A DNA stretch of 64,000 nt from an uncultured Clostridia bacterium (GTDB lineage: Bacteria; Bacillota; Clostridia; Oscillospirales; Acutalibacteraceae), in contig CAMCHQ010000006.1 of NCBI GenBank assembly GCA_945874765.1, positions 62,001 through 126,000 of the forward strand, written 5' to 3'. Position 1 is the first letter of the stretch. Every line of letters begins with the position of its first letter. This document shows positions 1 through 64,000 of this stretch, piece by piece. A program made the translations under genes and the position numbers. A model generated the notes under the pieces. The model saw only the letters and a list, made by a program, of their open reading frames with translations, had not been told where the DNA came from and did not search any database.

Positions 1-659
1 ATTAGGCAAATAAGCGATAAAGCAATCATTAAATAATCCGTTTTGGAACTTTTGAAAAATGCGGCTCTGTCACTGCTTTCCTCCGTAACCCTGTAAATGT
101 TCATAAGCTGCAAAGCAGAGAATATATGCGTGAACGGGAATATTAAAAATAATGTGTATTTAAGTCCGTATTTAAAACCGCTTTTCGATTTCGAATTGAT
201 TACTTTTATCAGTATTACAAATATAAACGAAAAAGAAAAAGTAAATAAAAGAGTTGAAATATAGATAATCGTCGGTACTTTGTAGTTAAAGGCATTTGAA
301 ATGTTGATGCCGAACATTGAAAGTGCCAAAGACGATGCAAGCGACGAAAGCGTATAAGTAACCAGGCTGAAAATCATTGAAATCACTCGGGCAAATAAGC
401 TTGCGTTTGTGACAAAGAAGAGAACCGCAAAAAGCACAAGATAATATACCAATAAAATAATAATCTCGTTTTTCTCATTTGCTATCGGAAGGAATATGTA
501 TGAAAAAACCATTCCTGAAACTACCATAGACAAAAAAGTCACGAAAGTGTTGTATTTGTCCTCCAAAACCTGATGAACTACATTAAATATAATAATTACC
601 CTTACCAAATGCATTAAAAAGGTAAGCGGGAAAAATTGTGTTAAATCAACATATGCCAT
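1..659 (-). CDS. Membrane sensor protein, N-terminal part (probable LytTR-partner histidine kinase), truncated by window edge
   Basis: The minus strand reads open from an ATG at 659 to the window edge, giving about 219 residues without a stop. The visible part is almost wholly hydrophobic: I count about five to six membrane spans separated by short polar loops, with an N-terminus starting MAYVDLTQFF. No kinase motif lies in the visible part. An AAGGAG box lies upstream of the ATG, with a slightly long spacer. The gene follows the LytTR regulator at 690-1403 by 30 bases on the same strand, the usual arrangement of AgrC/GHKL-type sensor kinases and their AgrA/LytR regulators. The sensor role is inferred from that context and the polytopic N-terminus; the catalytic half is off-window. 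Confidence 0.6.
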   Translation of the reverse strand, partial: MAYVDLTQFFPLTFLMHLVRVIIIFNVVHQVLEDKYNTFVTFLSMVVSGMVFSYIFLPIANEKNEIIILLVYYLVLFAVLFFVTNASLFARVISMIFSLVTYTLSSLASSLALSMFGINISNAFNYKVPTIIYISTLLFTFSFSFIFVILIKVINSKSKSGFKYGLKYTLFLIFPFTHIFSALQLMNIYRVTEESSDRAAFFKSSKTDYLMIALSLICL

Positions 660-689
660 TGCCGTTAAAATACTCCTTAATGTTTTCTA

Positions 690-1403
690 TTATATATTTT
701 CTATATAATCCTTGTAAATGTCAACCATTTTAGAATATTTTTTCGGCGGAATAGGTATTTCATCACCTGAATTTACCTTGAACTTGTACTGCTCAAAACT
801 TACTATGTGATTCATATTTACCATAAAACATTTGTGACAACGCAAAAAGTTAGGCGGAAGCGTCTTTTCGTATTCCTTAAGCGTGGAATAAATTGTTATA
901 GGCTCTTCGTTTGTTATATGTAATACGAGATTGTTGTTGAACGTTTCAATATAAATAAGCTCGTTAAAATTAACCGCAATATTTTTACTGCCGGATTTCA
1001 CAATCGTCATATTGTTTTTCTTTTGCGTTGTGTTTTTCAAAGCTTTTCTCAATGCATTTGTAATCGATTCGTCATTCATCTTTTGCTTGATAATAAAATA
1101 ACAACAGTTGGTTTCGGAAAGATTATATGCGCATTGCGGATAAGACGTCATAAAAACAGATTGCGTGTAACTGTTTTTCAAATTTGAAATTGACCAGTCG
1201 ATAGCATTTCTGTCATTAACCATCACGTCCAAAAAGGCTATGTCAACTCTGTTGTTGTCATAATATTCCTTAAATGTGTCCAAATCCGTAAAACTTGTAA
1301 CAGTGTATTCAATGTCAATAAGCTTTGAAAGTGCATTTTTGATTTTATACGATAATATTTCATTAAATTCGATTGAATCATCGCAAATTGCTATTTTAAT
1401 CAT
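690..1403 (-). CDS. LytTR-family response regulator (AgrA/LytR type)
   Basis: 237 residues. The N-terminus has receiver-domain features: the acidic IAICDDS pocket near residues 4-10 and the phospho-acceptor Asp in AFLDVMV near residue 59. The C-terminal part, about 135-237, is a LytTR DNA-binding domain, with the typical YIETFNNN strand and the FLRCHKCFMVN segment. A RBS (AGGAGAAA) lies just upstream of the ATG on the minus strand. It is the first gene of a leftward pair with the membrane sensor at 1-659. It is divergent from the FHA/secretion locus, sharing a 326-base intergenic region, so control of that locus by this system is possible. LytTR regulators often answer peptide quorum signals; the ligand here is unknown. 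Confidence 0.93.
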   Translation of the reverse strand: MIKIAICDDSIEFNEILSYKIKNALSKLIDIEYTVTSFTDLDTFKEYYDNNRVDIAFLDVMVNDRNAIDWSISNLKNSYTQSVFMTSYPQCAYNLSETNCCYFIIKQKMNDESITNALRKALKNTTQKKNNMTIVKSGSKNIAVNFNELIYIETFNNNLVLHITNEEPITIYSTLKEYEKTLPPNFLRCHKCFMVNMNHIVSFEQYKFKVNSGDEIPIPPKKYSKMVDIYKDYIENI

Positions 1404-1576
1404 TGTTTTTTCTCCTGCTTGTGCAATTCATACATTTTATTATAGCATACTTTGTAAATTATAGATACATTATATCATTATTTTTACTCATTAGTGAAGT
1501 TATTTACCACGCAAAAACCGTCCGTCACCATAAACATATTGCCGAATGCTTTTAAATTAAGTAAAATTATTAACAA

Positions 1577-1607
1577 TGTATAAACAAAAAGTGTAAGTGT
1601 TTATACA
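1577..1607. repeat. 9-bp inverted repeat, operator-like or hairpin
   Basis: The arms TGTATAAAC and GTTTATACA are perfect complements separated by 13 bases. No T-run follows, so it does not look like a terminator. It lies about 40 bases upstream of the candidate promoter of the FHA gene and could be a regulator site; this is inference. Confidence 0.5.
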
Positions 1608-1642
1608 GGAGTATTTTTGAGAAATGAAAAAAGTTATTTTAT

Positions 1643-1671
1643 TTGCAATTTTTAAACGGCGGTAATATTTT
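1643..1671 (+). promoter_or_regulatory. Candidate sigma-A promoter for the FHA/type VII locus
   Basis: TTGCAA at 1643-1648 and TATTTT at 1666-1671 are separated by 17 bases. The -10 box touches the 20-bp tandem repeat at 1671-1710. The predicted transcript would have a leader of about 50 bases before the GTG at 1730. Confidence 0.45.
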
Positions 1672-1710
1672 TAATCGCTTTTGAAAGATATTAATCGCTT
1701 TTGATTATTT
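1671..1710 (+). repeat. 20-bp tandem direct repeat before the FHA gene
   Basis: Two adjacent 20-base units both begin TTAATCGCTTTTGA and then diverge (AAGATA versus TTATTT). The repeat lies in the predicted 5' leader, 20 bases upstream of the chosen start codon, so it could affect translation or be a regulator half-site pair. Function is unknown. Confidence 0.7.
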
Positions 1711-1729
1711 GGTGAACGGAGAAGCTAAC

Positions 1730-2890
1730 GTGTCTAAATTGAAAGTAAAATTTAAGGACTCCCAAATAACGGTTAAGAGTAAGCTTGCAAAGGACGAACA
1801 GATTAATGCCCGTGAGCTTGAAATTCTTAACTCTAAAATAATACGTGGAATTATGAAGCCGACTGTAGAAGGAGAAAAGAAATTATCCTACCTGTCTCCG
1901 AGCGGAATTAAACTTGAGGCATATTTGAAAAAGGGTATTTCCAAAAACGATTTCTTCTTGGTAATAGCGCAAATATTAGAGGCAGTTAAGTCTATCGGCA
2001 GAAACTCCTTTAATGTTAATAATTTGATACTTAATATGAAGTACGTATTCGTAAACGAGATGACGCACGAACTTCACTTTGTTTATCAACCTATTTATTC
2101 AAGCGCTATTGCATCAGATTTGGCTTCTTTTTTATATGATGTAGCATATTCCGTAACTCTTGCGCTCAATGAGGACTATAAGTGCGTTAATGATTTTATA
2201 GCCTATTTAAAGAGCTTGCAGGCTGTGTCGGTAATTAAAATAGAAAAATATTTGCTTGACGTTTATCCTCAAATTTATAAGCAGGTTAAAAGGCAGAAGT
2301 ACGGTCAAAGCGAATATCTCGGCTCGTTTAAAAACGGAAAAGATATTTACTATGATATGGATAACAGAAAAAGACCTACTCCTTTGGATGATGACGACGC
2401 CACCTCTCTTTTGGACGAAAGCGACGCTGACGAAGCAACTTCTCTATTGGAAGAAGAGGAAGACGAAGCAACCTCTCTATTGGAAGAAGAGGAGGACGAA
2501 GCAACCTCTCTTTTGATGGAAGATGAGGAAGAGGCAACGTCTGTTTTAATCGACGATGACGAGGCAACTTCTCTTTTGTGTGAGGGACCTCAAATATCTT
2601 ACCCTTATTTAATAAGAAAAAGCAGTTTTGACAGGGTTGATATTAATAAACCTGTTTTTCGTATCGGTAAGGAAAGAAGCTATGTTGATTATTTCGTGGC
2701 AAATAACAATGCGGTAAGCCGTATCCACGCCGATATTATTACTAAAAATAATTGCTGTTTTGTTAAAGACGAAAATTCCACAAACGGTACCTACGTGAAC
2801 GGCAGCAGGTTAAATCCAAATGAAGAGGTTCAGATTTTCGACGGCGATATTGTCACTTTCGCAAACGACGAATTTGAATTTCATTTGTAA
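1730..2890 (+). CDS. FHA-domain protein with acidic Thr-rich tandem repeat (DUF6382-like N-terminus)
   Basis: About 386 residues. I chose the GTG at 1730 because ACGGAGAAG lies six bases upstream; the longer TTG reading from 1709 has no RBS. Residues 1-190 form a domain resembling the DUF6382 region that often precedes FHA in Firmicutes. Residues about 219-284 carry six acidic (D/E)ATS(L/V)L units, three of them from a perfect-phase 33-bp DNA repeat. Residues about 290-386 are an FHA domain with RIGKE, SRIHAD and STNGTYVNG, so the phospho-Thr binding residues are present. Each repeat has Leu at T+3, the position FHA domains read, so the tail may be phosphorylated by the locus kinases and bound by FHA domains in cis or trans. 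No signal peptide; probably cytoplasmic. Confidence 0.85.
   Translation: MSKLKVKFKDSQITVKSKLAKDEQINARELEILNSKIIRGIMKPTVEGEKKLSYLSPSGIKLEAYLKKGISKNDFFLVIAQILEAVKSIGRNSFNVNNLILNMKYVFVNEMTHELHFVYQPIYSSAIASDLASFLYDVAYSVTLALNEDYKCVNDFIAYLKSLQAVSVIKIEKYLLDVYPQIYKQVKRQKYGQSEYLGSFKNGKDIYYDMDNRKRPTPLDDDDATSLLDESDADEATSLLEEEEDEATSLLEEEEDEATSLLMEDEEEATSVLIDDDEATSLLCEGPQISYPYLIRKSSFDRVDINKPVFRIGKERSYVDYFVANNNAVSRIHADIITKNNCCFVKDENSTNGTYVNGSRLNPNEEVQIFDGDIVTFANDEFEFHL
2429..2527 (+). repeat. 33-bp coding tandem repeat (DEATSLLEEEE units)
   Basis: Three consecutive 33-base units at 2429-2461, 2462-2494 and 2495-2527 encode 11-residue acidic units with ATSLL. Degenerate copies flank them on both sides. The DNA similarity of the first two is nearly complete, suggesting recent slippage or selection for more phospho-acceptor sites. 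Confidence 0.85.
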
Positions 2891-2920
2891 ATGTAATTGA
2901 ATTTTAGGCGGATTAAAAAA

Positions 2921-5900
2921 ATGAACGAAATTCCTGTTAATTGTTTTGATGATTCATTATTTGAAAGTGATTGCAAAAAACAAAGTGAAGTTATTAAACA
3001 GCAGTATCATAACAAATATTTTAACAAACAGTTTTCGATTTTAGGCGATTCTATTAGCACTCTTGTAGGATATAATCCGAAAGGCTACAAGGTGTTTTTT
3101 GATGAGCGTAACTGTGAAAAAGCAAGTATTCACGATATGAATGATACTTGGTGGGGAAAGGTTATTGAATTCTTTGGCGGCGAATTGCTTGTGAACAATT
3201 CTTGGTCGGGCAGTCGTGTTACCGGCAGTAGCGCAACTCTTTTTCCATCGGGATGCAGTGATGAAAGAACAGAGGGTTTACATATTGATAATACTAAGCC
3301 TGATGTTATTATTATTTATCTTGGCACAAACGATTGGGCAAAAGGTGCAGAAAAACACTGTGTTGATTACATATTGACAGAAGATTTTCATTGCCAATCA
3401 TTTGATTTTGCATATTCAATGCTCATTACAAAGCTTGAATCGAATTATCCTGATTCTGAAATATGGTGTTGTACTCTAAATACTACATTTATGTCATCAA
3501 ACCCTTCCTTCAAATTTCCTTATACTTACGGCGGGACGCATATTGAAGAATATAACCAAATTATTAAAGATACAGCGAATATGCATAAGTGTAAGGTTAT
3601 CGATTTGTATGATTACCATATCCCTTATGATTCCATAGACGGTTCGCATCCAAATGCAGATGGAATGAATACGCTGGCTACTTTGATGATAAGAGAAATC
3701 GGAGGAAAGGAAGTAGAAAGGTTTATGGATTTTGAAAATGAAAATAATGTTGAAAAAGTTGAAATGAATTTTTGTTCTCATTGTGGAAATGCAATAAAGC
3801 TTGAAGCTAACTTTTGTGCATATTGCGGTACTCCTGTGAATGAAAATTCTGAATTTGATATATGCCCTAATTGTAATCAGAGGACATTAAAACACTCTCT
3901 GTCATCTGATTATTGTACTAATTGTGGATTCAAGGCGCTAATTTATAGTGATAAATCCCCATATATATGGAATCCGTCGAACATGAATATTGATGATATT
4001 AAATGTTTCGGAGTATCTTTTGGCGATTGCCCTAATATCAATATATCTTTTGATAGCGATAAGTTAATTGTATGTAATCGAATTAATCCCCGAGACGGAG
4101 GAATGAATTTTCCTGACGGCTTTTTCAATGACAAGATAGTTAATCTTACAATTGAACAAAAAGAAAGCATAATTAATTTTATTAAGACTATAGATTTTAG
4201 TGCTTGGAAAACAGAAAGCCATACTATCGAAATGCTTGAATTAGGTGCATGTGGGTTTTATATATCTGAGTCGTTTTCCATTACATTTAATAACGGAAAC
4301 ACTTTTGTGTGCCATAATCCTGAGTACAAAGAATTTAATCAGTTAATAGATTTTCTTAAAAGTTTTTGTGACAACAGTTGGTTTGAACTTTATTACGGAG
4401 AAAAAGTTGAAGATGACACCGTATTACTTGAAGAGACATATGATTCAGATGCGGATTATGTCTTTTTGCCATCAGATATGACTCGTTTATTGTTTGATAA
4501 CACACTAAAGCTTTTTGATTCCGATGCAAATCAAAACATTGAAATGCAAAGCGAAAAGATTGATGTTGGCAGAAATTCGGAATGCGATATTCATATTGAT
4601 AATAATTATATATCGCAAATTCACGCTTCTTTTTATCATGAAGATTCTAGTTGGTTTATTATGGATAAGGGCTCAACAAACGGCACTTGGCTTAACGGTA
4701 AAAAGCTTGAACAAAATACAAAATATGAGCTTTATTGCGATGATGTAATAAATTTTTCAAAAGTAAAAGAGTATATTTTTTATAAAACAAATACGAAAGA
4801 AAACAAAGAATACAGTGAAGAGGAATTGCTTGGAATTTTAGAGGAAGCAATAGAACGATTTCATTCAAATAGTGACGATACAGACGCATTAAAAATAATT
4901 GCGTTAACTATGGCAGAGGTTCCTATTTATTTTCCGATGGATTATGATTTCTACGAAATGTTCGGAAACATTGATCCTTTACAGCTTAAAAAAGGGGAAA
5001 CCATAACCACTACCAAAGATGTCAAAATGAAAATTGTAACTTTGCAAGTTGGTGATGAAGAAATTGTGCCGATGTTTACATCTGTCGAACAGGCACATAA
5101 AGGTCCGGACGTAAATATTACAAGGCTGTATCCACAGGACTATTTGCCGATTGTAATATCTATGAATAAATCATTCGCATTGAATCCGTTTAACAACAAT
5201 GCAGTTTCGTTGAAATCCGGATTTTTAAGAGATATTGTCCTTCCTCTTGTGCAAGAAGCATTGAAAGATAAGGAAGAAAAAGAAACCGATAATGAATCGA
5301 AAGGAAATATTATTCCGATTGATGCTAATATCGGAACAGTTATTAATGACAGATACGAATTACTAAAACTCATTGGCGAGGGCGGAATGATAAAGGTATA
5401 TCTTGCCGCTGATAAAAGACTAAATAAGATGTGGGCGGTTAAGGTTGCTAAAACCGATACCCATAATAATTCAGATTTTGTTCGGGAAACTGTATTAAAG
5501 GAAGCAAAAGCGATGAAGTTGTTTGATCATCCTGCTATACCAAGGATTGCCGAGATTGTTGTTGATTCGCAACATATTGCAGTTGTACAGGATTACGTTG
5601 AGGGACCAACACTTAAGGATATCCTTGAAAATTACGGTGCACAACCTGAAGAGCGAGTAATTGATTGGGTAAAACAAGTTTGTGATGTATTAAATTATCT
5701 TCATGCATTTGATCCGCCGTATATCTATCGTGATATGAAACCAGGCAATTTAATGTTAGAGCCAAACGGAACGATAAAACTGATTGATTTCGGTATCATG
5801 AGAACATATAAGCCGAACAAAACAGAGGACACCTGTTTTCTCGGAACTAAAGGCTATGCTGCACCCGAGCAGTATGGTGGACGAGGTCAGACAGACGTAA

Positions 5901-6193
5901 GGACAGATGTTTATGGTCTTGGAATGACGATGTACCATTTGCTGACAGGGATTGATCCTCAAGAACTAAACTTTTCTGTAAAACCGATATGTCAAATAAA
6001 TCCTAATTTACCTAAGGGTTTGGAATTTATAGTGGATAAATGTATTCAACTTGATCCTGCAAATCGTTATCAGTCCTGCACTGAGTTGCTGAATGATTTG
6101 AATAGATATCAATCATGTGGTGAATTGGGCGAAGAGTTTGATTATCTTAAGGAAAATAAGAAGCTTAAAAAAAGATTTATGTTATTTGGATGA
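2921..6193 (+). CDS. Multidomain fusion: SGNH hydrolase, zinc ribbons, FHA, SseB-like domain, Ser/Thr kinase
   Basis: About 1090 residues from the ATG at 2921, preceded by TTAGGCGG; a TTG at 2897 gives a longer but less likely start. In order: an SGNH/GDSL hydrolase at about 35-270 with GDSIS (Ser near 44), LGTNDW and DGSHPN; two zinc ribbons at about 284-343 with CxxC pairs; an unassigned region; an FHA domain at about 530-625 with VGRNSEC and STNGTWLNG; an SseB-like segment at about 650-780; and a Ser/Thr kinase at about 807-1065 with GEGGM, AVKVAK, YRDMKPGN, DFG and the APEQ loop, all catalytic residues present. The kinase closely resembles the one at 8085-9845. A lone acidic TVLL motif lies near residue 508. 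Base composition looks more AT-rich than the flanking genes. No signal or membrane segment is evident, so the hydrolase acts inside the cell; its substrate is unknown. Confidence 0.85.
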   Translation: MNEIPVNCFDDSLFESDCKKQSEVIKQQYHNKYFNKQFSILGDSISTLVGYNPKGYKVFFDERNCEKASIHDMNDTWWGKVIEFFGGELLVNNSWSGSRVTGSSATLFPSGCSDERTEGLHIDNTKPDVIIIYLGTNDWAKGAEKHCVDYILTEDFHCQSFDFAYSMLITKLESNYPDSEIWCCTLNTTFMSSNPSFKFPYTYGGTHIEEYNQIIKDTANMHKCKVIDLYDYHIPYDSIDGSHPNADGMNTLATLMIREIGGKEVERFMDFENENNVEKVEMNFCSHCGNAIKLEANFCAYCGTPVNENSEFDICPNCNQRTLKHSLSSDYCTNCGFKALIYSDKSPYIWNPSNMNIDDIKCFGVSFGDCPNINISFDSDKLIVCNRINPRDGGMNFPDGFFNDKIVNLTIEQKESIINFIKTIDFSAWKTESHTIEMLELGACGFYISESFSITFNNGNTFVCHNPEYKEFNQLIDFLKSFCDNSWFELYYGEKVEDDTVLLEETYDSDADYVFLPSDMTRLLFDNTLKLFDSDANQNIEMQSEKIDVGRNSECDIHIDNNYISQIHASFYHEDSSWFIMDKGSTNGTWLNGKKLEQNTKYELYCDDVINFSKVKEYIFYKTNTKENKEYSEEELLGILEEAIERFHSNSDDTDALKIIALTMAEVPIYFPMDYDFYEMFGNIDPLQLKKGETITTTKDVKMKIVTLQVGDEEIVPMFTSVEQAHKGPDVNITRLYPQDYLPIVISMNKSFALNPFNNNAVSLKSGFLRDIVLPLVQEALKDKEEKETDNESKGNIIPIDANIGTVINDRYELLKLIGEGGMIKVYLAADKRLNKMWAVKVAKTDTHNNSDFVRETVLKEAKAMKLFDHPAIPRIAEIVVDSQHIAVVQDYVEGPTLKDILENYGAQPEERVIDWVKQVCDVLNYLHAFDPPYIYRDMKPGNLMLEPNGTIKLIDFGIMRTYKPNKTEDTCFLGTKGYAAPEQYGGRGQTDVRTDVYGLGMTMYHLLTGIDPQELNFSVKPICQINPNLPKGLEFIVDKCIQLDPANRYQSCTELLNDLNRYQSCGELGEEFDYLKENKKLKKRFMLFG

Positions 6194-6261
6194 AAACGGT
6201 AATCCGATTTTTAATTAATTACTTAATTTTATACTACATTTTATATTACGAGGTGTTAATT

Positions 6262-6453
6262 ATGAAAAAGAGAGTTATAGGAATTATATTGCTTATTGTT
6301 GATGCAATGGCAATACTTGGCGGATTTGTTAATGGCAGTTGGGCTGCGTTGGGTGATGATAATATCATAACTGCTGCTACACAAGTGATTGTACCTATAG
6401 TAATATTTGTTATTGCTATTATTTTAATAGTAAAATCGAAGAAAAACAACTGA
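6262..6453 (+). CDS. Small membrane protein, two spans, unknown function
   Basis: 63 residues from the ATG at 6262, chosen because GAGGTG lies six bases upstream; an upstream in-frame start at 6190 overlaps the previous gene and has no RBS. The protein has hydrophobic segments at about residues 6-24 and 39-58 and a basic C-terminus KSKKNN. I do not recognise a family. It lies between the kinase fusion and the PP2C relic in the AT-rich part of the locus and may have arrived with that segment. Confidence 0.55.
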   Translation: MKKRVIGIILLIVDAMAILGGFVNGSWAALGDDNIITAATQVIVPIVIFVIAIILIVKSKKNN

Positions 6454-6490
6454 TATAAATTTCATAGGAAAATATATGATTTTTATTAAA

Positions 6491-6645
6491 GTTCAGTTAT
6501 CGATATAGGTGACATGAAAACAAATTATGACAGGTATGCTTTTTATTAAGGACAAGTACTTGATTGCGCATGTGCACGCAAGACGGTTAATAAAATTTAA
6601 TCTTGATAACAAGCAGTTATTAGATTTCAAATCAGTTACTTGATT
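6491..6645 (+). pseudogene. Internally deleted relic of a PP2C phosphatase gene
   Basis: Blocks of this gap match the intact PP2C gene at 7302-8072 in the same order and strand. 6493-6532 resembles 7324-7365 (shared TCGATATAGGT and AAACAAAT types); 6534-6575 resembles 7638-7679 with the shared ATGCTTTTTATTAA core; 6577-6597 resembles 7864-7880 around GCAAGACGGTTAA; and 6592-6636 loosely resembles 7943-8012. The segments between are deleted and the frame is broken, so this is a collinear remnant, not a gene. It marks a past duplication, or an insertion of the 2921-6453 segment that replaced the original phosphatase neighbourhood. Confidence 0.75.
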
Positions 6646-6661
6646 TTTATGGAGAAAAACG

Positions 6662-7291
6662 ATGAAGTTATGTAAAACCTGCGGAGCAAAGCTTAACGAT
6701 GATGCGGCATTTTGTTATATTTGCGGTGGTGCTGCCGTGCAAGCAGACACGATAAAAGCACCGACAGATTTTGATGATACAGAGGCAACAACAGTGCTCA
6801 ATGAAAGCGAATTTGATGATAAGGCTGAGGAAACAACAGTTTTAAGTGGCAATAGTCCGTATCAGAACGGCAATTCGTATCAAAATAACAACCTGTATCA
6901 AGGCGGTAATAATCAAAGTGAATACTCAAATATAATTGAAAAGCCTTCATTTAAGGATTGTTATATAAAGTTTTGGAAAAATTATACTAATTTTTCCGGT
7001 AGGGCAAGGAGAAGCGAGTATTGGTACGTTGTATTAGCGAATATTTTAATTTCTCTTGTAACTATGATACCTTATGTCGGACCGGTTATAGACGGTTTGT
7101 ATATGATAGCGATTTTAGTGCCTACGCTTGCTTTGATGGTGAGAAGATTGCACGATTTAGGTAAGGATTGGTATTATATATTCTTTGCATTGATTCCTTT
7201 GGTAGGTCAAATAATTATGCTTGTTTGGTTTTGTACTGACAGTCAAGTCGGCGCAAATGAATTCGGTGAAAATCCAAAGGGCGTAAATTAG
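6662..7291 (+). CDS. Zinc-ribbon, DUF805 membrane protein with TTVL motifs
   Basis: 209 residues, RBS GGAGAAAA before the ATG. Residues 1-23 are a zinc ribbon (CKTCG and CYICG). Residues about 37-63 hold two acidic Thr motifs, EATTVL and EETTVL, both with Leu three residues after the first Thr. A Gln/Asn/Tyr-rich linker follows. Residues about 97-209 match the DUF805 family, with FSGRARRSEYW, three or so hydrophobic spans and the RRLHDLGKDW loop. The protein is therefore membrane-bound with a cytoplasmic N-terminal tail that could be phosphorylated by the adjacent kinase and recruit FHA proteins. It lies 10 bases before the PP2C gene, likely co-transcribed. Biochemical role unknown. Confidence 0.85.
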   Translation: MKLCKTCGAKLNDDAAFCYICGGAAVQADTIKAPTDFDDTEATTVLNESEFDDKAEETTVLSGNSPYQNGNSYQNNNLYQGGNNQSEYSNIIEKPSFKDCYIKFWKNYTNFSGRARRSEYWYVVLANILISLVTMIPYVGPVIDGLYMIAILVPTLALMVRRLHDLGKDWYYIFFALIPLVGQIIMLVWFCTDSQVGANEFGENPKGVN

Positions 7292-7301
7292 GAGAATTCT
7301 T

Positions 7302-8072
7302 ATGAAATATTTTGCATCAGCTGTTACCGATATAGGTAACACGAAGAAAACAAATCAGGACAGCGTTTGTGTAAAAATTGCACAAAGCGAAAAATACGGT
7401 CAGGTTGCAATGGCTGTCCTTTGCGACGGAATGGGCGGTCTTGACAAAGGCGAGCTTGCAAGCGCAACCGTTATCAGGGCATTTTCAAAATGGTTTGAAG
7501 AAGAACTGCCGTTATCGCTCAAAAAGCTTTCTTGGAGTGCTCTTTCGGACGAGTGGGAAAGAATAGCGAAAGAGCAAAACTATTTAATCGGTCAGTACGG
7601 CAACAAGATTGAAAGCTCGGTCGGCACAACTTTGACCGCTATGCTTTTTATTAAAGATAAATATTTGATTGCGCACGTAGGCGATTCACGTGTTTACAGC
7701 ATTACCTCAAGCGTTAATCAGCTTACCGAGGACCAAACGTTTATTGCAAGGGAAATCAAGGCGGGCAGAATGACGCTTGAGCAGGCTAAGGTTCACCCTA
7801 AGAGAAATCAGCTTCTTCAATGTATCGGTGCATCCCGTAATGTTGAACCGCAGATGATTTTAGGCAAGACGGTTAAAAACAGCGTTTATATGTTTTGTTC
7901 CGACGGTTTCAGGCACGTGCTTACAAATGAAGAAATTTACGAAAATTTCAATTTTGATAATTTAAACGATGAACAGGCAATGGAAAGAAACAGCAGATAT
8001 TTAATCGATTTGGTTAAAAGCAGAAACGAAAAAGATAATATAACTGTTGCTCTTATAAAATGTATCGGATAG
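7302..8072 (+). CDS. PP2C-family Ser/Thr protein phosphatase (PrpC/Stp-like)
   Basis: 256 residues, RBS AGGAG. It removes phosphate from Ser/Thr residues using two metal ions. Seen motifs: DSVCVK near 24, the metal-binding LCDGMGG near 42-48, SVGTTLTAM near 107, AHVGDSRVY near 125, CSDGF near 195 and the closing EKDNITVALI near 243-252, so the metal ligands are intact. It directly precedes the transmembrane kinase with 12 bases between, the classical prpC-prkC pair of Firmicutes. Probable targets are the kinases and Thr-motif proteins of this locus. Soluble, cytoplasmic. Confidence 0.95.
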   Translation: MKYFASAVTDIGNTKKTNQDSVCVKIAQSEKYGQVAMAVLCDGMGGLDKGELASATVIRAFSKWFEEELPLSLKKLSWSALSDEWERIAKEQNYLIGQYGNKIESSVGTTLTAMLFIKDKYLIAHVGDSRVYSITSSVNQLTEDQTFIAREIKAGRMTLEQAKVHPKRNQLLQCIGASRNVEPQMILGKTVKNSVYMFCSDGFRHVLTNEEIYENFNFDNLNDEQAMERNSRYLIDLVKSRNEKDNITVALIKCIG

Positions 8073-8084
8073 GACGGTGTAATT

Positions 8085-9845
8085 GTGGCAATTGAACGAG
8101 GAACCGTCATTGACGGAAAATATGAAATACTTAAACAGATAGGCAAGGGCGGTATGTCCGTTGTTTATCTTGCAATGGACTTACGACTTAATAAACAGTG
8201 GGCAGTAAAGGTTATTCAAAGAAGAGGTATCGGCAAAAATAACGAGGTGGTATTAAACAAAGTACCCGACGATACCGAGCTTATGAAAAGGCTTGACCAC
8301 CCGGCAATACCGAGAATTGTAGATATTATCGATAAAGAGGACGACCCTCAAATTTATATAGTTATGGACTATGTAGAGGGTGAGTCGCTTGATAAGGTAC
8401 TCGAGGAATGGGGTGCTCAGTCCGAAGAGGTTGTAATCGATTGGGCTAAGCAGATTTGCGATACTCTCGCTTATCTTCATTCCCAAAAACCGCCGATTAT
8501 TTACCGTGATATGAAGCCGGCAAACATTATGCTCAAACCCGAGGGTAATCTTAAAATTATCGACTTCGGTATTTCACGTGAATACAAGGAGCAAAATCTT
8601 GCCGATACAACAATACTTGGTACTAAGGGATATGCACCGCCCGAGCAGTTCGGCTCACGTCAGACAGACCCGAGGTCGGATATCTACGCTTTGGGTATGA
8701 CTATGCATCACCTTGTAACAGGCGTTGACCCGAGAAAGAACGATTACGTTCCTATCAGGCAGTGGAATCCCGAGCTTTCCGACGGTTTGGAAATCATTAT
8801 TGATAAGTGTGTTCAAATGGACCCCGATGACCGTTACCAAAACTGTAACGAGCTTATGTATGACCTTGAACATTATGAGCTTATCGGTATTGATTATAAG
8901 AAAAAGCAAAAGAAAAAACTTGCAATTTTCATTATATCTTTGACTCTTGCAATTGTTATGGCAATCGCAGGCGTTGTGGGTATGGCAGTTAAGCATAAAA
9001 CAGACGAAAATAATTATGAAAAATATGTTTCTTCAAACGGTTTGATTGAGGCTTCGGTTGATGCCGACACCACTGCTCAAAACTGCTTTAAAGCAATTCA
9101 GCTTGACGGCACGAAAACCGACGCTTATTTGAAATATATTGAAAAAAGTACCGACGCCGGTAAACTTCTTTCCTGCAAAACAAAGGACAGCGAGGATAAA
9201 GAGGTTACTTACGATATCAATACATTCAGTAAGGAATTCGGCGAAAATCAGGATAAATTAAAGCTCAACGGCGATTATGACAAACTTTGCTTTGAAACGG
9301 GATATGCGATATTTAACCTTTATCAAAGCGAAAGCGGTTCAAAACTTGAAGCTGCTTTGAGCGCACAAAAATATTTTGAATATGTTGTGGAAATGGGTGA
9401 AAGTTCAAGCTACTACAATATTGCAAACAGCTTTGACCAAATTTGTAAGTTCTATAACGATTTCGTAAATAACAGCAACGGCAATCAGGCTACAAACGAG
9501 GATTACAAAAAACTTGTTGAAAGCATTAAGTATTGCGTAACAGGCGATAATCTTGATAAGGGCTATCAGTTTAGTAAAAATCAGGTTTATGTTGAGCTTA
9601 CTCTTTATTATCAGTTTGAAAATCTCTTGAACGATTACAGAACGTCTTTTGCTAAAAACGGTGTTGACAAGAGTGCCGTAATTGAGATTTTTGACAGTAT
9701 AAATAATAATGCCGAAAAGATTGACGCTTCATCGGAAGTAAACGAGAAGCTTCAGAAAAAAGTGCTCGGCGCTTATAAGGATTATACAAAGAATATCGAA
9801 AGAGCGTATGAAAACGTCGCTAATTCAGCAGGAAGGGAGCAATAA
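8085..9845 (+). CDS. Transmembrane Ser/Thr protein kinase with helical extracytoplasmic domain
   Basis: 586 residues, GTG start after AGGACGG. The N-terminal kinase domain (about 8-270) has GKGGMSVVY, the ATP-binding Lys in WAVKVI, YRDMKPAN, DFG and GTKGYAPPEQ, so it should be active. A single membrane span lies at about 282-303, followed by about 280 mostly helical, charged residues outside the membrane. PASTA repeats, usual in PrkC/PknB, are absent. The order kinase, span, helical outer domain recalls EssB/YukC of type VIIb systems, whose kinase fold is inactive; here the active site is intact. It sits between PP2C and a small membrane protein and upstream of the EssC-like ATPase. Whether it replaces EssB is inference. 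Confidence 0.92.
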   Translation: MAIERGTVIDGKYEILKQIGKGGMSVVYLAMDLRLNKQWAVKVIQRRGIGKNNEVVLNKVPDDTELMKRLDHPAIPRIVDIIDKEDDPQIYIVMDYVEGESLDKVLEEWGAQSEEVVIDWAKQICDTLAYLHSQKPPIIYRDMKPANIMLKPEGNLKIIDFGISREYKEQNLADTTILGTKGYAPPEQFGSRQTDPRSDIYALGMTMHHLVTGVDPRKNDYVPIRQWNPELSDGLEIIIDKCVQMDPDDRYQNCNELMYDLEHYELIGIDYKKKQKKKLAIFIISLTLAIVMAIAGVVGMAVKHKTDENNYEKYVSSNGLIEASVDADTTAQNCFKAIQLDGTKTDAYLKYIEKSTDAGKLLSCKTKDSEDKEVTYDINTFSKEFGENQDKLKLNGDYDKLCFETGYAIFNLYQSESGSKLEAALSAQKYFEYVVEMGESSSYYNIANSFDQICKFYNDFVNNSNGNQATNEDYKKLVESIKYCVTGDNLDKGYQFSKNQVYVELTLYYQFENLLNDYRTSFAKNGVDKSAVIEIFDSINNNAEKIDASSEVNEKLQKKVLGAYKDYTKNIERAYENVANSAGREQ

Positions 9846-9847
9846 TA

Positions 9848-10390
9848 ATGACAATAAATACAGTTTCAATTGTTTTTTTCGTTATTGCTGCAATTTCACT
9901 TCTTGCAGCGATATATACGTTTATCAGATTTAATATTCCTCAGGTTATAGGAGAACTCAGCGGTAGAACGGCGAGAAAGTCTATTGCCCAAATGAGAGAT
10001 GAAAATGCAAAATCGGGAAATAAGGCTCACCGTCCGTCACCGGCGGCAGTTGAACGTGGCACGTTGACCGATAAGATTGAGGAAAAGCCTAAACCGTCAC
10101 CTAAGGCGGAGAAAAAGGCAGGGGAAAACGCAATCGAGAGTGTTGACCCCAATGCAACCGTTGCACTTAAAAACAGTATTTATGACGACAATGCAACTGT
10201 TCCTCTTAAAAATCAGGCGCCCGGCGAGCAGACCGATATTTTAAGCGATGGGACTGAGCTTCTTGCAGATAATGAAACAACCGTTTTAAACGACGACACT
10301 CCTCAGCCGAGCGTCACCCAAAATGTTAAAACAGACGGATTTGAAGTTATTAAAAGTATTGTTTTAATTCATACGAATGAAACAATTTAA
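9848..10390 (+). CDS. Single-pass membrane protein with three acidic TxxL motifs
   Basis: 180 residues, starting three bases after the kinase stop with GGGAGC upstream. A hydrophobic span covers about residues 6-28; the remainder is a charged, low-complexity tail, probably cytoplasmic. The tail carries three Thr motifs: NATVALKN near 101, NATVPLKN near 117 and ETTVLND near 144, each with Leu at T+3. I do not recognise a family. Its position beside the kinase and its motifs suggest a membrane scaffold phosphorylated by that kinase and bound by FHA domains; that role is inference. Confidence 0.7.
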   Translation: MTINTVSIVFFVIAAISLLAAIYTFIRFNIPQVIGELSGRTARKSIAQMRDENAKSGNKAHRPSPAAVERGTLTDKIEEKPKPSPKAEKKAGENAIESVDPNATVALKNSIYDDNATVPLKNQAPGEQTDILSDGTELLADNETTVLNDDTPQPSVTQNVKTDGFEVIKSIVLIHTNETI

Positions 10391-10421
10391 GCCATAAATT
10401 TAAGAAGAGGAGGTAATAATT

Positions 10422-13400
10422 ATGGTTAATAAAAAGTCAGTCAGCAAAAAACTTATTGCAATTCTTTTGGCTGTAGTTCTCGTAATAGGAACATTGCCTG
10501 TGGGTTTTGCTTCTGTTTTTGCTGCAATTAAAAACGGGTATACCATATCTATTAAAGATTATGACTACTCCGGCGTTGTCACCTTGATTGATAAAAACAA
10601 TGCGGATAACAAATTCACGCAGGAGATGACAAAAGGTAAGGCAAAATTTGATAATCTTGATGACGAAACTGCATACGATTTGAAAATTACAAATTTGTAC
10701 GGCTATGAGGATTATTCAAACGATAATTTTGTGCCGAGTGACAATTTGTTTGAACTCGGTAATGCAGATTTAAAGGCAATCGATACGGTAAAGGTATCGG
10801 GCAAAATCGTTGATGAAAAAGGCGTGGACGTTAAAAATCTTGAATTTACTTATGCTCCTGCCGGTTTTACCGATATTTCATTTAACGGTAAGACAGATAA
10901 TGACGGTAAATACAGCTTCGACGTTTATAAGGACGTTGAGTACAGCCTCACATTTAATGTTGATAATAAGAAATACAACGAGGTTAAAAAGACCGTCAAT
11001 GTTTCAAATGACATAGATTTCGGCGACGAACAGCTTTCTCTTAAGCAGTTTTCAATTTCTGCAACAGTAAGCGGTAACGGCGGTAATATCACAGGAAATA
11101 ACACTATGATTGATTACGGCAATGACCTTCAAAAAGACACAATTGTCGCAACGGCAGATAAAAATTATGTTATTGATACTTTGAAAGTTGACAGCGAGGA
11201 AATTGAGGATGCTAAGGGTAAGGAAAGCTATGACCTTTCAAATGTTTCCGCTCTTAAGAATGTTAAAGATACACATTCTGTAAGTGTAAGTTTCTATAGA
11301 CCTACTTATGAAATTACAATTAATTATAACGAAAACGGTACGGTTAAGGACAATAGTGACAATCATCTAGTGACAAGCGGCGGTAAAATTATTCTTAAGC
11401 AGGGTGATGTGGCAGGATTTACAGCTGTTGCCAAAACAAATTATCATATTGCAAAGGTAGAAATTGATAAGAATGTAAATGATAATTTCAATAATTCTAC
11501 AACCAAGTATTCAGAAACTTTTAACGATAATAAGGCTCACAGTGTAACAATTACATTTGCAATTAATACATTTAATGTAACTGTAAATTCAGGCAAAAAC
11601 GGTACAGCGACAGCAAGCCCTGCTACTGTGGATTATAACGGCAGCACTGATATTACAATTACACCTGATAAGGGTTATGATATAGAAACAGTTAAAGTCA
11701 ATGGTTTGGATGTTGATAATTTGACTGAAACCGAAAACGGATATAAATATACAATTTCTAATATTACAGCCGACGTTACGGTAGAGGCAAACTTTAAGGA
11801 AATTGAAAAGGTAGACGTTGATGATGTTTTGAAAAACGATTATTGTACTATTTCATTTTCCGAAACTCCTGTTGTAATCGGCAATAAGTATATTGTTGGC
11901 AAAGGCGGAAGTGTTACTATAACTCCTGTTGACCCGTATTATAGAGTCAAAGTGAATGGAGAACTTCCCAAATCAACAATAACATACAATAAAACAAAAG
12001 TAATTAACGATATTCAAATTTCAACCAATAAATTTGTTGGCGGTTGGGATAAAACGTATTCTGCAAATATCGAGTTTGTAGTTGATTCAACCGGTCCTGA
12101 AATCACAAATATCAAAAAAACTCCTGACCAAGATTATTATAATAAGGCTTATAATATTTCGTTTGGCGTGACTGATGATATAGCAGGCGTTGATTCTGTT
12201 TATTACGGTACTGAAAATGATATCACAAAGGCAAAAGAGGCAACATTTGATTCTGCTTCCGGCAAGGCTTCATTTACTACAACCGATGATGAGTTTTATG
12301 GCAGTTATTACATTTGGGCTAAGGACAAGGTTGGTAATAAATCTTCAACAAGCGTAAAAATTAATATTGACAAAACCGCACCGACAATTGACAGTTTTGA
12401 ATTTTCAGCAAATACTCTTAATGCTTGCAAACACGGTACATATGCAAGTGAAGACATTAAGGTTACAATTACCGCAAGTGATAAAAACAGCGAAGTAGCT
12501 AATTCAGGTGTTAAAGAAATTACTTTCAACGGCAAAACCGAACCTGTAAATAATGGTGAAGCTGAATTTACAATTACATCTGCCGATAAAACACCTGTTT
12601 CTGCGACCGTAACCGATAATGCGGGTAATACTTCTCAAATAACTGTTCCTACTGAAAAGAACTCAAATGTTAAAAGTAATTTAGTTACAATTTCAGATAC
12701 ACCTCCGACAGCGACTATAACAATTGCCGATAACCAAAAGGAAAATTTAAAAAGATATAATGCCGAAAACGGTATCGTATGGTTTAACGGTGACGCTGAT
12801 TTTAAAGTCGATTTAACGGACGATAACGGTATTAAATACATTGAAGTTACATTAAACGGAGAGAAAATTAATACTGTAAAGGATTCGGATAATAACGACT
12901 TAAAGATTTTTGACGGTGAAGGTAAAAAAGATATTGATTTTTCGGAAGCTAAAGAAACTAAAAAAACAATTTTTGTCAACACCGCTTTAAAGAGCAAGAC
13001 AGGTCAAAATAAACTTGAGGTAAAAGTAACTAATGTTACAAACCGTTTAAATGAAAAAAGCGAAAACGGTAATCTTTATATTGATACTAAAGCACCTAAA
13101 ATTACAAAATTTGAATTTAACAAAAGCGAATCATTTAAGGACAAGCTCCTTCATATCTTAACTTTTGGTGCATATTCAAATACAACGGTTGAGGTTAGCG
13201 TAACCGCTGAGGATGAAAATGCTTCGTCAGGTATTAACAGCATTACTCTTTACGGCAAGGACGCAACAAACACTTCTGCCGAATATAAGATTCTCGGTAC
13301 TGAAAGTATGAGTGCTGAGAATAAAAATATCGTTAAAAACGAGGACGGTATTTATACTGCAACGTTCACTCTTCCGAAAGATGTTGTTGAAACAGAAAAA

Positions 13401-16400
13401 GGAAAGACATATTTAGACGTTTTACTTGCTGCAAAGGCAGTCGATAATGTTAAAAATGAAACAAAAGATTTTGCTCCAGCTACAACAGGCAATTCAAATA
13501 TCAAGACAGCACAGCTTATGATTGAAACTGTTGCACCCGAAGCAACAATTACTTGCCCGAATTTGGTAGGCGATAAAAATCCTGAAACAGATGACCACAA
13601 TGATTGGTGCGGCGCCGATACTGATTTTAATGTTTCAATAAATGATGCAAATTCAGGTATCAGAAATGTATCTGTAAAAGTGAACGGAACAGATATTTTC
13701 AAAGATTCTGATGGTGTTAGCATTGATGAAAACTTCTATGAAAGAACAGAAATGATAAATGATTTATCATTTAGAGTGAATACAAATCTTGCAACAAGAG
13801 CAGATGACGGTTCATATACAATCAAGGTTGACGCAACGGATAATGCCGGAAATGTTATGACATCTGTTACAAAGACAATCTATAAGGATATTTCTGTTCC
13901 GACTGTTAAAGACTTCAAGTTCACATCAAAAGGTTATGCATTTGATAAGTCTGTTGAAAATGCAAACACAGCACCTGTTGAAGAAACGTCATACGGCTAT
14001 TACTTCATCAAGGATACTGAAGTTACGGTAACTGCAGACGATGCGAAACCGACATCAGGCGTTAAATCTATCACATATTATACTGTCGATAAAGACGGCG
14101 TAAAGAGTGAAGAAAAAACAGAACTTGTAAATAAGGATAACCAAATCACATTTACAGTTAAAGCTAACTTTAAGGGACAGATTTATGCTAAGGCTTGCGA
14201 TAATGTAGGTCATACTCCAAGCACATTCTCTAAGCCAAACGGCGCAGTAATCGAAAGTCCTGACCTTCATACTCAAACAAGCGCAATCAAATATACCTTA
14301 AAAGACAGCAAGGATTCAAACGGCGTTGATATTAAGGACGAAAAGGGCAATAACCTTTACGGCGCAGATACTACCGTTGACGTTGAGGTTGCAGATACAT
14401 ATTCGGGTATCAGAAGAATTGATTGGGAAATTGTATCTCCGTTTGACGATAAGAAGCAGGCAGGTACGGTTACAGTCGATAATAACGGTAAGGTTACATC
14501 TGTTGCAAAGAAAGGCTATAGCGATGACTGCCTCGGCGATTGGGTGGCAACAGGTGAGGCTAATACAAATCTTGTTGTTAATTTGAAGAATACAATCAAG
14601 GTTTCAAACGACAGCAACGATATCAAAATCAAGTTCACTCTTACCGACAGAGCAGGCAATGTTACAAAAGACGTTGTTCAAACTCTTTCTATCGATAAGA
14701 CAGCTCCTAAGATTGCGGTTCAGATGAACGAAAATGACGATAACGAATTTAACGGTTATTTCAAGGGTTCAAGAGAAGCGGATATCTATGTTTATGAGCG
14801 TAACTTCTCTCAGTCTGACGTAGTATTTGACGTTAAACGTACAGATGATAACAATAAGCAAACCAACGTATCTCCTAAGCCTAAGTTTAAGTACGTCGGC
14901 ACTCAGGTTATCGACGGCAGAGAATGTTTTGTTTATAAAATGACAACTAAGTTTAAGGCAGACGGCGATTATAACTTCAAGGTAAGTGCATCGGATATTA
15001 CCTCTCATATCGCAAATGCCGAAAGTGTAAACTTCAAGTCGGATAATAAGAGCGTTAAATTCAGCAGTGACAAGACAGCGGAATATACATCTCAGAACGA
15101 TACCGACAGAGCAATTGACGTTTCATTTACTATCGATAATACAAATCCTGTAGTATCTGTAAGCTATGATAATAATACTGCCGCTAACGAAAAGTATTTC
15201 AACGCTTACCGTACGGCAACTCTTACGGTAGTTGAACATAACTTCTCAACAGCCGCAAGCAGAATTATCTATAAGAGAACATCAGCCAAAGACGGCGCAA
15301 ATATTAACGAACCTGCCGTTTCCTCTTGGAGCAGAAAGGGTAATACATATACTGCAACAATTAAGTATAATGCAGACGGCGATTACACCTTTGATATGCA
15401 GGTAATCGATAAGGCGGGCAATAAGGATAAGGGTGTTAAGTATAACGGTACTGCCGCTAAGGACTTCACCGTTGATACAACAATTGCTAAGCCTTCAATC
15501 AAAGGTGTTGAAAACGGAAAGTCATATAAGGCTTCTGTTCTCCCTTCAATTTCATTTAACGATATCAATATCGCAAACAGTGAAATTAAACTTTTAAGAA
15601 CAAGAAAGAACGAAATCAATAAAGACGTTACAAGCGACTTTATCAAGATTTCCAAAAACGCTAAGGGCGGCTCATTCAAAGCTAATGAGGAAACATTTAA
15701 GAAGCTTCAGGAAAACGACGGTATTTATACTCTTTCTGTAAATATTTCCGATAAGGCAGGCAATAAGTCAAGCGAAACGGTTAAGTTTACGGTAAACCGC
15801 TTCGGCTCTGTTTACGCTTTGAATAAGTATTTGGTAAATGATTTGAACAACTCTTACGTTCAGTCAATCGATAATAACCTTGTTATTACCGAATATAACC
15901 CGGATAAACTTGTAAATGGCAAACTTGACGTTGTTGTTACACGTGACGGCTCACCGGTAGATTTCGGCGACGGTCAGCTTACCGTTAATCCTGTTGTAAA
16001 CAGCACCGTTCAAATCGGTCAAAGCGGTTGGTATCAGTATAACTACACAATCAGCAAAGACTTGTTTACAGATGATAACGGCAAGGCAATTGACGGTATT
16101 TATAAGATTTATGTCGCTTCCGAGGACGAGGTAGGCAATAAGTCTGAAAATATCAACTATAAAGACGCCGATATTATGTTCAGACTTGATACAACAGCTC
16201 CGTCTCTTAAGAGTGTTGCAGGTCTTGAAAAGTCAGTCGTTAATGCCGCAAAACTTGACGTTAATTATGAAATCTTTGATTCAATCGGCTTGAAGAGTAT
16301 CGATGTTTACTATGTAAACGAAAACGGTATTGACGCAGTCGACCATATCAGAAGCAAGGATTCAAAGGAAGAAAACGTAGCAGGCTATATCGAGGACGTA

Positions 16401-16730
16401 ACAAGCTATAATGGCAAGTTTACAATCGGTGAATGTACTAAGGAAAATGTAAGATTTGTCATCACCGACCTTGCAGGCAATGTTACGGATACGGGCGATA
16501 CAAATAATAAGGCTGTTAATTTCGATTCATCATCACTCGACTTTAACTCAACTATCACCGTATCAACAAACCCGCTTACCCGCTGGTATGCTCATACTGT
16601 TCTCTTCTGGTGCAGTATTGCAGTAATTGCAGTAGCTCTCGGCGCAATCGGTTTTGTTGTTGCCACAAAACTTCGTAAGAAGGAAGAAAAAGCAACAGAG
16701 GATTATAAAAATTCAAAAAAGAATAAATAA
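10422..16730 (+). CDS. Giant surface protein with repeated Ig-like domains and C-terminal membrane anchor
   Basis: 2102 residues, strong RBS AGAGGAGGT. Residues 1-34 form a signal peptide with a KKSVSKK head, hydrophobic core and FAAI cleavage zone. The body is a chain of beta-rich Ig-like modules; recurrent phrases such as DKTAP, VTVTA and DKAGNK mark boundaries, and two units near 1410 and 1560 (YERNFS and VEHNFS) look like recent duplicates. A membrane span at about 2058-2080 is followed by a basic tail; no LPxTG sorting signal is present. Placed between kinase/scaffold genes and the EssC-like ATPase, it may be a surface component or stalk of the secretion system. I do not see an EsaA/YueB match. 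Confidence 0.85.
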   Translation: MVNKKSVSKKLIAILLAVVLVIGTLPVGFASVFAAIKNGYTISIKDYDYSGVVTLIDKNNADNKFTQEMTKGKAKFDNLDDETAYDLKITNLYGYEDYSNDNFVPSDNLFELGNADLKAIDTVKVSGKIVDEKGVDVKNLEFTYAPAGFTDISFNGKTDNDGKYSFDVYKDVEYSLTFNVDNKKYNEVKKTVNVSNDIDFGDEQLSLKQFSISATVSGNGGNITGNNTMIDYGNDLQKDTIVATADKNYVIDTLKVDSEEIEDAKGKESYDLSNVSALKNVKDTHSVSVSFYRPTYEITINYNENGTVKDNSDNHLVTSGGKIILKQGDVAGFTAVAKTNYHIAKVEIDKNVNDNFNNSTTKYSETFNDNKAHSVTITFAINTFNVTVNSGKNGTATASPATVDYNGSTDITITPDKGYDIETVKVNGLDVDNLTETENGYKYTISNITADVTVEANFKEIEKVDVDDVLKNDYCTISFSETPVVIGNKYIVGKGGSVTITPVDPYYRVKVNGELPKSTITYNKTKVINDIQISTNKFVGGWDKTYSANIEFVVDSTGPEITNIKKTPDQDYYNKAYNISFGVTDDIAGVDSVYYGTENDITKAKEATFDSASGKASFTTTDDEFYGSYYIWAKDKVGNKSSTSVKINIDKTAPTIDSFEFSANTLNACKHGTYASEDIKVTITASDKNSEVANSGVKEITFNGKTEPVNNGEAEFTITSADKTPVSATVTDNAGNTSQITVPTEKNSNVKSNLVTISDTPPTATITIADNQKENLKRYNAENGIVWFNGDADFKVDLTDDNGIKYIEVTLNGEKINTVKDSDNNDLKIFDGEGKKDIDFSEAKETKKTIFVNTALKSKTGQNKLEVKVTNVTNRLNEKSENGNLYIDTKAPKITKFEFNKSESFKDKLLHILTFGAYSNTTVEVSVTAEDENASSGINSITLYGKDATNTSAEYKILGTESMSAENKNIVKNEDGIYTATFTLPKDVVETEKGKTYLDVLLAAKAVDNVKNETKDFAPATTGNSNIKTAQLMIETVAPEATITCPNLVGDKNPETDDHNDWCGADTDFNVSINDANSGIRNVSVKVNGTDIFKDSDGVSIDENFYERTEMINDLSFRVNTNLATRADDGSYTIKVDATDNAGNVMTSVTKTIYKDISVPTVKDFKFTSKGYAFDKSVENANTAPVEETSYGYYFIKDTEVTVTADDAKPTSGVKSITYYTVDKDGVKSEEKTELVNKDNQITFTVKANFKGQIYAKACDNVGHTPSTFSKPNGAVIESPDLHTQTSAIKYTLKDSKDSNGVDIKDEKGNNLYGADTTVDVEVADTYSGIRRIDWEIVSPFDDKKQAGTVTVDNNGKVTSVAKKGYSDDCLGDWVATGEANTNLVVNLKNTIKVSNDSNDIKIKFTLTDRAGNVTKDVVQTLSIDKTAPKIAVQMNENDDNEFNGYFKGSREADIYVYERNFSQSDVVFDVKRTDDNNKQTNVSPKPKFKYVGTQVIDGRECFVYKMTTKFKADGDYNFKVSASDITSHIANAESVNFKSDNKSVKFSSDKTAEYTSQNDTDRAIDVSFTIDNTNPVVSVSYDNNTAANEKYFNAYRTATLTVVEHNFSTAASRIIYKRTSAKDGANINEPAVSSWSRKGNTYTATIKYNADGDYTFDMQVIDKAGNKDKGVKYNGTAAKDFTVDTTIAKPSIKGVENGKSYKASVLPSISFNDINIANSEIKLLRTRKNEINKDVTSDFIKISKNAKGGSFKANEETFKKLQENDGIYTLSVNISDKAGNKSSETVKFTVNRFGSVYALNKYLVNDLNNSYVQSIDNNLVITEYNPDKLVNGKLDVVVTRDGSPVDFGDGQLTVNPVVNSTVQIGQSGWYQYNYTISKDLFTDDNGKAIDGIYKIYVASEDEVGNKSENINYKDADIMFRLDTTAPSLKSVAGLEKSVVNAAKLDVNYEIFDSIGLKSIDVYYVNENGIDAVDHIRSKDSKEENVAGYIEDVTSYNGKFTIGECTKENVRFVITDLAGNVTDTGDTNNKAVNFDSSSLDFNSTITVSTNPLTRWYAHTVLFWCSIAVIAVALGAIGFVVATKLRKKEEKATEDYKNSKKNK

Positions 16731-16744
16731 TCTTTGATTAAAAA

Positions 16745-16777
16745 ACAGTCGGTGCGACTAAACACCGCACCGACTGT
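16745..16777. terminator. Perfect 12-bp hairpin, possible terminator or processing site
   Basis: ACAGTCGGTGCG at 16745-16756 pairs exactly with CGCACCGACTGT at 16766-16777 across a 9-base loop. No T-run follows on the plus strand, while an A-run precedes it, so it would act better on the minus strand. It lies just after the giant surface gene and could be a partial terminator or mRNA-stabilising structure. Confidence 0.55.
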
Positions 16778-16783
16778 GATTGA

Positions 16784-16855
16784 AGCAATATTTAAGTGAT
16801 ATTAAAGTGATGTTGAAACGATATTGAAGCATTATTAAAGCAATATTAAAGCCAA
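16784..16855 (+). repeat. Degenerate 11-12 bp tandem repeats
   Basis: About six imperfect copies of a GCAATATTAAA-like unit (variants GTGATATTAAA, GTGATGTTGAA, CGATATTGAA, GCATTATTAAA) follow the hairpin. They fill much of the 209-base gap before the ATPase gene. The function is not evident; slippage or a regulator-binding array are possible. Confidence 0.6.
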
Positions 16856-16939
16856 AATTATGCGCTTTCTCAGAAAACTTATAATTTTGATTTTAATAAA
16901 AATAATTAAAAACCGTGAATATGTGAAAGGATATTAAAT

Positions 16940-19900
16940 ATGCAGGATTTTTCAGGCGAAACAAGCAGTTTGAACAGTGAAGTAAACTATAGTGAAGTTA
17001 TATATCCGATTCGTGTTGTTTTAATTGCAGACAGCGGAGAAATTCTCACATTGCTTTTACCCGATACTATGGAGGGAAGATATAAATTCACCGATTCATT
17101 CGGAATCGAAAAAAATCCTATCCATTTTGAAGCTGAAAACGGTAAATGGGTTGCAAATTTGGAAAAGCCGGCATATTTCTTTATGTCCGCTCAAAACGGC
17201 GAAAAAAATTTAGGTCAAAAACACAGTATGGTTTTAAATACTATGTTTCGCTTTAAATATAAAAATGAAAAATATACTGTTTATGCCGAAGAAGAACATC
17301 CGGGCGACCATGCCTTTTTGTCTTATTACATTGAGGAAAGAACCGATTATATAATCGGTCGTACTAATAAATGTGATATTTGTTATCAAAATCTTGCAGT
17401 GTCACGTGAGCATGCACGTCTTTGTTGGAACGGTAATCAGTGGTCAATAGTTGATCTTAACAGTACAAACGGTACATATTTAAACGGAAAGAAAATAGAT
17501 AAGGCTGTTCTTAATGTCGGCGATATTATTTTTATCGTAGGACTTTATATTATTATCGGTTCGGGATTTATTTCTATTAATAATTATAATAACAGGGTGT
17601 CGTTTAACACTCCTAAAATCAGGCATATTGTGTCGCAAAGCGAACTTTCTTATTCACCGCCTTTGTCGAAAAGCAATTATGCTCTTTATGAACGTGCCCC
17701 GAGAAAAATGATGAATATTGAAGCACAGCCGATTGAAATTGAAATGCCTCCTATGTCACTTAAAGGCAATAATATTCCTCTTCTTTTAAGGCTCGGTTCG
17801 CCGATGCTTATGGGCGGACAGGCTTTGATGACCGGTAATATTATTATGGCGATGACAAGTATGGTTTTGCCTACATTGACCCAGGGCTTTACAGAAAAGG
17901 AAAGACGTGAGTATGAAGCGAAGAGGCTTGAATCTTACAGAAAATACCTTGCACATATCCAAAAGTCAATTGACGACGAAAAAACGCAAGAAGAACAGCA
18001 ACTCGATTTCAATTATCCTAATCTTGATAACACGCTTAAGCTTGCCGCTACGCAAAAACGACTTTGGGACAGACGTAAAAGCGATAACGACTTTTTAAAA
18101 GTACGTATCGGTTACGGTAATTTTCCTATGCTTGCCGAAGTGAAATATCCGCCGAAAAGATTTCAGGTTGAAAGCGATGTTTTGGAAAATGAGATGTATG
18201 AAATAGCGGAGAAGCCGGTTTTGCTTAATAATGCACCCGTTATGTACTCGCTTGTGGAAAATTTTATCACCGGTGTTGTAGGAAACAAGCGTTCGGTAAT
18301 AGAAATGATGAAGCGTATTATATTACAGCTTGCTGCAACTCACAGCTATGACGAGTTGAAAATTGTACTTGTTGCAGATGCTTCCGATGCCAAAGCGCTT
18401 AATTTTGTTCGTTATCTTCCGCATAATTGGTCAAATGATAAAAACATCAGATTTTTTGTTACTAATCAGGAAGAAGCACAGCAACTGTCAAATTATTTTA
18501 ATAAAGAAGAGGAGCAGTCAAATAAATATTCTAAATATAATATCACCGACGGAATATCATATGTTGTTTTTGCTTTGAACAAAACGTTATTTAATTATAT
18601 TTCGCCAATCGGTAACGTGCTTTCAAAAACCGAATATGAGGGAATTTCGCTTGTTGTATCATTTGACGTGTTGCCTAAGGAATGCGGTAAAGTAATTTAT
18701 CTTGAAAATCAACCGCAGATAGTTGATTATTTTCATCCCGAAAAGGGCAATCAGCAGTTTACTCTTGATAATTGCGATGACAGGATTGCGACAGTAAGCA
18801 TTAAAAAAATTTCCGAAACAAAGATAAATACCGAAAGTGCGGGATATATGCTTCCGAATATGGTGACTTTTCTTGAAATGTATAACGTCGGAAAAGTTGA
18901 ACATCTTAACCCGACTGAAAGATGGAAAAATAATAATCCGGTAAAATCGCTTGCCGCACCGATAGGCGTAGGTGTTGACGGAAAACTGTTTAATCTTGAT
19001 TTGCACGAAAAGTTCCAAGGACCGCACGGTTTGGTCGCCGGTATGACGGGTTCAGGTAAGTCTGAATTCCTTATTACATATATTTTGTCAATGGCAGTTA
19101 ATTACAGCCCCGACGAGGTTGCGTTTGTTTTAATTGACTATAAAGGCGGTGGCTTGGCTGATGCTTTTGAGGATAAAAACAGGGGAATCCATCTTCCGCA
19201 CCTTGTCGGCACAATTACAAACCTTGACGGCGCATCAATTCAGCGTTCTCTTATGTCTATAAAAAGTGAACTTAAAAGAAGGCAAACCGTTTTCAAGGAA
19301 GCAAAGAGCCAAACAAATGAAGGAACGATGGATATTTACGATTATCAAAAGCTTTATAGAAATCATAAAGTGTCTCAGCCCGTTCCTCACTTGATTATTA
19401 TATCCGATGAGTTTGCGGAAATGAAAGCACAACAGCCTGAATTTATGGATGAGCTTATCAGTACTGCACGTATCGGTAGAAGCCTCGGTGTTCATCTTAT
19501 TCTTGCAACGCAAAAACCGAGCGGTGTTGTCAATGACCAAATCAGAAGTAACACAAAGTTTCAGGTTTGTCTGCGTGTTCAGGACCGTTCTGACAGTATG
19601 GATATGATTAAACGTCCCGATGCGGCAGAACTTAAAAATACAGGTCGATTTTATTTGCAGGTCGGATATAATGAACTTTTTGCTCAAGGGCAGTCTGCTT
19701 GGTGCGGAGCTGAATATACTCCGAGTGATGAAATAGAAGCGGCAAAAGATGAATCCGTTCAATTTGTTGATAATGTCGGTCAATCTATAATCAGCGTTAA
19801 AAAAGAGGCTGAAAAGGTTAAAACAGGTACCAAACAAATTGTTTCGATAGTAAAGTACTTGTCCGACCTTGCAAAACGCAAAAAAATTGAGCCTAAAAGT

Positions 19901-21634
19901 CTTTGGCTCAATCCGTTGCCGAATTGTCTTGATTATGATGACCTTGCAAATCAATACGGCAAAAATTTGGGCGGCACAATGACTGCGCTAATGGGTATGG
20001 TTGATGACCCTGAAATGCAAAATCAATTTCCGTTAATGATTGATATGATGAGCCTTCATCATATGCTTATCTACGGCGGAGTTGCCAACGGTAAAAGTAC
20101 ATTTGTGCGTACGTTGCTTTTGAATTTTGTTGAAAGGTATTCTCCCGAAAACTTCAATTATTACATTTTGGATTTATCGGCAGGTGCACTCAGAGCATTT
20201 TCAAAACTTCCTCATTGCGGTGCATATCTTACCGATGCAAATGACAGCGATTTTAAGAGATTGTTTGCACTTATAGATGATGTGATTGAGGAAAGAAAGA
20301 AAATTTTTGCAAAAGCGGATGTCACAAATTACAATTCATACTGCAATATAGCTTCAATGTCAATGATATTTGTAATTATTGACGGCTTTTCAAATATCAG
20401 GAATTTTGCCGCCGGTGAGGATGTTTATTCCACACTTCAGGATAAATTAAACGATGCGGCAAACTACGGTATAAAGTATATCGTTACTGCCAACCGTCCC
20501 GGCGATTTTAATATGAAAAGCAGAGATGAGTTTGACTATAAGATAGCTTTTAATGCAAAAGACCGTTATGATTATAACGATATGCTCGATACAAAATGCA
20601 CATTTACTCCGCCTCAGCTTGCAGGCAGGGGACTTTGTGTTGTTGATGAGAGAGTTCTCGAACACCATATTGCAATGCCTTATTGTGATAAGGAAGAACA
20701 AGAAAGAACCTCTCTTTTGAAAGAAAGGCTTCAGGGTATCGCAGCTCGGTATTCCGATACGGGCAATGTTAAAAAATTACCTATGCTTGATAAAGAACAG
20801 GAATATGCCGACTTCTGTAAGGATTTTGATAAGAACTGTCTGCCTCTCGGTTACGTTGTATCATCAACAAAACCGGTGGCTATGCCGTTTCATCAGCTTT
20901 ATTCGTTGTCGTTATATTTCGGTAATCCCGACGGCGTCAAGCCTGTGTTTGACAATTTTATTTATGCTTGCAAACACAACAATATGGACTTGATTATTGT
21001 AAGGAAAAGTGTTGATACCGTTTTTGGCGGTCAATACGAAAAGGAAATCAAAGCTGATACTGCATTTGACACAACAATATTTGACTGCGACAGCGAAAGC
21101 CTGAGAGAATTTTCAAAAACAATGTTTGATGAAATTAAGGCAAGAAATGTATTTCGTGACGAGTATTGCGAAACACATTCAATACCTAAAACAGATAAAA
21201 CAAGGGCAAGGCAGGCGGAAAAATATATTCGCTCAAATACAAGAGCGCTTATGGTTATTTTTGAAAGTTTCGGCGATATTTGCCATGCCGAAAAAGACGA
21301 TAATTTAGTTCTTGAACTCAGCACATATTTTTCTAAATTGAGAAGCTATAATATTTACTTTACAGCTTGTTTTTATCCGGATGATGAAAGCTCGCTTACA
21401 ATAGATTCTCTTATGAAATGTTTTAATAAGGAAGAAAACTATCTTCTCTTCGGCGGTCAGTACGGCAAACAAAATATATTCGATTTGCCTATGGAGTATC
21501 GCAGAATAGAACAGATTAATCCTAATTACAACAGATATTTATTCAAATACCGTGGTCAATGGTATGCAATGCATATGCCTTGCGGTCAAATTAACAATGA
21601 CGTCGGCGACGAGGAAGATATGTCAATCATTTAA
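16940..21634 (+). CDS. essC: Type VII secretion ATPase, FtsK/SpoIIIE family with FHA domain (EssC/YukB-like)
   Basis: 1564 residues, RBS AAAGGATA; the motor of type VIIb secretion, near the size of known EssC/YukB. Residues about 120-210 are an FHA domain with IIGRTNKC, SREHAR and NSTNGTYLNG. A hydrophobic stretch at about 277-318 gives the membrane anchor. The first FtsK domain has Walker A GMTGSGKS near 700 and IIISDEFAEM as Walker B; the second has GGVANGKST near 1046 and VIIDGF; a third C-terminal domain (about 1290-1560) shows no clear Walker A. This is the EssC layout. The first domain keeps the full consensus and is likely the active ATPase. Its FHA could bind phospho-Thr motifs made by the locus kinases. 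Stop is followed closely by the YukD-like gene. Confidence 0.93.
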   Translation: MQDFSGETSSLNSEVNYSEVIYPIRVVLIADSGEILTLLLPDTMEGRYKFTDSFGIEKNPIHFEAENGKWVANLEKPAYFFMSAQNGEKNLGQKHSMVLNTMFRFKYKNEKYTVYAEEEHPGDHAFLSYYIEERTDYIIGRTNKCDICYQNLAVSREHARLCWNGNQWSIVDLNSTNGTYLNGKKIDKAVLNVGDIIFIVGLYIIIGSGFISINNYNNRVSFNTPKIRHIVSQSELSYSPPLSKSNYALYERAPRKMMNIEAQPIEIEMPPMSLKGNNIPLLLRLGSPMLMGGQALMTGNIIMAMTSMVLPTLTQGFTEKERREYEAKRLESYRKYLAHIQKSIDDEKTQEEQQLDFNYPNLDNTLKLAATQKRLWDRRKSDNDFLKVRIGYGNFPMLAEVKYPPKRFQVESDVLENEMYEIAEKPVLLNNAPVMYSLVENFITGVVGNKRSVIEMMKRIILQLAATHSYDELKIVLVADASDAKALNFVRYLPHNWSNDKNIRFFVTNQEEAQQLSNYFNKEEEQSNKYSKYNITDGISYVVFALNKTLFNYISPIGNVLSKTEYEGISLVVSFDVLPKECGKVIYLENQPQIVDYFHPEKGNQQFTLDNCDDRIATVSIKKISETKINTESAGYMLPNMVTFLEMYNVGKVEHLNPTERWKNNNPVKSLAAPIGVGVDGKLFNLDLHEKFQGPHGLVAGMTGSGKSEFLITYILSMAVNYSPDEVAFVLIDYKGGGLADAFEDKNRGIHLPHLVGTITNLDGASIQRSLMSIKSELKRRQTVFKEAKSQTNEGTMDIYDYQKLYRNHKVSQPVPHLIIISDEFAEMKAQQPEFMDELISTARIGRSLGVHLILATQKPSGVVNDQIRSNTKFQVCLRVQDRSDSMDMIKRPDAAELKNTGRFYLQVGYNELFAQGQSAWCGAEYTPSDEIEAAKDESVQFVDNVGQSIISVKKEAEKVKTGTKQIVSIVKYLSDLAKRKKIEPKSLWLNPLPNCLDYDDLANQYGKNLGGTMTALMGMVDDPEMQNQFPLMIDMMSLHHMLIYGGVANGKSTFVRTLLLNFVERYSPENFNYYILDLSAGALRAFSKLPHCGAYLTDANDSDFKRLFALIDDVIEERKKIFAKADVTNYNSYCNIASMSMIFVIIDGFSNIRNFAAGEDVYSTLQDKLNDAANYGIKYIVTANRPGDFNMKSRDEFDYKIAFNAKDRYDYNDMLDTKCTFTPPQLAGRGLCVVDERVLEHHIAMPYCDKEEQERTSLLKERLQGIAARYSDTGNVKKLPMLDKEQEYADFCKDFDKNCLPLGYVVSSTKPVAMPFHQLYSLSLYFGNPDGVKPVFDNFIYACKHNNMDLIIVRKSVDTVFGGQYEKEIKADTAFDTTIFDCDSESLREFSKTMFDEIKARNVFRDEYCETHSIPKTDKTRARQAEKYIRSNTRALMVIFESFGDICHAEKDDNLVLELSTYFSKLRSYNIYFTACFYPDDESSLTIDSLMKCFNKEENYLLFGGQYGKQNIFDLPMEYRRIEQINPNYNRYLFKYRGQWYAMHMPCGQINNDVGDEEDMSII

Positions 21635-21646
21635 CGGAGGTGCATT

Positions 21647-21895
21647 ATGGATAAAATTTTAATTTGTCTGCAAGTTCCTGCAATCAGCAGGTCGTTTGAT
21701 GTATTCGTTCCTCTTGATATGAACATAAATGATTTGACACAGGTGCTGGTAAAAGGCGTAATCGAAATGAGCGATAATTCTTATATTTCTTCAAAGGAAG
21801 AAAATTTGAATTTGAAAAATAATGTTTTGCTCAATCCCTCTCTTACTTTGCAGTCATATGGAATTAAAGACGGCGAAGAAATATTTATGATTTAG
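21647..21895 (+). CDS. esaB: YukD/EsaB-like ubiquitin-fold protein of type VII secretion
   Basis: 82 residues, RBS GGAGGTG, 12 bases after the EssC-like gene. Small YukD proteins have a ubiquitin-like fold and are a conserved part of type VIIb systems. The visible pattern fits: an opening beta strand (ILICLQVP), FDVFVPLDMNINDLTQVL as a strand-helix region, LLNPSLTLQSYGIKDGEEIFMI as the closing strand with the typical DG turn. No diglycine tail is present, as expected for YukD. The context next to EssC makes the call strong although sequence identity in the family is low. Confidence 0.85.
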   Translation: MDKILICLQVPAISRSFDVFVPLDMNINDLTQVLVKGVIEMSDNSYISSKEENLNLKNNVLLNPSLTLQSYGIKDGEEIFMI

Positions 21896-21908
21896 CCGGA
21901 GGATTAAT

Positions 21909-22127
21909 ATGGATAATGCAATGCATGTCAAATTTAGCGAATGTGAGCAATATATCGCCGGACTAAAGGCACAAAATAATCGTGCAAGGGAAAACATTAT
22001 AAATTCTTTAGACGGTGAACTGCGTGATGAATATTTAAAGTCATGTGATATTGCAGACGCATATATCAAAAAAATTGAAAAGGAATTACAAGAGCTGCGC
22101 AGGTGCTTGGCATTGCTGGAGTGTTAG
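21909..22127 (+). CDS. Small helical protein of the type VII locus
   Basis: 72 residues with a strong GGAGGA RBS, 13 bases after the YukD-like gene. Predicted as two long charged helices (about 8-34 and 38-68), a coiled-coil hairpin like ESAT-6 proteins but shorter. There is no WXG motif and no YxxxD/E tail. I do not recognise a family. The position among secretion genes suggests a substrate, partner or chaperone. Confidence 0.6.
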   Translation: MDNAMHVKFSECEQYIAGLKAQNNRARENIINSLDGELRDEYLKSCDIADAYIKKIEKELQELRRCLALLEC

Positions 22128-22179
22128 GTGTTTTGACAGCTTGTAATAATAAAAAATTTTATGTAAGGAGAAATTGTAA

Positions 22180-22491
22180 ATGAAAATACATACAAGTGAC
22201 AGAGCTTCTGCTGAAAAATGGTTAAAAGAAGTTGAAGAACTTAACAATGAAACAGAGGCTACTGTAAAGGCTGCCGGACAGGCAGTTAAAAATATCAGCG
22301 AAATGGCTGACGGTACATTAATCGACGAATTGGTTTTGGGCGGCGACAAGCTTATGACTATTGCTGTAGACCTCAGCAAAACAATGAGCGGATTTACTTC
22401 TATGGTAAATAACATATTGAACATAGGCGAAGATTTTGTTAAAAACGGAACTAAGTATATAAAAGATGCGTTTAAGAACATTCTTAAATGA
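22180..22491 (+). CDS. Small helical protein, candidate WXG100-like substrate
   Basis: 103 residues, RBS AAGGAG. Helical, with EKWLKEVEELNNET at residues 12-25 and an amphipathic second half containing MSGFTSMVNNILNIG. Length and helical content match ESAT-6/WXG100 proteins, but the WXG turn is not present and no YxxxD/E signal is visible. No signal peptide. It follows the 72-residue protein in the secretion operon, so a secreted helical-hairpin substrate or a partner is the best guess. Confidence 0.6.
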   Translation: MKIHTSDRASAEKWLKEVEELNNETEATVKAAGQAVKNISEMADGTLIDELVLGGDKLMTIAVDLSKTMSGFTSMVNNILNIGEDFVKNGTKYIKDAFKNILK

Positions 22492-22506
22492 TAGGAGGAA
22501 TATAAA

Positions 22507-22872
22507 ATGGCAGAAACACTTAAAATGAAAGTCGATTTATCAGACTTTTTGACAGCTCAGGGAACATTGCAAACTCAAATAGGTAAACTTCAAAGTCTTC
22601 TTGAAAGATATTCCAGCGTAAAAAAGAGAGCAAATGAATTTATCGAGGATGATGACTCTCGTTACGCAAAAATGCAGGAAGTTATTGATCAGGAAATTAA
22701 AAAGGTTAGAGCTCAGCTCAAAGTAGTGGAAAAAATCAAAAGACAAATCGATGAAGTTGTTAAGGCAATGGATTCATTGGAAAATAAATCTAACCAGGTT
22801 ATTGAAGAAGGCAAGAGTACTGTTAAAAACGGACTTGAGAGCATTATCGATCTCAGCGATTTAGACCTTTAA
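22507..22872 (+). CDS. Coiled-coil protein, candidate type VII substrate or LXG partner
   Basis: 121 residues, RBS AGGAGG. Long heptad-like helices cover about residues 10-105, with an acidic end (IIDLSDLDL). It resembles small helical partners of LXG toxins and WXG100 proteins in architecture, but no diagnostic WXG, LXG or YxxxD/E motif is seen. Lies 15 bases after the preceding small gene, so the two could be a co-translated pair. Confidence 0.6.
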   Translation: MAETLKMKVDLSDFLTAQGTLQTQIGKLQSLLERYSSVKKRANEFIEDDDSRYAKMQEVIDQEIKKVRAQLKVVEKIKRQIDEVVKAMDSLENKSNQVIEEGKSTVKNGLESIIDLSDLDL

Positions 22873-22882
22873 TTGAAAACTT

Positions 22883-23221
22883 ATGTTTTATTTAGACACA
22901 AATAAATTATCATTTTGCATTGATGATACTTTAGAACAAAAAAGAACCGCTCAAAAACTTTCTGATAAGATACATAGTATTAAGCGTCTGACTTATTCAA
23001 AATATAATGTGGACAGAAACTTATTATTAAAATTCCAGCGTCTTACCAAAGAAAGCGAAAATTTGGTTAATTATTATTCAAAGCTGTCGGTAGCTCTTGA
23101 CTCAACGAAAACCGACGCTGTTAAAATGATAAATCAAACTAATCAAATGATGGAAAACTATTTGGATATTTCAAAAAATTTGATGAATAAAAATATCAGA
23201 ATTGACATAGATGATAAATAA
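22883..23221 (+). CDS. Small helical protein closing the type VII operon
   Basis: 112 residues from the ATG at 22883, ten bases after the preceding stop, with only a weak RBS, suggesting coupling to the upstream gene. Predicted mostly helical and polar, with a Met/Asn-rich second helix (TNQMMENYLD). No recognised family or export motif. The operon terminator at 23263 follows, making it the last gene of the secretion unit. Confidence 0.6.
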   Translation: MFYLDTNKLSFCIDDTLEQKRTAQKLSDKIHSIKRLTYSKYNVDRNLLLKFQRLTKESENLVNYYSKLSVALDSTKTDAVKMINQTNQMMENYLDISKNLMNKNIRIDIDDK

Positions 23222-23262
23222 TCCAAATGCTTTCGTTTGACGGTTATATATTGTGTGAACTA

Positions 23263-23299
23263 AATAGGGTTGTCTTATTTATAGGACAGCCCTATTTTT
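23263..23299 (+). terminator. Rho-independent terminator of the type VII operon
   Basis: A 12-bp stem (AATAGGGTTGTC with GACAGCCCTATT, one G-T pair) closes a 10-base loop and is followed by a T-rich run. It ends the operon after the last small helical gene. Confidence 0.85.
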
Positions 23300-23337
23300 A
23301 TGCTTCATATCTTCGTCTTGCAAATTTTATTTATATA

Positions 23338-23413
23338 TGTTACACTCACTATGTAGTATAACACTGACTATTCAGTGTAACACTTACTATTCAGTGCTGC
23401 ACTATAAATTGAA
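23338..23413 (+). repeat. 19-bp tandem repeats with palindromic core, probable operator array
   Basis: Three 19-base units start at 23338, 23357 and 23376, with a partial fourth; they share AACAC and CTAT(T/G). At 23361-23378 the perfect inverted repeat ACACTGA-CTAT-TCAGTGT spans two units. Position just upstream of the zinc-ribbon/TM2 gene suggests cooperative binding of a dimeric repressor or activator; no obvious regulator gene is adjacent. Confidence 0.65.
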
Positions 23414-23447
23414 TAAATGACACATAACAATGAAAAGAGGTAAGTTT

Positions 23448-23906
23448 ATGATTTGCAAAAATTGTTCGACGAATTTTGATGACAATGCGCCTTACTGCCC
23501 GTACTGCGGTGCGCCTAACGATATGGCACAAAATCAGCAATATGCTCAGCAAAACAATTACCAAAGTGCAAATGAATATTATAATCCGAATCGGCAGGAA
23601 GGTCAGTATTATTACAGTGCGCAGCCGAATTATCAGCAGGATATGAATTATGCTCCTCAGCAGCCTACTAAGGAAAAACTTGTGGCAGGCTTGCTCGGAA
23701 TTTTCCTCGGCTCTTTAGGTATTCATAAATTCTATCTCGGATATACCAAAAGCGGCGTTATTATGCTTCTTGTGTCGCTTCTCACTTTCGGTATCGGCGC
23801 CTCCGTTATGTCGATAATCGGTCTTATTGAGGGTATACTTTACTTGACAAAGTCCGACGCTGAATTTTATCAAACCTATGTTCAAAACAAGAAGGAATGG
23901 TTTTAA
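23448..23906 (+). CDS. Zinc-ribbon, TM2-domain membrane protein
   Basis: About 152 residues from the ATG at 23448, chosen because AAGAGGTAAG lies just before it; the ATG at 23430 lacks a RBS. Residues 1-25 are a zinc ribbon with CKNC and CPYC. A Gln/Asn/Tyr-rich linker follows (about 25-72), then a TM2 domain: LVAGLLGIFLGSLGIHKFYLG and a second span, ending with a polar tail. TM2 proteins are small membrane proteins of unclear function. The same plan (zinc ribbon, polar linker, membrane domain) is seen in the DUF805 protein at 6662, hinting at a related role. It is separated from the secretion operon by a terminator and its own repeat array. Confidence 0.85.
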   Translation: MICKNCSTNFDDNAPYCPYCGAPNDMAQNQQYAQQNNYQSANEYYNPNRQEGQYYYSAQPNYQQDMNYAPQQPTKEKLVAGLLGIFLGSLGIHKFYLGYTKSGVIMLLVSLLTFGIGASVMSIIGLIEGILYLTKSDAEFYQTYVQNKKEWF

Positions 23907-23909
23907 AAT

Positions 23910-24296
23910 ATGGTCTTTAAAAGCAAAGCTAAAAAGAAAATTGCGATAAGTGTCGTTTTAATTGCGATTGTTGCGGTGGTTTTAATTTGCATTTATCACT
24001 TTTTCTTTTCAACAGCGGCGATTAAAGGCGAAAAGTTTGTCGGCGAATATCCCTCGCCGAATTCAACCTATACCGTTGAAATTTATCAAAATAACGGCGG
24101 CGCAACTACTGATTATGCAGTCCTCGGCGTTTTGCGCAAAAAGTCCGATTCTTCATACGCTCGCAATATTTATTGGGAACATCATACCGACAGCGCAGAG
24201 GTAAAGTGGCTTGATGACGATACGGTAATAATCAACGGCAGGAAAATCCCCAACGTCCTAAAAGATAAATACGATTTTAGGTATAGTAAGAATTAA
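23910..24296 (+). CDS. Membrane-anchored DUF5412-like protein
   Basis: 128 residues, starting three bases after the TM2 gene with AAGGAATGG upstream, so probably co-transcribed. One N-terminal span at about residues 10-32 is followed by an outer beta-rich domain with YPSPNSTYTVEIYQNNGGATT, AVLGVL and NIYWEHHTDSAEVKWLDDDTVIINGR, the pattern of the DUF5412 family. Function is unknown; similar proteins are often anchored to the outer face of the membrane. Confidence 0.7.
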   Translation: MVFKSKAKKKIAISVVLIAIVAVVLICIYHFFFSTAAIKGEKFVGEYPSPNSTYTVEIYQNNGGATTDYAVLGVLRKKSDSSYARNIYWEHHTDSAEVKWLDDDTVIINGRKIPNVLKDKYDFRYSKN

Positions 24297-24326
24297 TCGG
24301 AAAATCATATAGAAAGGAGCGATATT

Positions 24327-24617
24327 ATGCCTACTACAAGTGAAATTGAAAAATCAATAAAAGAACTTCTTGTTCGATACAATGCTGAATATGCACTCCT
24401 TTTCGGCTCGTATGCAAGGGGAGAACAGACGGAAAATTCCGATATTGACGTGCTCGTTTTCGGCGGAGAAAATTTTAAAAAGTCAAATATATTCGCATTT
24501 GCCGAAGAACTTAGGCAAATAACGGGTAAAAGTGTTGACGCTTTTGAAATTTGTGAAGTCGATAAATCAACTCCTTTTTATGAAAATGTCATGAAAGAGG
24601 GAATCAAAATAGCATGA
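24327..24617 (+). CDS. mntA: MNT-type minimal nucleotidyltransferase (MntA-like antitoxin)
   Basis: 96 residues, RBS AAAGGAGC. The nucleotidyltransferase signature GSYARGEQTENSDID (GS-x10-D-x-D) is intact at about residues 32-46. In MntA-HepT pairs this protein adenylylates a Tyr of the HEPN partner and silences it. The next gene overlaps it by four bases (ATGA) and encodes a HEPN protein, so the pair matches the family arrangement. Cytoplasmic. Confidence 0.88.
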   Translation: MPTTSEIEKSIKELLVRYNAEYALLFGSYARGEQTENSDIDVLVFGGENFKKSNIFAFAEELRQITGKSVDAFEICEVDKSTPFYENVMKEGIKIA

Positions 24618-24952
24618 AAAAATCTGATAATGAACGAATTAAAAAGATTATTGATATTTGGTCCTCTTTGCAACTGCAAATTAAGGAACATTCAATCACT
24701 AAAGAAAATTTGCTAAACGATGAGTTTTTGCAATGGGCTGTCACAACTCCGCTTTATAATATCGGTGAACAGGTCTATAAAATCAGCGATGATACAAAAA
24801 AACAATATCCTGAAATTATTTGGAGCGTTGTAGCAGGTCTTAGACATAGATTGGTTCACGATTATGAGGGCATTAATTGGAACATAATTGTTGAGGTTAT
24901 ATTCGACGAAATGGACGATTTTGTTAATTCAATAAAAAAGATAATAGAATAG
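24614..24952 (+). CDS. hepT: HEPN-domain RNase toxin (HepT-like)
   Basis: 112 residues, translated from an ATGA overlap with the MNT gene. Helical HEPN protein with the catalytic motif RHRLVHDY at about residues 76-83, which is Rx4HxY; the Arg and His form the RNase site and the Tyr is the residue modified in characterised HepT proteins. The intact motif suggests a working toxin. A bidirectional terminator follows. Likely role: toxin-antitoxin or phage-defence element. Confidence 0.88.
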   Translation: MKKSDNERIKKIIDIWSSLQLQIKEHSITKENLLNDEFLQWAVTTPLYNIGEQVYKISDDTKKQYPEIIWSVVAGLRHRLVHDYEGINWNIIVEVIFDEMDDFVNSIKKIIE

Positions 24953-24955
24953 AAA

Positions 24956-24990
24956 AATAACCGAGTAGGTCTTTACTTACTCGGTTATTT
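24956..24990. terminator. Bidirectional terminator between hepT and the XRE gene
   Basis: ATAACCGAGTAGGT pairs with ACTTACTCGGTTAT across a short loop, with A-rich sequence to the left and T-rich to the right. It serves the rightward hepT and the leftward regulator, whose stop codon falls in its right flank. Confidence 0.8.
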
Positions 24991-25191
24991 GTTTATTTTA
25001 GGATTATTAGTTCTTTCTAATAGGTAATCAATCGATACGTTAAAATAATCGGCTATTTTAATCAAGGTTTTGTAATCGGCTTCTCGTTCGCCTGTTTCAT
25101 ATCTGCTGATTGTGTTTTGATTCATTGATAGGTCAAGTGCAAGTTTTAACTGAGAAATATTTCTCTTTTTTCTCAATTCTTTTAATCTCAT
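24985..25191 (-). CDS. XRE-family HTH transcriptional regulator
   Basis: 68 residues, RBS AGGGTGAT on the minus strand. One helix-turn-helix domain of Cro/CI type: LKELRKKRNISQLKLALDL, then NQNTISRYETGEREADYKTL and the DYLLERT end. No extra sensor domain. It is divergent from two very small membrane protein genes, with the perfect palindrome at 25218-25238 between them, so autoregulation and control of those genes is likely. Confidence 0.93.
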   Translation of the reverse strand: MRLKELRKKRNISQLKLALDLSMNQNTISRYETGEREADYKTLIKIADYFNVSIDYLLERTNNPKINK

Positions 25192-25217
25192 AAAAAATCA
25201 CCCTTGACATTACTATA

Positions 25218-25238
25218 ACTATACCAAAATGGTATAGT
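25218..25238. promoter_or_regulatory. Palindromic operator of the XRE regulator
   Basis: ACTATACCA and TGGTATAGT form perfect 9-bp arms around AAA. A second half-site, AATATGGTATA, follows at 25250-25260. The position in the divergent promoter region next to an XRE gene fits an autoregulatory operator. Confidence 0.75.
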
Positions 25239-25278
25239 AATTATATCCCAATATGGTATATTTATGAGGAGGAATTTT

Positions 25279-25464
25279 ATGTATACGGCTTGTTTATTTA
25301 CTTTAACGGCTTTGGGTGCAGTTCTTTTTACCTTTGGCATTCCGGTAGTTGTAGGAATTCTTTTAATTTATTTATGTGGTTTGATAAACGAAAAATTATT
25401 TGGCATCGGTATAATTGGCGCAATTATTTTTGCTATTTATTGGATTGTGAGTTGTTTGAATTAA
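25279..25464 (+). CDS. Small membrane protein (61 residues)
   Basis: The ATG at 25279 is chosen because AGGAGG lies nine bases upstream, inside the longer reading that would start at 25264. The product is almost entirely hydrophobic, with two spans (about 5-30 and 38-58) and a short INEKLFG loop. No family recognised. It is the first rightward gene behind the XRE operator and is followed by a similar 48-residue protein with the related loop LINDKLGK. Confidence 0.6.
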   Translation: MYTACLFTLTALGAVLFTFGIPVVVGILLIYLCGLINEKLFGIGIIGAIIFAIYWIVSCLN

Positions 25465-25492
25465 TAATATTTGCAAGGAGGAATGAAAAATT

Positions 25493-25639
25493 ATGGATGC
25501 TGCGGCTGTATTAATAATATTATCTTTTGTTATACCACCTATGCTTTTGGCTTATTTGATTAACGATAAATTGGGTAAAATCAGCATAGTTCCTTGTTTA
25601 ATTGCAGGTGTTATAGTTGCAATACGCATATTAAAATAG
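25493..25639 (+). CDS. Very small membrane protein (48 residues)
   Basis: ATG at 25493, with AAGGAGGA ten bases upstream, reading 48 codons to TAG. Two hydrophobic stretches flank an LINDKLGK loop that resembles INEKLFG of the preceding protein, so the two may be paralogues. Unknown function; the pair may be small membrane effectors or immunity-type peptides under the XRE repressor. Confidence 0.55.
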   Translation: MDAAAVLIILSFVIPPMLLAYLINDKLGKISIVPCLIAGVIVAIRILK

Positions 25640-25671
25640 TGAGCTTTGATAGAGTTAGTTTATATAAATAG

Positions 25672-25699
25672 CCCCCGAGCAAGTTATCTTGTTCGGGGG
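25672..25699. terminator. Strong hairpin between convergent genes
   Basis: CCCCCGAGCAAG and CTTGTTCGGGGG pair over 12 positions (one G-T) around TTAT. It lies between the rightward small membrane gene and the leftward PHP gene; a short T-run follows on the right after AACC, so it probably stops transcription from the left. Confidence 0.7.
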
Positions 25700-25707
25700 T
25701 TAACCTT

Positions 25708-26469
25708 TTACAATTCAATTTTATCAAGTGGGGATATGCCAAGTGAACTTAGATATTTTTTAGCCCTGTTGAGATTTTCTTTATCGTCGTAAACGTTCGG
25801 GTTATGAGCGTCAAGACCGATAACAACGTCGTTTTTGACCTCGCTTACAATCTGCCAAAAATCTTTATTCGGATAGTTGCGCTTGTCCGTATATCCCAAA
25901 AAGTTAAATTCAATCGGAATATTGAGCTTTTTAAGCTCGTTTGCAAAATATGTCATTTTTTGAATATAAAGTTTGTTGTCACCCTTAAAATTAATCAAAT
26001 CGGGGTGGGCAATATAGGTGAAAAGTCCGCTTTTAGCGCCGAGAATTACCTGACTTATATATTTGTCAAGCACAGCAGGGGACTTAGTCGGCGAACCCGA
26101 ATATATCGCATAATCCTCATATTCATTGTCGACATAATGCTGACCTAAAATCAAATAATCGTAATCAAGACTTTTCAAAAATTCGATTTCTTTATCAATA
26201 AGCCTCGGATAATATTCAAGCTCAAATCCAAGCTTAATATCAATCTTGCCCTTGTATTTTTCCCTGAGTGCTTTGATACTGTCGGCGTAATTTTGTGCGT
26301 CGCTCGGAAGCATTCTGAAAGTGCTTACATATCCGTTTGGGAAAAGATACGGCGCATGGTCGGAAAAGCCGATTAAATCATATCCGTTTTCAATCGCTTT
26401 GATTACATATTCTTCGTCCTTGCCTTTTGCGTGGTGGCAACGGTACGTGTGCGTGTGAAGATTAAACAT
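25708..26469 (-). CDS. PHP-domain phosphoesterase (histidinol-phosphatase family)
   Basis: 253 residues. Metal-binding PHP motifs: NLHTHTYRCHH at residues 3-13, GFSDHAPY near 34-41, GFELEYYP near 80, LGQHYVD near 108, YIAHPDL near 155 and GLDAHNP near 222. This is the layout of HisJ-type histidinol phosphatases (last phosphatase step of histidine synthesis), but related proteins act on other phosphates. It follows galT on the same strand with a one-base gap, so a sugar-phosphate substrate is also possible. The his operon in this window contains no other histidinol phosphatase. Confidence 0.8.
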   Translation of the reverse strand: MFNLHTHTYRCHHAKGKDEEYVIKAIENGYDLIGFSDHAPYLFPNGYVSTFRMLPSDAQNYADSIKALREKYKGKIDIKLGFELEYYPRLIDKEIEFLKSLDYDYLILGQHYVDNEYEDYAIYSGSPTKSPAVLDKYISQVILGAKSGLFTYIAHPDLINFKGDNKLYIQKMTYFANELKKLNIPIEFNFLGYTDKRNYPNKDFWQIVSEVKNDVVIGLDAHNPNVYDDKENLNRAKKYLSSLGISPLDKIEL

Positions 26470-26470
26470 T

Positions 26471-27958
26471 TTATTTCACGCTTTCTATAAACTTGATAAA
26501 GCCGGCTTTGCCCTCTTCGTTTCGTGAATAAACACCGCACTGCTCAAGAATGGACGTAAATACAATTCCGATTTCCTTTTGTAAAATTTCCTCGCAATTG
26601 TCTGCTGTAATGTCATATTTATCCATAATCATTTCAGCCCACTGCTTGTGGCTTGCTATGGCCTCGATTGAACCGATATCCTTGCCCGACACCATTGCGC
26701 CTTTAAGAAGCGCCATTTCGCCTTTAAGGCGGCTCGGAAGCACTGCAAGACCCATAACTTCGATAAGACCGATGTTTTCTTTTTTAATATGGTGGTATTC
26801 AGGGTGCGGATGATAGAAGCCCAAAGGACATTCTTTTGTTGTAATGTTGTTTCTCAAAACTAAATCAAGCTCAAATTTGCCGTCCCTCATTCTTGCAATC
26901 GGGGTGATGGTATTGTGCTTTTCACCGTCGGTTTCGGCATAAATGAACGAATCTTCATCTGTATATCCTCTCCAAGCGGTAAGGATTTTATCTGCAAGCT
27001 CAACAAGTTCGAGTTTATCGTCACTCGAAATTCTGATAACGCTCATAGGCCATTTAACTATGCCTGCCTTAACGTTTTCATATCCCGCAAACTTAACCTC
27101 TGTTTCAATCGGTGCTTTAGCCATGGCAAATTCGTAGTTACCGCCTTGAAAATGCTCGTGTGTGAGGATTGAACCGCCGACGATAGGTAAATCAGCATTG
27201 GAACCTACAAAATAGTGCGGGAAAAGCTCGATAAAATCAAGGAGTTTTTCAAAAGCGCCTCTGTCGATTTTCATAGGTGTGTGCTCTGCGTTAAATACTA
27301 TGCAATGCTCGTTGTAATAAACATACGGTGAATACTGCATAAAGAAATCGTCACCGCCGAGTACCATAGGAATAATTCTGTGGTTTTGACGTGCCGGGTG
27401 GTTGATACGTCCCGCATAGCCCTCATTTTCCTTGCACAAAAGGCATTTAGGATATGATGCACTCTTCATTTTAAGCGCAGCGGCAATGGCTTTTGGGTCT
27501 TTTTCCGGCTTTGAGAGATTGATTGTAATGTCAATGTCGCCGTATTCCGTCTTTGTAACCCACTTTAAGTCATTTTTAATTCTGTATCTTCTTATGTAGT
27601 CGCTGTCCTGACTTAATTTGTAGTAAAAATCGGTAGCCGCCTTAGGTGACTGTTCATAAAGAGAGTTGAATTTATTGATGACAAAACTCGGTCTCGGTGT
27701 GATAAGACCCATAATTTTTGTATCAAAAAGGTCACGGTAAACAACGCTGTCTTCGCAAAGTCCGTTTTCAACCGCATAATCAAGAATAACCGCTAAAATC
27801 TTTTCAAGGTCGCTTTCTTTTGCTTTACTTTCCTCGTAAGTGTCAAGCTTTAAAGCCTCGCAAACTCTGTTGATTGCCCAAATTTCGTCTTCCGCCTCAA
27901 GCATTTCTTTTTTAATGCCGTATTTTACAAGTGATTTTATTGCTTCAAAAATGTTCAT
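26471..27958 (-). CDS. galT: UDP-glucose--hexose-1-phosphate uridylyltransferase, class II
   Basis: 495 residues, the length of the Firmicute class II GalT. The enzyme exchanges UMP between UDP-glucose and galactose-1-phosphate in the Leloir pathway. Seen: CLLCKENEGYAGR with a CxxC, NHPARQNHRIIPM, YYNEHCIVF, SILTHEHFQGG carrying the HxH-type active-site region, and GFYHPHPEYHHIKKENIGLIEVMGLAVLP. RBS AGAGAGAT precedes the ATG on the minus strand. It heads a leftward two-gene unit with the PHP gene; no galK or galE is in the window. Confidence 0.93.
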   Translation of the reverse strand: MNIFEAIKSLVKYGIKKEMLEAEDEIWAINRVCEALKLDTYEESKAKESDLEKILAVILDYAVENGLCEDSVVYRDLFDTKIMGLITPRPSFVINKFNSLYEQSPKAATDFYYKLSQDSDYIRRYRIKNDLKWVTKTEYGDIDITINLSKPEKDPKAIAAALKMKSASYPKCLLCKENEGYAGRINHPARQNHRIIPMVLGGDDFFMQYSPYVYYNEHCIVFNAEHTPMKIDRGAFEKLLDFIELFPHYFVGSNADLPIVGGSILTHEHFQGGNYEFAMAKAPIETEVKFAGYENVKAGIVKWPMSVIRISSDDKLELVELADKILTAWRGYTDEDSFIYAETDGEKHNTITPIARMRDGKFELDLVLRNNITTKECPLGFYHPHPEYHHIKKENIGLIEVMGLAVLPSRLKGEMALLKGAMVSGKDIGSIEAIASHKQWAEMIMDKYDITADNCEEILQKEIGIVFTSILEQCGVYSRNEEGKAGFIKFIESVK

Positions 27959-28120
27959 ATCTATCTCTCTTTTCTGATTTTTTCGTGTATATTATTATAA
28001 TGTTTATCTATATTATTTTCAATATTATTTAGCTATTTTTGTCGATTTTTAAAAAAAATATTGTGATATTTCAATTGTATTCGTTTTATTCATATGCTAA
28101 AATCAATTTGAGGTGATTTT

Positions 28121-28870
28121 ATGGATAATCTTAACCTTTTCAGCGATAAGGCGGATAATTACATCAAGGCTCGTCCGAGCTATGCAAAAGGTTTGCTTGA
28201 TATGCTTGAAGATTACGGACTGAAAAAGGGGAGCACGGTTGCCGATATCGGTTCGGGAACAGGTATTTTCACCCGCCAGCTTTTAGATAAAGGTGCAAAA
28301 GTTTACGCCGTCGAACTCAATGATAAAATGCGTCAAAATGCCGAGACTTTACTTGGAGAAAACGAAAACTTTGTAAGCGTCAAGGCAAGCGCCGAGGCTA
28401 CGACTTTAGACGGTAACAGCGTCGATTTTATCACCTGCGCCCAGTCTTTTCATTGGTTTGATAAGGAAAAATTCAAACTTGAATGTAAAAGAATTTTAAA
28501 GCAAGACGGCTGTGTCGCACTCGTTTGGAATATGAGAGATAATAATGCAAAAAGTGTTAAAAGACTTTTTGACGTTTCAAAAAAATATTGCCCTAAATTC
28601 GTCGGAGTTAACGGCGGTAAACGCAATGATGCCGAGCAAATCAAACGCTTTTTTGACGAGAAATTTGAGTATTTCGAGTTTTATAACCCTCTTGAATATA
28701 CAAAAGAAAAATATGTAAAGCGCTGTCTTTCAAGCTCTTATTCGCTTAATGAAAATGATAAAAATTATTCATCATATGTAAAAGAAATTGAAAAAATATT
28801 TGATGAGTTTTCCGAAAACGGAATATATAAAATGCCGAATATGTCTGTCCTTTATATCGGTAAAATATGA
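28121..28870 (+). CDS. Class I SAM-dependent methyltransferase
   Basis: 249 residues, RBS GAGGTGAT. Methyltransf_11-type fold: motif I VADIGSGTGIFTRQLL at about 40-55, the acidic end of strand 2 in VYAVELN (about 68), and CAQSFHWFD near 108-116, typical of the group of small-molecule methyltransferases related to UbiE and trans-aconitate methyltransferase. The substrate cannot be read from sequence. It stands alone, divergent from galT and ending at its own terminator. Confidence 0.88.
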   Translation: MDNLNLFSDKADNYIKARPSYAKGLLDMLEDYGLKKGSTVADIGSGTGIFTRQLLDKGAKVYAVELNDKMRQNAETLLGENENFVSVKASAEATTLDGNSVDFITCAQSFHWFDKEKFKLECKRILKQDGCVALVWNMRDNNAKSVKRLFDVSKKYCPKFVGVNGGKRNDAEQIKRFFDEKFEYFEFYNPLEYTKEKYVKRCLSSSYSLNENDKNYSSYVKEIEKIFDEFSENGIYKMPNMSVLYIGKI

Positions 28871-28876
28871 TAAGAA

Positions 28877-28910
28877 ATCCCACAGAATACGCTTCTGTGG
28901 GATGTTTTTA
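28877..28910 (+). terminator. Rho-independent terminator after the methyltransferase
   Basis: ATCCCACAGA and TCTGTGGGAT form a perfect 10-bp stem around a 7-base loop, followed by GTTTTTA. It touches the stop of the leftward sialidase gene. Confidence 0.85.
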
Positions 28911-30254
28911 TATCAAGTCGGATATTTTGTATTTTTTAAATAAAATGAATGAACTCGGCTCGGATTCGTATAAAATTCCTATGTGCTCGTCATCGATTCT
29001 TGTAAGGCAAGAATAAGCGAAAAAGCCTTTGTTTACCTCGGTTTCGCTGTACCAATTAATGCCTGCTACTCTGCCTTTTGCCTTGTAGAATTTGCCGACT
29101 GTGATTACACCGTTTGAACGTGTTTTGTCATTCGGATGGGAGCAAAAAACGTAATCTCCTATGCTTATTACACTTTTTTGGCACTTCGGAGCATAGAGGT
29201 CTGTTTTGCCCGCTTTTATCCACGTTTTGCCGTCGTCATAAGAAATCGACATAGGTGTTTTGCCGTATTTTTTTGCCCTGCCAAGCCCGATTATCGCACC
29301 GCTGGGCGCTTGCACCATTTGCCATTCGTCGACGTTTTCGGCATACGGGTGACCTGCCATTCTGTGCCAATTTTCACCGTCGTCAATTGAGTAAATCGAT
29401 ACCGCCTGCTTTCTGTCAACGTAAAGCGGCATAACAACTCTGCCCTTGTGGGTGGTAAGTCCGACGCCCGGCGCAACACCTAAAAACGTTCCGTCTTGTT
29501 TGGTGAGAACCTGACCGGTAATGTCTTTCGGCTTGCTCCACGTTTTGCCGTTGTCCGAGCTTCTTAAAAGGTATAAATAATTTCTCTTCGGCGCTTTGAG
29601 CGGTGCACCGAATGTCGTTTTTGCACCTGCTTCGTTAATGTTTGACGGCGACTTTCCGTTTAAGTGAATGTTGCCGAGATAAGCCTGCCCGTTATATAAT
29701 TCTCCGCTTTCGTAGTCGACAGTCATACCCGTGTCTGTAAAACGGTGGTTGAGCACGTGACCGTCTTTGTCAACAACGTAAAATCTTCCGTCACGGTCAT
29801 ATAAAGTCGGTCGCATTTCCTTGTTGTAAAGCGCATAAGGCGATTTCTTTTTGTCAAGTATGCTTCTTTTGTGAAGTCCTTTGCATTCGGGATAAAAGTC
29901 AACCAAAAGCAGTACGTCACCGTTTGGCGCAACCGTCATACAAGGGTCAATGTAAAAAGCCGAGCCGAAACATTCGTCACTGAGCATTGTTTTCCTTGCA
30001 GGCGGTATCGCAATGATTTGAATGTCGCTCCACGTATCTCCGCCGTCCTCGCTTCTTCTTATCGCAACTTCGATATATCCCCAGTCCGCACCGCAGCTTT
30101 GCCTGTCAATTGCCGCAATAAGCGTGTTGCCGCTTCTGATAAGGCTCGGAATACGAAACGCATTTCCGCCGTTTGAACCGTCGCTGAGTTTGGTTAATTT
30201 TTCGTCTAAAAAATCGGGATTATTTCCGCAAAATATTACTTTTTCACCGCTCAT
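28908..30254 (-). CDS. Sialidase/neuraminidase family protein (BNR repeats)
   Basis: 448 residues, RBS GGAAGG. The six-bladed sialidase fold is shown by FRIPSLI (the RIP motif with its active-site Arg, near residue 33) and four Asp-boxes: SEDGGDTW, SSDNGKTW, SIDDGENW and SYDDGKTW. Sialidases release terminal sialic acid from glycans. There is no signal peptide, so the enzyme appears intracellular, acting on imported oligosaccharides or released by lysis. No nan catabolic genes are nearby. Some BNR proteins of this size act on other sugars, so the exact substrate is open. Confidence 0.85.
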   Translation of the reverse strand: MSGEKVIFCGNNPDFLDEKLTKLSDGSNGGNAFRIPSLIRSGNTLIAAIDRQSCGADWGYIEVAIRRSEDGGDTWSDIQIIAIPPARKTMLSDECFGSAFYIDPCMTVAPNGDVLLLVDFYPECKGLHKRSILDKKKSPYALYNKEMRPTLYDRDGRFYVVDKDGHVLNHRFTDTGMTVDYESGELYNGQAYLGNIHLNGKSPSNINEAGAKTTFGAPLKAPKRNYLYLLRSSDNGKTWSKPKDITGQVLTKQDGTFLGVAPGVGLTTHKGRVVMPLYVDRKQAVSIYSIDDGENWHRMAGHPYAENVDEWQMVQAPSGAIIGLGRAKKYGKTPMSISYDDGKTWIKAGKTDLYAPKCQKSVISIGDYVFCSHPNDKTRSNGVITVGKFYKAKGRVAGINWYSETEVNKGFFAYSCLTRIDDEHIGILYESEPSSFILFKKYKISDLI

Positions 30255-30397
30255 ATTTAAGACCTTCCAACATTTTTATAAGGCTATAATATCATATGTG
30301 CCAAATTTTTAAAAGAGTATTTTATAAAACACTTGAAAATCTTTCCTCAAACAGTTACAATAGAATGGAAATATTAAAGAAAAGGAGGAATTGTAAT
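30255..30397. promoter_or_regulatory. Divergent intergenic region, sialidase and alcohol dehydrogenase
   Basis: 143 AT-rich bases separate two divergent genes. The dehydrogenase RBS AAAGGAGGA lies at 30380-30388. I see no clear operator palindrome. Confidence 0.4.
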
Positions 30398-31606
30398 ATG
30401 CTTTGGGAACTTAAAAAGATTTGGTACAGAATTTACCAGAGAGTTTTTAAGGTTGCAATGTGTTTTATGGATTGGTCCGAGCCTCAACTTCTTGAAGGCG
30501 CAGGCAGTGTTCTTAAATTGCCTGAGTTCATAAAGAGCAAGGGTATCAACAAGGTTTTAGTCGTGACTGATAAAGGGCTTATGAGCTTAAATCTTCTTGA
30601 TCCTTTATTCAAGAAACTGGAAGAAGTTGGAGTAGAGTACGTTGTTTATGACGGTGTTCAGCCTAACCCTACTATCCCTAACATTGAAGAATGTAAGGAT
30701 ATGTATGTTCAAAACAACTGTCAGGGCATTGTAGCATTCGGCGGCGGTTCTTCAATGGACTGCGCCAAGGCAGCAGGTGCAAGGGTTGTAAAGCCTAAGC
30801 AGTCTGTTCGTGCTATGAGAGGTCAGCTTAAAGTCCATAAGGCACTTCCGCCGTTCTTCGCTGTTCCTACAACAGCAGGTACAGGTTCAGAAACAACTGT
30901 AGCAGCAGTAGTTACCGACCCTGAAACTCATGAGAAGAATGCCATTAACGATACTTGTCTCAGACCTAAGTACGCTGTACTTGACCCTGAGCTTACAGTA
31001 GGTTTGCCGCCTCATATTACTTCTACAACGGGTATGGACGCTCTCACTCACGCAGTTGAGGCTTATATCGGTAAGAGTAATACTAAGGACACTATCAGGG
31101 AAGCCGAAGAAGCTACAAAACTTATCTTTGACAATATCGAAGAGGCATACAACAACGGCAAGGACCTTGAGGCAAGAGGTAATATGCTCAAAGGCTCATA
31201 CCTTGCAGGTCGTGCGTTTACTCACGCTTATGTAGGTTATGTTCACGCTATCGCTCATAATCTTGGCGGCTTATACGGCACACCTCACGGTTTGGCTAAT
31301 GCGGTTATTTTACCTTATGTTCTTGATTACTATGCAGACGCAGCTTATCCGCAGCTTGCAAAGCTTGCAGATATCGTCGGTGTCGGCAAAGGACTTGACA
31401 CAGCAGGCAAGGGCAAGGCATTTATTGAGGCTATCAGAACTCTTAACAGGAATATGAATATCCCTGAAAAGTTCGATTTCATCAAGGAAGAAGATTTACC
31501 TATTCTTGTAGAGCGTGCTCTTAAAGAAGGTAACCCGCTTTACCCTGTACCTAAGATTATGGATAAAAAGGATTGCGAGGCTGTTATTCGCTCCTTTATG
31601 GCTTAA
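30398..31606 (+). CDS. Iron-containing alcohol dehydrogenase
   Basis: 402 residues from the ATG at 30398, fixed by the RBS AAAGGAGGA; the upstream in-frame ATG at 30296 has none. Fe-ADH family: NAD-binding GGGSSMDCAKA, PTTAGTGSETT, the signature GMDALTHAVEAY and metal-binding His residues in AHNLGGLYGTPHGLANA. These enzymes reduce aldehydes (ethanol, butanol or diol formation) during fermentation. The N-terminus has a short extra segment before the usual start (about 25 residues). Single gene with its own terminator. Confidence 0.93.
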   Translation: MLWELKKIWYRIYQRVFKVAMCFMDWSEPQLLEGAGSVLKLPEFIKSKGINKVLVVTDKGLMSLNLLDPLFKKLEEVGVEYVVYDGVQPNPTIPNIEECKDMYVQNNCQGIVAFGGGSSMDCAKAAGARVVKPKQSVRAMRGQLKVHKALPPFFAVPTTAGTGSETTVAAVVTDPETHEKNAINDTCLRPKYAVLDPELTVGLPPHITSTTGMDALTHAVEAYIGKSNTKDTIREAEEATKLIFDNIEEAYNNGKDLEARGNMLKGSYLAGRAFTHAYVGYVHAIAHNLGGLYGTPHGLANAVILPYVLDYYADAAYPQLAKLADIVGVGKGLDTAGKGKAFIEAIRTLNRNMNIPEKFDFIKEEDLPILVERALKEGNPLYPVPKIMDKKDCEAVIRSFMA

Positions 31607-31626
31607 TCTTAATATACATAAAATCA

Positions 31627-31658
31627 GGCAGTCGCTTTTTCGGCGGCTGTCTTTTTTT
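31627..31658 (+). terminator. Rho-independent terminator after the alcohol dehydrogenase
   Basis: GGCAGTCGC and GCGGCTGTC pair (two G-T) around a 7-base loop and run directly into seven or eight Ts. Confidence 0.88.
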
Positions 31659-31771
31659 ATACTTATAAGCGTTTTTATATCCAAATATCTTGAATATGTT
31701 GGTAAAATATGATATATTTTATGTGTATAGTTATGTTTAAACTGTATATTTTCTTTGACTTGGGTGATATG

Positions 31772-34330
31772 ATGAAAAAAATTACTTCTTTAATTATAGT
31801 TCTTGCTATGCTTGTGACTACGCTTTTTTGCTTTGACGTAACGTCTGCATTTGCCGCAAATCCTACAAGCGGTACGTGCGGAACAAACGTTAAGTGGAAT
31901 TTGAATACAACTACGGGCGTTCTTACTCTTACAGGTTCGGGCGCTACTAAGGATTACGGTGAAACGGCTCTTAAAGGCATTGCGCCGTGGAGCGATTCAA
32001 GAAATTTAATTAAAAGTATTGTAGTCGGTGAGGGCATTACCTCTCTCGGTCGGCTTCTTTTCAATAAATGTACTGCTGCCGAGAGCGTTTCTCTGCCGTC
32101 TACTTTGACAAAAATGAGCGATACCACTGTTCCGAGATACGGTACCTTCCGTGAATGTACTTCGCTTAAATCAATAACAATGCCGGCTAATCTTGAAATG
32201 ATCGGCCCTTATTGCTTTCTTGACTGTACTGCGCTTACTACGGTTATTTTAAACGATAAACTTACCTCTATCGGCACTTATGCGTTTAATAACTGCTCTG
32301 CGCTTAAATCAATCAAGTTTCCGGACAGCCTTACCTCAATCGGTATCAGTGCTTTTGAGGATTGTAAAGACCTTACTACAGTTACATACGGCACAGGTAT
32401 AACCGAAACAGGCAATATGGCATTCAGAAATGCAAGCGTTTCAAAAGTTAATTTTTCATCAACTATTACCGAGGTATCACCGTGGAGCTTCTACGGCTGT
32501 AACTTTGTTAAACTTGAAATTCCCGATACTGTAACTAAAATCAATATTCGTGGTTTTGCAAACTGTACCGCTTTGCAGGAGGTTACGGTTTATAACCCTA
32601 ACTGCGTTTTTGACGGTATCGGTCAAACGGATTCAAGCGGCGGTAAAGACCCGTTCAACGGCTCACAGCAGAGCCTTTTGGTTAAGGGTCATTCAAATTC
32701 AACTGCCCAAACATATGCAAATGCCAAGGGCTATAAATTTGAAAGTATTGACGCCTGTGAGCACAAGTCCACTCACGAGGTTATTACTCTTGAACCTACT
32801 TGTACCGAAACCGGCAAGACCACTCAGGTTTGCGATGAATGCAGTTTTGTAGTGTCCGAAACAGAGCTTCCGGCAAAGGGACATACTTATGAAACCGTTG
32901 AAACTGAGGATAACACCTCTGTTGACGGTCACACTTATGAATATCAAAAGTGTTCTGTCTGCGGCAACGAAAATACTATTGTCACTCACGTAACTTTTGT
33001 TGACGGCTACTATGACTATGAATGTAACGCTACCTGCACAACTCCGGGTTGGGAGAAAAAGACGTGTAAGATTGAAGGCTGCGGCAAAGTTGAACGTAAT
33101 TTTGTTTCAAAAGCAGGCCATAAGATTGAAAATCCTACCGTTACCAAGGCGGCAACCTGCACCGAAGAGGGCGAGGAAAAGGGTAAGTGTTCTGTCTGCG
33201 GACAGGAGGTGACACAGGCTATTCCGGCTCTCGGTCATACTTTCTCCGACGAAGTTGAAACACTTGATAACACTTCGGTTGACGGCCATACATACGTTGT
33301 CAAAACCTGTACCGTCTGCCATCAAAAAGAGTCTACACCTACTCACGTTGCGTGGGTTGAGGGTCAATATACTTCCAATGTTGTTACCGAGCCGAAATGC
33401 ACAATTAACGGACTTCAAACCGATACATGCAATATCTGTAACGAAAAAAGAAGCGTTGTTTTACCTGCAAACGGCGAGCACGTTTGGGAGGAAACAAGCA
33501 GAACCGAGCCTACCTGTACCGCAGTAGGTAAGATTTATTACAGCTGTAAAAACTGCAATCTCACTAAGAGTGAAAATATTGACGCTTTAGGTCACGATTA
33601 TGTTCAGCAGGCTGTTGTTGCACCGACTTGCACAACGGCAGGTTATACTACATATAAATGCTCACGCTGCGGCGCTACTTCCAAGGTTGAGGCTTCGGCT
33701 TTGGGTCACGCACCGTTGAGCGACGGCTATGTTGTAACTACCGAACCTACCTGTACCGAAGCGGGTGCGGCACACGCAAAATGTGCAAGATGCGGTGTTG
33801 AATACGATATCGTGCTTGAAGCTTTAGGTCACGATTATGTTGATAACGATACTCCCGATGAGGAACACCCCGGCCATGTTTACAGAATAACTGCTTGCGC
33901 ACGCTGCAAAAACGTTAAATCTCAGGGCTTTGTTCATACCGAATGGATAGAGGGTCAGTACACAACGGAAACTCTTGTTAAGGGCAGCTGCACCGTTTCC
34001 GCAAGATATCAGGATACCTGCACATACTGTAACGAAAAGAGAATACGTACGGTTGACGCACCGGGCAGTCACTCTTATACTTACACCAAATATGACGCAG
34101 ACGCCGACAGACTTGTTTACACTTGCTCTGTTTGCGGCAATGAAAGTAAGGTTGCGACGTCTGTTGTAAATCTTGCATTTATCAGATTTGTCAATAATAA
34201 AACGTCTGAAGTTGCCACAGGTTATCTTTATGACCTTACAAACGACGGTGTGATTAATGCAAAGGACTACGCAGTTTTAAATAAAGCGGTTAAGGCTTCA
34301 AAAACCGATACGGAAAAGAAAAGTAAATAA
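31772..34330 (+). CDS. Secreted BspA-like leucine-rich repeat protein with CxxC modules and dockerin-like end
   Basis: About 852 residues from the ATG at 31772 (an ATG directly before it is equivalent), with GGGTGAT upstream; the start at 31709 would spoil the signal peptide. Residues 1-27 form a signal peptide ending at SAFA. Residues about 70-330 are LRR_5/BspA repeats (CTSLKSITMPANLEMIGPYCF type). Residues about 335-800 hold six or more repeats of about 60-80 residues with paired Cys (CxxxGxxxxxCxxC) and GHxY. Near residue 820, DLTNDGVINAKDYAVLNK looks like one calcium-binding half of a type I dockerin. Likely exported; the Cys modules recall zinc or disulphide knuckles in clostridial surface proteins. 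Host-contact or cellulosome-like attachment is inference. Confidence 0.85.
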   Translation: MKKITSLIIVLAMLVTTLFCFDVTSAFAANPTSGTCGTNVKWNLNTTTGVLTLTGSGATKDYGETALKGIAPWSDSRNLIKSIVVGEGITSLGRLLFNKCTAAESVSLPSTLTKMSDTTVPRYGTFRECTSLKSITMPANLEMIGPYCFLDCTALTTVILNDKLTSIGTYAFNNCSALKSIKFPDSLTSIGISAFEDCKDLTTVTYGTGITETGNMAFRNASVSKVNFSSTITEVSPWSFYGCNFVKLEIPDTVTKINIRGFANCTALQEVTVYNPNCVFDGIGQTDSSGGKDPFNGSQQSLLVKGHSNSTAQTYANAKGYKFESIDACEHKSTHEVITLEPTCTETGKTTQVCDECSFVVSETELPAKGHTYETVETEDNTSVDGHTYEYQKCSVCGNENTIVTHVTFVDGYYDYECNATCTTPGWEKKTCKIEGCGKVERNFVSKAGHKIENPTVTKAATCTEEGEEKGKCSVCGQEVTQAIPALGHTFSDEVETLDNTSVDGHTYVVKTCTVCHQKESTPTHVAWVEGQYTSNVVTEPKCTINGLQTDTCNICNEKRSVVLPANGEHVWEETSRTEPTCTAVGKIYYSCKNCNLTKSENIDALGHDYVQQAVVAPTCTTAGYTTYKCSRCGATSKVEASALGHAPLSDGYVVTTEPTCTEAGAAHAKCARCGVEYDIVLEALGHDYVDNDTPDEEHPGHVYRITACARCKNVKSQGFVHTEWIEGQYTTETLVKGSCTVSARYQDTCTYCNEKRIRTVDAPGSHSYTYTKYDADADRLVYTCSVCGNESKVATSVVNLAFIRFVNNKTSEVATGYLYDLTNDGVINAKDYAVLNKAVKASKTDTEKKSK

Positions 34331-34342
34331 TTCAAACAATTT

Positions 34343-34377
34343 TACCGACAGAGTTTAGGCTTTGTCGGTATTTTTTT
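34343..34377 (+). terminator. Rho-independent terminator after the BspA-like gene
   Basis: TACCGACAGA pairs with TTTGTCGGTA around an 8-base loop, followed by seven Ts. Confidence 0.87.
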
Positions 34378-34429
34378 GCAAATTTTTGTATTTGTAACTG
34401 TTTTTTAATAATATATTTTAATATTAATA

Positions 34430-34458
34430 TTTACTTTACGTTAAATTTATATTATTAT
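34430..34458 (+). promoter_or_regulatory. Candidate sigma-A promoter for the pyrH operon
   Basis: TTTACT at 34430-34435 and TATTAT at 34453-34458 are spaced by 17 bases, about 40 bases upstream of the pyrH start. The whole region is AT-rich, so a slightly different register is possible. Confidence 0.5.
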
Positions 34459-34499
34459 ATAAAAGAAGAAAAACGACTCTTTTATTCGGAGGTATAAAA

Positions 34500-35207
34500 A
34501 TGAGCATTGCTTATAAAAGAATTTTACTTAAACTCAGCGGCGAGGTGCTTGCAGGTGCAAAGGGTACGGGTATTGATAACGAAACCGTAGTTACCATTTG
34601 TAAGTCTGTTAAGAAAATCGCAGATATGGGTGTTGAGGTCGGTATCGTTGTCGGCGGCGGCAACTTCTGGCGTGGCAGAACAAGCGAGCATATGGACAGA
34701 ACAAGGGCTGACCATATCGGTATGCTTGCAACCGCTATGAACTCACTTGCACTTTGTGACGCACTTGAACAGCTCGGTGCAGACGTCAGAGTTCAGACTG
34801 CTATTGAAATGCGCCAAATTGCCGAACCTTATATCAGGAACAAGGCTATTCGTCATTTCCAAAAGGGCAGAATTGTTATTTTCGGCTGCGGTACGGGTTC
34901 ACCGTTCTTCTCAACAGATACTGCCGCTGCTTTGCGTGCGGTTGAGATTAATGCCGACGTTCTTCTCAAAGCCACAAATGTTGACGGCGTTTACGATAAA
35001 GACCCTAATAAGTTTGACGACGCCGTTAAGTTTGATAACGTATCGTTTAAAGAAGTTCTTGCAAGAGATATCAAGGTTATGGATTCAACCGCATTTTCAC
35101 TTTGTAAGGATAACGATTTGTCAATTCTTGTGTTTGACCTTACAGACCCCGATAATATTGTTAAGGCTGTATCGGGTGAAGCAATCGGAACACTCGTTCA
35201 AAACTAA
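34500..35207 (+). CDS. pyrH: Uridylate kinase (UMP kinase)
   Basis: 235 residues, RBS CGGAGGT. Converts UMP to UDP in pyrimidine nucleotide synthesis. Amino-acid-kinase fold with LLKLSGE at the start, [10 protein letters not shown], the [15 protein letters not shown] region, [19 protein letters not shown] and [12 protein letters not shown]. The bacterial hexameric UMP kinase family is unmistakable. First gene of the core operon, followed by frr as in most bacteria; tsf and rpsB are not upstream here. Confidence 0.97.
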
Positions 35208-35227
35208 AATTAATCGGACTTTTTAAA

Positions 35228-35253
35228 ACCGTAGGGGCGAACATTGTTCGCCT
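35228..35253 (+). repeat. Interspersed palindromic element (ACCGTAGGGGCGAAC type), copy 1
   Basis: In the pyrH-frr gap, ACCGTAGG leads into the perfect inverted repeat GGCGAAC-ATT-GTTCGCC. Close copies lie at 36655-36678 and 60282-60308. Confidence 0.75.
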
Positions 35254-35289
35254 GAAAAACAATAACATTAACTATAGAGAGGTATTCAA

Positions 35290-35844
35290 ATGGAAGCTGT
35301 ATTTGCTAAAACTAAAGAAAAAATGGATAAGTGCTTAACTTCACTTGAAAGGGATTTTGCCGCAATCAGAGCCGGCAGAGCTAACCCGGCTGTACTTGAT
35401 AAGGTTATGGTTGACTATTACGGAGTTCCTACTCCTATCAACCAAATGGCAGCCGTAAGCGTACCGGAAGCAAGACTTCTTGTTGTTCAGCCTTGGGACG
35501 CTTCAACACTCAGAGAAATTGAAAAGGCAATTAACACTGCCGATATCGGTATCAATCCTCAAAATGACGGTAAGGTAATCAGACTTTCTTTCCCTCAGCT
35601 TACAGAGGAGCACAGAAAGAATCTTCAAAAGGAAATCTCAAAGAGAGGCGAAGAGGCAAAGGTTGCTATTCGTAACGTTCGCCGTGACGCTATGGACGAT
35701 ATCAAAAAGCTTAAAAAAGATAACGAAATCACAGAAGATGAGCAGAAAGACGGAGAGAAAAAACTCCAGGATATCACTGATGATTTTGTAAAGCAGGCTG
35801 ATTCTATCACAAAGAAGAAAGAAGAAGAAATCCTTTCAATATAG
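35290..35844 (+). CDS. frr: Ribosome recycling factor
   Basis: 184 residues, the family length. Splits post-termination ribosomes together with EF-G. Conserved stretches seen: LERDFAAIRAGRANPAVLD, VDYYGVPTPINQMAAVSVPE, IRLSFPQLTEEHRKNL and the KKLKKDNEITEDE coil of the long helical domain. RBS GAGAGGT. Second gene of the operon. Confidence 0.97.
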   Translation: MEAVFAKTKEKMDKCLTSLERDFAAIRAGRANPAVLDKVMVDYYGVPTPINQMAAVSVPEARLLVVQPWDASTLREIEKAINTADIGINPQNDGKVIRLSFPQLTEEHRKNLQKEISKRGEEAKVAIRNVRRDAMDDIKKLKKDNEITEDEQKDGEKKLQDITDDFVKQADSITKKKEEEILSI

Positions 35845-35855
35845 CTTAGACTTAT

Positions 35856-35890
35856 TAGTAGGGGCTGCCTGATTGCAGCTCCTTGTTTGC
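35856..35890 (+). repeat. Palindromic element in the frr-uppS gap
   Basis: AGTAGGGGCTGC and GCAGCTCC pair around a 6-base loop, with T-rich sequence after. The AGTAGGGGC start resembles the GTAGGGGC of the other interspersed elements, with a different inner arm. It may also weakly terminate transcription. Confidence 0.6.
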
Positions 35891-35910
35891 TTTTTATTTA
35901 GGAGGAAATT

Positions 35911-36630
35911 ATGGCTCTTTTCGGCAAAAAAAATAACGATAATAACACTCAATTTGAGATACTCCCCAAAAATATCGGCATAATTATGGACGGCAACGGC
36001 AGATGGGCTAAAAAAAGAGCTTTGCCGAGGAGTGCCGGTCATAAGGCAGGGGCTGAAGTTTTTCGTACAATCAGTAAAGAGTGCGGCAGGCTCGGTTTGG
36101 AAAGCGCAACTTTTTATGCTTTTTCAACGGAAAATTGGAAGAGACCTAAGGAAGAGGTTGACGCTATTATGAGGCTTTTTAAGGATTATCTCCTTGAGGC
36201 TAAAAGCGATATTACCGCCGCTGGTAATATGAAAATGAAGTTTATCGGTGAACGTGAGGGTATGAGTAAGGAACTTCTTGAACTTATGGACGAGGCGGAG
36301 GAAGATACAAGCGAGCATACCGGCACTACAATTTATCTTGCGGTCAATTACGGCGGCAGGCTTGAAATTTGCGACGCTGTCAATAAACTTATCTCTCAGG
36401 GTAAAACGAATATTACCGAAAAGGATATTAGCGAGAATATTTTCACTCCCCCTGAATGTGACTTGATTATTCGTCCGTCGGGTGAGCAGCGCCTTTCAAA
36501 CTTTATGCTTTGGCAGGCGGCTTACAGCGAATTTTGGTACAGCGACGTGCTTTGGCCTGATTTCACAATTGACGACCTTCATAAAGCGCTTCGTGATTTT
36601 GAAAAAAGAAACCGTCGCTTCGGCGGATAA
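35911..36630 (+). CDS. uppS: Undecaprenyl diphosphate synthase (cis-prenyltransferase)
   Basis: 239 residues, RBS AGGAGG. Makes the C55 lipid carrier for cell-wall synthesis from farnesyl diphosphate and isopentenyl diphosphate. Seen: GIIMDGNGRWAKKR with the catalytic Asp, RSAGHKAG, FYAFSTENWKRP, and RPSGEQRLSNFMLWQAAYSEF with WPDF near the end. All active-site elements present. Sits before cdsA as is usual. Confidence 0.97.
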   Translation: MALFGKKNNDNNTQFEILPKNIGIIMDGNGRWAKKRALPRSAGHKAGAEVFRTISKECGRLGLESATFYAFSTENWKRPKEEVDAIMRLFKDYLLEAKSDITAAGNMKMKFIGEREGMSKELLELMDEAEEDTSEHTGTTIYLAVNYGGRLEICDAVNKLISQGKTNITEKDISENIFTPPECDLIIRPSGEQRLSNFMLWQAAYSEFWYSDVLWPDFTIDDLHKALRDFEKRNRRFGG

Positions 36631-36654
36631 ATCCGGATTTTTATAAAACATTAA

Positions 36655-36678
36655 CCGTAGGGCGAACATCGTTTGCCT
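36655..36678 (+). repeat. Interspersed palindromic element, copy 2
   Basis: In the uppS-cdsA gap, AACCGTAGGGCGAAC continues to ATCGTTTGCC; arms GGCGAAC and GTTTGCC pair with one G-T. Nearly the same as the copy at 35228-35253. Confidence 0.75.
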
Positions 36679-36708
36679 GAATAAAATTAACAAAAGGAAA
36701 AAATATCT

Positions 36709-37581
36709 ATGAAACAGAGAGTTATTACTGCCGTATGTCTTTTGGCAGTTCTTGCAGTTGTTGTTTGGCAAATAAATACACCTGTTTTGCTTATCGCCGT
36801 TGCTTTTCTTTCGGCTGTTGCAAGCGGGGAAATAATGAAATGCGCTAAGGTTGAAAATACTTTCATTAAAGTTGTAGGCATTATCTTTTCAGCCCTCTTC
36901 CAGCTTTTTGCAAGCGCAAAGGTGCTTGAACCTTGGGTAATCGCTTCAACTTGGGGCAAGGTTATAGGCGCAGTTCCGAATATTGTTTATATCATCGTTT
37001 TGTGCCTTGTATTTTTCCTTGCAATGCTCAAGGATTATGCATATACAACGTTTGAGGACGTAAGCGTATCGATATTCGCAAGCGTTGCAGTGCCTTTCGG
37101 CTTCTCAATTTTTATCAGGCTTCGTGATATGTACGTTGACGAACAGTTCGGTATCTATCTTATCTTCTATGCGCTTATTTGTGCTCTTGCTACCGATACG
37201 GGTGCTCAGCTTATGGGTATGGCTTTCGGCAAGCATAAAATGGCACCGAATATTTCACCTAAAAAGACTGTTGAGGGTGCTTTCGGCGGCTTGATTTTCA
37301 GTATGGTATTAAACGCAGTCGCACTCACTCTTTATAATAAATTTGCAGTAAACGTTATCCCTCAAAATATGGCAACCCTTCTTCTCGCAATGGTTCTTCC
37401 TACTTCGTTTATGGGTATGATGGGCGACCTTTCCGCTTCGGTTTTAAAGCGTAATTTTGAGGTTAAAGATTTCGGAAAAATTTTCCCCGGTCACGGCGGC
37501 GTAATGGACAGAATGGACTCTTCTCTTTTCACTCTTCCCGTTACATATGCAATTGCGCTTATTGCAAGTAAAATATTTTGA
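36709..37581 (+). CDS. cdsA: Phosphatidate cytidylyltransferase
   Basis: 290 residues with about seven or eight membrane spans. Forms CDP-diacylglycerol, the precursor of phospholipids. The CDP-alcohol signature is at the C-terminus: SVLKRNFEVKDFGKIFPGHG followed by GVMDRMDS (about residues 244-271). DTGAQLMGMAFGKHKMAPNISPKKTVEG is the upstream conserved stretch. RBS AAAGGAAAA. Follows uppS and precedes dxr. Confidence 0.96.
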   Translation: MKQRVITAVCLLAVLAVVVWQINTPVLLIAVAFLSAVASGEIMKCAKVENTFIKVVGIIFSALFQLFASAKVLEPWVIASTWGKVIGAVPNIVYIIVLCLVFFLAMLKDYAYTTFEDVSVSIFASVAVPFGFSIFIRLRDMYVDEQFGIYLIFYALICALATDTGAQLMGMAFGKHKMAPNISPKKTVEGAFGGLIFSMVLNAVALTLYNKFAVNVIPQNMATLLLAMVLPTSFMGMMGDLSASVLKRNFEVKDFGKIFPGHGGVMDRMDSSLFTLPVTYAIALIASKIF

Positions 37582-37610
37582 TTTGATTGTTTATTGAAAG
37601 GGGATACCTT

Positions 37611-38756
37611 ATGAAAAAAATATCTCTTTTAGGCTCAACCGGTTCTATCGGAACGCAGAGCCTCGACGTTTGCGAAATGCACGGCTACGACGTTAAATGT
37701 TTAACGGCTAATTCAAGAGTCGATATTATGGAGGAGCAGGTTCGTAAATTCAAGCCCGATATGGTTTGTATGATGAGTGAAGCTGCCGCCAAAGAACTTA
37801 AAGGGAAAATCAGCGATACCGATACTAAAGTTGTTTGCGGTATGGACGGTCTTATTGAATGTGCCACTTACGATAAAGCGGATACCGTTTTAAATTCCGT
37901 TGTCGGTATGGTCGGCTTGCAACCTACTCTTGAAGCAATTAAGGCTAAAAAAACACTTGCCCTTGCAAATAAGGAAACACTTGTTGCAGGCGGTCATCTC
38001 GTTACTAATTTGGCTAAGGAAAACGGCGTTCAAATTCTCCCTGTTGACAGCGAACATTCCGCAATTTTTCAGTCAATGCAGGGTATGCCTAATAAAAAAG
38101 CGGTTAAGAAAATTATTCTTACGGCGTCGGGCGGTCCGTTTTTCGGCAAAACACTTGCAGAACTTGAAAACGTAACGGCAAAGGACGCACTTAAACATCC
38201 TAATTGGAATATGGGCGCAAAAATAACCATTGACTCCGCTACCATGATGAACAAAGGCTTGGAATTTATAGAAGCAAAATGGCTTTTCGATATGCCTAAT
38301 GAGGATATTGAAATTGTTGTTCACAGAGAAAGCGTTGTTCACTCGGCTATTGTTTATCAGGATAATTCAATGATTGCTCAGCTCGGTGTTCCCGATATGA
38401 GAATCCCTATTCAGTATGCACTTACTTATCCCGAGCGTGAGCCGAGTCCGGTTAAAGAACTTTCACTCACCGATTACGGAAAACTTACTTTCTTTGAACC
38501 TGATTACGATACGTTTAAGTGTATCAATGTTTGCAAAAAGGCTATTGAACTTGGCGGACTTCATCCTGCCGCTGCAAACGGTGCTAATGAGGAAAGCGTA
38601 AAACTTTTCTTAAACGGTAAAATTAAATTTACGGATATTGCATATCTTAATAATGAGGCAATGAAAAATGCCCCTGAAAAAGAAGATTTTACTCTTGATG
38701 ACGTTCTTAATGCTGACAAAGCGGCAAGAAATTATGTAATTGAGGCGGTTAAGTGA
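37611..38756 (+). CDS. dxr: 1-deoxy-D-xylulose 5-phosphate reductoisomerase
   Basis: 381 residues from the ATG at 37611, fixed by GAAAGGGGAT upstream. Second step of the MEP isoprenoid pathway. Seen: NADPH-binding LLGSTGSIGTQSL, LANKETLVAGG, metal-binding PVDSEHSAIFQ, ASGGPFFG and TIDSATMMNKGLE. Its stop overlaps the GTG of rseP by four bases. ispG two genes on is from the same pathway. Confidence 0.97.
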   Translation: MKKISLLGSTGSIGTQSLDVCEMHGYDVKCLTANSRVDIMEEQVRKFKPDMVCMMSEAAAKELKGKISDTDTKVVCGMDGLIECATYDKADTVLNSVVGMVGLQPTLEAIKAKKTLALANKETLVAGGHLVTNLAKENGVQILPVDSEHSAIFQSMQGMPNKKAVKKIILTASGGPFFGKTLAELENVTAKDALKHPNWNMGAKITIDSATMMNKGLEFIEAKWLFDMPNEDIEIVVHRESVVHSAIVYQDNSMIAQLGVPDMRIPIQYALTYPEREPSPVKELSLTDYGKLTFFEPDYDTFKCINVCKKAIELGGLHPAAANGANEESVKLFLNGKIKFTDIAYLNNEAMKNAPEKEDFTLDDVLNADKAARNYVIEAVK

Positions 38757-39793
38757 ATATAACATCTATTTGGAACAGCGTTTACCCTGTGCTTGTGGCA
38801 ATTCTCTTTTTTGAGCTTATTATCGTAATTCACGAGTGGGGTCATTTCACGGCGGCAAGGCTTATGAAAATCAAAGTCAATGAGTTTTCCGTCGGAATGG
38901 GACCTAAGCTTTTGCAGCATAAGGGTAAAAAAACAACATATACTTTAAGGCTTATCCTTTTCGGCGGCTACTGCTCAATGGAGGGTGAGGACGAGGAAAG
39001 CGATGACGAAAACGCATTTGTCAATAAAAAGGTTTGGCAGAGAATTTATGTCGTTGTCGCAGGCGCTTTGATGAACCTTGTTTTAGGTCTTGTAATCGTT
39101 CTTATTCTCGTTTGCTCGCAAAATCTTGTCGGTACTACAGAGGTCGCTAAGTTTGACGATAATGCAGTCAGTCAGTCCTACGGCTTGCAGGTCGGCGATA
39201 AAATCAAGAGCATTGACGGAATGCGTGTTTATACCACCAACGACGTAACTACAGGCTTTTCAAGATGCTCAAACGAAAATGTCAATCTCGTTGTTGAACG
39301 TGGCGGCAAGGACGTAAAGCTTAAAGTTAAATTTAATACAGAGGACTATGAGGGTCATACCTATACCGTTATGGATTTTTGGCTCAGAGGCGTTAAGAAA
39401 ACTCCGGCAAACGTCATTTCCCAAACGGGTAAAGAATTTGTTTCTTATGCAAGAATGGTATTTTTGTCCGTTCACGATTTGCTCGTCGGTCGCTACGGCA
39501 TATCCGATATGAGCGGTCCTGTCGGTGCGGTCAGCGTTGTTTCAACAGCGGTTAAAACCTCAATGTATTCAATGCTCAGAATAATGGCTCTTTTGACTAT
39601 AAATGTAGGTCTTTTTAATTTATTCCCGATTCCTGCGCTTGACGGCTGGCGCTTGTTTGTCCTTTTGGCAGAGGGAATTACGAGGAAAAAGCTTCCGCAA
39701 AAGGCGGAATATCTGATTAATGCTGTAGGTCTTGCGGCACTTCTTTTGTTGATGTGCTTCGTAACCTTCAGCGATATAACAAAATTGTTTTAA
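38753..39793 (+). CDS. rseP: Site-2 type intramembrane metalloprotease (RseP/RasP)
   Basis: 346 residues, GTG start in a GTGA overlap with dxr. Zinc protease cleaving membrane-embedded anti-sigma factors and signal peptides. Active site VIHEWGHF at about residues 24-31, a PDZ domain at about 125-205 (QSYGLQVGDKIKSIDG), and the second metal-binding motif NLFPIPALDGW near 287. Four membrane spans expected. The HEWGH form keeps HExxH. Confidence 0.96.
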   Translation: MNITSIWNSVYPVLVAILFFELIIVIHEWGHFTAARLMKIKVNEFSVGMGPKLLQHKGKKTTYTLRLILFGGYCSMEGEDEESDDENAFVNKKVWQRIYVVVAGALMNLVLGLVIVLILVCSQNLVGTTEVAKFDDNAVSQSYGLQVGDKIKSIDGMRVYTTNDVTTGFSRCSNENVNLVVERGGKDVKLKVKFNTEDYEGHTYTVMDFWLRGVKKTPANVISQTGKEFVSYARMVFLSVHDLLVGRYGISDMSGPVGAVSVVSTAVKTSMYSMLRIMALLTINVGLFNLFPIPALDGWRLFVLLAEGITRKKLPQKAEYLINAVGLAALLLLMCFVTFSDITKLF

Positions 39794-39808
39794 ACTTAGG
39801 TGATTGTT

Positions 39809-40858
39809 ATGGAAAGAAGAAAAAGTAAAAAAATTAAACTTGGCAATACCTTTATCGGCGGCGACAGCCCTATTCTCGTTCAAAGTATGCTCAATGTTCC
39901 GGCAAGCAATATTGAAGGCTCCGTTGAGCAGGCTAAGGAACTTGCGGCAGCAGGATGTCAGGTTATCCGCTTTGCAATTCCAAATGAGGACGCATTAAAT
40001 CTTCTTGAACCTATTAAAAAGGCTGTTGACGTTCCTTTGGTAGCCGATATTCATTTTGATTATAAACTTGCACTCGGTGCGGCTGAAAGAGGAATTGATA
40101 AGATTAGAATTAATCCCGGCAATATCGGTGACGATTCACGTGTTAAGGCAGTTGCGGATATCTGTAAGCAGAAGAATATTCCTATTCGTATAGGCGTTAA
40201 TTCCGGTTCGCTTGAAAAGCATATCCTTGCAAAATACGGTTCTCCCACTCCTGAGGCTATGGTTGAATCTGCGCTTTACCACGCACATCTTCTTGAAAAA
40301 TTCGATTTTGACGATATCGTAATTTCAATCAAATCTTCCAATGTCGAAACTATGATTAAGTCATATGAACTTGCGGCGCAAAAGTGTGATTATCCGCTTC
40401 ACCTCGGTGTTACGGAAGCAGGTACCGAGAGAATGGGTATTATCAAATCCGCTATCGGTATCGGCTCGCTTCTTACCCACGGTATCGGCGATACCATTCG
40501 TGTCAGCCTTACCGACGCACCTGTTAAAGAGGTGTTTGCCGCATTTGATATTTTAAAGGCAATCGGTCTTAAAAAAGACTGTCCTTATCTTATTTCCTGC
40601 CCGACCTGCGGCAGAACAAAGATTGACCTTGTCGGTCTTGCAAAACAGGTTGAGGAAAGATTGAAGGACTGCAAAAAGCCTATTAAGGTTGCCGTTATGG
40701 GCTGTATTGTAAACGGACCGGGTGAGGCTAAGGAAGCCGATATCGGAATTGCGGGCGGCGACGGCTGCGGTCTTATTTTCAAAAAAGGCGAAATTCTACG
40801 CAAGGTTGATGAAAAAGATTTACTCGATGAGTTAATGAAGGAAATTGATAAATTATAA
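39809..40858 (+). CDS. ispG: 4-hydroxy-3-methylbut-2-enyl diphosphate synthase
   Basis: About 349 residues from the ATG at 39809, preceded by TTAGGTGAT; a GTG at 39800 is less likely. Iron-sulfur enzyme of the MEP pathway. Seen: SPILVQSMLN, PLVADIHFDY, RINPGNIG, the cluster Cys residues in SCPTCGRTKIDL and VMGCIVNGPGEAKEADIGIAGG. Stop codon overlaps the polC start by one base. Confidence 0.97.
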   Translation: MERRKSKKIKLGNTFIGGDSPILVQSMLNVPASNIEGSVEQAKELAAAGCQVIRFAIPNEDALNLLEPIKKAVDVPLVADIHFDYKLALGAAERGIDKIRINPGNIGDDSRVKAVADICKQKNIPIRIGVNSGSLEKHILAKYGSPTPEAMVESALYHAHLLEKFDFDDIVISIKSSNVETMIKSYELAAQKCDYPLHLGVTEAGTERMGIIKSAIGIGSLLTHGIGDTIRVSLTDAPVKEVFAAFDILKAIGLKKDCPYLISCPTCGRTKIDLVGLAKQVEERLKDCKKPIKVAVMGCIVNGPGEAKEADIGIAGGDGCGLIFKKGEILRKVDEKDLLDELMKEIDKL

Positions 40859-43800
40859 TGAATAGATTTGCAGACTATTTTTCAAATTATGTTAATGACG
40901 ATACAATTACATATATAGGAAACGGCGATATCTCTTCTTTTACCGTGTCACGTCAAAACAGGGAGCTTGCAGTCGGCCTTAATTTGGAAAGCTTTGTTGA
41001 TTACAGCGTTATTCAAAATGCTCAAAATCAAATTGCAAAGGCAATGGAACTTAAAAAAGTTCACATTAACCCCCGTTTTCCGAAAAATGAGTTTTCACTT
41101 GATAATATCGAGAGAATACTTGAATATGTAAGGCACGAATCACCGGCGGCTAACGGCTTTTTTGACGGCTGTGAGGCAGAACTTGAAGAAAGAACGCTCA
41201 CTCTTTGCCTGAAAAAAGGCGGCAAGGACGTGCTTGAATCGCAAAAGGTTGACCGTGCGATTACAAATAAGATTTTTGAACTTTTTGATTTGGACTTTGT
41301 AGTTAATTTCCTTGAAGTGCAGGCTTTTGATATTGAAAAGGCAGTGCAAAAGGCTGTTGAGGAAAGAAAAGCAGAGGAAAAGCATAAAAAAGAAGAGGAA
41401 GAAAAGAACGTCAACCACGAACTTTGGGACGAACTTCCTATATTTAAAGATACACTTAAAAAGATATACGGCAAGACAATTCACGAAAAGCCGAAAAATA
41501 TTGCCGATGTTTCAACCGAGGACGGATATATAACCGTTTGGGGCGACGTGCTTAAAACGGAAGTGCGTGAAACAAAGAGGGGCACAAGCAAGATTTTCGA
41601 TTTTGATATATCCGACTATACCTCTTCAATTACGGTTAAAATGTTTGACGATAAGCGTGTTATTGACCCTCTTGTCGATAAAATTAACGAGGCGGGCACT
41701 CTTGTCATTTCAGGCGGCTATCAGTTTGATACGTTTTCAAATCAATATGTTCTTCGCCCTTATGCAATCGCAAGCATTAAAAAGGCGGAGAAAACAGATG
41801 ACGAGCCTGAAAAAAGAATTGAACTTCATATGCATACCTCGCTTTCGGAAATGGACGCTATTTCATCTCCGACGGCTCTTGTTAATCAGGCAATTAAGTG
41901 GGGGCATGAGGCTGTCGCTATTACCGACCACGGCGTAGTTCAGGCACTTCCCGAGGCTTATGCCGCTTCAGGCAAGGGCAGTAAGATTAAACTTATTTTA
42001 GGTATGGAGGGATATCTTGTTGATGATGAAAAATATCCCGACTTCCTTAATATGAAAACAAATCAGTATGAACGTTATCATATCATCTTCCTTGTTAAAG
42101 AGGATACGTCTATGGACGAATCTATCCCTAAGGAAGAGAGGAAATACGGCAGGAAAAATCTTTATGAAATGATTTCCGCCTCCAACGTTAAATATTTCAA
42201 AAAACGTCCGCTTATTCCTAAATCTCTTTTAAGAAAGAAAAGGGAAAGTATTATTGTCGGCTCTGCTTGCGAGCAGGGTGAGGTTTATCAGGCAATCTTA
42301 GAGGGTGTAGACGAGGACAAGCTTGAAGAAATCGCTTCCTTTTATGATTACCTTGAAATTCAGCCGAACGGCAATAACGCATTTATGCTAAGAACGAGCG
42401 ACCAAGAGTACGTTATGAATAAGCGTGGCGAGGAAAAGAAAAACCGTTATTGGCGAGTAAACAGCGAGGAAGATTTAATCAATATTAATAAGAAAATCAT
42501 TGCTCTCGGCGATAAACTCGGCAAACTCGTTGTTGCTACGGGTGACGTGCATTTCTTAAGCGAGCACGACGCAAAATTCCGTGCGATTATTATGGCTTCA
42601 AAGGGATTTGAGGACGCAGATAATCAGCCTCCGCTTTATTTCAAAACCACACGTGAAATGCTTGATGATTTCGCTTGGGCAGGGGATAGAGCAAGAGAAT
42701 TTGTTATCGACAATCCTAAGAAAATTGCCGACAGTATTATGGATAATATTCCGCCTATTCCGCCGGGAACGTTTCAGCCGCATATCGACGGAGCTAATGA
42801 GGAACTTACCGAAAAATGTTGGAAAATGGCGAAGGATTTGTACGGCGACCCTGTTCCCGAATATGTCGCAAACAGACTTCAGCGTGAACTTGATTCAATT
42901 ATCGGTCACGGCTTCGGCGTACTTTATGTTATCGCTAAGCGTCTTGTTGAGGAAAGTGAGAGAAACGGCTATTTGGTAGGTTCGAGAGGTTCCGTAGGTT
43001 CATCTCTTGCCGCTCACTTCGGCGGTATTTCGGAAGTTAATCCGCTTGCACCTCATTATTATTGCAAAAAATGTAAGCACAGTGAATTTTTCTTAAACGG
43101 CGAATACGGTTCGGGCTTTGACCTTCCTGCAAAGAACTGCCCTAATTGCGGCACTCCTATGAAGCGTGACGGCCACGAAATTCCGTTTGAAACCTTCCTT
43201 GGCTTCGACGGCGATAAAGAGCCTGATATCGACCTTAACTTCTCAGGTGAATATCAGTCACGTTCTCACAGATTTACCGAGGAACTTTTCGGCAAGGAAT
43301 ACGTGTTCAAAGCAGGTACTATGGCAACCGTTGCGGATAAAACAGCTTACGGCTACGTTATGAAATATCTTGACGAACGTGGTATTCAAAATGTTACTCC
43401 GAGGGCTGAGATTGACAGATTGACTGCCGGCTGTACGGGTATTAAGCGTACAACGGGTCAGCACCCCGGCGGTATGGTTGTTGTTCCCGATAAATATACG
43501 GTTGAGGATTTCACTCCTATTCAGTATCCGTCTAATGACGAATCCAAGGGCACATATACTACCCACTTCGACTTCAAAAATTCACTTCACGATACACTTT
43601 TAAAACTTGATGAACTGGGACACGATAATCCTACTCTTTATAAATATCTTGAGGATTCAACGGGTATTCCCGTTATGGACGTCGATTTGTCCGACCCTCT
43701 TTTGTATAAACTTATCACGTCTACCGAACCTATCGGCGTTTCACCAGAGGATATAGATTGCCAAACAGGTACTCTTGCAATTCCCGAAATGGGTACTCCG

Positions 43801-44700
43801 TTTGTTATCGGTATGCTTCTTGAGGCTCAGCCTAAAACTTTTGCCGACCTTTTGCAGATTTCAGGTCTTTCCCACGGTACGGACGTATGGCTCGGTAATG
43901 CGCAGGAGCTTATTCAAAACGGCACTTGCACAATTTCAGAGGTTATCGGTTGCCGTGACGATATTATGACTTATCTTCTCCATAAGGCTGAAAAGTATGA
44001 GAGAGAAACAGGTAAGGAATCTCCGCTTAAAAAGAAAGACTGCTTTAAAATTATGGAATATACCCGTAAGGGTAAAGCGCCTAAGGAACTTCCGCCTTAT
44101 GAGGAAGCCATGAAAGCGGTCGGCGTTGAACAGTGGTATATCGATTCCTGCTATAAGATTAAATATATGTTCCCTAAGGCTCACGCTGCGGCTTACGTTA
44201 TTGCTGCCTTGCGTCTTGCTTGGTATAAAATACATAAGCCTATCCATTTTTATTCCGCTTACTTTACCGTTCGTGGCGGCGCTATTGACGCTGTTGCGGC
44301 TGTTCAGGGTAAGGCGGCTGTTAAAAAGAAAATGGAAGAAATTAAACTTAAGGGTAACGATAAAACCGCAAAGGACGAAAGTACATATATCGTTCTTCAA
44401 ATTGTTATTGAAATGCTTGCAAGGGGTATTGAATTTTTACCTGTCGATATTTATAAGTCGGACGCAAGAATTTATAAGATTGAAGACGGCAAAATCAGGC
44501 TTCCGTTCGGCGCAGTTGACGGTATAGGCGAAAATGCGGCTATTGCACTTGCAAAAGCACGTGAGGACGGCGGTGGCGACTTTTTGTCCTATGACGATTT
44601 GATGGCAAGAGCAGGCGTCGGCAAGAGTGTTTGCGAAGCGCTTAAAAATGCAGGCGCACTCGGCGATATGCCCGAATCTAACCAAATTTCACTCTTTTAA
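40858..44700 (+). CDS. polC: DNA polymerase III PolC-type alpha subunit lacking the inserted exonuclease domain
   Basis: 1280 residues against about 1430-1450 for typical PolC. N-terminal domain (1-180, with a charged coil), OB domain (about 205-310), PHP (ELHMHTSLSEMDA and AITDHGVVQ at about 325-365), zinc ribbon CKKCK/CPNCG near 736-770, catalytic PDIDLNFSGEYQ near 789, the RTTGQHPGGMVVVP stretch and the closing QISLF clamp-binding tail are all present. Between EGYLVDD and the YHIIFLVKED region (about residues 383-405), where PolC normally carries the DEDD proofreading exonuclease of about 160 residues beginning VVFDVETTG, only a short linker remains. Reading is continuous, so this is a deletion or ancestral absence, not a frameshift. 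Replicative chain synthesis role; proofreading must come from elsewhere. Confidence 0.96.
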   Translation: MNRFADYFSNYVNDDTITYIGNGDISSFTVSRQNRELAVGLNLESFVDYSVIQNAQNQIAKAMELKKVHINPRFPKNEFSLDNIERILEYVRHESPAANGFFDGCEAELEERTLTLCLKKGGKDVLESQKVDRAITNKIFELFDLDFVVNFLEVQAFDIEKAVQKAVEERKAEEKHKKEEEEKNVNHELWDELPIFKDTLKKIYGKTIHEKPKNIADVSTEDGYITVWGDVLKTEVRETKRGTSKIFDFDISDYTSSITVKMFDDKRVIDPLVDKINEAGTLVISGGYQFDTFSNQYVLRPYAIASIKKAEKTDDEPEKRIELHMHTSLSEMDAISSPTALVNQAIKWGHEAVAITDHGVVQALPEAYAASGKGSKIKLILGMEGYLVDDEKYPDFLNMKTNQYERYHIIFLVKEDTSMDESIPKEERKYGRKNLYEMISASNVKYFKKRPLIPKSLLRKKRESIIVGSACEQGEVYQAILEGVDEDKLEEIASFYDYLEIQPNGNNAFMLRTSDQEYVMNKRGEEKKNRYWRVNSEEDLININKKIIALGDKLGKLVVATGDVHFLSEHDAKFRAIIMASKGFEDADNQPPLYFKTTREMLDDFAWAGDRAREFVIDNPKKIADSIMDNIPPIPPGTFQPHIDGANEELTEKCWKMAKDLYGDPVPEYVANRLQRELDSIIGHGFGVLYVIAKRLVEESERNGYLVGSRGSVGSSLAAHFGGISEVNPLAPHYYCKKCKHSEFFLNGEYGSGFDLPAKNCPNCGTPMKRDGHEIPFETFLGFDGDKEPDIDLNFSGEYQSRSHRFTEELFGKEYVFKAGTMATVADKTAYGYVMKYLDERGIQNVTPRAEIDRLTAGCTGIKRTTGQHPGGMVVVPDKYTVEDFTPIQYPSNDESKGTYTTHFDFKNSLHDTLLKLDELGHDNPTLYKYLEDSTGIPVMDVDLSDPLLYKLITSTEPIGVSPEDIDCQTGTLAIPEMGTPFVIGMLLEAQPKTFADLLQISGLSHGTDVWLGNAQELIQNGTCTISEVIGCRDDIMTYLLHKAEKYERETGKESPLKKKDCFKIMEYTRKGKAPKELPPYEEAMKAVGVEQWYIDSCYKIKYMFPKAHAAAYVIAALRLAWYKIHKPIHFYSAYFTVRGGAIDAVAAVQGKAAVKKKMEEIKLKGNDKTAKDESTYIVLQIVIEMLARGIEFLPVDIYKSDARIYKIEDGKIRLPFGAVDGIGENAAIALAKAREDGGGDFLSYDDLMARAGVGKSVCEALKNAGALGDMPESNQISLF

Positions 44701-44743
44701 TCGGTTATTTAATGTAATAAATATAAAAAATTCTTATTTTATC

Positions 44744-44772
44744 TTGACATTGACGTTGTAGTATGTTAGCAT
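44744..44772 (+). promoter_or_regulatory. Candidate promoter for the histidine operon
   Basis: TTGACA at 44744-44749 and TAGCAT at 44767-44772 are 17 bases apart. GTAGTA at 44758-44763 and TACTAC at 44783-44788 form an inverted pair around the -10 region, which may be an operator. The leader is only about 40 bases, too short for a His T-box. Confidence 0.55.
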
Positions 44773-44814
44773 ATTACCACTCTACTACGCTAAAGTGACA
44801 GGAGATTTATTGTT

Positions 44815-46428
44815 ATGAAAAGATATTCAAAGCTCATTCCGCAGGGAACGAGAGATTTATTATTTGAGGAATGTGACGACAGACGAAATGTTGAAAGCAC
44901 ACTTTCAGACTTGTTTAAGGAATATAAATACCGTAAGGTTATGACGCCTACCGTTGAGTTTTACGATGTTTTTGCCGAAAATGACCTTGGTATCGAGGCG
45001 GAGGAAATGTATAAACTGTCGGACTCTCTCGGCAGGACAACCGTTCTTCGTCCCGATAATACGGCGCCTATTGCACGTCTTGTCGCAACACGTCTTTCAA
45101 AAGAGGATTTCCCCGTAAGGCTTTATTATAATCAGAACGTTTATGTTCGCAATAAGAGCCTTGCCGGCAGAACCGACGAAACGGAGCAAAGCGGTATCGA
45201 GCTTATCGGCGACGGCAGTATGGAGGCTGATATTGAGGTTATTTCTATGGCGTACGAAGCGCTCAAGAGAAATAATGTTTCCTCATTCAAGCTTGAACTT
45301 TGCCACGCAGGATTTTTTAAATCAATACTTAACAAAATGAATATCACCTCTACTCAAAAGGCTGATATTTGTAAACTTATCGAGGGTAAAAATTACGCCG
45401 CTTTGGGCGATATGCTTGATAAGTTTGATGACAGCCGTGAGGCAGATGTTATTAAAAAACTTCCACGTCTTTTCGGTGACGTCAGCGTTATTGACGAGGC
45501 TAAGAAACTTTACAGTGAAGCAAAATCAAATGAGGCTCTCGATTATTTGAGAAGCGTTTATGAAAAACTTTGCGATATGGGGCTTGGCGATAATATCACT
45601 ATCGACCTCGGTCTTGTAAACAGAAGTAATTATTATACAGGCGTTATTTTCCGTGGCTATGCGGAGGGCAGCGGTCTTACTATCGTTTCGGGCGGCAGAT
45701 ATGATAACCTTATCGGCGAATTCGGTCTTGACGCTCCGGCTGTCGGTTTCGGCGTAAATGTCAATGCACTTTGCGACGTTATGAGAGAGGAAATCAATGT
45801 TGACAGACCTATTCGTATAGCGCTTACAAAGGGTAGGCTTGAAAAATCGTCAATTTCCCTTTTTAAGAAAATGGGACTTGATACAAGCGAACTTGAAAAT
45901 AAGGGCAGACGTCTTATTCTTCCCGTAGGTGATTTTGAGGCAGTGCTTTCAAAAGCTCCCGATGTTATAACTTATGTTGAACACGGTGTTTGCGATATCG
46001 GCGTTGTCGGCAAGGATACTATTGTTGAGCACGGCAGCTCGTTTTATGAGGTTATCGACCTTAATATAGGCAAGTGCCGCTTTGCTCTTGCGTGCCCTAA
46101 GGGTACGGATTTCTTCTCGGGCTATCGCAGAAAGGTTGTTGCAAGTAAATATCCTAAGGTTGCAAAGGCGTATTTTCAGTCTAAGGGTATGGACGTTGAT
46201 ATTATCAAAATTGAGGGCAGTGTTGAGCTTGCTCCGCTTTTGGGACTTGCTGACGGAATTGTCGATATAGTCGAAACAGGTTCAACTCTTAAAGAAAACG
46301 GACTTGAGGTTGTTGATACGATTATGCCGATTTCCGCAAGGGTTATAGTCAATATGGCGTCGATGAAACTTCGTAAAAAAGAGATTGAGGAATTTTTAAA
46401 CGATTTAGAACTTGCTTCTAAAGTTTGA
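44815..46428 (+). CDS. hisZG: HisZ-HisG fusion: ATP phosphoribosyltransferase regulatory and catalytic subunits
   Basis: 537 residues. Residues 1-325 are a HisZ-type histidyl-tRNA-synthetase-like domain: PQGTRDLLFEE, VMTPTVEFYD, LRPDNTAPIARLVATRL and IVSGGRYDNLIGEFG. From about residue 332 a short-form HisG starts: RIALTKGRLEKSS, CDIGVVGKDTI, YRRKVVASKYPKVAKAYF and DGIVDIVETGSTLKENGL, the PRPP-binding signature. Short HisG needs HisZ to work; here both parts are one chain with almost no linker. This is the first step of histidine synthesis. First gene of the his operon, RBS CAGGAGAT. Confidence 0.95.
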   Translation: MKRYSKLIPQGTRDLLFEECDDRRNVESTLSDLFKEYKYRKVMTPTVEFYDVFAENDLGIEAEEMYKLSDSLGRTTVLRPDNTAPIARLVATRLSKEDFPVRLYYNQNVYVRNKSLAGRTDETEQSGIELIGDGSMEADIEVISMAYEALKRNNVSSFKLELCHAGFFKSILNKMNITSTQKADICKLIEGKNYAALGDMLDKFDDSREADVIKKLPRLFGDVSVIDEAKKLYSEAKSNEALDYLRSVYEKLCDMGLGDNITIDLGLVNRSNYYTGVIFRGYAEGSGLTIVSGGRYDNLIGEFGLDAPAVGFGVNVNALCDVMREEINVDRPIRIALTKGRLEKSSISLFKKMGLDTSELENKGRRLILPVGDFEAVLSKAPDVITYVEHGVCDIGVVGKDTIVEHGSSFYEVIDLNIGKCRFALACPKGTDFFSGYRRKVVASKYPKVAKAYFQSKGMDVDIIKIEGSVELAPLLGLADGIVDIVETGSTLKENGLEVVDTIMPISARVIVNMASMKLRKKEIEEFLNDLELASKV

Positions 46429-46449
46429 TTATATAAAGAGGTATAAGTG

Positions 46450-47733
46450 ATGAATATTACAAAGGCAAACGGCAAAAACGAGTATGAGCTGATTGAAAAC
46501 TTAAAAAAGCGTTCGGGTGAAACCGACGAAAAAATCGTTGAAGCCGTGACTACAATTATTAACTCCGTTAAAGAACAGGGTGATGCGGCAGTAAGAGAAT
46601 TTACCGTAAGATTTGACGGTATGGTTCCAAAAAAGACCGTTATTGAAAAGGAAGAACTTAATTCTTATCTTGATGAGGTTGATGAGGACTTCAAAAATGC
46701 CATAATCAAGGCTAAAAATAATATTTACGATTTCCATTTGCGTCAGGCTCAGCAGTCTTGGCTCACGACTAAGGAAAACGGCGTAATTATGGGGCAGAGA
46801 ATACGTGGACTTCACAGAGTCGGTATCTATGTTCCGGGCGGCACCGCCGCTTATCCGTCATCTGTTTTGATGAATGCTATCCCTGCAAAAATTGCCGGCG
46901 TTAAAGAAATTATTATGGTTACTCCTCCGGGAAAGGACGGTAATCCGAATCCCGATATTATGGCTGCCGCCGCTGTTGCAGGCGTTGATAAGGTGTTTCT
47001 TGTAGGCGGTGCTCAGGCTGTTGCCGCTTTAGCTTTCGGAACAGAGAAAATACCGAAGGTTGACAAAATTGTAGGCCCGGGTAATATTTTTGTCGCTACG
47101 GCAAAGAAACTTCTCTACGGCGTAGTCGATATTGATATGATTGCAGGTCCGAGTGAAATTCTTATTGTTGCGGATAAAAGCGCTAAGCCGTCATTTCTTG
47201 CCGCCGACCTTATGAGCCAGGCAGAGCACGACGTGAGAGCGTCCGCAATTTTGCTTACAACTTCAATGGAACTTGCAAGAGCAACCGCAAGAGAAATTGA
47301 CAGGCAGATTAAATACCTTGAAAGACAGGAAATTATTGAAAAATCGCTTAACGATTACGGCGAAATTATTGTTTGTGAAAATCTTGAACAGGCTATCGAT
47401 TTTGCAAACGAGCTTGCACCCGAACACCTTGAAATGTGTGTTGAAGAACCGCTTAAATATATCGGCAAACTTGATAATGCGGGAAGCGTATTTCTCGGCA
47501 ATTACTCTCCCGAACCGCTCGGCGATTATTTTGCAGGTCCTAACCACGTTCTTCCTACAAGCGGTACGGCAAGATTTTTCTCTCCTTTGTCGGTTGACAG
47601 TTTCGTTAAGAAAAGCTCGTTTATTTACTATACGGAAAACGAACTTGAAAAGGCTAAAGACGATATAGTTAAACTTGCCGATACAGAGGGACTTACGGCA
47701 CACGCTAATTCGATTAAGGTTAGATTTGAATAA
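46450..47733 (+). CDS. hisD: Histidinol dehydrogenase
   Basis: About 427 residues from the ATG at 46450 (a GTG one codon earlier is possible), RBS AGAGGT. Two-step oxidation of histidinol to histidine using NAD and zinc. Seen: YVPGGTAAYPSSVLMNAIPA, VGGAQAVAALAFGTE, VGPGNIFVATAKK, GPSEILIVAD, LMSQAEHDVRAS and the catalytic PEHLEM. Full length. Second gene of the operon. Confidence 0.97.
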   Translation: MNITKANGKNEYELIENLKKRSGETDEKIVEAVTTIINSVKEQGDAAVREFTVRFDGMVPKKTVIEKEELNSYLDEVDEDFKNAIIKAKNNIYDFHLRQAQQSWLTTKENGVIMGQRIRGLHRVGIYVPGGTAAYPSSVLMNAIPAKIAGVKEIIMVTPPGKDGNPNPDIMAAAAVAGVDKVFLVGGAQAVAALAFGTEKIPKVDKIVGPGNIFVATAKKLLYGVVDIDMIAGPSEILIVADKSAKPSFLAADLMSQAEHDVRASAILLTTSMELARATAREIDRQIKYLERQEIIEKSLNDYGEIIVCENLEQAIDFANELAPEHLEMCVEEPLKYIGKLDNAGSVFLGNYSPEPLGDYFAGPNHVLPTSGTARFFSPLSVDSFVKKSSFIYYTENELEKAKDDIVKLADTEGLTAHANSIKVRFE

Positions 47734-47750
47734 TATTTAGAGGTACTTAT

Positions 47751-48329
47751 ATGAGAAAGGCTCAAATTGAAAGAAATACTAAGGAAACGCAAATAAAAAT
47801 TGACCTTTGCCTTGACGGCGGAGAGGTTGATGTGTCAACGGGTATCGGCTTTTTTGACCATATGCTTGTCGCTTTCGGCGTTCACGGCGGTTTCGGCTTA
47901 AAGGTTAAAGTTAAGGGCGATTTAGAGGTTGATACTCACCATACAGTTGAGGATACGGGTATTGCACTCGGCAAGGCTTTTAAAGAAGCACTCGGTAATA
48001 TGAGCGGCATTGAACGTTACGGTTCTTTTTCAATCCCTATGGATGAGGCTTTGGCAAATTGCACTCTTGATATTTCAAACAGACCTTATCTTGTTTTTAA
48101 CGCAAGTTTTGAGCAGGAAAGGTGCGGCGATTATGAAAACTGTATGACAGAGGAATTTTTCAGAGCCTTTGCAATGAACGCAGGTATCACACTTCATATT
48201 GACGTGCCTTACGGTACTAATTCCCACCATAAAATCGAGGCAATATTCAAAGCCGTTGCACACGCACTTAAAGTTGCGGTAAAGCAAAACGAAAGCGGCG
48301 CAGTTCTTTCAACTAAAGGAGTTCTTTAA
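47751..48329 (+). CDS. hisB: Imidazoleglycerol-phosphate dehydratase
   Basis: 192 residues, the monofunctional form. Manganese-dependent dehydration to imidazole acetol phosphate. Metal motifs seen: GFFDHMLVAFGVHGG, DTHHTVEDTGIALGKA and SHHKIEAIFKAVAHAL. RBS AGAGGTAC. hisH and hisF, often next, are not here; hisA follows after one base. Confidence 0.97.
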   Translation: MRKAQIERNTKETQIKIDLCLDGGEVDVSTGIGFFDHMLVAFGVHGGFGLKVKVKGDLEVDTHHTVEDTGIALGKAFKEALGNMSGIERYGSFSIPMDEALANCTLDISNRPYLVFNASFEQERCGDYENCMTEEFFRAFAMNAGITLHIDVPYGTNSHHKIEAIFKAVAHALKVAVKQNESGAVLSTKGVL

Positions 48330-48330
48330 T

Positions 48331-49047
48331 ATGCTTATTTTTCCCGCAATTGATATTATCGACGGCAAACCCGTCAGGCTTTTTAAAGGCGATTTTTCCA
48401 CCGCTCATCAGGTGGCAGGCGACGCCGTGGAAACCGCATTCGGCTTTTTAAAAGCAGGGTGCGAATGGGTACATATGGTTGACCTTGACGGCTCACTTAA
48501 AAAAGAACCCGTTAATGCCGAAACGTTTATTAATGTGTCAAAAGAAACAGGTCTTAAAGTTGAGCTCGGCGGCGGAATAAGGACAATGAAAGATATCGAC
48601 TTTTATGTAAATAACGGTATCTCACGTATCATTTTAGGCTCTGTTGCACTTAAAAATCCCAACCTTGTAAAAGAAGCGGTTAAAGAATTCGGTGATAAAA
48701 TAGCAGTCGGAATTGACGCTAAATCAGGCTTTGTGGCAACCGAGGGTTGGGTTGAAAAAAGCGACGTTTATTTTACCGACCTTGCAAAAAGAATGGAAGA
48801 TGTCGGCGTTAAAAATATTATTTTTACGGATATTTCACGTGACGGCACTTTGACAGGACCTAATGTTGAACAACTTGTTGAAATTAACAATGCCGTCTCC
48901 TGCGATATTACCGCTTCGGGCGGCGTGACGAATATAGACGATATTTTAACTTTAAAGAGTAAAAATCTTTACGGCGCAATTTGCGGCAAAAGTATTTATG
49001 AGGGCACTCTTGATTTAAAGGCGGCTGTGGAGGCGTGCAATGACTGA
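48331..49047 (+). CDS. hisA: ProFAR isomerase (HisA)
   Basis: 238 residues, beta/alpha barrel. Isomerises the aminoaldose ProFAR to PRFAR. Seen: [58 protein letters not shown] and [11 protein letters not shown], the two phosphate-binding sites and catalytic Asp residues of the HisA family. Its 3' end overlaps hisI by eight bases. Confidence 0.96.
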
Positions 49048-49375
49048 TATAGAAAAATATTTTAAAAAAGGCGAACTTATCCCCGCAATAGTTCAGGAAG
49101 AGGGCACAAACGAGGTGCTTATGCTTGCTTATATGAACCGTGAATCAATGAAAAAAACGCTTGAAACCGGTTACACTTGGTTTTGGTCACGTTCAAGGCA
49201 GGAACTTTGGAATAAAGGCGCAACCTCGGGTCATCTTCAAAAGGTTGTGTCAATTTACGGCGACTGCGATGACGATACGCTTTTGGTAAAAGTTATACAA
49301 ACGGGTGCCGCTTGTCACACGGGCAATCACTCTTGCTTTTTTAACGAAATTAAACTTGAAAATAACGGAGAATAA
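49040..49375 (+). CDS. hisI: Phosphoribosyl-AMP cyclohydrolase
   Basis: 111 residues. Zinc enzyme for the third step of histidine synthesis; stand-alone form (hisE is separate). Seen: [30 protein letters not shown]-like [32 protein letters not shown] and [11 protein letters not shown] with its Cys ligands. Overlaps hisA by eight bases, so translation is probably coupled. Confidence 0.96.
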
Positions 49376-49377
49376 CA

Positions 49378-49701
49378 ATGGATTATATAAGAAACGATTA
49401 TGAAACTATCCTTGCAAGAAAAGAGGCACAGCAAGAGGGCAGTTATACTTGCTATCTTTTTGAAAAAGGACTTGATAAAATACTTAAAAAAGTAGGCGAG
49501 GAATCAACCGAAATGGTTATTGCCGCCAAAAACGGAGTTAAAGAGGAAACAGTCGGCGAAATTTGCGACCTTATTTATCATACGCTTGTTATGATGGCAA
49601 ACGAGGGTATCACTCCCGACGATGTTGACGAAGAACTCAGAAAACGTGCCGAAAAGGCAGGCAATTTAAAGAAATTTCACGTGGTAGATAAGAATTCATA
49701 A
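49378..49701 (+). CDS. hisE: Phosphoribosyl-ATP pyrophosphatase
   Basis: 107 residues. Hydrolyses PR-ATP to PR-AMP, the second pathway step. Helical MazG-related fold with SYTCYLFEKGLDKILKKVGEESTEMVIAAKN and EICDLIYHTLVMM. RBS GGAGAAT. Its stop codon shares one base with the start of recJ, so histidine genes run straight into DNA repair and stringent-response genes. Confidence 0.95.
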   Translation: MDYIRNDYETILARKEAQQEGSYTCYLFEKGLDKILKKVGEESTEMVIAAKNGVKEETVGEICDLIYHTLVMMANEGITPDDVDEELRKRAEKAGNLKKFHVVDKNS

Positions 49702-51722
49702 TGTCATATAAAAAATGGGTAAACGCAGAAATAGATAAAGCTAAGGCATCTGCATTGAGTGAAAAACTGAATATTGACGCTTTTGTTGCTTTCTTGCTGG
49801 TATCAAGAGGAATTGATAATGAACTTGCAGCCTCGGAATTTTTGTCCGACGGCTACAGGTTTTCTTCGCCTTATCTCTTTCGTGATATGGATAAGGCTGT
49901 AAAACGTATCAACCGTGCTCTTGACGACGGGGAAAGCATTTGTATTTACGGCGACTATGATTGCGACGGCGTTACCTCAACTGCTTTGCTTTACACTTTT
50001 TTGCGTGCGCTCGGCGGTTTTGTCAGCTACTATATTCCAAACAGAGTTACCGACGGTTACGGAATGAATAATAACGCTATTGATAAAATCAAGGCTGACG
50101 GCACCGATTTGATTATAACTGTCGATAACGGTATTTCGTCAATCGATGAGGCGGAATATATCTATTCACTCGGAATGGAACTTATTGTTACCGACCACCA
50201 CCAAATAGGCGAAAAACTTCCACGTGCCGAGGCTGTTATCAATCCTCACAGAGAGGATAACGAGCTTGAATTTCGTGATTTTTGCGGTGTCGGCGTTGCT
50301 TTTAAACTTGCGTGCGCTTTGTATGACGGCGATGTTGAGGACTTGCTTGACGATTATGCCGATTACGTAACTATAGGCACAATAGGGGATATGGTTCCTC
50401 TTTTGGACGAAAACAGGACTATTGTAAAAGCAGGGCTTCAACTTATTAACGGCGACGCAAAAACAGGAATTTCCGCTTTGAAAAGAAGTACATATTCAAA
50501 AGCGGAAAAATTTTCAGCCACCGACGTCGCTTTTCAAATTTGCCCGAGAATTAATGCGGCAGGCAGAATGGATACGGCTAAGCTTGCTGTTGATTTGCTT
50601 GTTTGCGAGGACGAAGAAGTTGCGGAATGTAAGGCGGAACAGCTTAATCTTGAAAATACGCATCGCCACGAGGTTGAGGAAAAAATCGATAAGGATATAG
50701 CCGAGATTATGGCAAACGATAAGGCTTATCAAACCGACAGAGTAATTGTTGTGGCAGGTCATAATTACCATAAGGGCGTTATAGGAATTTGCGCCGCACA
50801 TTTGGTTGAACTTTACGATAAACCGGCAATAGTTATCGGTATTGACGATGAGGGCAATGCTACAGGCTCGGCAAGAAGCGTTGAGGGATTTAATATTTTT
50901 GAGGCTATTTCAAGCTGTAAAGACGTATTAACTCATTTCGGCGGTCACCCTCTTGCGGCAGGCTTGGGGCTTAATGTCAAGGATATTTCGGCTTTCAGGA
51001 AGAAAATTAACGATTTTGCAAAAACAAATTATCCCGTTATGCCTATTCAGTCTTTAAAGATTGACTGTAAACTCTCACCTTTTTATTTGACAACCGATTT
51101 AGTCGATAATTTAATAAAATTAGAGCCGTTCGGAACGGATAATACTCAGCCGGTTTTCGGACTTTATAACCTGACTTTAAACAGTGTAACGCCTATAGGT
51201 GACGGTAAACACTTGAAAATTGAGGCTTCTAAGAAGGGTAAAAGCGTTCGTATGGTTAAGTTCAGAACAACGCTTGACGAATTTCCTTATAAGCCTGGGC
51301 AGAGCCTTGATTTTGCCGTTAAACTTTCTAAAAATACGTTTAAGGGCAAGGAATATGTCTCTGTTCAAATAGTCGATTTCAGAAAATCGGGAATTGATAT
51401 TGATAAATTTTACCGTGAAAAAAACGATTATCTTTTGTTTAAACTCGGAAAGAAAAATAAAACTGAGCTTTATCCCGATAGGAATATTTGCGCAGTTGTT
51501 TATAAATTTTTGAAAAGCAAAAACGGATATAAATATAAACTTGACGATTTGTATTTTGAACTTTCAAATTATCTTACATACGGTCAGCTTGCCTTTGCAC
51601 TTGACGCATTTGAGGAAGCGGGGCTTATAAATCGTGAAAATACCATTACTTTAAATGATGTAAAAACTAAAGCAAACCTGGAGAGGACAAATGTTCTTAC
51701 GGTTTTGAAGGGAAGATTATAA
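49701..51722 (+). CDS. recJ: Single-stranded-DNA-specific exonuclease RecJ
   Basis: 673 residues, start overlapping the hisE stop by one base. 5'-3' exonuclease of recombination and repair. DHH-phosphoesterase motifs: IYGDYDCDGVTSTALL near 85, VDNGISS, VTDHHQIGEKLP near 160 and CGVGVAFKLA; the DHHA1 region has GGHPLAAGLGL near 420. OB and C-terminal extension follow, with a winged-helix-like last 80 residues. Ends directly at the relA start. Confidence 0.94.
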   Translation: MSYKKWVNAEIDKAKASALSEKLNIDAFVAFLLVSRGIDNELAASEFLSDGYRFSSPYLFRDMDKAVKRINRALDDGESICIYGDYDCDGVTSTALLYTFLRALGGFVSYYIPNRVTDGYGMNNNAIDKIKADGTDLIITVDNGISSIDEAEYIYSLGMELIVTDHHQIGEKLPRAEAVINPHREDNELEFRDFCGVGVAFKLACALYDGDVEDLLDDYADYVTIGTIGDMVPLLDENRTIVKAGLQLINGDAKTGISALKRSTYSKAEKFSATDVAFQICPRINAAGRMDTAKLAVDLLVCEDEEVAECKAEQLNLENTHRHEVEEKIDKDIAEIMANDKAYQTDRVIVVAGHNYHKGVIGICAAHLVELYDKPAIVIGIDDEGNATGSARSVEGFNIFEAISSCKDVLTHFGGHPLAAGLGLNVKDISAFRKKINDFAKTNYPVMPIQSLKIDCKLSPFYLTTDLVDNLIKLEPFGTDNTQPVFGLYNLTLNSVTPIGDGKHLKIEASKKGKSVRMVKFRTTLDEFPYKPGQSLDFAVKLSKNTFKGKEYVSVQIVDFRKSGIDIDKFYREKNDYLLFKLGKKNKTELYPDRNICAVVYKFLKSKNGYKYKLDDLYFELSNYLTYGQLAFALDAFEEAGLINRENTITLNDVKTKANLERTNVLTVLKGRL

Positions 51723-53951
51723 TTGTTAAACGAGGAACAAAGCGTATATACAGACGATTATGACGACGGATTTAATGACTTTTTTAAAGAAATAAAGGAA
51801 AATCCGCAATATGACAGCGAGAGAATTAAAAAGGCTTATGACCTTGCACGTGATGCACATAAAAATCAGCGCAGACGTTCGGGTGAGCCGTATATTATGC
51901 ACCCTGTTGCCGTTGCCCAAATTCTTTATAAACTCGGAATGGATAATGAGTGTATTATAGGCGCTCTCTTGCACGATGTTGTCGAGGATACACAGTACGA
52001 CCTTGATTATATCAGGCAGGAGTTCGGCGACGAGGTTGCACTTCTTGTCGACGGCGTTACAAAACTCGGTCAAATTCCGCTTTCCACAAGGGAAGAGGTG
52101 CAGGCTGAAAATATAAGAAAAATGTTTATCGCAATGAATGAGGACGTTCGTGTTATCATTATTAAACTTTGCGACAGACTTCATAATATGCGAACTTTGC
52201 AGCATATGCCGCCTTATAAGCAAAGGGAAAAGAGCCTTGAAACGCTTGAAATTTATGCCCCGATTGCTCACCGTTTAGGTATTCGTCCTATTAAGGAAGA
52301 GCTTGAAGATTTGGCAATTTATTATCTTGACCCTATTGCATATAAGGAAATTGAGAAAAATCTTTCTATGAAAAAGGAGCAGGGTGAAAAATTCCTTGCC
52401 GATATAACTAAGCAGATAAGCGATAAAATCACCCCTGTTATGAAGCACGTTCAAATTACTTCCCGCGTTAAATCCGTTCACGGAATTTTCCGTAAGGTCT
52501 ATATCAAGGGCAAGGATTTTGAGCAGATTTTCGATATCTACGCCGTTAGAATTATTGTTGATACAATGATTGACTGTTATAACGCACTCGGTATTGTTCA
52601 CGATATGTTCAAACCGCTTCCGGGCAGGTTTAAGGATTATATTTCAATGCCTAAGCCTAATATGTATCAGTCGCTTCATACAACCGTTCTCTCCGATAAG
52701 GGCGTTCCTTTTGAAATTCAAATTCGTACTTGGGATATGCACCGTACGGCTGAATACGGTATCGCCGCCCACTGGAAATATAAACTCGGCAGAGGCGGTA
52801 AGGACAGTATCGATTCCCGCCTTGAATGGATTCACCGTATGATTGAGCACGGAAACGAAACCGATACTCCCGAGGAACTCGTTACTACAATCAAGGGCGA
52901 TTTGTCAAGCGATGAGGTTTACGTATTTACTCCGAAAGGCGATGTTAAAGCGCTTTCCAAGGGTGCAACGGTTATCGACTTTGCTTATGCAATTCACTCT
53001 GCCGTCGGCAACAAGATGGTCGGCGCTAAGGTAAACGGTAAAATCGTTCATCTTGACTATAAAGTTAAAACAGGCGAGATTGTTGAGGTCTTGACCTCTA
53101 ATGCTCAGGGCAAAGGACCGAGCCGTGACTGGCTTAAAATCGTCACAACAGGAGAGGCGAGAAGCAAAATCCGTTCTTGGTTTAAAAAGGAAAAGCGTGA
53201 CGAAAATATTGTTCAGGGTAAGGCGGAGGTTGAGCGTGAGCTTAAACGTAACTTTATCCGCTTTGAGGAAAATGAGGACTATATTAAATTCGTAACACGT
53301 ATTGCGGAAAGACAGCATTTTACAAATATTGACGATTTCTATGCGGCTGTCGGATACGGCGGAATACAGATATCCCGTCTTATGCCCGGTATCAAAGACG
53401 AATTTAACCGTAATTGGAGAGTTCAAAAGGAAGAGCCTCCAAAGCCTGCCGTTGCAAGCACAAATACTCTTGATAAGCCACGTACTTCCAAGGACAGCTC
53501 CGGTGTTGTGGTTGAGGGAATAGATAATTGCCTTATTAAAATGGCTCGTTGCTGTTCTCCTATCCCGGGTGAGGAAATTGTCGGCTTTATCAATCGTGGA
53601 ACAGGTCTTACAATCCACAGAAGAGACTGCGTAAACGTACCCGACGATTTAAAAAACTGTCCCGAACCCGAGAGGTGGGTTAATGCCCATTGGGACAGCA
53701 GTGTTAAAGTTGACGCACGTTCAACCATTGACGTTTATGCTATCGACCGTGACGGAGTAGTTCTTGATATAACCACTTGTATGGCTGCCGCACACGTCAA
53801 AATTCATTCAATCAATGCCCGTCCTATCAGCGAGGGTAATTGCTTAACCACTATGACAATTACAGTCAATTCAAAGGAACACCTTGATTCAATCGAAAAA
53901 TCTCTTCGTAAAATCGAGGGCGTTTATCATATAGAAAGGTCGGCGTTTTAA
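51723..53951 (+). CDS. relA: Bifunctional (p)ppGpp synthetase/hydrolase, RelA/SpoT family
   Basis: 742 residues from a TTG directly after the recJ stop; AGGGAAGA lies upstream. Controls the stringent response. HD hydrolase (about 45-150) with HPVAVAQIL and ALLHDVVEDT; synthetase (about 240-350) with GRFKDYISMPKPNMYQSLHTTV; TGS (about 400-460) with VYVFTPKGDVKAL; a CC/zinc-finger region with ARCCSPIPGEEIVGF; and ACT at the end (about 665-742). Both catalytic sites look intact. Typical Firmicute Rel; the usual downstream dtd gene follows. Confidence 0.97.
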   Translation: MLNEEQSVYTDDYDDGFNDFFKEIKENPQYDSERIKKAYDLARDAHKNQRRRSGEPYIMHPVAVAQILYKLGMDNECIIGALLHDVVEDTQYDLDYIRQEFGDEVALLVDGVTKLGQIPLSTREEVQAENIRKMFIAMNEDVRVIIIKLCDRLHNMRTLQHMPPYKQREKSLETLEIYAPIAHRLGIRPIKEELEDLAIYYLDPIAYKEIEKNLSMKKEQGEKFLADITKQISDKITPVMKHVQITSRVKSVHGIFRKVYIKGKDFEQIFDIYAVRIIVDTMIDCYNALGIVHDMFKPLPGRFKDYISMPKPNMYQSLHTTVLSDKGVPFEIQIRTWDMHRTAEYGIAAHWKYKLGRGGKDSIDSRLEWIHRMIEHGNETDTPEELVTTIKGDLSSDEVYVFTPKGDVKALSKGATVIDFAYAIHSAVGNKMVGAKVNGKIVHLDYKVKTGEIVEVLTSNAQGKGPSRDWLKIVTTGEARSKIRSWFKKEKRDENIVQGKAEVERELKRNFIRFEENEDYIKFVTRIAERQHFTNIDDFYAAVGYGGIQISRLMPGIKDEFNRNWRVQKEEPPKPAVASTNTLDKPRTSKDSSGVVVEGIDNCLIKMARCCSPIPGEEIVGFINRGTGLTIHRRDCVNVPDDLKNCPEPERWVNAHWDSSVKVDARSTIDVYAIDRDGVVLDITTCMAAAHVKIHSINARPISEGNCLTTMTITVNSKEHLDSIEKSLRKIEGVYHIERSAF

Positions 53952-53954
53952 TTT

Positions 53955-54407
53955 ATGAAAGCAGTAATTCAAAGAGTAAAACATTCTTCTGTCACCGTTG
54001 ACGGAGAAATGATAAGTAAAATAGATAACGGCTTTATGATTTTACTCGGCGTTATGGACGGCGACACTGAAGAGGACGCAGACAAACTTGTTAAAAAAAT
54101 CCCTGTTTTGAGGATTTTTGAGGACGAAAACGGCAAAATGAATTTGTCGCTTCTTGATGTGTCTGGAGAAATACTCCTTGTATCTCAGTTCACCCTTTGC
54201 GCCGATTGCTCCCACGGCAGACGACCGAGTTTTACTAAATCCGCACCGCCGGCTGAGGCAAACGCACTTTATGAATACGTTGCTAATGAGCTTGAAAAAT
54301 CAGGTGTAAAATCCGTTAAAAAAGGAATTTTCGGCGCAGATATGAAAGTCGATTTGCTCAATGACGGCCCTGTTACAATAATTTTAGACAGTAAGGAATT
54401 GAAATAA
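53955..54407 (+). CDS. dtd: D-aminoacyl-tRNA deacylase
   Basis: 150 residues. Removes D-amino acids wrongly attached to tRNA. Seen: AVIQRVKHSSVTVDG, GFMILLGVMDGDTEEDA, LVSQFTLCADCSHGRRPSF and NDGPVTIILDS, which are the SQFTL and GP motifs of the active site. Usual neighbour of relA. Stop overlaps the next ATG by one base. Confidence 0.97.
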   Translation: MKAVIQRVKHSSVTVDGEMISKIDNGFMILLGVMDGDTEEDADKLVKKIPVLRIFEDENGKMNLSLLDVSGEILLVSQFTLCADCSHGRRPSFTKSAPPAEANALYEYVANELEKSGVKSVKKGIFGADMKVDLLNDGPVTIILDSKELK

Positions 54408-55027
54408 TGTTAAGTGTTAAATCAGCCACGTTCGGCGCTATTGAAAATAACTGTTATCTTATAACAGATGAAAAAACAAATAAAAGTGCCCTTGTCGACT
54501 GTACCGAGGACAGCGACAAAATGATGAATTTTATCAAGGGCGCTCAGCTTGAATATATTTTGCTTACCCACGGTCACTTTGACCATATCGGCGGTGTTAA
54601 GGCTGTCAAGGCTAAAACAGGCGCTAAAGTTGTGATTTCAAAAGAAGACGAGCCTATGCTTACCTCGTCAAAATTAAGTCTTGCGGCATTTTGCGGCGGT
54701 GTTCAAAATAATACCGAAGCCGATATTTTAATTTCCGACGGTGATATCATCACTTTGGGTGAAAGTAAAATCAAGGCTATTGCAACTCCGGGTCATACAA
54801 AAGGCGGCTTTTGCTATGTGTGCGACGATAAAATATTTACGGGCGACACTATGTTCTTTTGCTCGTGCGGCAGAACCGATTTTCCCGGCGGCTCACCGCT
54901 TGAAATTGTGCAAAGTCTTAAAAAAATCGCTTCTCTTGACGGCAATTTTACTGTATATCCCGGTCACGACCGTCAGTCAACACTTGACTTTGAACGTGCA
55001 AATAATCCATTTTTGAATAGAGCATAA
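54407..55027 (+). CDS. MBL-fold metallohydrolase (glyoxalase II-like)
   Basis: 206 residues. Metallo-beta-lactamase fold with LTHGHFDHIGG (HxHxDH) near 53-63, ATPGHTKGG near 124, FTGDTMF and the closing YPGHDRQST. Belongs to the small glyoxalase II-like proteins that often lie between dtd and hemZ in Clostridia. Substrate not identified; thioester or persulfide hydrolysis are typical for relatives. Confidence 0.9.
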   Translation: MLSVKSATFGAIENNCYLITDEKTNKSALVDCTEDSDKMMNFIKGAQLEYILLTHGHFDHIGGVKAVKAKTGAKVVISKEDEPMLTSSKLSLAAFCGGVQNNTEADILISDGDIITLGESKIKAIATPGHTKGGFCYVCDDKIFTGDTMFFCSCGRTDFPGGSPLEIVQSLKKIASLDGNFTVYPGHDRQSTLDFERANNPFLNRA

Positions 55028-55030
55028 TTT

Positions 55031-56458
55031 ATGATTTTAAAAGTAATTAATCACGATTTTATATATGATATGAAAAATCTTTGCACCGTCTTTTTCCCTT
55101 GGGAGAAAATTAAGGATGAGGGCGAAGATAATATTGAGGTTGAAACTAAGGCGCAGGGTAATGAATTTTATGTTTTTGCCCGCCTTTTTGATAAAGAAAT
55201 TTCCAAAAAGCATATTTTAAAAGAGGGGGAGGACGCTCAAACCGAAATGTCCGTTCTTCTTTATAATGTATTAAGTGAACTTACGGGCTTTAAACCGCCT
55301 TGGGGTATTCTTTTCGGCGTTCGCCCGGCTAAACTTATGCACCGCTTTGCAAACGAAATGGGAGAGCAGGCGGCAAGGGATTATTTTATCAATACTTTTC
55401 TTGCAACACCGCAAAAAACCGATTTGGCAATTGAGGTTATGCACCACGAAAATAAAATTATTTCCCTGTCGTCTCACAATTCTTTTTCGCTTTACGTTTC
55501 AATTCCGTTTTGCCCTACAAGGTGTGCTTACTGCTCTTTCGTTTCCCATTCTATTGAAAGAACACATAAGCTTCTTGAACCGTATGTCGACCTTCTTTGC
55601 AAGGAACTTGAAAAAACGGGGCGGGTGGCAAAATCTCTCGGTTTAAGGCTTGAAACGATTTATTTCGGCGGCGGAACACCCACCACTCTTTCAGCTACAC
55701 AGCTTTCAAGGCTTTTTGACGTTATTGAGAAGAATTTTGACTTGTCAACTCTTCGTGAATATACTGTTGAGGCAGGCAGACCCGATACCGTAACTGAGGC
55801 TAAACTTACGGCGTTAAAGAGTGCGGGAGTAGGAAGAATTTCAATTAATCCGCAGTCGTTTAACGATACTGTTTTGGAGGCTATCGGCAGACGTCATACA
55901 TCACAGCAGACAATTGACGCTTTTAATCTTGCAAGAAAGTGCGGTTTTGATAATATCAATATGGACCTTATTGCAGGGCTTCCCAAAGATACGCTTTCAT
56001 CATTTAAAAACAGTGTCGATACCGCCGTGTCACTCGGTGCAGAAAGCGTAACCGTTCATACCCTTGCTATGAAATCGGCGGCTTATATGGTAACAAGGGA
56101 AAATGCTTACGATATTTCCGATAAAATTTTAACCTTTGATATGGTGGAATATTCAAATTCCCGACTTAAATCAAACGGCTATTATCCTTATTATATGTAC
56201 CGTCAGTCCAAGTCTGTCGGCAATTTGGAAAATGTCGGCTGGTGCAAGGATAATATGGATTGTCTTTATAATGTTTATATGATGGATGAAACACATTCCG
56301 TTTTCGCTGTCGGTGCTGGCGCCGTAACAAGGCTTAAAAATCAGGACACCGGCAAAATTGAGCGCATATATAACTTTAAATATCCATATGAATATATTGA
56401 CAGATTTGATGAAATTCAAAAGCGTAAAGATTTAATTGAAAAATTTTATATAAAATAA
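55031..56458 (+). CDS. hemZ: Radical SAM protein HemZ (coproporphyrinogen dehydrogenase-like)
   Basis: 475 residues. N-terminal clostridial HemZ domain (about 1-155), then a radical SAM domain with CPTRCAYCSF near 160 (CxxxCxxC), YFGGGTPTTLSATQL near 212, EAGRPDTV, SINPQSFND and NMDLIAGLPKDT. The C-terminal HemN-like region follows. Annotated as an oxygen-independent coproporphyrinogen oxidase, although the heme role of HemZ is not firmly shown and such proteins occur in organisms without full heme pathways. Confidence 0.9.
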   Translation: MILKVINHDFIYDMKNLCTVFFPWEKIKDEGEDNIEVETKAQGNEFYVFARLFDKEISKKHILKEGEDAQTEMSVLLYNVLSELTGFKPPWGILFGVRPAKLMHRFANEMGEQAARDYFINTFLATPQKTDLAIEVMHHENKIISLSSHNSFSLYVSIPFCPTRCAYCSFVSHSIERTHKLLEPYVDLLCKELEKTGRVAKSLGLRLETIYFGGGTPTTLSATQLSRLFDVIEKNFDLSTLREYTVEAGRPDTVTEAKLTALKSAGVGRISINPQSFNDTVLEAIGRRHTSQQTIDAFNLARKCGFDNINMDLIAGLPKDTLSSFKNSVDTAVSLGAESVTVHTLAMKSAAYMVTRENAYDISDKILTFDMVEYSNSRLKSNGYYPYYMYRQSKSVGNLENVGWCKDNMDCLYNVYMMDETHSVFAVGAGAVTRLKNQDTGKIERIYNFKYPYEYIDRFDEIQKRKDLIEKFYIK

Positions 56459-56467
56459 AGATTAAAT

Positions 56468-56481
56468 ATACCAAATGGTAT
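56468..56481. promoter_or_regulatory. Perfect 14-bp palindrome next to a promoter
   Basis: ATACCA-AA-TGGTAT abuts the -35 box of the promoter at 56481-56509. The half-site resembles ATACCA-AAA-TGGTAT in the XRE operator at 25218-25238, with a spacer shorter by one base. Confidence 0.55.
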
Positions 56482-56509
56482 TGCAATACTTTACGCATTG
56501 TAATATAAT
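56481..56509 (+). promoter_or_regulatory. Sigma-A promoter for the coiled-coil gene
   Basis: TTGCAA at 56481-56486 and a perfect TATAAT at 56504-56509 are spaced by 17 bases, with the gene start 19 bases downstream. Confidence 0.75.
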
Positions 56510-56527
56510 TAGTGCGAGGTGGTAATA

Positions 56528-57001
56528 ATGGCTATAAAACTTAGTGAGCTTTTTGGCTCGATGGATGAAGCATTTAATAATCCAAAGCTTGAAGAAATGT
56601 TTAATAAGACTAAAGACGTTGCCGAAAATATGAGCAAGAAGAGTGCCGAAAGACTTGAAATCAGCCGTAAAAAGGTTGAACTTCTTGACGCTAAGGCTAA
56701 ACTTGCAAAGCTTTATGAAAAATTCGGTAAACTTAATTATGCCAAATATATAGGCGACGAGGTTTCAGATGAGGAACTTACGGACTGCGCCAATGCAATT
56801 GCCGATAATAAGGAGAAAGTTGAGCTTTACTCAGCCGAGATTGAAAAGGCTAAGGCAGAGTTTAACGAGTCTATGGCAAATATGGCTAAAAAGACTAAGG
56901 AAGCTTTTACGCAGGATTGTAACGCTAAGCCGGAGGCTGAGGCAGACGCAGTCGAAGTTGTTGAAGCAAAGGACGTTGAGGTTAAAGACAGCGACGAGTA
57001 A
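56528..57001 (+). CDS. Soluble coiled-coil protein, unknown function
   Basis: About 157 residues from the ATG at 56528, chosen because GAGGTGG lies six bases upstream (the GTG at 56519 falls within it). Almost fully helical: charged heptads from about 25 to 125, then a Glu/Val/Asp-rich tail ending DSDE. No membrane span or zinc motif. It has its own strong promoter and terminator, so it is a single-gene unit. Family not recognised; proteins like this lie near HemZ in other Clostridia by my recollection, which I cannot confirm here. Confidence 0.7.
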   Translation: MAIKLSELFGSMDEAFNNPKLEEMFNKTKDVAENMSKKSAERLEISRKKVELLDAKAKLAKLYEKFGKLNYAKYIGDEVSDEELTDCANAIADNKEKVELYSAEIEKAKAEFNESMANMAKKTKEAFTQDCNAKPEAEADAVEVVEAKDVEVKDSDE

Positions 57002-57018
57002 AACTTAACAGGAATTTT

Positions 57019-57056
57019 AAAGAGCAATCGTTTCGGTTGCTCTTTTATTTTTTGTT
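57019..57056 (+). terminator. Rho-independent terminator after the coiled-coil gene
   Basis: AAAGAGCAATCG pairs with CGGTTGCTCTTT around a 3-base loop, then T-rich sequence. Confidence 0.85.
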
Positions 57057-57068
57057 TGGGTGATTTGA

Positions 57069-58715
57069 TTGAAAAAGAGTATTAAAGAAAAGTATATTTC
57101 AAGTGCTTTTTTGCTTCTTGTGTCAACTGTAATTGTTAAAATAATTTCCGCTTTGTATAAAATTCCGCTGACCTCGTATATCGGCGCAACAGGCAGGGGA
57201 TATTTTTCAATCGCATATAATCTTTGCCTGCCTATCCACGCTCTGACTATGGGCGCTTTTCCTATCGCTATGTCAAAACTTGTCAGCAAATATAATGCAA
57301 GCACAGATAAGATGAAAATTTCGGCACTGAAAAAGGCGGGTAATAAACTGTTTTTCTTTGCCGCTTTTTCGGGACTTCTTGTAATGCTCATTGCCGCAAA
57401 ACCGTACAGTGAACTTATTTCCTCATCACCTAAGAGTATTTATACGATTTTTGCCCTTGCGCCAAGCGTGTTTTTCTGTTGCCTCGGTGCCGGAAGACGT
57501 TCGTTTGCCGAGGGATTTATCGATATGAAACCGACCGCCGTTTGCCAAATTATCGAAGCCGTTTTCAAAATGGTGTTCGGACTTCTTTTTGCCCGCTTTT
57601 CTATGAGTTATTTTATGTCAACTTATTATGAATTCGGTACTGTTTTGGGTGTTAATTATGAAAGCGAAAGGCAGGCACTTTCCGCAATTTATCCGTTGAC
57701 CTCTGCCTGCTCAATGCTCGGCGTAAGTCTCGGCGGTTTTGCGGGATATGTTTATGTAAGCGTTTATGTAAATTCTCATTATAAAATGCCAAAACCCGAT
57801 AAAGACCTTACAAAGCAAATGTATAACGAACTTGCCTCTTTTTCGTTTCCTCTCCTTTTTGCAACGGCGGTTCAAAGCGTGTCGCAGTTTTTCGATACCT
57901 CGTCAATTCAATATGCTTTAACTCTTTGCGATAAAAGCGCACTTTCAAAAGCGTATAATTATTTTGACAGCGATATTTTTACATATGTGTTCGGTATTTA
58001 TTCCTCTTGCCTCGATTTTAAAAATTTAATTCCCGGTATAGTTATGGCTCTCGGCGTGACCGCTGTTCCCGCCGTCAGCTCGGCATATGAGAGTAATTCC
58101 CCAAAATTTAATCTTCTTTTAAACAGCATTTTGAAATATACAAGTATTCTTTCCTGCTTCGGCGGTTGCGCTCTCGCACTTTTTCCCAATGAAATACTCT
58201 CGCTCATTTACGGCAATTCAAACGGCGATATCGCTAAATGGGGCAGTGATATTTTGTTTTATCTTGCAATAACCGTTTTGCCGTGCTGCCTCGCTTCAAG
58301 CTGCGTTTTCTGCACTCAGTCTTTGGGACTTTCCAAAAAAACGGTTATGCCTTTTGCCGTGTCCGGAGTTTTAAGAGTTATATTAAACGTTATCCTTTTG
58401 CCGAAAATGACGATTAACATATCCGCCTGCGCTCTGTCTAATTTTGCGGGATTTTTGATAATTCTTGTTTGGAATATGAAAATTATTTCAAAAAATACGG
58501 GCGCCGTGTTCAGTATAAAGGATATATTTGTTAAGCCTGTTATTTGCTCTTCTGTAGTATTTTTTGCGGTGAAATTTATAAAAGAAGCGTTTTTTACTCA
58601 AATTTCTTCTCTTCTTACTTTGACAATTTGTGCTGCAATTTGTGCATTTTTGACATTTATTTTACTCCTTTTATTTAAATGTGTGCGTATAAGCGATATA
58701 ATATCCGCCAAATAA
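57069..58715 (+). CDS. MATE/MOP-type lipid flippase, SpoVB/MurJ-related
   Basis: 548 residues, TTG start after GGGTGATT. About 14 membrane spans typical of the polysaccharide biosynthesis/MOP superfamily, with opening KYISSAFLLLVSTVIVKIISALYKIPLTSYIGATGRGYFS-type pattern seen in SpoVB of Clostridia (residues about 7-45). Relatives flip lipid-linked oligosaccharides, including lipid II or spore cortex precursors. Next to mazG and the yab sporulation genes, a SpoVB role is favoured, but Amj/MurJ-like functions cannot be excluded. Confidence 0.85.
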   Translation: MKKSIKEKYISSAFLLLVSTVIVKIISALYKIPLTSYIGATGRGYFSIAYNLCLPIHALTMGAFPIAMSKLVSKYNASTDKMKISALKKAGNKLFFFAAFSGLLVMLIAAKPYSELISSSPKSIYTIFALAPSVFFCCLGAGRRSFAEGFIDMKPTAVCQIIEAVFKMVFGLLFARFSMSYFMSTYYEFGTVLGVNYESERQALSAIYPLTSACSMLGVSLGGFAGYVYVSVYVNSHYKMPKPDKDLTKQMYNELASFSFPLLFATAVQSVSQFFDTSSIQYALTLCDKSALSKAYNYFDSDIFTYVFGIYSSCLDFKNLIPGIVMALGVTAVPAVSSAYESNSPKFNLLLNSILKYTSILSCFGGCALALFPNEILSLIYGNSNGDIAKWGSDILFYLAITVLPCCLASSCVFCTQSLGLSKKTVMPFAVSGVLRVILNVILLPKMTINISACALSNFAGFLIILVWNMKIISKNTGAVFSIKDIFVKPVICSSVVFFAVKFIKEAFFTQISSLLTLTICAAICAFLTFILLLLFKCVRISDIISAK

Positions 58716-58737
58716 TATAAAAAATCCGCTTAAATAC

Positions 58738-58766
58738 TTGCAAATTTGGTGAAGTTATAGTATTAT
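58738..58766 (+). promoter_or_regulatory. Candidate promoter for mazG-hup
   Basis: TTGCAA at 58738-58743 and TATTAT at 58761-58766 with a 17-base spacer, about 35 bases upstream of the mazG GTG. Confidence 0.65.
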
Positions 58767-58800
58767 TTAAATTGACAAGTTAATCAGGGAGCGTGTTAAA

Positions 58801-59628
58801 GTGGATTTTGAATTTAAAGATAAATATGATATCAATGATTTGATTTCGCTTATTGCACTGCTTCGAGCACCGCAAGGTTGCCCTTGGGATCGTGAGCAAA
58901 CTCATACTTCAATTAAAAATAATTTTATTGAGGAAACGTATGAGGTAATTGAAGCGATTAACCAAAACAGCACATCAGGTTTAAGGGAAGAGTTGGGTGA
59001 TGTGCTTTTGCAAATTGCTCTTCACTGTGAAATGGAAAGTGAAAAGGGTAATTTCGATTTTAATGATGTTTGCGATGAACTTTGTAAAAAGCTTATTGTT
59101 CGTCACCCTCACGTGTTCGGTGATAAAGTCGCAAATAATACCAAAGAAGCGCTTGACAGTTGGGACAGCGTTAAGGAAAGCCTAAAGGGTACTAAAACCG
59201 CTTCAAGTAAGATGGACAGTATTCCTATTGAACTTCCGGCTCTTATGCGTGCCCAAAAGGTTCAGTCCAAAGCTGCAAAGGTCGGCTTCGATTGGGATAA
59301 TCAAGATGGTGCTTTTTCAAAACTTAATGAAGAGATTAACGAGTTGAAAGTTGCGCTATCGCATAACAGTCAAGCTGAAATTGAAGATGAATTCGGCGAT
59401 GTTCTTTTTTCCTGCGTCAATGTTTCACGTTTTATCGGTGTTGACAGTGAAGAGGCTTTAAAGGCTTCTACAGATAAGTTTATAACCCGATTTAAAATAG
59501 TTGAAAAATTGGCTGATGAAAAGGGAATTGATATGAAAAATTCTTCTATTGATGAGCTTGATGATTTGTGGGATAAAGCAAAAGAAATATTAAAAGCCGA
59601 CAATTCGGCAATAAACGGAGGAAATTAA
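58801..59628 (+). CDS. mazG: Nucleoside triphosphate pyrophosphohydrolase MazG
   Basis: 275 residues, GTG start after GGGAGCG. House-cleaning NTP pyrophosphatase, two MazG domains. The first has [22 protein letters not shown] and [15 protein letters not shown]; the second has [19 protein letters not shown] and [13 protein letters not shown], each supplying the EExxE...ExxD metal pattern. One base separates its stop from the HU gene. Confidence 0.95.
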
Positions 59629-59629
59629 A

Positions 59630-59902
59630 ATGAACAAGACAGAACTTGTAGCAGCAGTAGCTGCAAAGGCAGAACTTTCAAAGAAGGACGCAGAAGCAGC
59701 AGTAAACGCTGTATTTGATTCAGTTAAGGATGCTCTCGCTGAGGGTGATAAGGTTTCTCTTATCGGTTTCGGTACTTTCTCAGTAAAGACTCGTGCAGCT
59801 CGTACAGGTCTTAACCCACGTACTAAGGAAACAATCGAAATTCCTGAATCAAAGGTTCCTGCATTCAAGGCAGGTTCAGCTCTTAAGGATGCTGTAAAGT
59901 AA
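59630..59902 (+). CDS. hup: DNA-binding protein HU
   Basis: 90 residues, RBS GGAGG. Nucleoid protein: [22 protein letters not shown], the GFGTF turn, then the beta-arm [16 protein letters not shown] and [13 protein letters not shown]. Codon use is unusually uniform (GCA, GAA, AAG, GTT), as expected for a highly expressed gene, and visibly different from mazG upstream. Likely also has its own transcript. Terminator follows. Confidence 0.97.
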
Positions 59903-59918
59903 TTTTGTTGATTTTAAC

Positions 59919-59945
59919 GGGGTGTCTTTTCAGACACCCTATTTC
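59919..59945 (+). terminator. Terminator after HU
   Basis: GGGTGTC and GACACCC pair around TTTTCA, followed by TATTTCTTTTT. Confidence 0.83.
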
Positions 59946-59960
59946 TTTTTAAGGTGAATT

Positions 59961-60200
59961 ATGAGATTAGATAAATATTTAAAAGTGTCGAGAATAATTA
60001 AACGCAGAACTGTTGCAAACGAGGCTTGCGACGCAGGCAAGGTTGAGGTCAACGGCAAGGTTGCACGTGCCTCATATGACGTCAAAGTCGGCGATACAAT
60101 CAAAATCACTCTCGGCGCAAGGGAAAATTCATATAAAGTTCTTGCAATTAACGAGCACGCTCTCAAAGAAGACGCCGCTAAAATGTACGAGTCATTATAA
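59961..60200 (+). CDS. rqcP: S4-domain RNA-binding protein RqcP (YabO)
   Basis: 79 residues. S4 domain: MRLDKYLKVSRIIKRRTVANEACDAGKVEVNGK, then ASYDVKVGDTIKITLG. RqcP works with RqcH in alanine tailing on stalled 50S subunits in Firmicutes. Followed by yabP, yabQ and divIC, the conserved order of this neighbourhood, which supports the assignment. Confidence 0.92.
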   Translation: MRLDKYLKVSRIIKRRTVANEACDAGKVEVNGKVARASYDVKVGDTIKITLGARENSYKVLAINEHALKEDAAKMYESL

Positions 60201-60445
60201 AGCCTCCCCCCTTTTTGGGGGAAGGTGTCGACGAAGTCGACGGATGAGGGGAAAACTGCGGTTGCGCTACTGAAAACTTGCACCGTAGGGGCAACCATCG
60301 GTCGCCCGTTTCTCAAACACGGAATTCCATTCGGGGTCCCCGACAAATTGAAAATTTGGTGGGGAAAAGGAGAAAGGAACGGAGTGTTTATTATGAATTT
60401 CTTTCGACGTTGTAGGGCAGGGGCTTGCTCCTGCCGTTTTTTTGT
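60201..60445. repeat. Cluster of interspersed palindromic elements between rqcP and yabP
   Basis: Most of this 288-base gap is made of repeat-like palindromes. 60203-60224 is a C-run/G-run hairpin (CCTCCCCCC ... GGGGGAAGG) followed by the self-palindrome GTCGAC-GAA-GTCGAC at 60227-60241. 60282-60308 is a copy of the ACCGTAGGGGC element with arms GGCAACC/GGTCGCC type. 60338-60364 pairs CCCCGACAAATT with AATTTGGTGGGG. 60416-60443 pairs GGCAGGGG with CTCCTGCC and ends in Ts, so it may terminate. Composition is far more GC-rich than the neighbours. No gene seen; the short open frame here is repeat-derived. Confidence 0.7.
60282..60308 (+). repeat. Interspersed palindromic element, copy 3
   Basis: ACCGTAGGGGCAACCATCGG and the following TCGCCC match the elements at 35228-35253 and 36655-36678 with a few changes. 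Confidence 0.7.
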
Positions 60446-60488
60446 TATATTTATATCATCACACGCATAAAATTATTTAGGTGATTTT

Positions 60489-60761
60489 ATGGATAACAAC
60501 GTTGATATGAACCATTTGCTGACGCTTGAAAACAGGGAACATTTAACCTTGACGGGAATAAGCGACGTCGACTCTTTTAATGAAGAGGAAATTATTGCAA
60601 TATCCCCATGCGGCGAACTTACGATAAAAGGTGAACTTTTGCATATCGAGGAACTTAATTTGGAAAAAGGGACAGTTACGCTCAGTGGAAAAGTTACTTC
60701 TCTTTTGTATAGCGAAAAGTTTTCCTCCACTTCTCTTTTAAAGAGGCTTTTCGGTGGCTGA
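60489..60761 (+). CDS. yabP: YabP-like sporulation protein
   Basis: 90 residues, start after TTAGGTGATTT. YabP/YqfC family: LENREHLTLTGISDVDSFNEEEIIAIS, then GELTIKGELLHIEELNLEKGTVTLSGKV, ending in LLKRLFGG. Expected in spore coat/cortex formation. Its 3' end overlaps yabQ by eight bases. Presence with yabQ supports a spore-forming ancestry of this genome. Confidence 0.88.
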   Translation: MDNNVDMNHLLTLENREHLTLTGISDVDSFNEEEIIAISPCGELTIKGELLHIEELNLEKGTVTLSGKVTSLLYSEKFSSTSLLKRLFGG

Positions 60762-61191
60762 GGCGCTTTTTTATGCGTTTTTTGTCGGTATAGGGCTTGG
60801 CTTTTTGTATGATTTGATGCGGCTTTTTCGCCTGTCTTTCGGCGCTTCGCTCTTTTTTGATTTGCTTTTTTGGCTTGTAACGTCTTTTGTATCTTTTTCA
60901 TATCTTTTAGTTTTTAACGACGGTGCAATAAAGGGAGTTTTGCTCGCATTTATATTTGCGGGATTTATTGTCTATATTGCGACTTTATCGAAACTTTCTT
61001 TGCCGATTGAAAAGGCAATGGCGAAAAAGGTTAAAAATCGGTTAAAAAAAGTAAAAAAATCATTAGAAAATTTTAAAAAAGTGTTGCAATTGCCGAGGTC
61101 ATTATATTATAATATTAAGAAAGTGATTAAGAAACCTAACTGTAAAAATTATGAGGGTGACGAATTTGGCAAAGGAAAGCAGGAACGGTAA
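60754..61191 (+). CDS. yabQ: YabQ-like spore cortex biosynthesis membrane protein
   Basis: 145 residues, GTG start within the yabP end. Three to four spans in the first 90 residues, including FFVGIGLGFLYDLMRLFR, typical of YabQ, and a Lys-rich cytoplasmic tail. YabQ is needed for the spore cortex in Bacillus. Overlaps the next gene. Confidence 0.85.
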   Translation: MAEALFYAFFVGIGLGFLYDLMRLFRLSFGASLFFDLLFWLVTSFVSFSYLLVFNDGAIKGVLLAFIFAGFIVYIATLSKLSLPIEKAMAKKVKNRLKKVKKSLENFKKVLQLPRSLYYNIKKVIKKPNCKNYEGDEFGKGKQER

Positions 61192-61492
61192 GTCTAAAAA
61201 GCTATATATCGGTAAATACAGCGTCGGCAAGATTCTTGTCGGTCTTTTACTTGTAGGTGTTTTTGCATTTTTCTCTATCAGCGTTGTTAATCAAAATGCG
61301 GACATCAGCAGACTTGAAAAGCAAAAGGCTGAAATAAGCGCCAAATACGATGAACAGCAGGAGGAAAATAAAGAACTTCAGGCTGTGCTTGATAATGAGG
61401 ATAAAGACGATTATATCGAGAAAAAAGCGAGGGAAAAGGGTTACGTTAAAAGTGACGAAATCGTTTTCTACGATATATCATCAGGTAAGTAA
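61166..61492 (+). CDS. divIC: Septum formation protein DivIC/FtsB-like
   Basis: About 108 residues from the TTG at 61166, preceded by GAGGGTGAC; an ATG at 61151 is in frame but lacks a RBS. Single span at about 20-40 (ILVGLLLVGVFAFFSISVV) followed by a leucine-zipper-like coiled coil (about 45-85) and the typical VKSDEIVFY end. Works with FtsL/DivIB in divisome assembly. The 5' end lies inside yabQ, suggesting coupling. Confidence 0.88.
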   Translation: MAKESRNGKSKKLYIGKYSVGKILVGLLLVGVFAFFSISVVNQNADISRLEKQKAEISAKYDEQQEENKELQAVLDNEDKDDYIEKKAREKGYVKSDEIVFYDISSGK

Positions 61493-61501
61493 AATTCATT
61501 T

Positions 61502-61532
61502 TAAGGGTGTATTTTTTACACCCTTATTTTTG
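61502..61532 (+). terminator. Rho-independent terminator after divIC
   Basis: TAAGGGTGTA and TACACCCTTA form a 10-bp stem with a T-only loop, followed by TTTTT. Confidence 0.87.
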
Positions 61533-61553
61533 TTATAGAGTAAGGAAAAAATT

Positions 61554-62669
61554 ATGCATTTATTAATGACAGCGCCTTGTCTCTTGGGCTTAGAGGGCTT
61601 GGTTGCAGACGAACTTAAATTTATGGAGGCTGAAAATGTGTCAGCCGAAAACGGACGTGTCTTTTTCGAGGGTGACGAGGCTATGCTTGCAAGGGCTAAT
61701 ATCAACAGCCGTTTTGCAGAGAGAATACTCATTGTTCTTGACAGGTTTAAGGCGGAAACTTTTGAAGAACTTTTTCAATCGGTAAAATCGCTTCCTTGGT
61801 CGGAATTTATCGGCTCAAGCGATACTTTTCCGGTCAAAGGTTACAGTATCAATTCAACTCTTCATTCCGTTCCCGATTGCCAAAAGATAATTAAAAAGGC
61901 GGTCGTTGAGTCGCTTAAAGAGGATTACGGTATTTCGTGGTTTGAGGAAACAGGCCCCACTCACCAAATTCAGTTTTCCATTATGAAAAATGAAGTGACA
62001 ATTATGCTTGATACAACAGGCAGGGGACTTCATAAAAGGGGATACCGTCCCGAGGCTAATGATGCGCCGATTAGGGAAACTCTTGCCGCTGCGCTTTGCT
62101 CTCTTTCAAGGCTTAGGCATTATCATACAATGTATGACCCTTGCTGCGGAAGCGGAACTATATTGATTGAGGGAGCTATGATGGCTCACAATATCGCACC
62201 GGGAATTAACCGTAATTTTGAGTGCGACCGCTGGGGCTTTATTCCCGAAAAGGCTTGGATGCAGGAGAGAGAACGTTGCCACGATATTATCAAAACCGAT
62301 ACGGATTTTGTCGCTTTCGGCTCGGATATCGATTTTCACGCTCTTGAACTTACTATGGCTAATGCAAAGAGAATTAAAGTCGATAAATTTTTAAGACTTG
62401 AAACAGCCGATATTAAGGATTTTAACCCGACTACGGAAAAAGGTACGCTTATTACCAATCCGCCTTACGGGGAAAGAATGCTTGATATCAAAACGGCTAA
62501 GAAAATTTATCACATTATGGGCGAAAAATTTGTTTCAAAGCACGGCTGGAGCTACGGCATCATTTCTCCCGATGAGGAATTTGAACGTGAGTTCGGCAGA
62601 AAAGCGGACAAGCGCCGCAAGCTATACAACGGAATGATAAAGTGCCAATATTATATGTATTTTAAATAA
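61554..62669 (+). CDS. THUMP-domain class I 23S rRNA methyltransferase (RlmL/YpsC-like)
   Basis: 371 residues, RBS AAGGAAA. N-terminal ferredoxin-like/THUMP RNA-binding region (about 1-165), then a SAM-binding domain with DPCCGSGTILIEGAMMAHNIAPG near 195-215, CDRWGF, FGSDIDFHALELTMANA and the catalytic TNPPYGERM near 301. This is the RlmL/YpsC type that makes N2-methylguanosine in 23S rRNA; target base is inferred from family. It lacks the C-terminal RlmK half of E. coli RlmL. Confidence 0.92.
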   Translation: MHLLMTAPCLLGLEGLVADELKFMEAENVSAENGRVFFEGDEAMLARANINSRFAERILIVLDRFKAETFEELFQSVKSLPWSEFIGSSDTFPVKGYSINSTLHSVPDCQKIIKKAVVESLKEDYGISWFEETGPTHQIQFSIMKNEVTIMLDTTGRGLHKRGYRPEANDAPIRETLAAALCSLSRLRHYHTMYDPCCGSGTILIEGAMMAHNIAPGINRNFECDRWGFIPEKAWMQERERCHDIIKTDTDFVAFGSDIDFHALELTMANAKRIKVDKFLRLETADIKDFNPTTEKGTLITNPPYGERMLDIKTAKKIYHIMGEKFVSKHGWSYGIISPDEEFEREFGRKADKRRKLYNGMIKCQYYMYFK

Positions 62670-62958
62670 GATTGTGAATAAGCAGCCATAACCGCACCCG
62701 ATATTTGTAATTATCTGATATTGATTTTCAATATTGCAATTATTAAGCTGTTGATAACCGTATCAACATCACTTGAACATTTTGTCTTAATATCCTAAGG
62801 GATATGGCGTCAAAACGTTGGGCGCTTTGAATTTTTAGAAAGGGGCAGTACCCACGTACAGCTCCCTTTACTAAAAATTCAATTTTGACTACTTCTTCGC
62901 AATCTTTAAATAAAAAATATAAATAAAAAATACAATGAATTTTCTATGAGGTGTATTT
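62670..62958. other. Gene-free gap with a long hairpin
   Basis: 289 bases between the methyltransferase and the phosphomutase. AT-rich ends surround the hairpin at 62827-62882. Before it is the GC-richer TCAAAACGTTGGGCGC stretch. No ORF seen. Confidence 0.5.
62827..62882. repeat. Long imperfect hairpin, unassigned structured element
   Basis: TTGAATTTTTAG at 62827-62838 pairs with CTAAAAATTCAA at 62871-62882 (12 bp). After a one-base bulge, AAAGGG pairs with CCCTTT, then GC with GC, and an inner GTAC/GTAC closes on CCAC. About 24 pairs in 56 bases. TTTTG follows, so termination is possible, but the long conserved-looking loop suggests a structured RNA or mobile repeat. Confidence 0.7.
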
Positions 62959-64000
62959 ATGACTTATAAAGAAAAATACGAGCAGTGGCTAACATTTGCT
63001 GATGAAGATACAAAGGTTGAACTTGAAAGTATTACCGATGAAAAGGAAATTGAAGATAGATTTTATAAGGATTTAGCTTTTGGTACGGGCGGTCTCAGAG
63101 GTATTATGGGCGCTGGCTCAAACAGAATGAACCGCTATACCGTAGGCAAGGCTACACTCGGTTTTGCACGTTATCTCAAAAGCAAAAATGACGGCGAGAT
63201 CAGCGTTGCAATTGCTTATGACACACGTAATAATTCAAAATATTTTGCAAAAACTGCGGCAGGTGTGTTTGCCTCTCAGGGTATTAAGGTCAATATTTAT
63301 GAAACGGTTGTGCCTGTTCCCGTTTTGTCATTTACAACTCATTATCTGGGTTGTACCGCAGGCGTTATGATTACTGCTTCACATAATCCTAAGGAATATA
63401 ACGGCTATAAAGTTTATGACAGTAAGGGCTGTCAGTTTTGCACCGAGGACGCTGAAAATGCAATCGGCTTTATAAACGATATTACCGATTATTCGTCAAT
63501 TCCTTTCCTTGATGACAGCAAGCTTATTAACTATATCGGCGAAAATGAACTTAATGCATTTCTTAAAGAGGTTAAAAAACAGTCGCTTTATGAGGAAAAG
63601 AGCGATTTGAAAATTGTTTATACCCCTCTTCACGGCACGGGCAATATTCCGGTAAGAAGAATGCTTGAGGGAATGGACGTTACAGTTGTAAAGGAACAGG
63701 AACTTCCCGACGGTAATTTTTCAACCGTCCGTTCTCCCAATCCCGAGGAAAAGGACGCACTTAATATCGCTATTGAAAAGGCTAAGGAAATCGGCGCAGA
63801 CCTTGTTTTGGGCACTGACCCCGATTGCGACAGAGTAGGTATTGCCGTTAAAGACGGAGACGATTATAAACTCTTTACAGGCAACCAAACAGGTGCGCTT
63901 CTTGTTAATTTCGTCCTTACTATGAAAAAGGACACTTTAAACGAAAAGTCAACTCTTGTTAAAACTATCGTTACTTCCGAGCTTGGCGCTAATATCGGCA
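62959..64000 (+). CDS. Phosphoglucomutase/phosphomannomutase, truncated by window end
   Basis: About 347 residues are visible from the ATG at 62959 (RBS GAGGTG), with no stop before the edge. Phosphohexomutase family: LAFGTGGLRG near 33, active-site Ser in ITASHNPKEYNG near 137-148, metal loop GTDPDCDRVG near 285-294 and the sugar-binding region of domain III beginning. Family length is about 560-580 residues, so domains III-IV are partly off-window. Interconverts glucose-1-phosphate and glucose-6-phosphate (or mannose forms). Confidence 0.93.
   Translation, partial: MTYKEKYEQWLTFADEDTKVELESITDEKEIEDRFYKDLAFGTGGLRGIMGAGSNRMNRYTVGKATLGFARYLKSKNDGEISVAIAYDTRNNSKYFAKTAAGVFASQGIKVNIYETVVPVPVLSFTTHYLGCTAGVMITASHNPKEYNGYKVYDSKGCQFCTEDAENAIGFINDITDYSSIPFLDDSKLINYIGENELNAFLKEVKKQSLYEEKSDLKIVYTPLHGTGNIPVRRMLEGMDVTVVKEQELPDGNFSTVRSPNPEEKDALNIAIEKAKEIGADLVLGTDPDCDRVGIAVKDGDDYKLFTGNQTGALLVNFVLTMKKDTLNEKSTLVKTIVTSELGANIG

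Follow-up and report, generated by a model that had tools for sequence, protein, structure and literature searches.

The locus analysed here is a T7SSe-type secretion locus, an already published kind of system, and it bears what looks like a portable control module: the genes for kinase, phosphatase and adaptor resemble a mobile unit which, judged from gene neighbourhoods, is attached in relatives to another surface machine, the Tad pilus. The locus lies in a stretch of 64,000 nucleotides from an uncultured Clostridia bacterium (the window), where positions 1709-23221 hold 14 ORFs taken as genes, 14/14 of them on the + strand, as the original prediction of a single-strand run had stated. All features below are on the + strand unless noted.

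The export core lies at the downstream end of the run. The EssC ATPase (TseC-like; 16940-21634) scored 937.3 bits against the NCBIfam model TIGR03928 (cut-off 778.4), and its FHA domain bears the full residue set of phospho-Thr binding (IGR..SR.H..NGT). The gene behind it (21647-21895) encodes a YukD-like ubiquitin-fold protein (TseB-like), named so because of its position behind EssC and its conservation in relatives, despite a Pfam score of 23.4 bits that falls below the cut-off of 27. Four small helical proteins follow: s72 (21909-22127; alignment A4, no Pfam WXG100 match), s103 (22180-22491), s121 (22507-22872; alignment A2, Pfam matches of coiled-coil type only) and s112 (22883-23221; alignment A3). 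Profiles grown from the window recovered all four in relatives, consecutively behind YukD in 8 of 12 loci, with three of the four in 2 more. The predicted model of s103 is a two-helix, WXG100-like hairpin (pLDDT 69); 28 of the 50 PDB matches listed for it were Esx/WXG100 or PE/PPE chains, every E being at least 0.47. When the s103 alignment was searched as a profile against the PDB, most matches were coiled coils or designed helical bundles and ESAT-6 chains were absent; no WXG100 scored above the Pfam cut-off among the window's small proteins or in the genome. At least one of the four proteins, s103, is likely WXG100-like and of TseA type, as modelled. The ATPase with its FHA domain, the YukD/EsaB-like protein and the four small helical proteins had all been named in the original prediction and were recovered, and the helical hairpin it expected was obtained for s103, the protein modelled.

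That prediction had also called the locus type VIIb-like, lacking EssA and EsaA/YueB. Searches of the whole genome (99.14% complete) gave zero matches to YukC/EssB at E 10, no EssA above cut-off (best 13 bits), no EsaA above cut-off (one EsaA-N-like match of 67.1 bits, cut-off 122, on a different contig) and no LXG above cut-off; the missing EssA and EsaA/YueB were thus confirmed genome-wide at family cut-offs. We rejected as highly improbable a classical T7SSb in which EssA, EssB and EsaA are present but too diverged to recognise, because none of the three is above cut-off in the genome and a T7SSe component set was found instead, although EssC passes a model named for Firmicutes EssC.

T7SSe was described by Garrett, Higginson and Palmer in 2024 (PMC11217815); the system is defined there by gene neighbourhood, and phospho-control is already put forward as a proposal. 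Since the EssC-kinase-PP2C-FHA linkage has been published as T7SSe together with phospho-control, the type VIIb-like label was wrong and the idea of phospho-controlled secretion is not new. According to the same paper, T7SSe is found in Bacillota and has in common with the window an EssC with FHA, a YukD-like B, a membrane kinase, a PP2C phosphatase, a DUF6382-FHA protein, a one-helix protein and a giant Ig protein; TseC, TseD with TseF, TseJ, TseI and TseB, by which T7SSe is recognised there, were all found in the window. The assignment rests on this component set and on the TIGR03928 score of EssC. Compared with the published system, the window adds a GDSL-FHA-kinase fusion, a DUF805 Thr-motif protein and the four small helical proteins, and it has no Pfam WXG100 and one H/K-type gene found, whereas T7SSe has two WXG100 proteins (TseA, TseA2) and both TseH and TseK, each a single helix followed by a disordered tail (PMC11217815). 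T7SSj, from the same source, has the component types A, B, C, D, F, I, J and K in common, but is described from a few Clostridium species, lacks H and has a D with a TPR end (PMC11217815).

Upstream of the export core lie the genes of the control module. D (TseD-like; 8085-9845) contains a kinase domain (Pfam Pkinase, 176.2 bits), one membrane helix and a helical outside domain, and I (TseI-like; 10422-16730) is a 2102-aa Ig-like surface protein (Pfam Big_13, 31.2 bits) with a signal sequence and a C-terminal helix; the helix and outside part of D and the ends of I were read from sequence. F (TseF-like; 7302-8072) is a PP2C phosphatase by Pfam (31.6 bits, above cut-off), scoring 171.8 bits against the NCBIfam Stp1 model, below its cut-off of 230. 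The single H/K-type gene seen in the window (TseH/TseK-like; 9848-10390) encodes an N-terminal helix and a tail, with no Pfam family. A second kinase (2897-6193) is a single chain of GDSL esterase, zinc ribbon, FHA, SseB and Ser/Thr kinase domains (Pfam; kinase 149.7 bits, FHA above cut-off). Read by eye, both kinases retain RDMKP and DFG and the PP2C retains DGMGG and SDG, their catalytic motifs thus being intact. The two Ser/Thr kinases with intact active sites, the PP2C phosphatase and the giant surface protein of the original prediction were hence all borne out. Its two further FHA proteins correspond to the DUF6382-FHA protein and to the second kinase itself. The run also holds an 87-aa hydrophobic membrane protein (6190-6453; no Pfam family above cut-off) and a protein (6662-7291) with a zinc ribbon, two Thr-Thr motifs (residues 41 and 56; 6782-6844) and a DUF805 membrane domain (Pfam, 87 bits).

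The DUF6382-FHA protein J (TseJ-like; 1709-2890; start codon TTG 1709 or GTG 1730, either possible) consists of DUF6382 (Pfam 40.8 bits, cut-off 26.7), an acidic linker and an FHA domain (55.2 bits). The AlphaFold2 model of DUF6382 (residues 1-210) reached a pLDDT of 92.3. Its leading PDB matches in Foldseek were kinases and pseudokinases, and the 11 matches of E ≤ 0.001 included YukC/EssB and TraF; TM-scores were modest (0.31-0.54 by query length). We take chain 9qks_C to be YukC. The catalytic motifs HRD and DFG are absent from the DUF6382 sequence. We conclude, from a high-confidence model, that DUF6382 is a predicted pseudokinase, with a kinase-type fold and no catalytic motifs, as in EssB/YukC and in TraF, the T4SS homologue of EssB/YukC. 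These leading matches point to an EssB-like pseudokinase that is present in the locus by fold only, fused to FHA. The absence of a pseudokinase EssB, noted in the original prediction, therefore stands by sequence and not by predicted fold. J differs from EssB/YukC and TraF in being itself FHA-fused and having no membrane helix seen; its solubility, with neither membrane helix nor outside domain of the EssB kind in the window's J, was read from sequence alone. No sequence similarity to them was detected, and a DUF6382 profile did not recover YukC from the PDB. According to PMC13037476, the YukC pseudokinase binds the FHA of YukB. The residue pattern caught 23 of 49 J FHA domains, and 20 of these 23, including that of the window's J, have Lys for the Arg of phospho-Thr binders. 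In the openly licensed literature, preprints excluded, DUF6382 was found in PMC11217815 alone, as far as its text was available, and its reading as a pseudokinase goes beyond what was seen in print.

The J linker contains six [DE]-A-T-S-[LV]-L repeats (2396-2578; residues 230-290), which are candidate phospho-Thr sites, and five Thr motifs, one of them strict and four relaxed, lie in the tail of H (10151-10288). The linkers of J and the tails of H were strongly enriched for acidic/amide-Thr-Thr-hydrophobic-hydrophobic words that resemble kinase activation loops; those of D-type kinases read [DE]-T-x-x-[LI]-G-T in 21/21. In a reduced alphabet, Thr-Thr words were the top enrichment among 471 four-letter and 269 five-letter words, rows that are mutually related. 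This search replaced a ranking of exact k-mers, which was set aside because FHA and Gln/Pro-rich words dominated it, and it depends less on the authors' choice than do counts of the strict motif [DEN]xT[TS][VL]L, which are not blind because the motif was picked after the window and relatives had been viewed. The strict motif was found in 12/48 J, 10/23 H, 4/16 other FHA proteins and 2/2 DUF805 proteins of relatives, in 1/24 other kinases and 4/586 unrelated ORFs of at least 100 aa, and in none of 32 EssC, 18 D, 37 F, 23 I and 57 small proteins. These counts leave out L062 (a copy of L005), L115 (the window's genome), ORFs overlapped by a longer or an annotated ORF, and any unannotated ORF below 100 aa; the window was likewise left out of the word search and of the kinase-tracking test. 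Motifs in J linkers showed no association with the presence of a locus kinase (Fisher p 0.33 in 41 family loci, p 1 in 18 phylum loci). Outside the family the motif is weak: phylum-wide it occurred in 4/19 J linkers (5 motifs; shuffle mean 0.47, maximum 4), in strict form in 1/19. On the strength of the enrichment and the activation-loop resemblance, we nominate the Thr-Thr words of J linkers and H tails as candidate phosphosites, beyond what was seen in print. GarA/OdhI FHA switches combine a Thr-Thr motif and an FHA domain within one small protein, whereas J has motif arrays, a pseudokinase domain in front and linkage to a secretion ATPase. The openly licensed literature, preprints excluded, yielded no prior account of a Thr-motif/FHA link.

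The genes of J, F, D, H and I make up a cassette whose order, J-F-D-H-I, is fixed. With the window included, the full set was present on 9 EssC-linked, 6 Tad-linked and 3 other contigs, the last having neither machine in the fetched stretch. In relatives, too, EssC is repeatedly linked to kinase, PP2C and FHA genes, as the co-occurrence check proposed for the locus had asked. On the six Tad-linked contigs the cassette, in the order of the window, lies directly downstream of CpaF, TadB, TadC, Flp and TadE-like pilus genes, and these replace EssC and YukD. J, F, D, H and I of the window match all six directly, without iteration, and no EssC above cut-off was found in these six genomes (best FtsK-like match 123.4 bits; TIGR03928 cut-off 778.4). 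Tad-linked D kinases do not form one clade (AU p 4.5e-6; tree including the window). The kinases and phosphatase are physically part of the locus, as had been claimed, but the cassette also stands beside Tad genes in six genomes without EssC above cut-off and so lacks specificity for type VII secretion, and J, F, D, H and I are unreliable type VII markers. Of the 30 phylum stretches with DUF6382, 24 have Tad genes next to it (33 matches; G000 and G205 already in the set, G576 and G680 left out, the second DUF6382 stretch of G578 counted apart). The cassette on both EssC and Tad loci goes beyond what was seen in print; by the titles and abstract openings of the papers listed, the openly licensed literature, preprints excluded, gave no earlier description of a Tad-kinase-FHA cassette.

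That a phosphorylation circuit operates in this locus is something we infer from its gene content. We consider it an even call that the locus consists of two units working as follows: an export core (EssC, YukD-like B and the four small helical proteins) and a phospho-control cassette (pseudokinase-FHA J, PP2C F, membrane kinase D, membrane-tethered tail H and giant Ig protein I). D would sense an envelope signal, perhaps via I, and phosphorylate itself in the activation loop and J and H at their look-alike Thr motifs; the phospho-Thr would serve as a docking site for EssC's intact FHA or for that of the second kinase, J would gather the ATPase as an EssB-like hub, and F would reverse the phosphorylation by D. 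Beside Tad genes, it is the pilus machinery that this cassette would gate.

It is unlikely that D is instead a structural stand-in for EssB, a bitopic kinase scaffolding the EssC complex, with catalysis secondary and J, F and the motifs tuning it slightly. D does have EssB topology (kinase fold, helix, outside domain), as PMC11217815 also remarks, and TseD is likened to bitopic TraF in PMC13037476. Against this, its catalytic motifs are intact, a PP2C stands beside it in 18/18 full cassettes (by set definition) and in the majority of partial cassettes, and the hub could be DUF6382, a second kinase fold that is predicted to be catalytically dead. Equally hard to favour is an independent envelope-signalling or adhesion system of kinase, PP2C, FHA and Ig genes that sits beside secretion or pilus operons and controls neither. 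Such a system would suit a cassette that accompanies EssC on some contigs, Tad on others and neither machine in the fetched stretch of the rest, Thr motifs that do not track kinases, and the 209-base gap with a strong hairpin between cassette and EssC in the window; yet the linkage is repeated with two secretion-type machines, prominently for DUF6382 on the Tad side, and the FHA of the window's EssC has its full residue set.

A broader reading of the two-unit proposal, that a phospho-Thr module (pseudokinase-FHA, PP2C, membrane kinase, Thr-motif tail and giant Ig protein) has been swapped between Tad pili and type VII systems and gates both by multisite phosphorylation of activation-loop-like Thr repeats, is offered tentatively, as possible but doubtful. 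If it were true, EssB of T7SSb may be a phospho-independent relic of such a pseudokinase hub. The predicted pseudokinase, the candidate phosphosites and the module common to Tad loci make the T7SSe phospho-control proposal directly testable.

Two smaller observations concern the window itself. The hairpin between the I and EssC genes (16745-16777, assigned to neither strand; fold z-score -6.2) has a T-run after it on the - strand only, and was ruled out as a + strand terminator because that strand lacks one. GDSL-kinase fusions like that of the second kinase occur on 5 of 53 annotated contigs, and all five have EssC on the same contig.

The window locus (positions 1709-23221) comprises 14 genes, all on the + strand. 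In order, these encode a DUF6382-FHA protein (J, starting at 1709), a GDSL-zinc ribbon-FHA-SseB-kinase fusion (2897-6193, the second kinase of the locus), a membrane protein of 87 aa and a zinc ribbon joined to DUF805. They are followed by a PP2C phosphatase (F), D (a Ser/Thr kinase in the membrane, with a domain outside), H (one helix plus a tail) and I (an Ig protein of 2102 aa). EssC (C) and the YukD-like B come next, and the locus closes with four small helical proteins (genes 11-14, ending at 23221). The window EssC scored 937.3 bits with the NCBIfam Firmicutes EssC model (cut-off 778.4), and its nearest solved chain was B. subtilis YukB (9qks_G, E 6e-115). The original prediction had reported EssB, EsaA and EssA as not seen, and this was borne out in the whole genome, where YukC/EssB, EssA, EsaA, LXG and WXG100 all lacked matches over family cut-offs. 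An EsaA-N-like segment (67.1 bits, cut-off 122) was observed elsewhere in the genome, within a 712-aa open frame (G000:C7:65465-65929).

The T7SSe variant was defined in Bacillota by Garrett, Higginson and Palmer 2024 (PMC11217815). The published set consists of two WXG100 proteins (A and A2), B, C, whose FHA residues are conserved, the D kinase, the F phosphatase, one-helix proteins H and K, the Ig protein I and the DUF6382-FHA protein J, and threonine phosphorylation is already raised as T7SSe control. C, D, F, I, J and B were all found in the window as described for T7SSe, and one H/K-type gene was seen there, the published set having two types. The putative WXG100 counterpart is a small helical protein modelled as a hairpin with moderate confidence (pLDDT 69); Esx/WXG100 or PE/PPE chains made up 28 of the 50 PDB matches listed for it, all at E of 0.47 or more. 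We take the window locus to be a known kind of system, of T7SSe type. No earlier account of the module view, the DUF6382 fold assignment or the candidate phosphosites was found in the literature searched.

To follow linkage, EssC was searched for in 80 genomes of the genus (15 matched, own genome included) and DUF6382 in 300 genomes of the family (38 matched), and 53 contigs were annotated with profiles built on window proteins and on one relative's Tad genes. Among 42 J-bearing contigs, window included, 14 had EssC, 14 had at least three Tad genes, 2 had both, and 12 had neither in the covered stretch; these shares are not frequencies, because the sets were partly drawn by EssC and many stretches are incomplete. 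J, F, D, H and I were all present in 9 EssC-linked, 6 Tad-linked and 3 other contigs. Linkage of EssC with kinase, PP2C and FHA genes recurs in relatives but is not exclusive. None of the six Tad-linked genomes (G081, G162, G179, G188, G215 and G330; G188 is 83% complete) had EssC over the TIGR03928 cut-off: G162 had no FtsK-like match, and the other five had one each, none above 123.4 bits. The same search found EssC in 3 of 20 genomes overall. In the six, 0 to 5 genes separate the last Tad-type gene from the downstream J. In a stretch from one of them (L088), Pfam named the ATPase, a pair of T2SSF proteins and, below its cut-off, a Flp1-like pilin (27-91 bits overall); two TadE-like proteins, without Pfam naming, were named by eye. 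In a search without iteration, all six Tad-linked cassettes were matched by every one of the five window proteins (J, F, D, H and I), most weakly by H in G188 (E 4e-4, for 100,000 sequences). Used alone, the D outside domain matched two of the six, and the DUF6382 portion of J reached E 0.01 in four. The cassette looks portable. Contig G304:C30 (stretches L092 and L143) and stretch L005 combine EssC with DUF6382-FHA and Tad-type genes, and are possible intermediates between the two linkages.

In a tree of 21 D-type kinases, a single clade for the six Tad-linked rows was rejected (AU p 4.5e-6), because EssC-linked G016 and G050 and unlinked G356 sit among them. Linkage has thus switched at least twice on this tree, in one direction or the other, the root being arbitrary. 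Phylum-wide, DUF6382 was found in 33 of 398 genomes. Thirty stretches from 29 of these contained at least two Tad genes in 24 cases, EssC in one (L190, which also has J, F, kinase, H, I and B) and neither in five. In the phylum sample, therefore, DUF6382 belongs mostly to Tad loci, and the module appears to be a shared one, with T7SSe among its users. A second EssC type, 1657-1662 aa long and with an FHA protein of 185-189 aa in front of it, was seen in four stretches (L068, L071, L072 and L075, from G040, G050, G016 and G071).

AlphaFold2 modelled J residues 1-210 from 48 sequences with pLDDT 92.3 and pTM 0.88. The model had 11 PDB matches at E <= 0.001, which include PAN3, the kinase homology domain of STK40, TraF-N (8cba), YukC/EssB (6z0f), PknB and 9qks_C, a T7SSb core unit chain taken to be YukC. 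HRD and DFG are both missing from the window J chain, and DUF6382 is, by prediction, a pseudokinase. The assignment is to a fold class and does not extend to close kinship, because TM-scores (by query length) were only 0.31-0.54 over the 50 matches listed; with the DUF6382 sequence profile, YukC was absent from the PDB matches even at E 10. The pseudokinase of YukC binds the FHA domain of YukB (PMC13037476), and J might act as a hub in the window locus in an analogous way. A rival explanation makes D the structural substitute for EssB.

Relatives other than the window supplied 48 J linkers and 23 H tails, a combined 12472 aa, in which four- and five-letter words in a seven-class alphabet were counted; the counts were set against those in shuffled versions of these stretches. 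Enrichment was highest for Thr-Thr-hydrophobic-hydrophobic (58 versus a shuffle mean of 2.5, maximum 7) and for the same word preceded by D/E/N/Q (45 versus 0.7, maximum 4). T[TS][VLI]L occurred in 26/48 J linkers (50 motifs versus 0.5 in shuffles) and 13/23 H tails (21 versus 0.6). The strict motif [DEN]xT[TS][VL]L, chosen after inspection of the window and relatives, is found in the window six times in J, twice in the DUF805 protein and once in H, which has four relaxed copies besides. The D activation loop reads [DE]-T-x-x-[LI]-G-T in 21/21 kinases, with Thr-Thr in 16; the enriched words resemble it, and those in J and H are candidate phosphosites. Activation-loop-like sites are often targeted by bacterial kinases, and FHA domains often prefer a hydrophobic residue three after phospho-Thr.

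Pattern searches caught 23/49 J FHA domains, 20 of them (window J included) with Lys replacing the usual Arg, and 10/24 EssC FHA domains, all with Arg; the FHA domains of the window EssC and second kinase have all four residues typical of phospho-Thr binders (Arg, Ser, His and Asn). On these residues, the EssC FHA is a better candidate phospho-Thr reader than J, which is more likely a ligand. We infer a mechanism in which D and F would set the phosphorylation state of J and H, the EssC FHA would read it, J would gather the complex and I would extend outside. J motifs and the presence of a kinase in the locus were not associated, either across 41 loci of the family (p 0.33) or across 18 of the phylum (p 1), and the phylum-wide J signal was weak (4/19 linkers, 5 motifs versus 0.47, maximum 4); both count against such a circuit, and so does the Lys in most of the J FHA domains caught. 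A further rival holds that the kinase system is independent of the machine it adjoins.

GDSL esterase-Ser/Thr kinase fusions occurred in 5 of the 53 annotated contigs, each with EssC on the same contig (window 2897-6193; L004 7673-10312; L137 2682-6371; L136 475-3093; L111 7351-9480), with the GDS motif in 5/5 and the DGSHP motif in 4/5. A strong hairpin (16745-16777, z -6.2) lies in the 209 bases that separate EssC from the Ig gene, with a T-run on the - strand only. Divergent from the locus, a LytTR response regulator (690-1403, - strand) is its possible regulator. Just downstream, a nucleotidyltransferase (Polbeta, 58.6 bits) and a HepT-like protein (63.4 bits) at 24327-24952 look like an MntA-HepT toxin-antitoxin pair.
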